Virus record (IMG/VR): IMGVR_UViG_3300042560_000266
Span: 1-24,477 of that record
Length of the DNA: 24,477 nt
From: a virus
Reading direction: 5' to 3' (one strand)
Position numbers and translations under genes: made by a program
Shown here: in pieces, positions 1 to 24,477 of the stretch
Position numbering within the stretch: the stretch's first letter is position 1
Layout of the letters: every line of letters starts with the position of its first letter
The notes under the pieces: generated by a model
The model's database searches: none
What the model was told of the DNA's origin: nothing
What the model saw: only the letters and a program-made list of their open reading frames with translations

Positions 1-2
1 AT

Positions 3-539
3 ACACCCGAACAGTTATTTGATTTATTTAGGTCAAATAAGACACATAACTGTTTTATTGACCCGTTTACTGGTTTAAATAAGAAACATGAATGGGCGAG
101 TAATATAGATTTTTTGAATGATTGCCGTAACCATTGCAGCCAAACAAATCAAACGATTTATTTGTCGCAGCACCCAAATGCAGAAGGACAACGTAGAATC
201 TTAAACAAGGGCGAATATAGTGGTTATATAGATTCACCAATGCCAAGTCATGCAGAAGGTGGTGCAGGATTCTTTAATAGAGCAGATGATTTTATAGTTG
301 TTCACCGTTATGTAGGTCATCCAGTTTTGGGTAAGATAACACAAATAGGAATTAGGAAAATTAAAGAAACTGAAACGGGTGGAGACCCTACCGATATTGC
401 AGCACCGTTAGACTTTGATTTTAATAATGGATTAGGTTACAAAGAATGGGGTGCATCACCGTTAGCAAACGAAACAAACCTTAACGGATTACACAAAGGC
501 GGATATGCAGAACAAGTTGAAGAAGAACCACCTTTTTAA
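3..539 (+). CDS. Replicative DNA helicase-like ATPase, C-terminal part (5' end outside window)
   Basis: The reading frame is open from the first bases and runs to TAA at 537-539, so the gene starts upstream of the window and only about 178 C-terminal residues are seen. The first in-frame ATG at 114 is internal. The fragment has the pattern of the C-terminal RecA-like core of SF4 helicases (DnaB, T7 gp4 and Twinkle type): a strand ending in IYLSQHP, a Gly-rich segment with EGGAGFFNRADDFIVVHR, where F-N-x-A-D-x-x-x-V-x-R matches the usual sensor and arginine-finger region, and a strand with TQIGIRKIKETETGG. The tail is acidic and ends EEEPPF. It probably unwinds DNA at the phage replication fork. 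Walker A and any primase domain lie off the window. The family is fairly secure; whether it is a pure helicase or a primase-helicase cannot be told. Confidence 0.7.
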   Translation, partial: TPEQLFDLFRSNKTHNCFIDPFTGLNKKHEWASNIDFLNDCRNHCSQTNQTIYLSQHPNAEGQRRILNKGEYSGYIDSPMPSHAEGGAGFFNRADDFIVVHRYVGHPVLGKITQIGIRKIKETETGGDPTDIAAPLDFDFNNGLGYKEWGASPLANETNLNGLHKGGYAEQVEEEPPF

Positions 540-540
540 T

Positions 541-555
541 TTAGAATCATTCTAA
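541..555. promoter_or_regulatory. Perfect 15-bp palindrome, operator-like
   Basis: TTAGAAT, a central C, then ATTCTAA form two perfect 7-bp arms one base after the helicase stop codon. The arms are too AT-rich and there is no T-tract, so a terminator is unlikely. The centre is 33 bp before a TAAATTTG box at 581-588, a position where a dimeric regulator could sit. The role is inferred. Confidence 0.4.
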
Positions 556-580
556 TCACAATAAATCCAAACCGACAAAT

Positions 581-588
581 TAAATTTG
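581..588 (+). promoter_or_regulatory. Bacteroidota-type -7 box (TAAATTTG) before the AP2 gene
   Basis: TAAATTTG fits the TAnnTTTG -7 consensus of the Bacteroidota primary sigma factor and ends 5 nt before the ATG at 594. No TTG -33 element is visible at 18-22 nt upstream, so the match is partial. If used, the transcript would start at or next to the start codon. Confidence 0.35.
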
Positions 589-593
589 AAGAA

Positions 594-854
594 ATGAGAA
601 GAGAAACCAAAACCGCAACACCACCACGAGGTGTATTTAAAGATTCCGAATTTGTAACCATATTCAAAGGCGTTACTCGTTACGTTCACCCTATACATGG
701 TTATGTATGGTATTGCGCCCGTGTAGGTGGTAAATCAGAATCATGGCATGACACCGAAATTGAAGCAGCACGACAAGTTGATAGAATAAGAATAGGTAAG
801 GGATTAGAACCCGTAAATACATTTAGACCTAAATTAAGCGATTTAAAGGGTTAA
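594..854 (+). CDS. Stand-alone AP2-domain DNA-binding protein
   Basis: An 86-residue protein, most of which is one AP2/ERF-type domain (about residues 24-78). The landmarks are FKGVTRY at the start, WYCARVGG as the second strand, TEIEAARQVDRIRIGKG as the helix with the typical E-A-A-x-x-x-D pattern, and VNTF at the end. AP2 domains bind the DNA major groove with a three-stranded sheet. In phages they are usually fused to HNH homing endonucleases, but no HNH residues or extra domain are present here, so this is either a separate DNA-binding protein or what remains of a larger nuclease. Unlike most neighbours the gene does not overlap the next one: it has gaps of 54 nt before and 72 nt after, which hold a palindrome and a hairpin. 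The domain call is good; the biological role is unknown. Confidence 0.75.
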   Translation: MRRETKTATPPRGVFKDSEFVTIFKGVTRYVHPIHGYVWYCARVGGKSESWHDTEIEAARQVDRIRIGKGLEPVNTFRPKLSDLKG

Positions 855-883
855 GGTATATCAACGTATCAAAACAAAAAGAA

Positions 884-904
884 AGTGCGTAATTTAACGC
901 TACT
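884..904 (+). other. Stem-loop between the AP2 gene and the next gene
   Basis: AGTGCGT pairs with ACGC-(T)-ACT around the loop AATTTA, giving 7 bp with one bulged T. No U-tract follows, so it does not look like an intrinsic terminator. It may mark an RNA processing or regulatory site, or be chance. Confidence 0.3.
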
Positions 905-926
905 GTAAAGTAAAAAACGAAACATT

Positions 927-1259
927 ATGAGCAATATAACAACACAGAAACTACAAACTTCATTTATTGGTATAGGTGAAGTAAAAGGAATGCAATTCAA
1001 TTTAGAGTTAGAACATCCTATTTATTACATTTACAAAGTGACCGATGAAGGCAAAATACACTACGAACTATTTGAAAGAAAAATATCGGCAATTTGTATT
1101 GACTTTGCAAAAAGAATTTATAGCGAAACAGAATACAAAGAAGTTTACCCAAAAGCAAATGATTTTGGTGTATGGGCATGGACTTATAAAAGATTAACTG
1201 ATGCCTACCAACATATAGTTTTAGACGAACTTGAACAAGAATTTAAACAATCAATATGA
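927..1259 (+). CDS. Hypothetical protein
   Basis: A 110-residue protein that I cannot assign. It starts at the ATG after the A-rich stretch AAAAAACGAAACATT and ends by overlapping the next ATG (ATGA at 1256-1259), which suggests coupled translation. The N-terminal half looks like beta strands (FIGIGEVKGMQFNLEL, YYIYKVT, KIHYELFERK). The C-terminal half is helical and aromatic (FGVWAWTYKRLTDAYQHI), ending in an acidic EQEF segment. There are no cysteine clusters, membrane segments or catalytic motifs. Its place behind the replication genes suggests an early or middle accessory protein, but this is inference from position only. Confidence 0.7.
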   Translation: MSNITTQKLQTSFIGIGEVKGMQFNLELEHPIYYIYKVTDEGKIHYELFERKISAICIDFAKRIYSETEYKEVYPKANDFGVWAWTYKRLTDAYQHIVLDELEQEFKQSI

Positions 1260-1567
1260 ATCTATCAGACACAGAATCAATCAAACACATACAAAATAAA
1301 TTGGATTTAAAGCGGATGTTTGAAATAGAGAAAAGAGCAGTAATAGCTGAAACAGAACTTGAAGCGGTTTATATTAAGCAAGTAACTGGCAAACAAGACA
1401 CGGGAAAGATTAGGTCTATCATAGAATCCTTCAATGAGTTGAGATGGGAGATGAATAGATATAGGGCAATGTACCTAAATGAGTTTGATATGAGGTTGTT
1501 TGATAAGGAAAGATACGAGAAAAGAATAACGGAATTAGAACGTAACATTAATATTGAAACACTATGA
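1256..1567 (+). CDS. Hypothetical helical protein
   Basis: A 103-residue, highly charged protein of unknown function. Nearly the whole chain is predicted helical by eye, with heptad-like spacing in LKRMFEIEKRAVIAETELEAV and in ERYEKRITELERNI, so a coiled-coil dimer is plausible. It overlaps both neighbours by 4 nt (ATGA), placing it in one translationally coupled run from 927 to 1967. Nothing identifies a nucleic-acid or metal site. Confidence 0.7.
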   Translation: MNLSDTESIKHIQNKLDLKRMFEIEKRAVIAETELEAVYIKQVTGKQDTGKIRSIIESFNELRWEMNRYRAMYLNEFDMRLFDKERYEKRITELERNINIETL

Positions 1568-1794
1568 CACGGATACCATTAACCGAACCTGAACCACCAA
1601 TATCATTCAGAGTGAATGCTATCTATTGCGGAAGCGATTACCCTAATTTGACACAAGGTCAACAATATAAACTATCTTTGACCTATGACTATGAATCTAC
1701 ATGGGTAGTAACAACCAATAGAGATGATGAAGAATTGACCATATCAGGGTTGTATGACCTATGTACTAACTTCACTCAAATATGTAAACTATGA
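1564..1794 (+). CDS. Hypothetical small beta-rich protein
   Basis: A 76-residue protein of unknown function. After a Pro-rich start (TEPEPP) it has alternating strand-like segments, including the stretch YPNLTQGQQYKLSLTYDYES and then TWVVTT, which suggest a small beta-barrel or SH3-like fold. It has three cysteines at positions 22, 67 and 74, not arranged as a clear zinc site. It is coupled by ATGA overlaps to the genes on both sides. Confidence 0.65.
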   Translation: MTRIPLTEPEPPISFRVNAIYCGSDYPNLTQGQQYKLSLTYDYESTWVVTTNRDDEELTISGLYDLCTNFTQICKL

Positions 1795-1967
1795 AACGCT
1801 ATCAATTTGAAGAACTAATCGCATCTCTATCCATCATCATTGCATTGCTCTGTTATGAGTTTGAACTGTGGTGGTTATTCTATGTGTTTTTAACAAAGAG
1901 TATTTTTGACTTTTACTGCGCTATTAAAGCAGCGTATTATGAAGCTATAAAAGAAATAAAACAATAA
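1791..1967 (+). CDS. Small membrane protein (58 residues)
   Basis: A short frame starts at ATG 1791, inside the stop of the preceding gene (ATGA), and ends at TAA 1965-1967, one base before the next ATG at 1969. It therefore exactly fills what would otherwise be a 174-nt hole in a compact operon, which is the main reason to believe it. After a short polar start (MKRYQFEEL) there is a hydrophobic stretch at about residues 10-36 (IASLSIIIALLCYEFELWWL and following), long enough for one or two membrane passes. A charged helix ends in KEIKQ. The function is unknown. An antisense frame over the same region (1890-2087) is less likely. Confidence 0.55.
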   Translation: MKRYQFEELIASLSIIIALLCYEFELWWLFYVFLTKSIFDFYCAIKAAYYEAIKEIKQ

Positions 1968-1968
1968 C

Positions 1969-2211
1969 ATGAACGAACAAAACCAAAGAACAATAGACCA
2001 AGCAGAATCAATCTTAAAGGAGATGAGAATAGGGATTAGTAAGTACACAATTAAGAAAGGTGAGATAGAAGTGAATATAACCATCACATCAAATCACTAC
2101 ATTGAAACTGGCAAGGTCATCAAGGAACTAATCAAAGCGGTGAATGACCAAGCAAAGCAGACTAAGAAGTATTTTGAATTGTATGGGCAGAGTATAGCGG
2201 ATAAGCATTAG
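1969..2211 (+). CDS. Hypothetical protein
   Basis: An 80-residue protein of unknown function. The start lies directly after the previous stop. It begins with a helix (NEQNQRTIDQAESILKEM), then two likely strands (ISKYTIKKGEIEVNITIT), and ends with a Lys-rich helix (VIKELIKAVNDQAKQTKKYF). The helix-strand-strand-helix layout would suit a small alpha/beta protein. No motif is recognised. It is the last gene of the coupled run that begins at 927. Confidence 0.65.
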   Translation: MNEQNQRTIDQAESILKEMRIGISKYTIKKGEIEVNITITSNHYIETGKVIKELIKAVNDQAKQTKKYFELYGQSIADKH

Positions 2212-2225
2212 TAAAATAAAATGAC

Positions 2226-2233
2226 TAATTTTG
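2226..2233 (+). promoter_or_regulatory. Bacteroidota-type -7 box (TAATTTTG)
   Basis: TAATTTTG fits TAnnTTTG exactly and ends 4 nt before the ATG at 2238, in a 26-nt gap after the coupled run. No TTG is visible at the expected -33 distance, so this is a partial match. It would give a nearly leaderless transcript for the gene pair at 2238 and 2461, including the sigma-like protein. Confidence 0.35.
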
Positions 2234-2237
2234 CCTT

Positions 2238-2486
2238 ATGTTTATAAAACTAATTATTCAGGCTTCAATAAGTAAAGGCATAGAAGGTGAGATAGATTCA
2301 ATTTTAAACGAAACGCAAGAAGAAACCTTTGAAACAGAATGTATGATAAATTCTGATGACATTAGTCATTGTATAAGCAGCAACGATGGAACTACAACTA
2401 TTTACTTCAAGTCACAAGAAGATAGCATGGTAACATTGACACCATTATCAGAGATTGAAGATGCGCTTAATAGAGGTGGCAATTAA
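2238..2486 (+). CDS. Hypothetical acidic protein
   Basis: An 82-residue acidic protein of unknown function. It opens with a likely strand (MFIKLIIQASI), continues with an acidic helix (EIDSILNETQEETFE), and then strands in TTTIYFKS and MVTLTPLSEIEDAL. It has two cysteines, which form no motif. The 3' end overlaps the sigma-like gene by 26 nt, so the two are probably translated together. A promoter-like box sits just upstream. Confidence 0.65.
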   Translation: MFIKLIIQASISKGIEGEIDSILNETQEETFETECMINSDDISHCISSNDGTTTIYFKSQEDSMVTLTPLSEIEDALNRGGN

Positions 2487-2976
2487 TACAATTAACGATG
2501 ACAAGTCAATTAAAGACTATTGCACTAATTTGTGCCATTTCGGTGACGACGTATATCAAGAGATGCAACTGGCATTGTGCGAACTTCCCGAAACTAAACT
2601 TGAACAAATTATTGAAGGTGGATGGTTAAAGTTTTGGGCAATCAGAGTTTGCACCAATATGTCAAGGCAGCATCAATTAAGCAGACAGTTAAGACACCAC
2701 AAAGAAAACGGTAACGTACGGATTGAAGATGATGCAAGAGGATGTTACGAGATTGAATTACAAATTGATGCAATCATCAAATTAGAGCAAATTGAAAGTT
2801 ACTTATTAAAGATACATTGGTATGAATCATCTTTGTTCAAGTTGTATTTAGAAAAAGGTTCATTCAGAGCAGTTCAAGATGATACTGGTATTAATTTTCA
2901 ATCGGTACGGTGGACTGTTAACAAAGTTTACGAAGGTTTAAACAAATTATTTGATGAAAATATTAATCGTACATAG
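2461..2976 (+). CDS. Sigma-70-like regulatory protein
   Basis: A 171-residue protein counted from ATG 2461; a TTG two codons earlier is an alternative start. The layout resembles short alternative sigma factors. Residues about 28-70 have a region-2-like pattern (DDVYQEMQLALCELPE followed by LKFWAIRVCTNMSRQ, compare the D-L-x-Q-E and R-x-x-x-N positions). After a charged linker, residues about 124-166 have a region-4-like helix-turn-helix (LFKLYLEKGSFRAVQDDTGI, then FQSVRWTVNKVYEGL). It could recruit host RNA polymerase to phage promoters; the terminase and virion genes downstream are the obvious targets. Similarity is from pattern recognition only, and it could instead be an HTH packaging or replication regulator. 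It overlaps both the preceding gene and the next one (ATG 2954). Confidence 0.55.
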   Translation: MRLIEVAINTINDDKSIKDYCTNLCHFGDDVYQEMQLALCELPETKLEQIIEGGWLKFWAIRVCTNMSRQHQLSRQLRHHKENGNVRIEDDARGCYEIELQIDAIIKLEQIESYLLKIHWYESSLFKLYLEKGSFRAVQDDTGINFQSVRWTVNKVYEGLNKLFDENINRT

Positions 2977-3997
2977 TGGGTTATCGGGTGTAGATTATCA
3001 TAGGTTGATAGTTCCATTCCAAGCAATGGGAAAGGAATACCCATACATTGAGTTCTTCCAAATTAATCACCTTGAAGAACACGAAGGCAAACCTGCACCA
3101 AGCGTTAAGGATATTATAGATTGGGGTATTGAGATTTGTATATTTTCAAGAAACATATCCTATAAGTTTGACCCTGCACCAATATTTGCGAAACTAAAGG
3201 CAGCAAAAGTTAAGATAGTAATGGACATTGATGACTATTGGTATTTGCCAAAGAATCACGTTATGTCAACAATCTACAAGAATGCAAATCTATCCAAGTG
3301 TATAGAAGACCAAATCAGAATGTGCGATGCCGTTATCTGTACCCATAGAGTATTAGCCAACGAGATAGCAAAATTCAGACTATCAAAAACAATCTACATT
3401 GCACCAAACGCAATCGACCCAACCCAACCGCAATTCAACTTAGAGGGATTGGAATACGACTATGAGCATTTGTATTGGCAAGGTTCACCAACACACTTAC
3501 ACGACCTTGAATTAATGGTAGGTGCATTTGATGGGTTAATAGATTACAAATTAACATTAGGTGGGTATATTGAAGAAGAACCAATATGGAAGAAGTATCT
3601 TGAACTATTCGCCAAGAATAACATTGACTTTGAACCTGCGGTATTTGTAGGACAATATGCACGAAACTACATGAATAAAGGTATCTGTTTAATTCCGTTG
3701 AAGGACAACAAATTCAACCGCATGAAATCAGAACTAAAGGCTATTGAAGCAGGGTGGTTTCAAAAGCCAGTCATTGCATCGTACACACACCCATACACAA
3801 GAATGATAACCAATGATGTTGATGGACTATTCATTCACAAACCACACGAATGGAAACCGAAGATAAAAGGTTTACTATCTAATCACCAATGGCAGGATGA
3901 TTTAAGAATGAAACTGCACGAAACCGTACACAAGCGTTACCTAATTGAACGAGCAAATCAACAACGATTAAACTTACTATATGACCTTAAGCGATAG
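2954..3997 (+). CDS. Glycosyltransferase, GT-B fold (GT4-like)
   Basis: 347 residues from ATG 2954 (a TTG one codon earlier is possible). The N-terminal Rossmann half starts with MKILIVHSGLSGVDYHR, followed by VKIVMDIDDYWYLP and CDAVICTHRVLANEI. The hinge is at IYIAPNAIDPTQP, as in GT4 enzymes where the loop before the second domain reads P-N-x-x-D. The C-terminal half has LTLGGY, FVGQYARNYMNKGICLIPLK, then NRMKSELKAIEAGWFQKPVI, which matches the K-x-x-E-x-x-A-x-x-x-P donor-site pattern, and ends with DVDGLFI. It should transfer a sugar from a nucleotide-sugar donor, but the acceptor (virion protein, DNA base or host surface glycan) cannot be read from the sequence. It forms a cassette with the GT9-like and methyltransferase genes downstream. 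Confidence 0.75.
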   Translation: MKILIVHSGLSGVDYHRLIVPFQAMGKEYPYIEFFQINHLEEHEGKPAPSVKDIIDWGIEICIFSRNISYKFDPAPIFAKLKAAKVKIVMDIDDYWYLPKNHVMSTIYKNANLSKCIEDQIRMCDAVICTHRVLANEIAKFRLSKTIYIAPNAIDPTQPQFNLEGLEYDYEHLYWQGSPTHLHDLELMVGAFDGLIDYKLTLGGYIEEEPIWKKYLELFAKNNIDFEPAVFVGQYARNYMNKGICLIPLKDNKFNRMKSELKAIEAGWFQKPVIASYTHPYTRMITNDVDGLFIHKPHEWKPKIKGLLSNHQWQDDLRMKLHETVHKRYLIERANQQRLNLLYDLKR

Positions 3998-4178
3998 AAT
4001 GACCGAAATCATCACGCAGTTCTTAAAATCAGGAGAATTGCGATGGACTTTAGATGAAGCTAAAGAGTTCAAAAAATTGTACCAAGAAACATTCCGCAGC
4101 AATGTTGATTTAAGTTGCGGATTATGTACGGGAAGTTGTATTAAAAAAGTAGCGAGATATGCAAACATTCAAGCATAG
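3981..4178 (+). CDS. Small cysteine-motif protein
   Basis: 65 residues if started at ATG 3981; ATG 3999, directly after the glycosyltransferase stop, would give 59. The first two thirds are helical (TEIITQFL, then TLDEAKEFKKLYQETF) and the end carries C46-x2-C49-x3-C53 with basic residues (IKKVARY). Three cysteines with this spacing could bind a metal together with another ligand, or pack as a dimer. The gene lies between two glycosyltransferase-type genes and overlaps both, so it was kept inside the cassette. The function is unknown. Confidence 0.6.
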   Translation: MTLSDRMTEIITQFLKSGELRWTLDEAKEFKKLYQETFRSNVDLSCGLCTGSCIKKVARYANIQA

Positions 4179-4905
4179 CGGTAACACGGGTGATATACTC
4201 TATTCACTCTATTCAATCACACAAGACTGCATCTATTACATTCACCTTGACCAACCTGCTGACTATGGTGGTAGGGTTCATCCATTAGGCAACGTAATGA
4301 TGAATAGAAAGATGTTTGACATGATAGTGCCGTTGCTTCTGCACAATCCGTATATCAAAGAAGTCAAAGAATATAAAGGCGAAGAGATTGATTATGACCT
4401 TGACAAATTTAGAACCGCACCGATTGATTTGGGAAGGGGAGATATTAAACATTGGTACTATCTATTATATCCCGAACTTACACCGCACATACCATTGAAC
4501 CCATTACGAGGAATAAATGCTTTTAACTTTGGTTCACCTTACATAGCAGTTAATCGCACATTCCGTTATCGCAATCCTGATTTACGCTACAAGTGTCTAA
4601 ACGATTACGACATACCAATTCTCTTCATGGGATTACAAGATGAATTTGATGACTTTAAATTAAGAGTACCTAAAGCTATTCACACACCAGTCACAGACTT
4701 TTTACAAGCAGCAGAAATCATTAGGGGTGCATCGTTATTCATCGGCAACCAATCCATGATGTTTGCAATTAGCGAACTTTTACAAGTGCCAAGAATCTTA
4801 GAGGTGTATAAACACGCACCGAATGTTATACCTTCTGGCGGTCAATTCTATGAAGTCATTAACGAAACAAATCTTAAGAAGGCAATAGACCTGATAAACA
4901 TTTAA
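4159..4905 (+). CDS. GT9/heptosyltransferase-like glycosyltransferase
   Basis: 248 residues, with GT-B features related to family 9. The N-terminus FKHSGNTGDILYSLYSI matches the G-x-x-G-D-x-x-x-x-x-P entry loop of ADP-heptose:LPS transferases (the final Pro is absent). The C-terminal donor half includes YIAVNRTFRYRN, IPILFMGLQDEF, then FLQAAEIIRGASLFIGNQSM followed by MFAISELLQVPRI, which fits the S-x-x-x-G-x-x-S/T-G-x-x-H region with Gln-Ser in place of the usual residues. At 248 residues it is shorter than bacterial heptosyltransferases (about 320-350), and the N-terminal domain appears trimmed. It overlaps the Cys-motif gene by 20 nt. It probably acts in sequence with the GT4-like enzyme, but substrate and acceptor are unknown. 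Confidence 0.65.
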   Translation: MQTFKHSGNTGDILYSLYSITQDCIYYIHLDQPADYGGRVHPLGNVMMNRKMFDMIVPLLLHNPYIKEVKEYKGEEIDYDLDKFRTAPIDLGRGDIKHWYYLLYPELTPHIPLNPLRGINAFNFGSPYIAVNRTFRYRNPDLRYKCLNDYDIPILFMGLQDEFDDFKLRVPKAIHTPVTDFLQAAEIIRGASLFIGNQSMMFAISELLQVPRILEVYKHAPNVIPSGGQFYEVINETNLKKAIDLINI

Positions 4906-4914
4906 CCAATCAAC

Positions 4915-4922
4915 TATATTTT
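4915..4922 (+). promoter_or_regulatory. AT-rich promoter-like box (TATATTTT)
   Basis: TATATTTT lies in the 23-nt gap before the methyltransferase and ends 6 nt before its ATG. The same octamer, also preceded by AATCAA, stands 7 nt before the ATG at 8305. It is a candidate -7 element for the methyltransferase-TerS-TerL run. Confidence 0.4.
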
Positions 4923-4928
4923 AAACAC

Positions 4929-5492
4929 ATGGCAGAAACAAGTAAATCAAGACCAAGAAGAGAACAAGAAGGCTTCTTTGTTAAATACGTTCAAGAACCT
5001 ATCATTGATATTGGAGTAGGAAGAATAGATACTTATGATGGTGCTGACCCATTAACACCAGATTGTGACACATGGGATAAAGATGATGGCAATGCTGAAT
5101 TAATGAAATCAGTAAAGGACAACACATACATGACCGTTTACAATAGTCATTTGATTGAACACCTTAATGACCCAATCACGGCAATTCAGAATTGGTATAG
5201 GATTTGTAAACCAAATGGACACATCATCATTGCTGCACCTGACAGAGATAGTTATGAAAGAAAGAAAACGCTACCAAGTCAATGGAATGCAGACCATAAG
5301 TATTTCCTGACCTTAAACAATAACGAACCACCCTGCACATTCTCGTTATTAGGAATGATTGCGTATGCACTTGACAAGCATGAATACAGAATCAAATATG
5401 CTCAAACAATTAACACCTGCACCAACATGGACAAAATAAATGAGCATGGAAATGGTGAATATCAAATTGAAGTTGTAATACAGAAGTTATGA
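4929..5492 (+). CDS. SAM-dependent class I methyltransferase
   Basis: 187 residues. Motif I is present as PIIDIGVGRI (about residues 24-33), motif II-like acidic residues follow in DTYDGADPLTPD, and the Methyltransf_11-type signature appears as SHLIEHLNDPITAIQNWYRI (from residue 73) with KPNGHIIIAAPDR after it. This family commonly methylates sugars or small molecules, and less often DNA; no DNA-methylase catalytic motif (DPPY or PC) is present. Its start lies 23 nt after the GT9-like gene, behind a promoter-like box. The stop overlaps the ATG of TerS by 4 nt, so it is expressed with the packaging genes. It could methylate the sugar placed by the neighbouring transferases. The family is secure; the substrate is unknown. 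Confidence 0.75.
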   Translation: MAETSKSRPRREQEGFFVKYVQEPIIDIGVGRIDTYDGADPLTPDCDTWDKDDGNAELMKSVKDNTYMTVYNSHLIEHLNDPITAIQNWYRICKPNGHIIIAAPDRDSYERKKTLPSQWNADHKYFLTLNNNEPPCTFSLLGMIAYALDKHEYRIKYAQTINTCTNMDKINEHGNGEYQIEVVIQKL

Positions 5493-5899
5493 AAAGAGGA
5501 AGACCAAGAAACTTTGAAACACCTGATGAAATGTTAGAAGCGTTTGAAGAATACAAAAACTATACAAAACGCAATCCAAGATACAGATACCAATTATCAC
5601 AACGCACGGGAGAGATGGTAGAAGAACCACTTGAAGTACCTTTGACAATAGAGGGATTTAGCGTTTATTGTTATGATAAGTGGGGTTCAATTCATCAGTA
5701 TTTTAAAAATTTAAACAACGCATACGATGAATTTTTACCTATCTGTACGCGTATAAAGGAAGAAATCAGACAAGACCAAATCACGGGCGGTATGGTTGGG
5801 CAGTACAATGCAAGTATAACACAACGGTTGAACGGATTAGTTGACAAGCAAGAAGTAAGTGTATCAGAGCAACCGCTTTTTTCAGATGATAAAGAATAA
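5489..5899 (+). CDS. terS: Terminase small subunit
   Basis: 136 residues placed directly before the large subunit (stop TAA 5897-5899, next ATG 5900). The N-terminus MKRGRPRNFETPDEMLEAFE is basic then acidic, as in many phage DNA-recognition subunits. A central segment LTIEGFSVYCYDKWGSIHQY resembles the helix-turn-helix part of P22 gp3-like proteins. The C-terminal half has TGGMVGQYNASITQRLNGLV, with the pattern G-x-x-x-x-x-x-x-A-x-x-x-x-x-x-x-L-G-x-x-D/E shared with Nu1/gp3-type subunits, and ends EQPLFSDDKE. It should bind the packaging site on phage DNA and load it on TerL. The call rests on both sequence pattern and position. Confidence 0.8.
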   Translation: MKRGRPRNFETPDEMLEAFEEYKNYTKRNPRYRYQLSQRTGEMVEEPLEVPLTIEGFSVYCYDKWGSIHQYFKNLNNAYDEFLPICTRIKEEIRQDQITGGMVGQYNASITQRLNGLVDKQEVSVSEQPLFSDDKE

Positions 5900-7045
5900 A
5901 TGTTTAAATACACCACCGCAATACGAAAGCTAAGAAAGTTAACGAAACGGGTTAAGATTATTCGTGGTGGAACAAGTGCAGGTAAGACATTCGGAATCAT
6001 TCCGATTTTAATTGATTACGCAGCACGACACCCTAACACAGAAATAAGTATTGTATCAGAATCAATACCACATCTTAGAAGGGGTGCGATTAAAGACTTC
6101 TTAAAAATCATGCAATGGACTGGCAGGTTTAATCCTGACCATTGGAACAAGTCACTATTAACCTACTACTTCACAAATCGGTCATATATTGAGTTCTTTA
6201 GTGCCGACCAAGAGCAGAAACTAAGAGGTGCAAGAAGGAATATACTATACATCAACGAATGTAATAACGTTAACTTTGAATCCTATCATCAGTTAGCTAT
6301 TAGAACAAACGGTGATATTTGGTTGGATTATAACCCAGTTAGTGCGTTTTGGGTAGATGCGGAATTGATAGGTGATGAGGATAGCGAATTGGTTGTGTTG
6401 ACCTATAAAGATAATGAAGCACTTGACCAATCTATTGTCAAAGAAATAGAAAAGGCAAGAGAGAAGGCAGACACTTCCGACTATTGGGCTAATTGGTGGA
6501 AAGTATACGGATTAGGAGAAGTCGGACAAGTGCAAGGTACAATCTTCACTAACTGGCAGCAAATTGACAACTTGCCAAGTGATGCGACATTAAAGGGCAT
6601 CGGTATTGACTTTGGGTATAGCAACGACCCTACTGCTATTATAGCTACTTATTACCACAACGGGGTGTACATCTTCCATGAAGTAGAATACAAAACAGAG
6701 ATGCTCAATAGTGATGTGGCACAATCTGTTAAACCATTAAACACCCATTGCATTTGTGATAGTTCTGAACCGAAGAGTATAGCCGAATTAAAACGATTGG
6801 GGGTTAGAGCAATGCCATGCGACAAAGGTAAGGATAGTGTGAATTTCGGTATTCAGTCAATACAACAGATGGATAAATTCTACATCACATCAAGTAGCAC
6901 CAACTTAATCAAAGAGGTCAGGGGTTATGTATGGATGGAAGGCAAGACAAAACCGATTGAACACAACAACCACTCTATTGATGCAATGAGATACATATAC
7001 ACTCACTTAACAAATAAACGTTCAGGACATTATGACATACGATGA
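5900..7045 (+). CDS. terL: Terminase large subunit (PBSX-like)
   Basis: 381 residues, complete. The ATPase domain has Walker A GGTSAGKT at 23-30, a Walker B-like strand ILYINE at 115-120 with catalytic Glu120, and the coupling segment LVVLTYKDN near 164-172. The RNase H-like nuclease domain shows its acidic residues at Asp237 (GIGIDFGYSNDPTAI), Asp287 (CDSSEPKSIAELK) and Asp361 (HNNHSIDAMRY). All expected catalytic positions are intact, so it should be active in cutting and pumping DNA into the prohead. Walker A sits only about 20 residues from the start, which is short but usual for this family. The 3' end overlaps the next gene by 14 nt. Confidence 0.92.
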   Translation: MFKYTTAIRKLRKLTKRVKIIRGGTSAGKTFGIIPILIDYAARHPNTEISIVSESIPHLRRGAIKDFLKIMQWTGRFNPDHWNKSLLTYYFTNRSYIEFFSADQEQKLRGARRNILYINECNNVNFESYHQLAIRTNGDIWLDYNPVSAFWVDAELIGDEDSELVVLTYKDNEALDQSIVKEIEKAREKADTSDYWANWWKVYGLGEVGQVQGTIFTNWQQIDNLPSDATLKGIGIDFGYSNDPTAIIATYYHNGVYIFHEVEYKTEMLNSDVAQSVKPLNTHCICDSSEPKSIAELKRLGVRAMPCDKGKDSVNFGIQSIQQMDKFYITSSSTNLIKEVRGYVWMEGKTKPIEHNNHSIDAMRYIYTHLTNKRSGHYDIR

Positions 7046-7625
7046 TATTACATTAGGGCAATGGCTACAAATGGAAGAAGCAGCCAAAGATTATGACAAT
7101 GACTACTACCAAGCAGCAGCGAAGATTAGCGTTTTAAGCGGTCACGATGTAGATGATTTGATTAGTATGCCATTGAATAAGTACGGCAAGATTCAAAGCA
7201 AGTATGACTTCTTGATGTACGCACCACGCACAATCATGGCTACTACATTTGAAGGCAAACCATTTAATTTAGATTTTAAGACTTTGCCGTATGGTGACTT
7301 TGTTGACTTAATGGAAATCATCAAGACAACACCAGAACGAATAGATTTAATCATTGCTAAGTTATGGCAGAGTGGCATGACATTGGAAGCATCAGCAAAA
7401 GTAATACGAGAGAAGATGACTGTACCACTTGCGATGGGGTTGTCTGCTTTTTTTTTCGACTATTGGGAACGCTTACAACCACTCATCCTGCAATCTTTAA
7501 ACAAGAAGATACGCAAGATGGAGAAGGAAATGAAGATACATTCATCAAATCGTTTGGTTGGATTCTTTGGATTGATAAAATTGCGAATAACGAACCGCTT
7601 AAGTGGCATGAAGTGGAAGCGATGA
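7032..7625 (+). CDS. Tail assembly chaperone-like protein, zero-frame product
   Basis: 197 residues if no frameshift occurs. The N-terminal part (ITLGQWLQMEEAAKDYD, AAAKISVLSG, LPYGDFVDLMEII) is the compact helical type found upstream of tape measure genes in Bacteroidota phages. After LAMGLSAFFF the gene runs through nine T bases (7448-7456). The zero-frame tail becomes basic (LNKKIRKMEKEMK, then ITNRLSGMKWKR), while the -1 frame holds a well-formed protein segment that overlaps the next gene. This is the G/GT arrangement of lambda-like tail chaperones, where two products in a set ratio keep the tape measure soluble. The gene is 4.8 kb ahead of the tape measure rather than directly before it. 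Chaperone identity is an inference; the overlap of frames is seen. Confidence 0.6.
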   Translation: MTYDDITLGQWLQMEEAAKDYDNDYYQAAAKISVLSGHDVDDLISMPLNKYGKIQSKYDFLMYAPRTIMATTFEGKPFNLDFKTLPYGDFVDLMEIIKTTPERIDLIIAKLWQSGMTLEASAKVIREKMTVPLAMGLSAFFFDYWERLQPLILQSLNKKIRKMEKEMKIHSSNRLVGFFGLIKLRITNRLSGMKWKR

Positions 7626-7714
7626 CAACCTACCGAGCATTGAACGTTATGACGTACATAATAGCACGAGATGAGTACGATAAAAGACAAAGTAAAATAA
7701 AACGCTATGAGTGA
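7364..7714 (+). CDS. -1 frame extension of the tail assembly chaperone
   Basis: The frame is open from an ATG at 7364, but the residues before about 7457 read like a shadow of the zero frame. The convincing protein begins after the T-run: NEDTFIKSFGWILWIDKIAN, then EPLKWHEVEAMTTYRALNVM and IIARDEYDKRQ. I therefore read it as the second half of a fusion made by -1 slippage at 7448-7456, giving about 227 residues in total (141 zero-frame plus 86). Its stop overlaps the next ATG (ATGAGTGA at 7707-7714), the same tight coupling seen between true genes here. Alternatives are an independent gene starting at 7364 or a sequencing error in the homopolymer that would make one continuous gene. Confidence 0.6.
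   Translation: MAEWHDIGSISKSNTREDDCTTCDGVVCFFFRLLGTLTTTHPAIFKQEDTQDGEGNEDTFIKSFGWILWIDKIANNEPLKWHEVEAMTTYRALNVMTYIIARDEYDKRQSKIKRYE
7448..7456 (+). promoter_or_regulatory. T9 slippery sequence, probable -1 ribosomal frameshift site
   Basis: Nine T bases follow GC, so in the zero frame the heptamer reads T-TTT-TTT, an X-XXY-YYZ slippery site with Phe tRNA in both positions. Slipping one base back joins the frame begun at 7032 to the one ending at 7714. I did not identify a downstream stem-loop or pseudoknot with certainty. Confidence 0.55.
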
Positions 7715-8270
7715 TTTAACGGGTATTCAAAATTTCATTCAGTCATCTATTGACAACATTGCCAACAATATGGCATCAATGGTTGACAGTAAAGGTCGCA
7801 ATCGTTACGCATCAGGTAACACCGCCCAATCTGTTGGAAGTAGTCAACCAGTCTATGAGGTTGTGCAGAATGAAAGAGAAATAACCATACGCATCTATAT
7901 GCCATACTACTATGATTTCATAGATAAGGGTGTCAATGGTTTGCAGAATAGTAGGAATAGTCCGTATTCATTTCGTAAGGTATCACCACCACCACTTGCA
8001 GCAATGCGTCAATTTATGATTAATAGGGGAATAGTTCCGAGAGATTCAAGCGGTAAAAGAACACGACCTAAGAACTACGACAAGGCATTGAATGGTTTAG
8101 CTTATGCGATAGGTCGTAAGATTAAACTGAATGGAATTGAGGGTGTGCCATTTTATTCAAATGTCATCAATGCAAAATGGGAACAAGAACTGATTGCATT
8201 AATGGGTGACACATTTGGTGAAGACATCGTTAAAAAATGGGACATAGTATTTACCAATCAGCCGAAGTAA
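7707..8270 (+). CDS. HK97 gp10-like head-tail/tail completion protein
   Basis: 187 residues. The N-terminus (IQNFIQSSIDNIANNMASMV) is a helix like that of HK97 gp10-type proteins. The middle has VVQNEREITIRIYMPYYYDF followed by IDKGVNG, the typical strand and Y/F-x-D/E-x-G loop of the family, then PPPLAAMRQFMINRGI. The end has AIGRKIKLNGIEGVPFYSNV, where the last residues before the C-terminal helix carry the usual G-x-x-x-x-F/Y motif. Such proteins act at the neck or tail end during joining. It starts inside the stop of the frameshift product. The family resemblance is good but by eye only, so the exact joining role stays open. Confidence 0.5.
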   Translation: MSDLTGIQNFIQSSIDNIANNMASMVDSKGRNRYASGNTAQSVGSSQPVYEVVQNEREITIRIYMPYYYDFIDKGVNGLQNSRNSPYSFRKVSPPPLAAMRQFMINRGIVPRDSSGKRTRPKNYDKALNGLAYAIGRKIKLNGIEGVPFYSNVINAKWEQELIALMGDTFGEDIVKKWDIVFTNQPK

Positions 8271-8289
8271 AAACACAGTACAATCAAAT

Positions 8290-8297
8290 TATATTTT
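8290..8297 (+). promoter_or_regulatory. AT-rich promoter-like box (TATATTTT)
   Basis: TATATTTT followed by G lies in the 34-nt gap before the tail gene at 8305 and ends 7 nt before its ATG. It repeats the box at 4915-4922, including the preceding AATCAA. It probably drives the tail genes; no clear -33 element is seen. Confidence 0.4.
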
Positions 8298-8304
8298 GGG
8301 TTGT

Positions 8305-9573
8305 ATGGCATTAACTATTAACCAACAACCAAGTGCATTCAAGATTCAACCTGCACAGAATAGCATTGAATATTTGGTCGATTCAACACAAACTGCACAG
8401 ACTAACTTTAAATTGAATTGTAAAGTCGTGTATGATGGAAGTGTAATAGCAACGATAAAGAAACCCGTTGAATTTGGCACAACAAAATGTATCATCGACA
8501 TCGGTGACATTGTACGCAATAAGAACTATGAAGCGTATCCGTATTTCTTAACATCAGGCACGGCATCAACCATTACCCAACTCAAAGAATGGAATTGTGT
8601 CTTTCAAGAATACTACGGCACTACACCTGCGTTAACGGGAACGGCTGCATCAGGTACGGCATTCAGCACATTTCAAGGTGATTTTAGATACAAAGAATGG
8701 GCATCAAATGACTGGCGAGATTACATATTTATTGCAGGTCAAAATAAGAAGTTTCTAACCAATTACGAAAACTATTTAACTCGCAATATTTTTGATGCAG
8801 TAGGTGACTTCCAACAGATAAGCGCATCATCACCATTCAGAAAGATTAGAAGCAGTCAGAGTGTGTATGTATGTGGCATCACAGATGATAGCGCATCAGG
8901 TTCGATTTGTGTTGGTTTATGGGATAGCAGTTACACCCTAATAGATTATAAAACTCTAACAAGTTCAGCATTGGCAAACAACCCACATCGTGTTGACTTT
9001 AGAATTAAACCGAGTGCATTGGTAACAGACTATTCATTTACTGCTCAAGAGGTATTGGATGCTAAGTACATGAGTATTTACTTTTATGTGCCGACTAACT
9101 ATGTATTGAGTGAGGAATTTATATTTGAGATTGATAACTGCACACTTCCAAAATGGGGTTCAACTTATGAATTAATGTGGCTCAATCGTGAAGGTGGTTG
9201 GGATAGCCATATTTTTACGGGTAAGTATAAACGATTTAGCACATCAGAAAAACAATTCTTAAAGAACGACATCACACGAAGAATATCAGGCACATCAATA
9301 GTGAATGATGCGTATGCAAGGCGAAAGAAACAATTTCACACGGGTGTAACAGAACGCTTTACAATCAGCGAAGGTAGTATGTCGGCAACCGATTACAACG
9401 GCATAGAAGACTTGATACATTCACCCAACGTGCTATGGAACGATGGTGGTGTATGGAGAGCAGTCAACATACTTGAATCAGACTATGAAGGTAAGGTAGG
9501 TAGGATTGATAAGCAGTTAAATTTACAAGTGACATTTGAAGTTGATATGAATAATACATTACAAGCATGGTAG
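8305..9573 (+). CDS. Tail/baseplate structural protein
   Basis: 422 residues from ATG 8305; a TTG three codons earlier is the longer alternative and is less likely because the ATG fits the promoter-box spacing. The protein is rich in beta strands and aromatic residues. The N-terminal part is like other Bacteroidota phage tail proteins (SIEYLVDS, NFKLNCKVVYDG, CIIDIGDIVRN). The central part includes FRYKEWASNDWRDYIFI, and the end includes ELMWLNREGGWDSHIFTGK and LNLQVTFEVDMNN, which suits a distal-tail or baseplate ring protein. There is no enzymatic motif. Position between the neck-type gene and the 958-residue tail protein, with a 7-nt overlap to the latter, supports a tail-tip role. The specific function is inferred. 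Confidence 0.55.
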   Translation: MALTINQQPSAFKIQPAQNSIEYLVDSTQTAQTNFKLNCKVVYDGSVIATIKKPVEFGTTKCIIDIGDIVRNKNYEAYPYFLTSGTASTITQLKEWNCVFQEYYGTTPALTGTAASGTAFSTFQGDFRYKEWASNDWRDYIFIAGQNKKFLTNYENYLTRNIFDAVGDFQQISASSPFRKIRSSQSVYVCGITDDSASGSICVGLWDSSYTLIDYKTLTSSALANNPHRVDFRIKPSALVTDYSFTAQEVLDAKYMSIYFYVPTNYVLSEEFIFEIDNCTLPKWGSTYELMWLNREGGWDSHIFTGKYKRFSTSEKQFLKNDITRRISGTSIVNDAYARRKKQFHTGVTERFTISEGSMSATDYNGIEDLIHSPNVLWNDGGVWRAVNILESDYEGKVGRIDKQLNLQVTFEVDMNNTLQAW

Positions 9574-12443
9574 GTTTATACATCAACAATCAACTCATTC
9601 AATTTTCAGAAGATGTCGCACCCAAGCTAACCAAAAAGAGTTACGACATTGACAATCCATCCCAACTTTGGTCTGACTATTCAAAAACTATTGAAGTAGC
9701 AGGAACATCAGAGGTCAATATTTTATTTGGGTATTTGTTCAATGTCAACATCGACATTCAGAACACATCACAAACTAACTTCAACCCTGACTTTAATCCA
9801 AACTTAAAAGCATCAGCAAGGATTGATTATTATAGCAGAACGCTGATAGATGGCTATGCGCAATTGACTGGAATCAAGATAGATGACTTCAATCAAATCA
9901 GTTACACACTTACAATTTACGGAAGTGTATTAAATCTGTTTAATGTAGTTGCAAATAAAAAGTTAGCTGAATTAGATTTCAGCGAATACAACCACACTTG
10001 GAATCAGACCAATATAGTCAATTCATGGACACCTACTTTAGGAAGTGGCTATGTATACCCAATGATTGATTATGGCGAATCACCGACATACGACCTATGG
10101 AATGCATCACAATTCTACCCTGCCATTTTCGCTAAAGAATATTGGGATAAGATATTTAACGCATCGGGTTTCAGTTACACATCATCATTTCTTACATCTG
10201 ATTTATTTAAACGGCTTATCATTCCATTTTCGGGAACTAAACCTAAACTAAGCGAATCAGAGATAGCCGACAGAATATTCTATTTGTCACGTGCTACAAC
10301 GACAATGACTGGCAGTTTACCAACAAATCAAAACAATGTCAGTAGCTATCCTAAATTGATTTATAACGATGACAGTAGTGGTAATAACTTCAACACAATA
10401 GGCACAGATTACAACACTACTACGGGAGTGTGGAATGTGGCAAATGAAGGGCGGTATATTTTTAGAGGTTCAATGACTGTTGAGTTAGACAAAACAGTAT
10501 CAGCAGTCTTAATTAATGACACACCCAGTAACACGAATACACGCTTTAAGGTTGCAGTTGTTAAGTATGATGGCACATACACCGTTCTTGAAACTATTAT
10601 GACCGAGTGGGATGGGTATTCCGTTGGTGTAGTTACAGTCGGAACAAATAGCGCACCGCATTCCTTTCAATTTGAAACAAACGAACACTACCTTAAATCA
10701 ACGGATGAGGTGTTCTTGGCGGTCATGGGTGCAGAAACTTATTACATTTGGAATAAGTGGAATACAAATAATCGGTTTGATTATATCATTTCTGTTGGTG
10801 CTATATTTACTATCAATGTTGACCCTAATACAATAATTGGTGACACATGGCTAATGAATAAATCATTGCCTATTGACATTAGTCAGCGTGATTTTATCAT
10901 GGGCATATTTAAGATGTTCAATTTGTTTATTGACATTGACCCTGACAATCCGACAAATCTAATCATAGAACCGTATGAAGACTTCTTCACGGGTTCAGAA
11001 GATTTAACACCTTATTTAGATACTTCAAAGCCATTTGAAATAACACCAATGGGAATGCTCAAGGGCAAACGTTATGAGATGAAGTATAAGTCAGATAAGG
11101 ACTACTTGAATGAACGTTATGAACAAGCATACGGTGAGGTTTACGGACAGAAGAACGCTGATATACTGAATGATTTTTTGATTGATACTTACACTATTCA
11201 GCCTATATTCAGCGCAACACCATCATCAGGCAATAGCGGAAACGATAGAGTAATACCTGATATGTCATTTATTGACCAAAATGGAGTGGTTAAAACGGGT
11301 CAATCAAACATAAGAATCTTATATTGGGGTGGGTTAAAAAATACGGCAAAGACATGGTATATTTATCAAACACTACCCACTACAACATCTAAGACCCAAT
11401 ATCCATACGCAGGTCACTTAAACGACCCATACGCACCTACTATTGATTTATCCTATGGAGTGCCACAAGTGTTATACTATAAGGCATCATTCGGTGAACT
11501 ATTTGAACAGTCGTATACAGATAACAACCTTTACAACGCATATTGGTCAAAGTACATAAAAGAGATAACAGACCGCAATAGTAAGTTAGTGACTTGTTAC
11601 ATGGATTTGAAAGCAGTATACACCACGCTATCATTTCGCAAGTCATATTACATTAAAGATGCCTACTATCGTTTATTGGAAGTGTCTGACTATAATGTCA
11701 ACGGCAGCGAAACGGCTAAGTGTATCTTTTTAAAAGTGCAAGAATCACCATCATTTGCACCAACACCACAAACATGGAGAGGTGGCGAGAAACTATTTCC
11801 TGATGATAGCCCATACCCGACATTTGATAATACATTAGGTCGTGGTGGAAGTCAAGTCAATAAGTATGGTGGTAGCACATTTGGAAACGGTAATACAACT
11901 GGTGGCGGTGTTAGTGTTGGTGATAATATTCGAGGTGCTTTAGTTTTTACAAATGTAAATAATTTTGGGGGCAACGGTAACATTGCAGGTGCTGACAAAG
12001 TGACATTCATTGGTTCATCAAATTACTACGAGTATCGTGAAGGTGCAACTATCATCAACGACATATTTGCGTGGACTAAATTAGAATTGACTTTGACTGG
12101 CACAGAAGCAGCATCATTGAATACATCACCAATAGAGATACTACCACCATGTGCATCGAATGAATATTATCAGATTGACAAGGCATTGTATGAATTAGAT
12201 TATAACGAGGGGTGGACTACAACATCAGTAACATTAAACGTACAGACCGCAACAAGTAACAACAGTTTGAATGCAATTACTAATCTATTCAGTCAAGTTG
12301 CAGATGCGTATTTAAAGGGTACGGTAGGAACGGAAGTACTTGACATGGGTGAAGCTATCGAATTGAGTACATCAGTTAATGCAGGTGCAGGAACGACCAA
12401 CACCGTTAAAGTGGTTGTATATTATAGAATTAACAGAATATAA
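9567..12443 (+). CDS. Large tail hub/baseplate protein
   Basis: 958 residues, the largest protein in the window. It begins with GLYINNQLIQFSEDVAP and YSKTIEVAGTSEVNILFGYL, then TNFNPDFNPNLKASARIDYY, a pattern I know from baseplate-type proteins of Bacteroidota phages. The middle (about residues 420-560) has FIMGIFKMFNLFIDIDPDNP, ITPMGMLKGKRYEMKYKSD and NERYEQAYGEVYG, similar in style to gp27/Tal hub domains. At about residues 765-795 a Gly/Asn-rich linker (GRGGSQ, GGSTFGNGNTTGGGVSVGD) separates a C-terminal beta domain ending VVVYYRINRI, which could be a carbohydrate- or receptor-contacting module. No peptidoglycan hydrolase motif is seen. The hub assignment is based on size, order and pattern. 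Confidence 0.55.
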   Translation: MVGLYINNQLIQFSEDVAPKLTKKSYDIDNPSQLWSDYSKTIEVAGTSEVNILFGYLFNVNIDIQNTSQTNFNPDFNPNLKASARIDYYSRTLIDGYAQLTGIKIDDFNQISYTLTIYGSVLNLFNVVANKKLAELDFSEYNHTWNQTNIVNSWTPTLGSGYVYPMIDYGESPTYDLWNASQFYPAIFAKEYWDKIFNASGFSYTSSFLTSDLFKRLIIPFSGTKPKLSESEIADRIFYLSRATTTMTGSLPTNQNNVSSYPKLIYNDDSSGNNFNTIGTDYNTTTGVWNVANEGRYIFRGSMTVELDKTVSAVLINDTPSNTNTRFKVAVVKYDGTYTVLETIMTEWDGYSVGVVTVGTNSAPHSFQFETNEHYLKSTDEVFLAVMGAETYYIWNKWNTNNRFDYIISVGAIFTINVDPNTIIGDTWLMNKSLPIDISQRDFIMGIFKMFNLFIDIDPDNPTNLIIEPYEDFFTGSEDLTPYLDTSKPFEITPMGMLKGKRYEMKYKSDKDYLNERYEQAYGEVYGQKNADILNDFLIDTYTIQPIFSATPSSGNSGNDRVIPDMSFIDQNGVVKTGQSNIRILYWGGLKNTAKTWYIYQTLPTTTSKTQYPYAGHLNDPYAPTIDLSYGVPQVLYYKASFGELFEQSYTDNNLYNAYWSKYIKEITDRNSKLVTCYMDLKAVYTTLSFRKSYYIKDAYYRLLEVSDYNVNGSETAKCIFLKVQESPSFAPTPQTWRGGEKLFPDDSPYPTFDNTLGRGGSQVNKYGGSTFGNGNTTGGGVSVGDNIRGALVFTNVNNFGGNGNIAGADKVTFIGSSNYYEYREGATIINDIFAWTKLELTLTGTEAASLNTSPIEILPPCASNEYYQIDKALYELDYNEGWTTTSVTLNVQTATSNNSLNAITNLFSQVADAYLKGTVGTEVLDMGEAIELSTSVNAGAGTTNTVKVVVYYRINRI

Positions 12444-12446
12444 GTC

Positions 12447-14246
12447 ATGGCAGATAAAGTAGTAAGTCTTAAGGTCGTTGTAGATACGGCAACGGGTACG
12501 GCAAATGTAGAGAACCTAAATGAAGAGTTAAGAGGTACGGTAGAAGCAACCGAGCAGACTGGTAAGCAATCCAAAAAGGTTACAACCGATATGTCAAATG
12601 GCTTTAAAATGGTAGGCGATGCAATAGGTAGAGCAAATCCAATGTTAGGTCAGTTAATTAGTGGAATAAACATGGCTACCAAAGCATCATTTTCATTCAT
12701 ATCTACACCATTAGGTATTGTATTAGCAGCCATAGCAGCAGCAGGTTTGTTAGTATATCAAGCATTCAAAACATTTCAGCCATTACTTGACAAAATAGAA
12801 CAAGGTTTTGCTGCAATAAGTGGAGTTATAGGAGTTGTTCGTAATGCTTTTGTTGCAATGGTAACTGGCAGTAAATCGGTTGGGGAAGCGTTTCGTGGTT
12901 TAGGTGGCGATATGTCGGAAGCAGCTAAAAGAGCAAGTGAATTAAAGAAGGCGCAACAAGAGTTAAATAATGAAATGAAAATACAAGAAGTGTCAACCGC
13001 AAAATCAAGGGCTTTAATCAATTCATTGAATGTAGCTGCTAAAGATAGAACAAAAAGTGAAAAAGAAAGAATTGAACTATTAAGACAAGCATCAATCTTA
13101 GAAGAGTTAGATTATAATGAAAGAAAGAAAATAGCAGATAAGGAATTAAAACAAGCTAAAGAAGCCATAATTATAAAGGCAGGATTAAAAGGAAAAGAGT
13201 TAGAAGATTTTGAAGAATTGGGGGTTGCATACCAACAGTATAGCGAAAAAAAAGGTGGTGCGCAAGATGAGTTATATTTAAATCTAAAAAATGCTATATT
13301 AAAAGGAATTGAACTTGAGGATGAAGCTACCACAAATCTTGAAAAGAACGTAATCAAACGCAACCAATTACTTGATGATGAGAAGGCAAAGCGTGACAAA
13401 GTTAATGCAGACCTATTGGCAGCAGCAAAAGAAAAAGAAGAAAAAGAAAAGGAGTGGTTTGAAACTATTAAGCAAATAAATGAAGATTTGCAACAAGAAT
13501 TTAAAAAAGGTGCTGAAGAGTCTGAAAAACATATGGATGAAATATTTGCACGACAAAAACAATTAACTGAACAGAGATTAAAATTACAAAAAGAAGCAGA
13601 TGAAATAATTATTGAATTAGGAGAGATAGAAGAAACTGGCGAATTTGAAGCGCAGAAACGCAGAGAAAATGAATTGGCTTATGACTTAAAAGTTAGACAA
13701 GACCATGCCGATAAATTAGTAGAGATAGCACGAAAGAAGCAAGAAAATCTACAATTTTATGAGGATTTGACCATGCAAGGATTAGGTATAATCAGTAGCA
13801 TGAATGAGGTGTTTGCTAATAAATCAGAAGAAAACGCTAAAAAGGCATTTGAAAATAATAAGAAAATACAAATTGCGGAAGCGTTAGTGTCAACATATTT
13901 TGCAGCACAAAAAGCATACGCATCACAAATTATACCATTAGACCCTACATCAATAGTTCGTGCGCAAATAGCAGCAGGTGTAGCGATTGTAAGTGGTTTA
14001 TCAAGAGTTGCTAAAATTAAATCAATGAAATATGATAGTGCATCATCATCTATGGATAGTAGTGGTGGTGTATCAGGTTTGAGTGGCGGAACACAATCAC
14101 AATCAACGGGACTTACAGTACTTACACCACAATCTGTGCGAAGCAGAAAAGATGCAGAACCAGTTAAGGTGTATGTCACCGAAACAGACATCAGAGCAGC
14201 ATCAGGTAGAGTAAGTGACATTCAATCTAAGGCAGTTGTAAAATAA
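12447..14246 (+). CDS. Tail tape measure protein
   Basis: 599 residues. It has the standard layout: a short N-terminal beta/helix part, a hydrophobic region at about 76-130 (FISTPLGIVLAAIAAAGLLV and ISGVIGVVRNAFVAMVTG), a long highly charged coiled-coil at about 165-460 (SELKKAQQELNNEM, KEKEEKEKEWFETIKQI, QLTEQRLKLQKEADEIIIEL), a second Ala-rich hydrophobic part (IQIAEALVSTYFAAQKAYAS), and a Ser/Gly-rich tail (SSSMDSSGGVSGLSGG). The length predicts a tail of roughly 90 nm by the usual 1.5 angstrom per residue rule, so a long tail rather than a podovirus. No lysozyme or peptidase domain is visible. It follows the tail hub by 3 nt, the reverse of the lambda order. Confidence 0.8.
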   Translation: MADKVVSLKVVVDTATGTANVENLNEELRGTVEATEQTGKQSKKVTTDMSNGFKMVGDAIGRANPMLGQLISGINMATKASFSFISTPLGIVLAAIAAAGLLVYQAFKTFQPLLDKIEQGFAAISGVIGVVRNAFVAMVTGSKSVGEAFRGLGGDMSEAAKRASELKKAQQELNNEMKIQEVSTAKSRALINSLNVAAKDRTKSEKERIELLRQASILEELDYNERKKIADKELKQAKEAIIIKAGLKGKELEDFEELGVAYQQYSEKKGGAQDELYLNLKNAILKGIELEDEATTNLEKNVIKRNQLLDDEKAKRDKVNADLLAAAKEKEEKEKEWFETIKQINEDLQQEFKKGAEESEKHMDEIFARQKQLTEQRLKLQKEADEIIIELGEIEETGEFEAQKRRENELAYDLKVRQDHADKLVEIARKKQENLQFYEDLTMQGLGIISSMNEVFANKSEENAKKAFENNKKIQIAEALVSTYFAAQKAYASQIIPLDPTSIVRAQIAAGVAIVSGLSRVAKIKSMKYDSASSSMDSSGGVSGLSGGTQSQSTGLTVLTPQSVRSRKDAEPVKVYVTETDIRAASGRVSDIQSKAVVK

Positions 14247-14250
14247 TCAA

Positions 14251-14286
14251 TTTAAACAATTACCGTAGTCTATTATATATGCTTAT
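14251..14286 (+). promoter_or_regulatory. Promoter-like element before the head genes
   Basis: The 40-nt gap before the protease-scaffold gene holds TTTAAACA (14251-14258), ACCGT (14262-14266) and TTATATAT (14273-14280), followed by 6 nt and ATG. The same three blocks in the same order and near-equal spacing occur at 16963-16997. This pairing is the best evidence in the window for a phage-specific promoter class. Confidence 0.5.
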
Positions 14287-15405
14287 ATGAATGGACTACC
14301 ATTATTTGAATTGGTAATTGATGAATCAGCAGAAGCAGGTGTTAAGGCGGTTGCATTGGTTGACAACCCTGCGATTGAAGTAGATTGGATTGCATTCAAC
14401 GAATCCGACAATAACAAATTCAATTTCATTACTGAATCAGAAGAAAAGCGCATTGTGTTCGGTGCGTTAATGATACCTGACTTACAGATATACAGAAGGA
14501 ATCAAGATGGCTACGAATTTAACGTGGTATTCTCAAAGGACACCATCTATCAGATTCGTGAGAGGTTTATGCGTGAGAAAAGAACCGCAGAAACCAATGC
14601 GCAGCACATAGCATCAATAGCATTTGATGATGTGTACATGGTTGAAACCTTTATCAAAGATTCGCAGCGTGGTGTTATGCCACCAGAACAATTTCAAGAC
14701 CTTCCTGATGGTACTTGGTTTGGTGCATTCAAAGTTGACAATGACCAAGTATGGAATGACTTCGTGAAAACGGGTTTATTCAAAGGGTTTAGTGTTGAAG
14801 GTAATTTCAAGCAAATATTAATAACAGAAAATATGAACTTAGTTGAAAAAATGGATGAACTATTTGCCAAGTATTTTGGCAAAGACATGGATGAAAAAAC
14901 TGAACAAAAAGAACAGTATTTCATTGATGCTACTCTAATGGATGGTACTGCAATCAAAGTTGAACCTGCACTTGAAGAAGGTGCGGTTGTTATGGTTATC
15001 ACACCTGATGGCGATGTACCTGCACCCGATGCTACACATGAATTAAGTGATGGCACATTGGTAACTACTGTATCAGGAATGATTACAGAAATCAAAGCTA
15101 AAATTGAAGAAGAAGAGCCAACCGAAGAAATGGAAACTAAACTCAACACATTGCTTGATGAGATGAGAGCAGAACTATCTGCCAAATTTGAAGCGCAAAG
15201 AATTGAGTTTGAAGCTATCAAAGAAAAGAACATTGAACTTGAAGCATTCAACAAAGAACTTTTGGAAGCGGTTAGAGCATTTGAATCTGCACCAAAAGAA
15301 GAACCAACAAGCACACCGAAATCAGCAGTAGAAAAAGAAACTGCAAAAGATAGAGCCGTTAGAATGGCGCAAATCTTACACTCTAATAAAATAATCAAAC
15401 TCTAA
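14287..15405 (+). CDS. Prohead protease-scaffold fusion protein
   Basis: 372 residues with two parts. Residues 1-180 resemble XkdF/S78-type prohead proteases: AVALVDNPAIEVDW near the start, GALMIPDLQIYRRN, NAQH with His107, VYMVETFIKD with Glu120, PDGTWFGAFKVDNDQVWNDF, and KGFSVEG with Ser169. His107 and Ser169 are the likely catalytic pair, with an acidic third residue nearby. Residues from about 205 form a scaffold: a beta-hairpin segment (LMDGTAIKVEPALEEGAVV), an acidic repeat, and a long coiled-coil (EMRAELSAKFEAQRIEFEAI and onward), ending with KDRAVRMAQILHSNKIIKL, a possible capsid-binding tail. It should guide capsid assembly and then cut itself and the capsid protein. The following gene is the major capsid protein, as expected. 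Confidence 0.75.
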   Translation: MNGLPLFELVIDESAEAGVKAVALVDNPAIEVDWIAFNESDNNKFNFITESEEKRIVFGALMIPDLQIYRRNQDGYEFNVVFSKDTIYQIRERFMREKRTAETNAQHIASIAFDDVYMVETFIKDSQRGVMPPEQFQDLPDGTWFGAFKVDNDQVWNDFVKTGLFKGFSVEGNFKQILITENMNLVEKMDELFAKYFGKDMDEKTEQKEQYFIDATLMDGTAIKVEPALEEGAVVMVITPDGDVPAPDATHELSDGTLVTTVSGMITEIKAKIEEEEPTEEMETKLNTLLDEMRAELSAKFEAQRIEFEAIKEKNIELEAFNKELLEAVRAFESAPKEEPTSTPKSAVEKETAKDRAVRMAQILHSNKIIKL

Positions 15406-15424
15406 CATTTAAATAAAAAACAAC

Positions 15425-16366
15425 ATGGGATTTTCAGTAGGAACATTAACCAACTACATTGACCAGTCAAGCAAGGACTTGATTGCTCGTAGTTATTTTG
15501 AAAACCGTTCTGCCGAATATTTTGGCGGATTACAAACGGGGATTAAGACATCATCTGCATTGCAACTTTTGGCAGTTACCGCAGTACCACAAGCAGATAG
15601 TGCTTGTAGTTTTGCTGCATCAGGTACTACCACATTCACACAACGCAACATCACAGTTGGTGCTATTAAGTATCAGGACACATTATGTCCTAAAGACCTT
15701 CGTGCTAAATGGACACAAATTCTATTAAAGCAAGGTTCAAACGCAGAAAACGAAAGCCTTACATTTGAAGCATCTATTGCTGACCAACTTGTATCTTTGG
15801 TAAAAGAACACGTTGAAGTTTTGGATTGGCAAGGTGATACCGTATCAGGTAATGAGTATTTGAGCAAGTACGATGGTTTAATTAAAATCATTGATGCTGC
15901 TGGTACTGCACTTGATGGCAACACGGGCAACGTAACATCCGCAACTGGATTTATTTCTACAAATGCAATCGCTATCATCAACGGCATTTGTGATACTGCA
16001 CCTGCTAAGATTAAAACCAAAGCAAATAAGGTATTGTTCGTTGGTACTGATTGGTTTGACACTTACGTTAACGGTTTAATGGCTGCTAACTTGTTCAACT
16101 TTGATGCAACTGCTTATGCTGATTACGTATTAAACGTACCAGGAAAGAATGTAAAAGTAGTAGGTGTTCATGGATTAGATGCAACGGGTCGTGCATTCTT
16201 AGGAGTTGCTGACAATTTCTTCTTAGGTGTTGACCTTGAAGGTGAAGAAGAAGAATTTAAAATGTGGTATTCTATGGATGATGACAACATCAAGTATAGC
16301 ATCAAATTCAAGCGTGGTGTACAAGTCGCTTATCCATCAGAAATCGTTGAATTTACATTCGATTAA
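15425..16366 (+). CDS. Major capsid protein, HK97 fold
   Basis: 313 residues, preceded by the A-rich stretch TTTAAATAAAAAACAAC. The sequence has the N-arm and E-loop style of Bacteroidota phage capsid proteins (TLTNYIDQSSKDLIARSYFE, FGGLQTGIKTSSALQLLAV, FTQRNITVGAIKYQDTLCPK), and then SIADQLVSLVKEHVEVLDWQ. P-domain helix and A-domain strands follow: INGICDTAPAKIKTKANKVL, VGTDWFDTYVNGLMAANLFN, GKNVKVVGVHGLDATGRAFL, and the closing KFKRGVQVAYPSEIVEFTF. There is no long N-terminal delta domain, which agrees with a separate scaffold in the upstream gene. Codon choice and the terminator downstream suit a highly expressed gene. Confidence 0.8.
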   Translation: MGFSVGTLTNYIDQSSKDLIARSYFENRSAEYFGGLQTGIKTSSALQLLAVTAVPQADSACSFAASGTTTFTQRNITVGAIKYQDTLCPKDLRAKWTQILLKQGSNAENESLTFEASIADQLVSLVKEHVEVLDWQGDTVSGNEYLSKYDGLIKIIDAAGTALDGNTGNVTSATGFISTNAIAIINGICDTAPAKIKTKANKVLFVGTDWFDTYVNGLMAANLFNFDATAYADYVLNVPGKNVKVVGVHGLDATGRAFLGVADNFFLGVDLEGEEEEFKMWYSMDDDNIKYSIKFKRGVQVAYPSEIVEFTFD

Positions 16367-16368
16367 TT

Positions 16369-16893
16369 ATGGCGTGTGAACTAACAACGGGTGTCAGTTT
16401 AGGATGCAGGGATAATTCAGGCGGTGTTAAAGAATTTTACATCGCCAATATCCCATCAACGGGATTGGGAGTTACACAGAATGGTTCGGGTATGGTAACT
16501 GCTATTGCAGCAGGTGCTACCTTCTTCAAATATGTGCCAAGAAAAAAAACTGGTATGTGGGATGAAGCCATTACAGTAAACGACCAAAACGGAACTGTAT
16601 TCTATGCACAGACTGCTTTAATTCCATTGTCAAAAATGGAACAAGCAAAGCGTAACGAGGTTATGCTACTCGCAAAAGCAAACATGACAGTAATTGTCAA
16701 AGACCAAAATGATAAGTATTGGCTATTAGGTCAAGATAACGGAATCACACTCGCCAACAGTAGAGCAGGTTCGGGTACTGACTATGGAGATAGAAATGGG
16801 TATGAACTTAACTTTGAAGGTGGAGAGCCAGAAGCAGCACCCGAAGTTAACTATGCAGGTTTTTCATCACTTATTAGCGTAACTACATTATAG
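16369..16893 (+). CDS. Virion protein, probably major tail (tube) protein
   Basis: 174 residues, starting 2 nt after the capsid gene stop. It starts ACELTTGVSLGCRDNSGGVK and has regular strand-turn repeats: FYIANIPSTGLGVT, ITVNDQNGTVFYAQTALIPL, KANMTVIVKDQNDKYWLLG, NGITLANSRAGSGTDYGDRN and YELNFEGGEPEAAP. The beta-sandwich plus helix pattern (SKMEQAKRNEVMLLA) and the size match tail tube proteins, and this type sits beside capsid genes in other Bacteroidota phages. Being co-transcribed with the capsid gene before a terminator suggests it is needed in many copies. A decoration or head-completion role is the alternative. Confidence 0.5.
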   Translation: MACELTTGVSLGCRDNSGGVKEFYIANIPSTGLGVTQNGSGMVTAIAAGATFFKYVPRKKTGMWDEAITVNDQNGTVFYAQTALIPLSKMEQAKRNEVMLLAKANMTVIVKDQNDKYWLLGQDNGITLANSRAGSGTDYGDRNGYELNFEGGEPEAAPEVNYAGFSSLISVTTL

Positions 16894-16933
16894 CATTTTC
16901 TTTTCGATTTGTCATAATTATTTTTGAATTGAA

Positions 16934-16959
16934 GCCATTCCGAAAGGGGTGGCTTTTTT
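16934..16959 (+). terminator. Rho-independent terminator after capsid and tube-like genes
   Basis: GCCATTCC pairs with GGGGTGGC (8 bp, two G-U pairs) around a GAAA tetraloop, and A-T pairs extend the stem at 16932-16933. Six T bases follow (16954-16959). It lies 40 nt after the stop at 16893 and before a new promoter-like element, so it closes the high-copy structural unit. Confidence 0.85.
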
Positions 16960-16962
16960 CGT

Positions 16963-16997
16963 TTTAAACAAAAGACCGTTAGTTTATATATAGGTAT
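16963..16997 (+). promoter_or_regulatory. Promoter-like element after the terminator
   Basis: TTTAAACA (16963-16970), ACCGT (16975-16979) and TTATATATA (16984-16992) precede the ATG at 16998 by 5 nt. The blocks match those at 14251-14280 in order and spacing. Placement directly behind an intrinsic terminator supports a restart of transcription here. Confidence 0.5.
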
Positions 16998-17372
16998 ATG
17001 ATAGTCATAGAAAAGGGCGTAGTAAACACATTTGCATTGACATTAACCGAAAAGGTCACAATAGCTGCACCGTATTACCTTATGACAGTAACGGGCAAGT
17101 CAGGTCAAGCTATCGTTAAATGGTTGATGACAGACATTTCGGCATACCCTGAAAGATTTAATAAATTTCAATTTGAAGAGGGTGTGACTGCTACTATTCC
17201 ATTCAAAGGTGATTACATATATAAGGTTTATCAGAAGGCAGCAGCAAACACAATCATTCCAACAGACCCTAATGATTTAATAGAGCAAGGAATAATGCGT
17301 GTAGAGGGTGATGATGCAACGTATGTAGAGCATTCTAACACAACAACAACAGTAATTTATGAAGCAGATTAG
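16998..17372 (+). CDS. Small virion-associated protein (beta-rich)
   Basis: 124 residues of a type that occurs among structural genes of Bacteroidota phages. It is made of alternating strands: MIVIEKGVVNTFALTLTEKV, YYLMTVTGKSGQAIVKWLMT, then FNKFQFEEG, GDYIYKVYQKAAA and GIMRVEGDDATYVEH, followed by a Thr-rich end. The R/Y-F-N-x-F segment and the G-D-Y-x-Y-x-V-Y turn suggest a small immunoglobulin-like sandwich. It is not enzymatic. It overlaps the portal gene by 14 nt. It may be a head decoration, neck or tail protein; the sequence does not decide. Confidence 0.55.
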   Translation: MIVIEKGVVNTFALTLTEKVTIAAPYYLMTVTGKSGQAIVKWLMTDISAYPERFNKFQFEEGVTATIPFKGDYIYKVYQKAAANTIIPTDPNDLIEQGIMRVEGDDATYVEHSNTTTTVIYEAD

Positions 17373-19293
17373 CAACGGATTATACAGTTTAGACTTCACG
17401 GCATACAATGCACCTAACTTCATTGAAAACAAAAGGGGCAAATATGTTGAGTATGGTGAAGATAACGCATTCCCATTTTACTTGGTTGACCTATTTAATG
17501 GTAGCAGCGTTCATAACGCTATTGTAACGGGCAAGGTAAACTATATTGTTGGTCGTGGACTGACAGTACCAAACGACATGAACACGCTTAAAAGAGCAAT
17601 GGTTGAAGCATTTGTCTTTTCACCAAATCCATACGAAACATGGAATGACATCTTTAAAAAGATAGCAGCAGATTATGAGATTTACAATGGATTTGCAATA
17701 GAGGTTTTAAACGATAAAAACGGCAAGATAAGCGAAGTATATCACATGGACTTTGGTCGGTTGAGAGTACCAATAGATGACCGTAACAACGTGATGTATT
17801 CTGATGAGTGGTTGAATCTTCAATGGGGAATGGATGACTTTACTTACAACCGTAATTTCAGACCCAAAACAACTTTACTTCCTTTATTCAATCCTAACAA
17901 AACACAAAGCAGGTCGGTAATTTATCACCGTGAATACCGACCAAACATGAAAGAATATCCATTACCTGACTACATCGGTGCTTTACAACAAATCAGAACG
18001 CAAATAGAGATAAGTAATTTTGATTTGAACACGATTGTAAACGGTTTTGCAGGTGGTACGATGATAAATCTTTACAACGGAATGCCACCCGAAGAAGAGC
18101 AAAAGAACGCTATTGAACAACAGATATATGACAAGGCAGCAGGAAGTTCAAATGGTAATAGAATCCTAATCAACTTTGCTGATTCAAAAGATACATCAGG
18201 TGCGGAGATATTGAACTTAATGGGCAACGACTTGCCCGATAGATTTGCACAACTTGAAAAGCGTGTGACAGATTCAATCTTCATTGGTCATAAGGTAACA
18301 TCACCAATGTTATTCGGTGTAAAAACAGAAGGTCAATTAGGTGGCAGAACAGAGATGTTAAATGCTTACGAACTATTCAAAGAAACCTACATACAAGGAA
18401 GACAGAGAATCTTATTAAATGTAGTCAATGATGTGTTTGATTACAAAGGTTTAGGCAGACCAATATCAGTTGAAGAATTAAGACCTATTACAACTGAATT
18501 GCCAGTTATAGACCCAGTCACAATGATAAGTCTATTTGACCGTGAGAAATTGAAGGAAAGAGTATCAGAAGTGTATGGAATTTCGCCAAGTGATGAGCAA
18601 AACACAACCGAAGAAACTCAATTAAGTATAAAGTTTGAAGAGCAATTTGATGATGCCATTTTAAACTACTTCAAAAACAAAGGTGTCAAGGCAGATGATT
18701 ACGAGATAGTTGGTGACTTTCAAGTTAATGCAGATAACGAAAGTGTGAAGTTTGAAATCAATGAAAATGACTTTGAATTTGCTGACCCAACCGAAAAGCA
18801 ATTAGCGGAGATAGCTAAGATTGTTCGTGCTAACAAAGGCATAACCATAGCCGAAGTAGCAAAGGTGATGAAAGTCGATGTGGCAACGATAGAAAGTGCC
18901 GTACAAGCGTTGATTAATAAGAAGATGATAGTTAGGGCAGATAACGGTAATATGAATGTCACACAGTCTGCATTGCCTTTAATCATGAAGCTACCTAACC
19001 CTGATGAAGTACTATTAGTTAAATATCAATACGGTATTAGAAATGACATGAGTGGTCAACCTTTGGTAATTCAAAAGACAAGGCAATTCTGCCGTGAGTT
19101 GGTTGCATCAAATAAGCTATACACCAAAGAAGAAATAGAAGGCATGAGAAATGACATGGAAGTTAGTTTCTTGCCATATATAACAAATGTATGGATGGCA
19201 CGAGGTGGATGGTATAGAAGAAAAGGAACGGATGTAAGTGTGCCATTTTGCCGACATATTTGGCGTCAAGTAGTAGTTAAATCAAAGCGTTAA
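17359..19293 (+). CDS. Portal protein with C-terminal extension
   Basis: 644 residues. The first 450 or so are a portal of the SPP1/HK97-like superfamily: FPFYLVDLFNGSSVHNAIVT, KVNYIVGRGL, NPYETWNDIFKKIAADYEIY, LPDYIGALQQIRTQIEISNF, then GGTMINLYNG, HKVTSPMLFGVKTEGQLGGR with TEMLNAYELFKETYIQGRQR, which is the stem and crown pattern. Beyond this lies an extension: an acidic stretch, a winged-helix-like segment at about 482-540 (ANKGITIAEVAKVMKVDVAT, IESAVQALINKKMIVRADNG), and an end GGWYRRKGTDVSVPFCRHIW at 616-635, similar to the C-terminal cysteine/histidine part seen in phage morphogenesis proteins. The portal lies after the capsid gene, not between terminase and protease. The core assignment is firm; the role of the extension is unknown. 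Confidence 0.75.
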   Translation: MKQISNGLYSLDFTAYNAPNFIENKRGKYVEYGEDNAFPFYLVDLFNGSSVHNAIVTGKVNYIVGRGLTVPNDMNTLKRAMVEAFVFSPNPYETWNDIFKKIAADYEIYNGFAIEVLNDKNGKISEVYHMDFGRLRVPIDDRNNVMYSDEWLNLQWGMDDFTYNRNFRPKTTLLPLFNPNKTQSRSVIYHREYRPNMKEYPLPDYIGALQQIRTQIEISNFDLNTIVNGFAGGTMINLYNGMPPEEEQKNAIEQQIYDKAAGSSNGNRILINFADSKDTSGAEILNLMGNDLPDRFAQLEKRVTDSIFIGHKVTSPMLFGVKTEGQLGGRTEMLNAYELFKETYIQGRQRILLNVVNDVFDYKGLGRPISVEELRPITTELPVIDPVTMISLFDREKLKERVSEVYGISPSDEQNTTEETQLSIKFEEQFDDAILNYFKNKGVKADDYEIVGDFQVNADNESVKFEINENDFEFADPTEKQLAEIAKIVRANKGITIAEVAKVMKVDVATIESAVQALINKKMIVRADNGNMNVTQSALPLIMKLPNPDEVLLVKYQYGIRNDMSGQPLVIQKTRQFCRELVASNKLYTKEEIEGMRNDMEVSFLPYITNVWMARGGWYRRKGTDVSVPFCRHIWRQVVVKSKR

Positions 19294-19297
19294 AATC

Positions 19298-19876
19298 ATG
19301 CCACAAGTACTGTTAATATCACCAGACGAATTTAAGGAAGCTACACCCGTACATGGTAATGTAGATGAAAAATTAATTAGGCAATCTATATTAGCTTGTC
19401 AAGACATATTCGTGCAAAACATCATAGGTACGGGTATTTACTTACAAATTAAAACACAAGTATCAGCATCAACGCTGACTAACTTGAATACGACCTTGTT
19501 AAATGACTACTTACAACCTGCAATGCGTTATTGGATAATGGCAGAAATAATCAGACCGATTTCATTGCGTTATATGAATGTGGGGGTTGAGCAAAAAAGA
19601 ACAGAGGTATCAAATCCAATATCTGAAAAGACTATTGCGGAAACTGAAAACCATTACCGTAATCGTGCCGAGTGGTATGCCGAACAATGCACTAAGTATC
19701 TTTGTGAATATTCAGATGACTACCCATTGTTTTTGAATCCTGGTGACGGAGTTGATACAATAGTACCGAATCAAAACAACTACACAACCGCTATATTTTT
19801 AGGGGGTGTACGTGGAAAGAAAAATACAAATCTACTTACCTATGATGAACCATTCAGAAGAAGCAAGAAATACTGA
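19298..19876 (+). CDS. Head-tail connector protein (DUF6712-like)
   Basis: 192 residues, 4 nt after the portal. The N-terminal half is an all-helical connector of the gp6/gp15 type: ISPDEFKEATPVHGNVDEKL, IRQSILACQDIFVQNIIGTG with the usual Q-D-x-x-x-x-x-I-I-G-T pattern, then LNDYLQPAMRYWIMAEIIRP and ISLRYMNVGV. The end (ENHYRNRAEWYAEQCTKYLC) is a second helix, and the tail DYPLFLNPGDGVDTI is extended. It would form the ring that closes the portal and binds the tail. The DUF number is from memory of the family and not checked. Confidence 0.65.
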   Translation: MPQVLLISPDEFKEATPVHGNVDEKLIRQSILACQDIFVQNIIGTGIYLQIKTQVSASTLTNLNTTLLNDYLQPAMRYWIMAEIIRPISLRYMNVGVEQKRTEVSNPISEKTIAETENHYRNRAEWYAEQCTKYLCEYSDDYPLFLNPGDGVDTIVPNQNNYTTAIFLGGVRGKKNTNLLTYDEPFRRSKKY

Positions 19877-19997
19877 TAAGCTAAGGGGTACGGGAAAAAA
19901 GAACCTTGAAAAGTTAAAAATATACTTAGAAAAACATGACCTTAAATCAGATAATAGACCACTTAAAAGCATTCCAAGAGAATCACTTACAAGTTAA
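19842..19997 (+). CDS. Possible small helical protein in the connector/terminator overlap
   Basis: A 51-residue frame from ATG 19842 (a longer GTG start at 19806 is possible) spans the 59-nt gap between the connector stop (19876) and the next ATG (19936), overlapping both. The middle reads like a charged helix (EEARNTDKLRGTGKKNLEKL, then KIYLEKHDLK), with no rare codons. It is uncertain: overlaps of 35 and 62 nt are longer than the norm in this window, and nothing identifies a function. It could be a true small gene or a chance frame. Confidence 0.35.
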   Translation: MMNHSEEARNTDKLRGTGKKNLEKLKIYLEKHDLKSDNRPLKSIPRESLTS

Positions 19998-20559
19998 GCA
20001 TTATATCTTTGGAAATAACGCATCTATTGACAATGAGAAAGACATTGATGGTGTACTTATGTGGGTATTTGTTGATGCGCAAGGTGGTCGAATATCAGAA
20101 ACGCAGTTCACCTATAATATGCAAATTGCATTTCTTGATGTCTTGAATCCAGATGATGAGAATTTAGAAGATGTATTATCAGATACATTACAAATTGCAC
20201 AAGATTTAGCAGCGTGGTTGGATAGATATAGTGAATCGGCACTTGAATATTCATTCAATAGGGTCAGTTCAATTCAACCTATTCGTGAAAGGTTTGAATC
20301 TGACTATGCAGGTCATATTATAACGGTGGCAATAGATATGCCATTTCCTTACGATAAGTGTCAAATACCAACTATTAACGGTGAAAACCCACCAAGTCCG
20401 TGTGATTTATTTTTGAATGGAATTTCAACAACACAATGGGATTGTATCACTAATTCAAATCACTACTCTTACACCTACATTATCAATGTCAACGGGGTAT
20501 TAAATCAAACTGGCACATTTGACCCATTAGTTTCAAACACATTTAACATCAGCGCATAA
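19936..20559 (+). CDS. Tail terminator/completion-like protein
   Basis: 207 residues. It starts MTLNQIIDHLKAFQENHLQV, a helix like that opening tail completion proteins of Bacteroidota phages, followed by KHYIFGNN. The core alternates strands and helices: DIDGVLMWVFVDAQGG, TQFTYNMQIAFLDVLNPDDE, LEDVLSDTLQIAQDLAAWLD, FNRVSSIQPIRERFESDYAG with HIITVAIDMPFPYDKCQ. The alpha/beta layout resembles gpU/gp17-type terminators that cap the tail tube. A C-terminal part of about 45 residues (SPCDLFLNGISTTQWDCI onward) is an added beta domain. It shares one base with the fibre gene start. The role is inferred from position next to the connector. Confidence 0.5.
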   Translation: MTLNQIIDHLKAFQENHLQVKHYIFGNNASIDNEKDIDGVLMWVFVDAQGGRISETQFTYNMQIAFLDVLNPDDENLEDVLSDTLQIAQDLAAWLDRYSESALEYSFNRVSSIQPIRERFESDYAGHIITVAIDMPFPYDKCQIPTINGENPPSPCDLFLNGISTTQWDCITNSNHYSYTYIINVNGVLNQTGTFDPLVSNTFNISA

Positions 20560-23102
20560 TGAGTACACTTAATATAAATCTTAACAACGTTCAACCATTA
20601 GACACCATTTTAACGGGTCTAAGTGGTTTGGCATATTCGGGCAATCAAGGGCTATTTATTAAAGTTAATGCAACAGCAGATGGATTTGAATTTGCAGCAG
20701 GTTCGGGCGGTGTTCCTTACACGGGTGCTACCCAAGATGTTAATTTAGGTGAGTATGAATTAAAGGCAGGTCAAATTGAATATGACCAAACTCCAACGGG
20801 TGCAGCAGGTGTAGCCATAACAAGGTGGAATGATAGCATAGGTACACTTGAAACCACTTTAAAAGGTGGCAATGTAGTCTTAAAACATGGTCGTGACCTA
20901 TTTGAAAGGGTAGTCAATAAAACGGGTATTCAACTAACTAAGGCAGCATATCAAGCGGTTCGGGTAAGTACGGCACAAGGTCAGAGATTAGGTGTTGCAT
21001 TAGCACAAGCCAATAATGATAACAATAGTGCAGATACAATAGGATTAGTAGTTGAAACCATTGACAACAACCAAGAAGGCATAATTTATGTAGTTGGGGA
21101 AATTGATGGTATCAACACAACGGGTTCACTTCAATCAGAAACGTGGGTAGATGGTGATGTGTTATATCTAAGCCCAACAACGGCAGGAAGAATAACAAAT
21201 GTAAAGCCAACAGCACCACAGCATCTTGTTGTGATTGGTTATGTTGTTTATGCTCATGCTACACAAGGTAAAATCTATGTGAAGGTGAACAATGGTTTTG
21301 AACTTGGCGAATTGCACGATGTAGATACAACGGGTGCTACTAATGGTCAAGTTTTAAAATTTAACGGCACTATTTGGACTGCACAAACCGATTTAAATTC
21401 GGGTGTATGGGGTAGCATTACGGGTACACTTTCATCACAAACAGATTTACAAAGTGCGTTAGATGGCAAGGTAGATGAAAATGCAACTATCACGGGTGCA
21501 ACCAAGACAAAGATAACCTACGATGCAAAGGGGTTAGTAACAAGTGGGGCTGATGCTACAACGGCAGATATAGCAGCAAGTACTAATAAGAACTATGTAA
21601 CCGATGCACAACTAACCGTAATAGGCAATACAAGCGGAACGAATAGCGGGAATCAAACCTTAGCTAACACATCAGATGCGACTTCACACACCGTTACATT
21701 ATCAGCAACGGGTGGAAGTTTTCAGTTAGTAGAGGGTAGTGGAATAACATTAACTACAACGGGTACGGCAGCAGATGGAATTATAACTATTGCATCAAGC
21801 GGTGGGGGTTCATCGTTTGCAGATAACGTGTTTGAAATATTTGACAACACAGACAATACTAAGAAACTTGCATTTCAAGCAAGTGGAATAACAACGGGAA
21901 CAACACGAACCTTAACAATACCAAATGCGAATGGTACTATTGCATTAACTTCTGATTTAGCATCATACGTACCTTATACGGGTGCAACAACTTCGGTTAA
22001 TTTAGGTGCGAACAATCTAACTGCAACGGCAGGAACATTTTCGGGTGCATTTGCAGTAGGTACTGATGCAATTTATAGGGTAGCAGGTTCGAGTAAAGTT
22101 AGTTTTGGCACAACGGTTCAAAATTATCAATTCACCTTGTATGCAACGGGAAATGATAATAGATTACATTTTCTAAATAACACAACAGGTACTGCCGTAA
22201 CAGATGGTATGTTCATGGGTTTAGATGATGGAATTAACTTTTCATTTTGGCAGCGTGAAAATGGTTATATCCGTTTTGGTACTAACGAAACTGAAAGATT
22301 AAGAATAACCAATGATGGTCGTGTTGCTATTGGCAATACCGCACCTGCTGCTATCTTACACGCTAATAGTTCGGGTGGTGCTACCGATTTGTTCAGAGTT
22401 GATTTAGCAGGAGTAAGAAGATTCAGAATTACAAGTGGTGGTACAGTCACATTAATAAGTAATAACACGGGATTCTACGAAGGCACATCAACGGGTTTTG
22501 ACTTTTCAAATACCAATGCACCTGCTGCTACTCAAAGTGCATACAATTTTTATGGAAGAACATCAACGAATGCAACGGGAGAATCTACCCATTTTGATAT
22601 GGGCGGTAAAAATATTGCTGCAACAACGGGATTTGCAAGAGCATCAGGCACGGGTACATGGATAGGTGCAAGATTAGACTATACAATAAATAACACGGGT
22701 ACATATTCAGGAACAGTAACGGGATTCTATATAAATGCGACCGAAACATCAATCACGGGTACTACACACAATTTATTGAATTTGCTCGTAGGCGGTTCAA
22801 GCAGGTTTAGAGTTAATAATTCTGGTAAAATAACATTTGATAGTACAATAACGGCAGGTGGCACAACGGGAAATCAAACCATAAACAAACCAAGTGGAAC
22901 GGTCAACATAGCAGCAGCAGGTACAACTGTAACAGTAACAAATAGCTTAGTAAGTACTTCATCAATAGTAATTGCAGTAGTTAGAACTAACGATTCAACG
23001 GCATATATTAAAAATGTAGTACCAAGTGCAGGAAGTTTTGTAATTACATTAGGTGCAGCAGCAACCGCAGAAGTATCAATCGGATTTATCGTAAACAACT
23101 AA
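20559..23102 (+). CDS. Tail fibre/receptor-binding protein
   Basis: 847 residues, beta-rich, low complexity in Thr, Gly, Ala and Asn. The N-terminal part (MSTLNINLNNVQPLDTIL) probably attaches to the tail. A repeated unit VPYTGAT-x-x-V-N-L-G appears at residues 52 and 471, usual in trimeric fibre shafts. Between them is a globular module (VVLKHGRDLFERVVNKTGIQ, VYVVGEI-like strands, WVDGDVLYLSPTTAGRITNV). The C-terminal third has fibre signatures such as NTTGTAVTDGMFMGLDDGIN, ETERLRITNDGRVAIGNTAP and FRVNNSGKITFDSTITAGG, as in phage fibres with YadA-like turns, and ends with a small hydrophobic strand domain (EVSIGFIVNN). No intramolecular chaperone is apparent. It likely sets host range. Confidence 0.7.
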   Translation: MSTLNINLNNVQPLDTILTGLSGLAYSGNQGLFIKVNATADGFEFAAGSGGVPYTGATQDVNLGEYELKAGQIEYDQTPTGAAGVAITRWNDSIGTLETTLKGGNVVLKHGRDLFERVVNKTGIQLTKAAYQAVRVSTAQGQRLGVALAQANNDNNSADTIGLVVETIDNNQEGIIYVVGEIDGINTTGSLQSETWVDGDVLYLSPTTAGRITNVKPTAPQHLVVIGYVVYAHATQGKIYVKVNNGFELGELHDVDTTGATNGQVLKFNGTIWTAQTDLNSGVWGSITGTLSSQTDLQSALDGKVDENATITGATKTKITYDAKGLVTSGADATTADIAASTNKNYVTDAQLTVIGNTSGTNSGNQTLANTSDATSHTVTLSATGGSFQLVEGSGITLTTTGTAADGIITIASSGGGSSFADNVFEIFDNTDNTKKLAFQASGITTGTTRTLTIPNANGTIALTSDLASYVPYTGATTSVNLGANNLTATAGTFSGAFAVGTDAIYRVAGSSKVSFGTTVQNYQFTLYATGNDNRLHFLNNTTGTAVTDGMFMGLDDGINFSFWQRENGYIRFGTNETERLRITNDGRVAIGNTAPAAILHANSSGGATDLFRVDLAGVRRFRITSGGTVTLISNNTGFYEGTSTGFDFSNTNAPAATQSAYNFYGRTSTNATGESTHFDMGGKNIAATTGFARASGTGTWIGARLDYTINNTGTYSGTVTGFYINATETSITGTTHNLLNLLVGGSSRFRVNNSGKITFDSTITAGGTTGNQTINKPSGTVNIAAAGTTVTVTNSLVSTSSIVIAVVRTNDSTAYIKNVVPSAGSFVITLGAAATAEVSIGFIVNN

Positions 23103-23106
23103 AAAC

Positions 23107-23481
23107 ATGAATTATAAAATTAAACTATTAACACCATCAGAAATAGCATCTACACCAAGTGCCAAACCATTCTGTATCTTTGAGCCGATTGAACTTGAAG
23201 TGTATTTTATTAATACATTTGAAAAGACTACACAAGAAGCAACAGAAGCAACAGAAGCCATAATAGAAAAGTTTGTCAGAGTTGACACCAAGATTACACA
23301 AGTACTAACAAACGAACAAGGTAGTTTTGTTTCAAGGACTGATAGATACACACACCACACCTTTCCATTTGCAGTATGGCAAGCAGGAGTAAAAGGAGTT
23401 GATTTAGACACGGGTCAACCTATATTAGATGAAACTATATTAAATCAAATTTGTAGTCAATTCGGAGTTAAACTAATATGA
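23107..23481 (+). CDS. Hypothetical protein
   Basis: 124 residues starting 4 nt after the fibre gene. I do not recognise it. A short strand part (MNYKIKLLTPSEIA) and IELEVYFINTFEK are followed by a run of Glu-Ala-Thr encoded by a 9-nt repeat (EATEATEA, from 23236), then FVRVDTKITQVLTNEQGSFV. The end contains HHTFPFAVWQAGVKGVDLD and is probably helical. It may be a fibre-associated or assembly factor because of its place directly behind the fibre. It overlaps the next gene by 4 nt (ATGA). Confidence 0.6.
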   Translation: MNYKIKLLTPSEIASTPSAKPFCIFEPIELEVYFINTFEKTTQEATEATEAIIEKFVRVDTKITQVLTNEQGSFVSRTDRYTHHTFPFAVWQAGVKGVDLDTGQPILDETILNQICSQFGVKLI

Positions 23482-23828
23482 AAAACTTAGCACTATTAAT
23501 AATAGCTATTTTGTTATCAATATTAATATTTCCGATTGCGTTAATTTATGCCATTGTTACAAGGGGATTAAATACATTAGGTCGTGATTCATGGAACAAT
23601 GCAATAGCTATTGACCAGTTAGGGAATGTATGGTGTAAGCACCTATTCAACGATTTGATGTGTCATGCTGACGGGCATCGTTTTGGTGACCCTAACGAAA
23701 CGGTCAGTCATGTGTTAGGCAAGAATAAAGCACAAAACAAACTATATCCAATAGGAAAGGCATTAGCGTGGTTATTGAATAAGATAGATGAAAACCACGT
23801 TGAAAAAGCAAATAAAAATAAACAGTAA
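23478..23828 (+). CDS. Conserved phage membrane protein of unknown function
   Basis: 116 residues with one N-terminal hydrophobic segment (residues 4-29, LALLIIAILLSILIFPIALI and following), after which the chain is soluble. The soluble part has a His/Cys-containing block, WCKHLFNDLMCHADGHRFGD, then NETVSHVLGKNKAQNKLYPI and ALAWLLNKIDENHVEKA. I know the pattern from small proteins near lysis or tail genes of Bacteroidota phages, but no function is established to my knowledge. A signal-anchor arrangement just upstream of the holin would fit a lysis accessory or host-entry role. There is no typical spanin lipobox. Confidence 0.6.
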   Translation: MKNLALLIIAILLSILIFPIALIYAIVTRGLNTLGRDSWNNAIAIDQLGNVWCKHLFNDLMCHADGHRFGDPNETVSHVLGKNKAQNKLYPIGKALAWLLNKIDENHVEKANKNKQ

Positions 23829-23832
23829 AATT

Positions 23833-23988
23833 ATGGAATTTAGATTAAACGAAGCGAAAGCAAATCAAATCATGGAGTTGTTAAATGAACTACCAATCAA
23901 ATCAACGAGCATCGTTCAGAAGATTGTTAGCGTCATTAATGAGTGTGTAGTGAAAGAAGAAGAACCGATTAAGAAGGAAACGAAATGA
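23833..23988 (+). CDS. Small helical protein (51 residues)
   Basis: The start chosen is ATG 23833, 4 nt after the previous stop (ATTATGG context); an ATG at 23788 inside that gene would add 15 residues of a Lys-rich start. The chain is amphipathic and helical: FRLNEAKANQIMELLNELPI, KSTSIVQKIVSVINECVV, and an acidic/basic end. L-x-E-L-P-x-K-x-x-x-x-I-V-x-K-I is a pattern I have seen in tiny proteins in this position. It overlaps the holin start by 4 nt. Confidence 0.6.
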   Translation: MEFRLNEAKANQIMELLNELPIKSTSIVQKIVSVINECVVKEEEPIKKETK

Positions 23989-24398
23989 ACCTAATTAGCA
24001 AGGATAACATCATTATGGTATTGATACCATTCTTAACGGCATTCTTTACACCTATTGCACCGATGATAATTTTGGTGGTATTCTTGCTATTTGCCGATTT
24101 ATTCACGGGCATTTGGAAATCAAGAAAGAAAGGCAGACCAATAACATCAGAGGGCATGAGTTACACTATTACCAAACTGATAATGTATTTCTTGGCAATA
24201 GCTATTGGTCGTGCATTTGAGATGGTGTTTTTAGATGACTTGAATTTCTCAATACCATTGGCATCATTCACGGCAGGATATATCAGTTTGGTTGAAGTGA
24301 AATCCAATTTTGAGAATATTGGCGAGATTACGGGTACAGACATTTGGTCATTAGTAAAGGACAAATTGAACGGGCTTAAATCAGGGGCGAAACTATGA
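23985..24398 (+). CDS. Phage holin (toxin secretion/phage lysis holin family)
   Basis: 137 residues. Hydrophobic segments lie at about 9-40 (IIMVLIPFLTAFFTPIAPMI, then ILVVFLLFADLFTGIW) and 60-80 (ITKLIMYFLAIAIG). The cytoplasmic loop D-x-F-T-G-I-W-K-S-R-K-K-G-R-x-I-x-S matches the conserved D-x-x-T-G-x-x-K-A loop of Phage_holin_4-type proteins. It should form membrane lesions at the end of infection so that the endolysin reaches the wall. It is coupled by ATGA overlaps to the small gene before and to the M15-like peptidase after. Confidence 0.75.
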   Translation: MNLISKDNIIMVLIPFLTAFFTPIAPMIILVVFLLFADLFTGIWKSRKKGRPITSEGMSYTITKLIMYFLAIAIGRAFEMVFLDDLNFSIPLASFTAGYISLVEVKSNFENIGEITGTDIWSLVKDKLNGLKSGAKL

Positions 24399-24477
24399 TA
24401 GGTCAACTAACTAAGAACTTTCATGCAGATGAGTTCAAGTGCAAGGATGGTACACCAGTACCAATGGAGTATAAAGT
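24395..24477 (+). CDS. M15-type peptidase endolysin, N-terminal start (3' end outside window)
   Basis: A frame from ATG 24395, inside the holin stop, is open to the window end and gives about 27 residues: IGQLTKNFHADEF, then KCKDGTPVP. The L-T/S-x-N-F-x-x-x-E-F-x-C-x-D-G-x-x-V-P opening is characteristic of peptidase M15_3-type (D-Ala-D-Ala or L-Ala-D-Glu) endolysins, which cleave peptidoglycan cross-links. The zinc ligands lie beyond the window. Its place right behind the holin strongly supports a lysin. Confidence 0.65.
   Translation, partial: MIGQLTKNFHADEFKCKDGTPVPMEYK

What the first reader, a model, noticed from the sequence alone, without database searches (positions are those of the whole stretch)
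1..24477. GATC appears to be absent from the whole window
Reading every line, I found several hundred GAT trinucleotides followed by A, T or G, and none followed by C. For an AT-rich window of this size dozens of GATC sites would be expected by composition. The codons look adapted: Asp is usually GAT, but where the next codon starts with C it is GAC, as in Asp-Pro at about 3170, 3416, 6627, 10823, 10935 and 13940, and Asp-Leu at about 3981 and 4398. This fits strong counter-selection by a GATC-cutting host restriction system (MboI/Sau3AI type), or avoidance of a methylation-linked system, across early, head, tail and lysis genes alike.
Basis: partly seen in the sequence, partly recalled or inferred. 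Interest (0 to 1): 0.7.

Follow-up and report, generated by a model that had tools for sequence, protein, structure and literature searches.

The report
Phage genome emptied of restriction sites
This piece of an uncultured bacterial virus really has no GATC, but GATC is only one of about a dozen short symmetrical DNA words it has purged, most likely because host bacteria carry many enzymes that cut DNA at such words; this is a known escape strategy, here in an unusually broad form.

Summary
Confirmed: GATC occurs 0 times in 24,477 bases; codon-preserving shuffles give about 58-60. It is also absent from 7.6 kb upstream, seen in an overlapping identical contig. CTAG, CCGG, GGCC, GGNCC, GGNNCC, CCNNGG and CASTG are also at zero; CGCG, GCNNGC and CGNCG are at one each; all stay far below expectation when the others are held empty, GGNCC least. 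Other six-base palindromes stand at half expectation, while six-base words with a broken middle or inner pair are at 1.03 and 1.00. TTAA, GANTC and GCNGC are normal. Sister strains about 4-5% apart gained 5 such sites where 71 were expected (controls 111 of 143), so purging continues. More distant relatives have lost different sets. Best explanation: selection by many orthodox Type II restriction systems, probably in Bacteroidota hosts; host and enzymes are unidentified. A single GATC system or mismatch-repair avoidance cannot explain the rest. The phenomenon is textbook; its breadth, and one motif (CTNNAG) empty only in the right part of the window, are the interesting parts.

The parts
1..24477 (.). 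Span with no GATC, CTAG, CCGG, GGCC, GGNCC, GGNNCC, CCNNGG or CASTG on either strand
   Evidence: Counts against within-gene codon shuffles and leave-one-out nulls
2547..2551 (.). The only CGNCG site (CGACG), 23.5-26 expected
5748..5751 (.). The only CGCG site, 17-19 expected
23379..23384 (.). The only GCNNGC site (GCAAGC), about 25 expected
3001..13600 (.). Stretch where CTNNAG is near normal: 20 sites, 24.8-26.3 expected
13601..24477 (.). Stretch where CTNNAG is nearly empty: 1 site (15690), 32.0-32.5 expected
5489..5899 (+). Terminase small subunit
   Evidence: phrog_606 E 5e-18; PF16677
5900..7045 (+). Terminase large subunit; used to find relatives
   Evidence: phrog_2 E 6e-34; 55% identity to Flavobacterium phages
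14287..15405 (+). Protein with XkdF-type protease domain
   Evidence: PF14550 E 3e-11
15425..16366 (+). Probable major capsid protein (virion structural protein)
   Evidence: phrog_1623 E 6e-6; the name capsid is inferred from place and size
17359..19293 (+). Portal protein
   Evidence: phrog_33693 E 1.5e-32
23985..24398 (+). Holin
   Evidence: PF05105 E 5e-11

Best explanation
The window is part of a tailed phage, probably of a Bacteroidota host, whose genome has been purged, mostly through synonymous codon choice, of the recognition sites of many orthodox Type II restriction enzymes. GATC (MboI/DpnII/Sau3AI type) is the most numerous lost site, but CTAG, CCGG, GGCC, CGCG, GGNCC, GGNNCC, CCNNGG, GCNNGC, CGNCG, CASTG and many six-base palindromes were selected against too. 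Mechanism: an incoming unmethylated genome that holds a site is cut, so site-free variants survive; when the phage lineage meets a new system it purges that word as well. Shown here: absence beyond what proteins and codon usage impose, dependence on intact symmetry, continuing purge among sister strains, lineage-specific site sets. Inferred: that restriction enzymes are the agent, and that several hosts or host strains contributed.
For: Eleven symmetrical motifs at 0 or 1 against 8-58 expected with each gene's protein and codon usage kept, none of 500 shuffles as low for any of them; leave-one-out nulls still expect 4.8-59.6 of each, and no sample of 40 was as low as observed for any. The effect needs intact symmetry: 39 remaining kinds of six-base palindrome 175 seen, 345 sd 16 expected; inner pair broken 1.00, middle pair broken 1.03, no pairs 1.00. 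Independent 7.6 kb upstream shows the same empty set. In strains L004, L005 and L054 the ten motifs gained 5 sites, 70.9 expected; nine control motifs 111, 142.6 expected. Different relatives have emptied different sets, some only GATC (L025) and some not GATC (L013, L080, L081), which a mutation bias or a fixed physical cause would not give. Emptied words match specificities of known Type II enzymes (recalled). Pfam restriction enzyme families DpnII, HpaII, NgoPII, NgoBV and Eco47II occur over cut-off in 7, 7, 2, 2 and 4 of 296 genomes of the phylum sampled. Published surveys find elimination almost only for orthodox Type II sites (PMC6286503).
Against: No host, no restriction enzyme and no methylome for this phage. 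Of the 7 DpnII matches only 1 is full-length and strong; the others are partial, and no genome in these five searches carried two of the families. The nine control motifs also gained fewer sites than expected (0.78, none of 300 simulations as low; TATA 13 of 27.9, CATG 3 of 8.2), so the SNP null is too generous, although 0.78 is far from 0.07; L004 and L005 overlap, so their SNPs are not all independent. GTAC is also modestly low (82, 101 expected), and TCGA, ACGT and AGCT are partly low. Asymmetric words such as ACAGS (4, 71 expected) and CGTC (10, 90 expected) are strongly depleted too and I cannot assign them; surveys say non-palindromic systems are rarely avoided. Six-base words with a four-base palindromic core but a broken outer pair are at 0.90.
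Confidence: 0.88

Rival explanations
1. One GATC-cutting host system (MboI/Sau3AI type) alone explains the finding.
For: GATC is the largest single gap (0, 58-60 expected). L025, a relative, has lost GATC and no other tested palindrome class.
Against: CTAG, CCGG, GGCC and others are empty as well, also in nulls where GATC is already forbidden.
Confidence: 0.03
2. A generic anti-palindrome process, such as a structure-specific nuclease or one enzyme of relaxed specificity, rather than many separate restriction systems.
For: Six-base palindromes are low as a class, 15 of 39 kinds absent.
Against: Several palindromes are untouched: TTAA 238 (236 expected), TGCA 153 (137), GCNGC 58 (55), GANTC 58 (58); ATTAAT 20 (21.6), AATATT 20 (21.0), TTTAAA 30 (30.6), and TAGCTA 8 (3.4) above expectation. 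Relatives lose different classes.
Confidence: 0.05
3. Avoidance of Dam methylation or methyl-directed mismatch repair, as discussed for phiX174, which also lacks GATC.
For: phiX174 has no GATC where 20 are expected, and adding 20 sites cut its mutation rate eightfold (PMC5014478, abstract and passages).
Against: Says nothing about CTAG, CCGG, GGCC, GGNNCC and the rest. That paper also reports that some GATC sites had no effect and that the forces remain unclear. Dam and MutH in the host were not tested here.
Confidence: 0.02
4. Codon usage, amino-acid sequence or mutation bias produces the gaps without selection on the words.
For: The window is AT-rich (37% GC), and some words are rare for that reason.
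Against: Nulls that keep each gene's protein and codon usage expect 58 GATC; broken palindromes are at 1.00-1.03; strains of the same phage show a deficit of new sites.
Confidence: 0.01

Closest known systems
Restriction-site avoidance in prokaryotic viruses (Rusinov et al. 2018, PMC6286503; abstract, Results and first part of the Discussion read)
   Same: Complete or nearly complete elimination of orthodox Type II sites, seen in about a tenth of viral genomes; GATC under-represented in all 46 phages whose hosts carry the enzymes; GCNNGC mostly avoided, GCNGC not, as here.
   Different: There hosts and enzymes are known; here they are not. Here about eleven motifs are empty at once, and I have no count of how common that is among phages at large. 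Some asymmetric words are depleted here.
GATC-free phiX174 (PMC5014478; abstract and passages)
   Same: No GATC where 20 are expected.
   Different: That case is discussed as mismatch-repair avoidance in a 5.4-kb genome; here many other palindromes are gone too.
Avoidance of 6-bp palindromes in plasmids (Shaw et al. 2023, PMC10359461; passages)
   Same: Class-wide loss of six-base palindromes, stronger in broad-host-range plasmids, and solitary methyltransferases as an alternative means of protection.
   Different: Plasmids, not phages; there no such correlation for four-base words, which are the most complete losses here.
Staphylococcus phages without Sau3AI sites, such as phage K (recalled, from no call)
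   Same: GATC-free genome of a lytic phage.
   Different: Other phage group and host; from memory only.

Membership tests
Avoidance of orthodox Type II restriction sites in a phage genome | Word count far below what protein sequence and codon usage allow | tested here: met
   GATC 0 against 58.4 sd 6.2; eleven motifs, none of 500 shuffles as low for any
Avoidance of orthodox Type II restriction sites in a phage genome | Effect specific to symmetrical words | tested here: met
   Six-base palindromes 0.51; inner or middle pair broken 1.00 and 1.03, outer pair broken 0.90. Some asymmetric words are depleted too
Avoidance of orthodox Type II restriction sites in a phage genome | Selection still removes new sites | tested here: met
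   5 gains, 70.9 expected, in three sister strains; controls 111, 142.6 expected
Avoidance of orthodox Type II restriction sites in a phage genome | Avoided set differs between lineages | tested here: met
   CATG 0 in L018 and 38 in L052 at 82.5% identity
Avoidance of orthodox Type II restriction sites in a phage genome | Host encodes the cognate restriction enzymes | not testable with these tools
   Host unknown; only the presence of five enzyme families in 296 genomes of the phylum was tested
Single GATC system (MboI/DpnII/Sau3AI) as sole cause | Depletion limited to GATC | tested here: not met
   Ten other symmetrical motifs independently empty
Methyl-directed mismatch-repair avoidance | Depletion limited to the Dam word GATC | tested here: not met
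Methyl-directed mismatch-repair avoidance | Host has Dam and MutH | not tested
   Host unknown
Protection by phage-encoded methylation | Phage encodes a DNA methyltransferase | tested here: met
   L075 6568-7368 (-), PF01555 E 1e-38, PADLOC orphan methyltransferase E 2.8e-86; outside the window, on the identical contig
Protection by phage-encoded methylation | Its target word is known and is one that is not avoided | not testable with these tools
   Specificity cannot be read from the sequence here

The most novel reading that the evidence does not exclude
Different parts of one phage genome carry different restriction histories. CTNNAG is purged only in the right part (1 site, about 32 expected, in 13.6-24.5 kb, against 20 of about 25 in 3-13.6 kb), while the other emptied words are empty throughout, and contigs L080 and L081, which have the closest capsid proteins apart from the same species and a few like fragments, lack CTNNAG almost entirely. 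The set of emptied words would then be a readable, part-by-part record of the restriction systems that past hosts imposed, usable to date recombination and host change in phages with no known host.
Probability: 0.4. Interest if true: 0.62.

Novelty: new member of a known kind. Interest (0 to 1): 0.42.

Why it matters
In an uncultured phage family it shows that the set of emptied restriction sites is broad, differs between lineages and is still under selection. Metagenomic contigs with different site sets could be used to infer which restriction systems their unknown hosts carry and how fast phages adapt when they change host. As a finding about GATC alone it is ordinary.

Tried and rejected
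Megablast of the whole window against annotated phages gave no match, so there is no named close relative. The one genome-contig scan, with a terminase alignment, gave 18 loci at 38-62% identity, 12 of them titled as Bacteroidota groups, so the host was not pinned. No C5 methyltransferase was found in 4 same-species records, which are fragments. PF01555 was found in 6 of 22 and PF02086 in 1 of 22 related records (L050, where GATC is not avoided, 69 against 56): too few to link methyltransferases with spared words. A free search for degenerate motifs counted near-palindromic words twice and was replaced by fixed palindromes and leave-one-out nulls. The first strain alignment gave nothing because the locus files were not where the script looked; one search replaced it. 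The asymmetric depleted words (ACAGS, CGTC, GAGNC, GGAGS and others) could not be assigned to enzymes and are left open; GGAG-like words could also reflect avoidance of ribosome-binding-like sequence. Literature: nine searches, of which 34 and 50 returned nothing; no listed title or abstract start dealt with avoidance confined to part of a phage genome, but the library is open-access only and most listed papers were not opened. PMC8262939 and PMC12707154 were seen as passages only.
Full report
What was checked. The window is a complete virus record of 24,477 bases. GATC occurs 0 times; dinucleotide shuffles give 63.9 on average, genome-wide synonymous shuffles 60.0 sd 6.3 and within-gene synonymous shuffles 58.4 sd 6.2, minimum 42 in 500.

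It is not only GATC. Seen against codon-null expectation: CTAG 0 (36-38), CCGG 0 (22-25), GGCC 0 (15), GGNNCC 0 (21-23), CCNNGG 0 (11.5-13), GGNCC 0 (8), CASTG 0 (24-26), and one each of CGCG (17-19), GCNNGC (25-26) and CGNCG (23.5-26). In leave-one-out nulls, in which the other ten motifs are held empty, each is still expected above what is seen; the weakest is GGNCC, 4.8 expected with a minimum of 1 in 40 samples. TTAA, GANTC and GCNGC are at expectation, TGCA slightly above (153, 137 expected) and GTAC modestly below (82, 101 expected). TCGA (14, 63 expected), ACGT (33, 77) and AGCT (31, 62) are partly low. CATG is 70 against 60 in the codon null although a dinucleotide model expects 133. 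CCNGG is 2 against 11. Asymmetric words are depleted as well, ACAGS 4 (71 expected) and CGTC 10 (90 expected), and I cannot name their enzymes.

Symmetry. The 39 kinds of six-base palindrome that contain none of the emptied motifs stand at 175 against 345 sd 16, with 15 kinds absent. Six-base words with the inner pair broken stand at 1.00, with the middle pair broken at 1.03, with no pairs at 1.00, and with only the outer pair broken (a four-base palindromic core) at 0.90. Dependence on intact symmetry is what dimeric Type II restriction enzymes would impose.

Replication and continuing selection. A second contig of 27,759 bases is identical to the window over 1-20117 (loci L002 and L053) and extends upstream. 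In the 7,643 upstream bases GATC is 0 (19.4 expected), CTAG 0 (12.2), CCGG 0 (7.4), GGCC 0 (8.0), CGCG 0 (6.3), CASTG 0 (9.0), GGNNCC 0 (7.7), GGNCC 0 (7.9), CCNNGG 0 (7.6), CGNCG 0 (5.7) and GCNNGC 1 (7.8); ACAGS (9, 19.2 expected) and TCGA (11, 19.2 expected) are less depleted there than in the window. Sister strains L004, L005 and L054 differ from the window by 355, 387 and 215 SNPs in 6,971, 7,404 and 5,529 aligned bases. When the same changes are re-placed at random among positions with the same base change, codon position and effect, 36.0 new sites of GATC, CTAG, CCGG and GGCC are expected and 3 are seen; for ten motifs 70.9 are expected and 5 are seen; for nine control motifs 142.6 are expected and 111 are seen. 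The controls are therefore also low (TATA 13 of 27.9, CATG 3 of 8.2), so part of the deficit is a fault of the null, and L004 and L005 overlap. Outside the aligned parts L005 holds two GGCC sites.

Relatives. Among 34 other viral loci of at least 9 kb, 13 have five or more palindrome classes at or below a tenth of the dinucleotide expectation and 8 have none; the window has 11 of 48. Among 16 loci of that length from genome contigs none has five or more and 10 have none. Many loci are from the same clusters, so these counts are not independent, and some genome contigs may be phage fragments. The sets differ: L025 has lost only GATC (0, 49 expected); L024 GATC, CCGG, CCNGG, CGCG and CGNCG; L013 CATG, GCGC and others but not GATC (25, 40 expected); L080 and L081 CTAG, CTNNAG, GGCC and CGCG but not GATC (20 of 50 and 11 of 25). 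L018 has no CATG where L052 has 38 in 8,468 aligned bases at 82.5% identity, so sets turn over between fairly close relatives. By an order-2 Markov model six-base palindromes stand at 0.41 in the window, at 0.22 and 0.30 in L081 and L080, and at 0.44-0.96 in the other unrelated records; two genome-contig loci are also low, 0.49 and 0.50.

The phage. Recognisable proteins are terminase subunits, a weak tape-measure match, a virion structural protein that I take as the capsid, portal, an XkdF-type protease, holin, and upstream NinG, an exonuclease, a ParB-like protein and a DnaA-like domain. No integrase appeared among the proteins scanned, but not every ORF was scanned and the genome may be incomplete, so the lifestyle is open. 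The twenty best terminase matches listed among annotated phages are Flavobacterium phages at 55% identity, and 12 of 18 relatives in genome contigs are titled as Bacteroidota groups, so the host is probably in that phylum. From 6.4 to 7.2 kb upstream of window base 1 lies a solitary N4/N6 DNA methyltransferase. Its target word is unknown; it may protect words that are not avoided.

Mechanism. Restriction enzymes cut unmethylated incoming phage DNA, so variants without sites survive. The symmetry requirement, the deficit of new sites in strains and the differences between relatives are shown; that restriction is the agent and that many systems contributed is inferred. Pfam restriction enzyme families DpnII, HpaII, NgoPII, NgoBV and Eco47II (motifs GATC, CCGG, GGCC, GGNNCC and GGNCC, recalled) are over cut-off in 7, 7, 2, 2 and 4 of 296 sampled genomes of the phylum, never two in one genome; only one of the seven DpnII matches is full-length. 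So such enzymes exist there but are scattered, which fits many hosts over time but does not prove it. Published work finds complete or nearly complete elimination in about a tenth of viral genomes, almost only for orthodox Type II sites and mainly in non-temperate phages (PMC6286503), and stronger avoidance of six-base palindromes in broad-host-range plasmids (PMC10359461, passages). GATC absence tied to mismatch repair in phiX174 (PMC5014478, abstract and passages) cannot explain the other motifs.

A regional difference. CTNNAG stands at 20 (24.8-26.3 expected) in 3-13.6 kb but at 1 (32.0-32.5 expected, minimum 17 in 500) in 13.6-24.5 kb. Sister strains agree: L005, which covers mostly the left part, has 13 sites; L054, which covers the right part, has none. 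Restriction acts on the whole molecule, so a regional gap suggests that the two parts joined by recombination after different histories. The capsid is 72% identical to that of L080, which has 2 CTNNAG sites where 80 are expected. Against this reading: L080 also has relatives of two left-part genes at 31-36% identity, about as close as its other right-part genes; the boundary was chosen after seeing the data, and about a dozen motifs were looked at. I lowered the probability of this reading from 0.45 to 0.40 when these facts were written in.

Verdict. It is a broad and still maintained case of a well-known anti-restriction strategy.

Noticed in passing
L075 6568-7368 (-), about 6.4-7.2 kb upstream of window base 1: Solitary N4/N6 DNA methyltransferase (PF01555, PADLOC orphan methyltransferase) with relatives in 654 annotated phage records; target word unknown.
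   Followed up: partly
window 13600-24477 against 3000-13600: CTNNAG nearly empty only in the right part: 1 site with about 32 expected, against 20 with about 25 expected.
   Followed up: partly
L014, L015, L017, L018 against L016, L019, L052: In one cluster of relatives CATG is gone or nearly gone in four contigs and present at about half expectation in three, at 82-85% nucleotide identity between the two groups: a recent purge or recovery.
   Followed up: partly
window 1-24477: Asymmetric words ACAGS, CGTC, GAGNC and GGAGS are strongly depleted on top of the palindromes; no enzyme assigned.
   Followed up: partly
L050 (record G020) 19632-20306 of the contig: The only related record of 22 with a Dam-family methyltransferase match (PF02086), and GATC is not avoided there (69, 56 expected).
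   Followed up: no
window 2951-5492: A glycosyltransferase-like protein (phrog_7162), a 248-aa protein without family match and a small SAM-dependent methyltransferase (PF13489) stand together before the terminase genes.
   Followed up: no
window 7032-7714: ORFs 7032-7625 and 7364-7714 overlap in different frames just upstream of tail genes, where tail chaperone frameshifts are common in phages (recalled); not tested.
   Followed up: no

What the first reader, a model, noticed from the sequence alone, without database searches (positions are those of the whole stretch)
7448..7456. Probable programmed -1 frameshift in a tail chaperone gene at a T9 run
The zero frame (7032-7625) and the -1 frame ending at 7714 overlap. 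The -1 frame contains a convincing protein segment (FIKSFGWILWIDKIAN and onward) but has no good independent start, and its stop overlaps the next gene start as in true gene pairs. T-TTT-TTT is a classic slippery heptamer. This is the lambda G/GT arrangement, here almost 5 kb away from the tape measure and directly behind terL, with both tails still open and so possibly dual-coding.
Basis: partly seen in the sequence, partly recalled or inferred. Interest (0 to 1): 0.65.

Follow-up and report, generated by a model that had tools for sequence, protein, structure and literature searches.

The report
Nine-T slip site in phage gene
A run of exactly nine T bases, kept across very different viruses of Bacteroidota bacteria, lets one phage gene make two versions of a probable tail-building helper protein, and because the run keeps its length while drifting between codon positions, the slipping is more likely done by RNA polymerase than by the ribosome.

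Summary
In detail: T9 at window 7448-7456 joins a 0-frame ORF (A, 7032-7625) to an overlapping -1 ORF (B, ending 7714). It is neither error nor chance. Relatives found through terL (IMG/VR, prophages, cultured Nonlabens phage P12024S) carry the same A/-1 B gene behind terL. In 54 protein clusters the junction run is T9 in 51 (T10 twice, T8 once). The codon register changed at least 11 times on the terL tree while length stayed 9. Codon-position divergence switches from A's to B's pattern right after the run, so T9, not the in-frame TTTAAAC at 7496, is the junction. Natural in-frame A-B fusions exist. The 0 frame stays open after the run far longer than B's protein would predict (window: 56 codons; recoded median 3; 0 of 500). 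No downstream RNA structure is enriched. I favour programmed transcriptional slippage (about 0.65-0.7) over -1 ribosomal slippage, which is not excluded: T9 holds one in-phase U_UUU_UUU in any register, and a Mucilaginibacter clade has an in-phase T7, probably ribosomal. Tail chaperone identity is probable, not proven: weak PHROG hits, no PDB fold match. In the library searched I found no report of slippage serving a tail chaperone. New variant of a known kind.

The parts
5900..7045 (+). terminase large subunit (terL), immediately upstream, overlaps A by 14 nt
   Evidence: PHROG terL 6e-34; Pfam Terminase_3 and Terminase_3C
7032..7625 (+). A: 0-frame ORF, short product (197 aa), probable tail assembly chaperone N-domain plus 56-codon 0-frame tail
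   Evidence: ORF; conserved gene behind terL in relatives; AlphaFold2 pLDDT 82.7; weak PHROG tail protein match in relatives
7448..7456 (+). T9 slip site, codon register 3 (GCT TTT TTT TTC)
   Evidence: T9 in 51 of 54 clusters, registers 1, 2 and 3; at least 11 register changes on the terL tree
7457..7714 (+). B: -1-frame extension (about 85 codons) joined to A after slippage; open frame runs 7361-7714
   Evidence: B profile hits; codon-position divergence switches to B's frame at the run; AlphaFold2 model all helical
7457..7625 (+). dual-coding overlap: 0-frame tail of A and start of B
   Evidence: 0 frame open 56 codons; recoded median 3; 0 of 500 recodings as long
7496..7502 (+). in-frame TTTAAAC heptamer, a decoy: kept only in the three nearest relatives
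   Evidence: junction signal begins at the T run
7707..8270 (+). next gene, overlaps B's stop by 8 nt
   Evidence: PHROG 29822, unknown function
12447..14246 (+). probable tail tape measure protein, 4.7 kb downstream
   Evidence: PHROG 3336 tape measure, E 2e-4

Best explanation
The gene behind terL makes two proteins in a set ratio. Most transcripts carry nine U and give the short product A. At the T9 run RNA polymerase slips on a fraction of transcripts and adds one U (or drops two), which puts the -1 frame in line and gives the long product A-B. By analogy with lambda G/GT, A would coat the tape measure and B would bring in tail tube subunits. Shown by sequence: the junction at T9, the conserved A/B architecture, length 9 kept across registers, constraint on both frames. 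Inferred: that the slipping agent is RNA polymerase, the ratio, and the tail chaperone function.
For: T9 in 51 of 54 clusters; registers 1, 2 and 3 with at least 11 changes on the terL tree; close pair L167/L187 where the run moved one base with one T gained at one end and one lost at the other, still T9; T9 elsewhere 1 in 379 kb of the same representatives; exact T9 in 51 against 7.4 expected under 0-frame synonymous recoding; no enrichment of RNA structure after the run, mean z -0.17 and -0.07; codon-position signal switches to B within 21 nt; in-frame fusions in L052, L053, L059 and Elizabethkingia phage TCUEAP1 gp3, and viral proteins that match both the A and the B model; cultured phage P12024S has the T9. 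Nine A or T is the length at which selection against slippage shows in many bacterial genomes (PMC1088944); runs of 9 give transcripts with extra bases (PMC5009743).
Against: Every T9 contains one in-phase U_UUU_UUU, so ribosomal slippage is always possible. If amino acids are held fixed and the heptamer is kept, synonymous recoding gives exactly T9 in 74% of draws, so length alone discriminates weakly and the register changes carry the argument. 22 Mucilaginibacter loci have T7, all in register 3. No transcript data. The tail chaperone assignment has no strong homology.
Confidence: 0.65

Rival explanations
1. -1 programmed ribosomal frameshifting on the in-phase heptamer U_UUU_UUU inside the run, as in lambda G/GT.
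For: In-phase heptamer present in every T9; Mucilaginibacter T7 sites, 22 of 22 in register 3, fit it; typical mechanism of tail chaperones (PMC5009743).
Against: Seven T would do in register 3, yet outside the Mucilaginibacter clade register-3 sites are T9; no other heptamer type found at the junction; no downstream structure enrichment; registers drift while length stays 9.
Confidence: 0.28
2. Slippage at the in-frame TTTAAAC at 7496 instead of T9.
For: Classic heptamer in the right register; 0-frame residues between T9 and it look protein-like.
Against: Absent from other relatives at this place; B-frame divergence pattern starts within 21 nt of the run; the B segment straight after the run aligns across relatives.
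Confidence: 0.02
3. Sequencing error, pseudogene, or phase variation of a hypermutable tract.
For: Homopolymers are error-prone in general.
Against: T9 in independent assemblies, isolates and a cultured phage; phase variation would give mixed lengths, seen T9 in 51 of 54; both frames constrained.
Confidence: 0.02
4. B is a separate gene with its own start, coupled to A.
For: In some loci a TTG lies in the B frame near the run.
Against: No ATG in 46 of 54 clusters and no ATG/GTG/TTG in 20 of 54; in-frame fusions exist.
Confidence: 0.03

Closest known systems
Lambda G/GT tail assembly chaperone frameshift and its relatives
   Same: Short product and -1-frame extended product from one gene in a tailed phage; in-phase slippery heptamer contained in the run.
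   Different: Run of nine T kept in any codon register, directly behind terL and 4.7 kb from the tape measure, long dual-coding 0-frame tail, no downstream structure; no significant homology to a named chaperone.
Shigella mxiE and related type III secretion genes (transcriptional slippage on T/A runs)
   Same: T run at an ORF junction where an extra U restores the longer product (PMC1088944; PMC4256274).
   Different: Those are bacterial genes; here a phage gene family with register drift across many lineages.
dnaX of Thermus (RNA polymerase, A9) and of E. coli (ribosome)
   Same: Homologous genes may use either slippage type; the T9 and Mucilaginibacter T7 sites could be a parallel (title of Larsen 2000 as listed).
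   Different: Parallel is my inference; no experiment on either site.

Membership tests
Phage tail assembly chaperone (G/GT type) | two products from one start through a -1 frame change near the end of the first ORF | tested here: met
   A and -1 B architecture with conserved junction; products not detected experimentally
Phage tail assembly chaperone (G/GT type) | position directly upstream of the tape measure gene | tested here: not met
   behind terL, tape measure at 12447
Phage tail assembly chaperone (G/GT type) | sequence or fold relationship to a known tail chaperone | tested here: inconclusive
   PHROG 166 tail protein 1.6e-4 in relatives, 4.3e-4; Foldseek named chaperone prob 0.54; no PDB match; no Pfam
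Phage tail assembly chaperone (G/GT type) | both products bind tape measure or tail tube protein and are absent from virions | not testable with these tools
   needs biochemistry
Programmed transcriptional slippage site | A/T run of about nine or more at an ORF junction | tested here: met
   T9 in 51 of 54 clusters
Programmed transcriptional slippage site | independence of codon register | tested here: met
   registers 1, 2, 3; at least 11 changes
Programmed transcriptional slippage site | transcripts of mixed run length | not testable with these tools
   no RNA data
-1 programmed ribosomal frameshift site | in-phase X_XXY_YYZ heptamer | tested here: met
   in-phase TTTTTTT at 7448
-1 programmed ribosomal frameshift site | downstream stimulatory structure | tested here: not met
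   no enrichment over shuffles across 54 representatives; many chaperone sites lack one, so weak

The most novel reading that the evidence does not exclude
A widespread family of Bacteroidota phage genes, probably tail chaperones, sets the ratio of its two products by RNA polymerase slippage on a T9 run held at nine while its codon register drifts, and one Mucilaginibacter clade has switched to ribosomal slippage on T7.
Probability: 0.55. Interest if true: 0.75.

Novelty: new variant of a known kind. Interest (0 to 1): 0.62.

Why it matters
Tail chaperone frameshifting is usually taken to be ribosomal. A conserved T9 that ignores codon register would place the control of a phage assembly ratio in the host RNA polymerase, tie it to host transcription, and mean that frameshift finders that look for in-phase heptamers explain it wrongly. 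P12024S is a cultured lytic phage that carries the site, so the question can be tested directly.

Tried and rejected
TTTAAAC at 7496 as slip site (not conserved, signal starts at T9). Downstream RNA structure (none enriched). Sequencing error and phase variation. Separate start for B. PDB sequence and fold searches gave nothing. Conserved G-D-G motif of A's tail is only the shadow of B's WGW motif read one frame over, so it is no independent evidence that A's tail works. Close terL relatives in Flavobacterium psychrophilum phages (Fpv6) do not carry this gene behind terL. Survey bias: the first scan required runs of 8 T or more; the profile survey was built from those hits but did recover T7 and in-frame forms.

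Full report
What is there. The window is an IMG/VR virus record. Behind terL (5900-7045) lies ORF A (7032-7625) and, one frame back, an ORF open from 7361 to 7714, whose stop overlaps the next gene. Nine T lie at 7448-7456 as GCT TTT TTT TTC.

Relatives. Three IMG/VR contigs, 95-100% identical, keep T9. Searching with terL brought in divergent loci from IMG/VR and from bacterial genomes. A scan for homopolymer runs with an A/-1 B layout, refined by script, gave 97 loci in 54 clusters at 70% identity: T9 in 51 clusters, T10 in two, T8 in one; register 2 in 36, register 3 in 17, register 1 in one. Because that scan required at least eight T, I made profiles of the A part and of B and searched all forward-strand ORFs. 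Of 150 loci with a B hit, 126 have B in -1 to A: the 97, four more T9 sites cut off by contig ends, 22 Mucilaginibacter loci with T7, and three doubtful ones without a run (L083, L111, L120). The other 24 have B within one longer ORF; in three of them (L052, L053, L059) the A profile also matches in the same frame, and TCUEAP1 gp3 is such an ORF in a cultured phage. No other kind of slippery heptamer was seen at the junction. The profiles were built from T-run loci, so a bias towards them remains.

A cultured example. Nonlabens phage P12024S has A (P12024S_38) and the B domain (profile E 3e-9) in -1, with T9 at L226:8443-8451; both are annotated as hypothetical.

Where the frame changes. In close pairs the fastest codon position before the run is A's third; in the first 21 nt after it the fastest is A's second, which is B's third (0.188 against 0.103 and 0.058; whole overlap). 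So B is read from the run on, and the TTTAAAC at 7496, present only in the nearest relatives, is not the junction. Between 21 and 90 nt after the run the positions are near equal, as dual coding would give. Recoding B with synonymous codons closes the 0 frame early: in the window the median is 3 codons against 56 observed, 0 of 500 as long; over 54 clusters the median P is 0.017 and 65% are at or below 0.05. The clusters are related, so these are not independent tests. The +1 frame closes after a median of 2 codons.

Which machine slips. Three points favour RNA polymerase. First, length is kept while register is not: parsimony on a terL tree needs at least 11 register changes among T9 sites (quick tree with some long branches), and in L167/L187 the run moved by one base and stayed nine long. 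Second, no downstream structure is enriched. Third, nine is the length at which selection against slippage-prone runs shows in many bacteria (PMC1088944); in these loci T9 is otherwise rare. Against it: any T9 has one in-phase heptamer. With amino acids fixed, recoding gives T9 in 7.4 of 54 clusters against 51 observed, but if the heptamer must be kept, 74% of recodings are T9 already. So length by itself discriminates weakly, and the register drift is the main argument. The Mucilaginibacter T7 sites, all in register 3, fit ribosomal slippage; in L138 a -1 stop just before the run leaves T7 as the only candidate there. They come from one genus and are not independent.

What the protein is. A folds with good confidence (pLDDT 82.7), B moderately (73.8), both mainly helical. 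A matches uncharacterised phage proteins, P12024S among them, and weakly one named tail assembly chaperone (prob 0.54). Some proteins match both A and B models, for example A0A6J7WJY4, which supports the fusion. Relatives hit PHROG 166, tail protein, at 1.6e-4 to 4e-4. No PDB or Pfam support. Tail chaperone is therefore the likely but unproven reading, and the place next to terL is unusual for it.

Literature. Searches of the held library for transcriptional slippage with tail chaperones, phages, prophages and Bacteroidetes found reviews, prediction tools and unrelated cases, no report of this. Subscription papers, such as the 2004 survey of tail frameshifts, could not be read.

Noticed in passing
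L227 (Flavobacterium phage 6H, KC959568) 10048-10927, minus strand: A structural relative of A (AGN89393) ends at an in-frame TTTTTTC and is followed by a 300-nt unannotated gap with a protein-like -1 frame, but a stop lies soon after the T6 in that frame; recoding type unresolved.
   Followed up: partly
L104-L145, Mucilaginibacter genomes: The same terL plus A/B gene occurs in many Mucilaginibacter species, T7 in 22 loci, T9 in several, T8 in one; looks like a conserved prophage or gene-transfer-agent-like element.
   Followed up: partly
L161, L165, L155 and relatives: 0-frame tail and -1 tail are of nearly equal length (about 90 codons each), so two alternative C-terminal ends are encoded over about 270 nt.
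   Followed up: partly
window 17359-19293: Portal protein carries a C-terminal stretch with weak winged-helix matches.
   Followed up: no
window 2951-5492: Three ORFs upstream of terL that read like glycosyltransferase- and methyltransferase-type proteins; seen by eye only, not searched.
   Followed up: no
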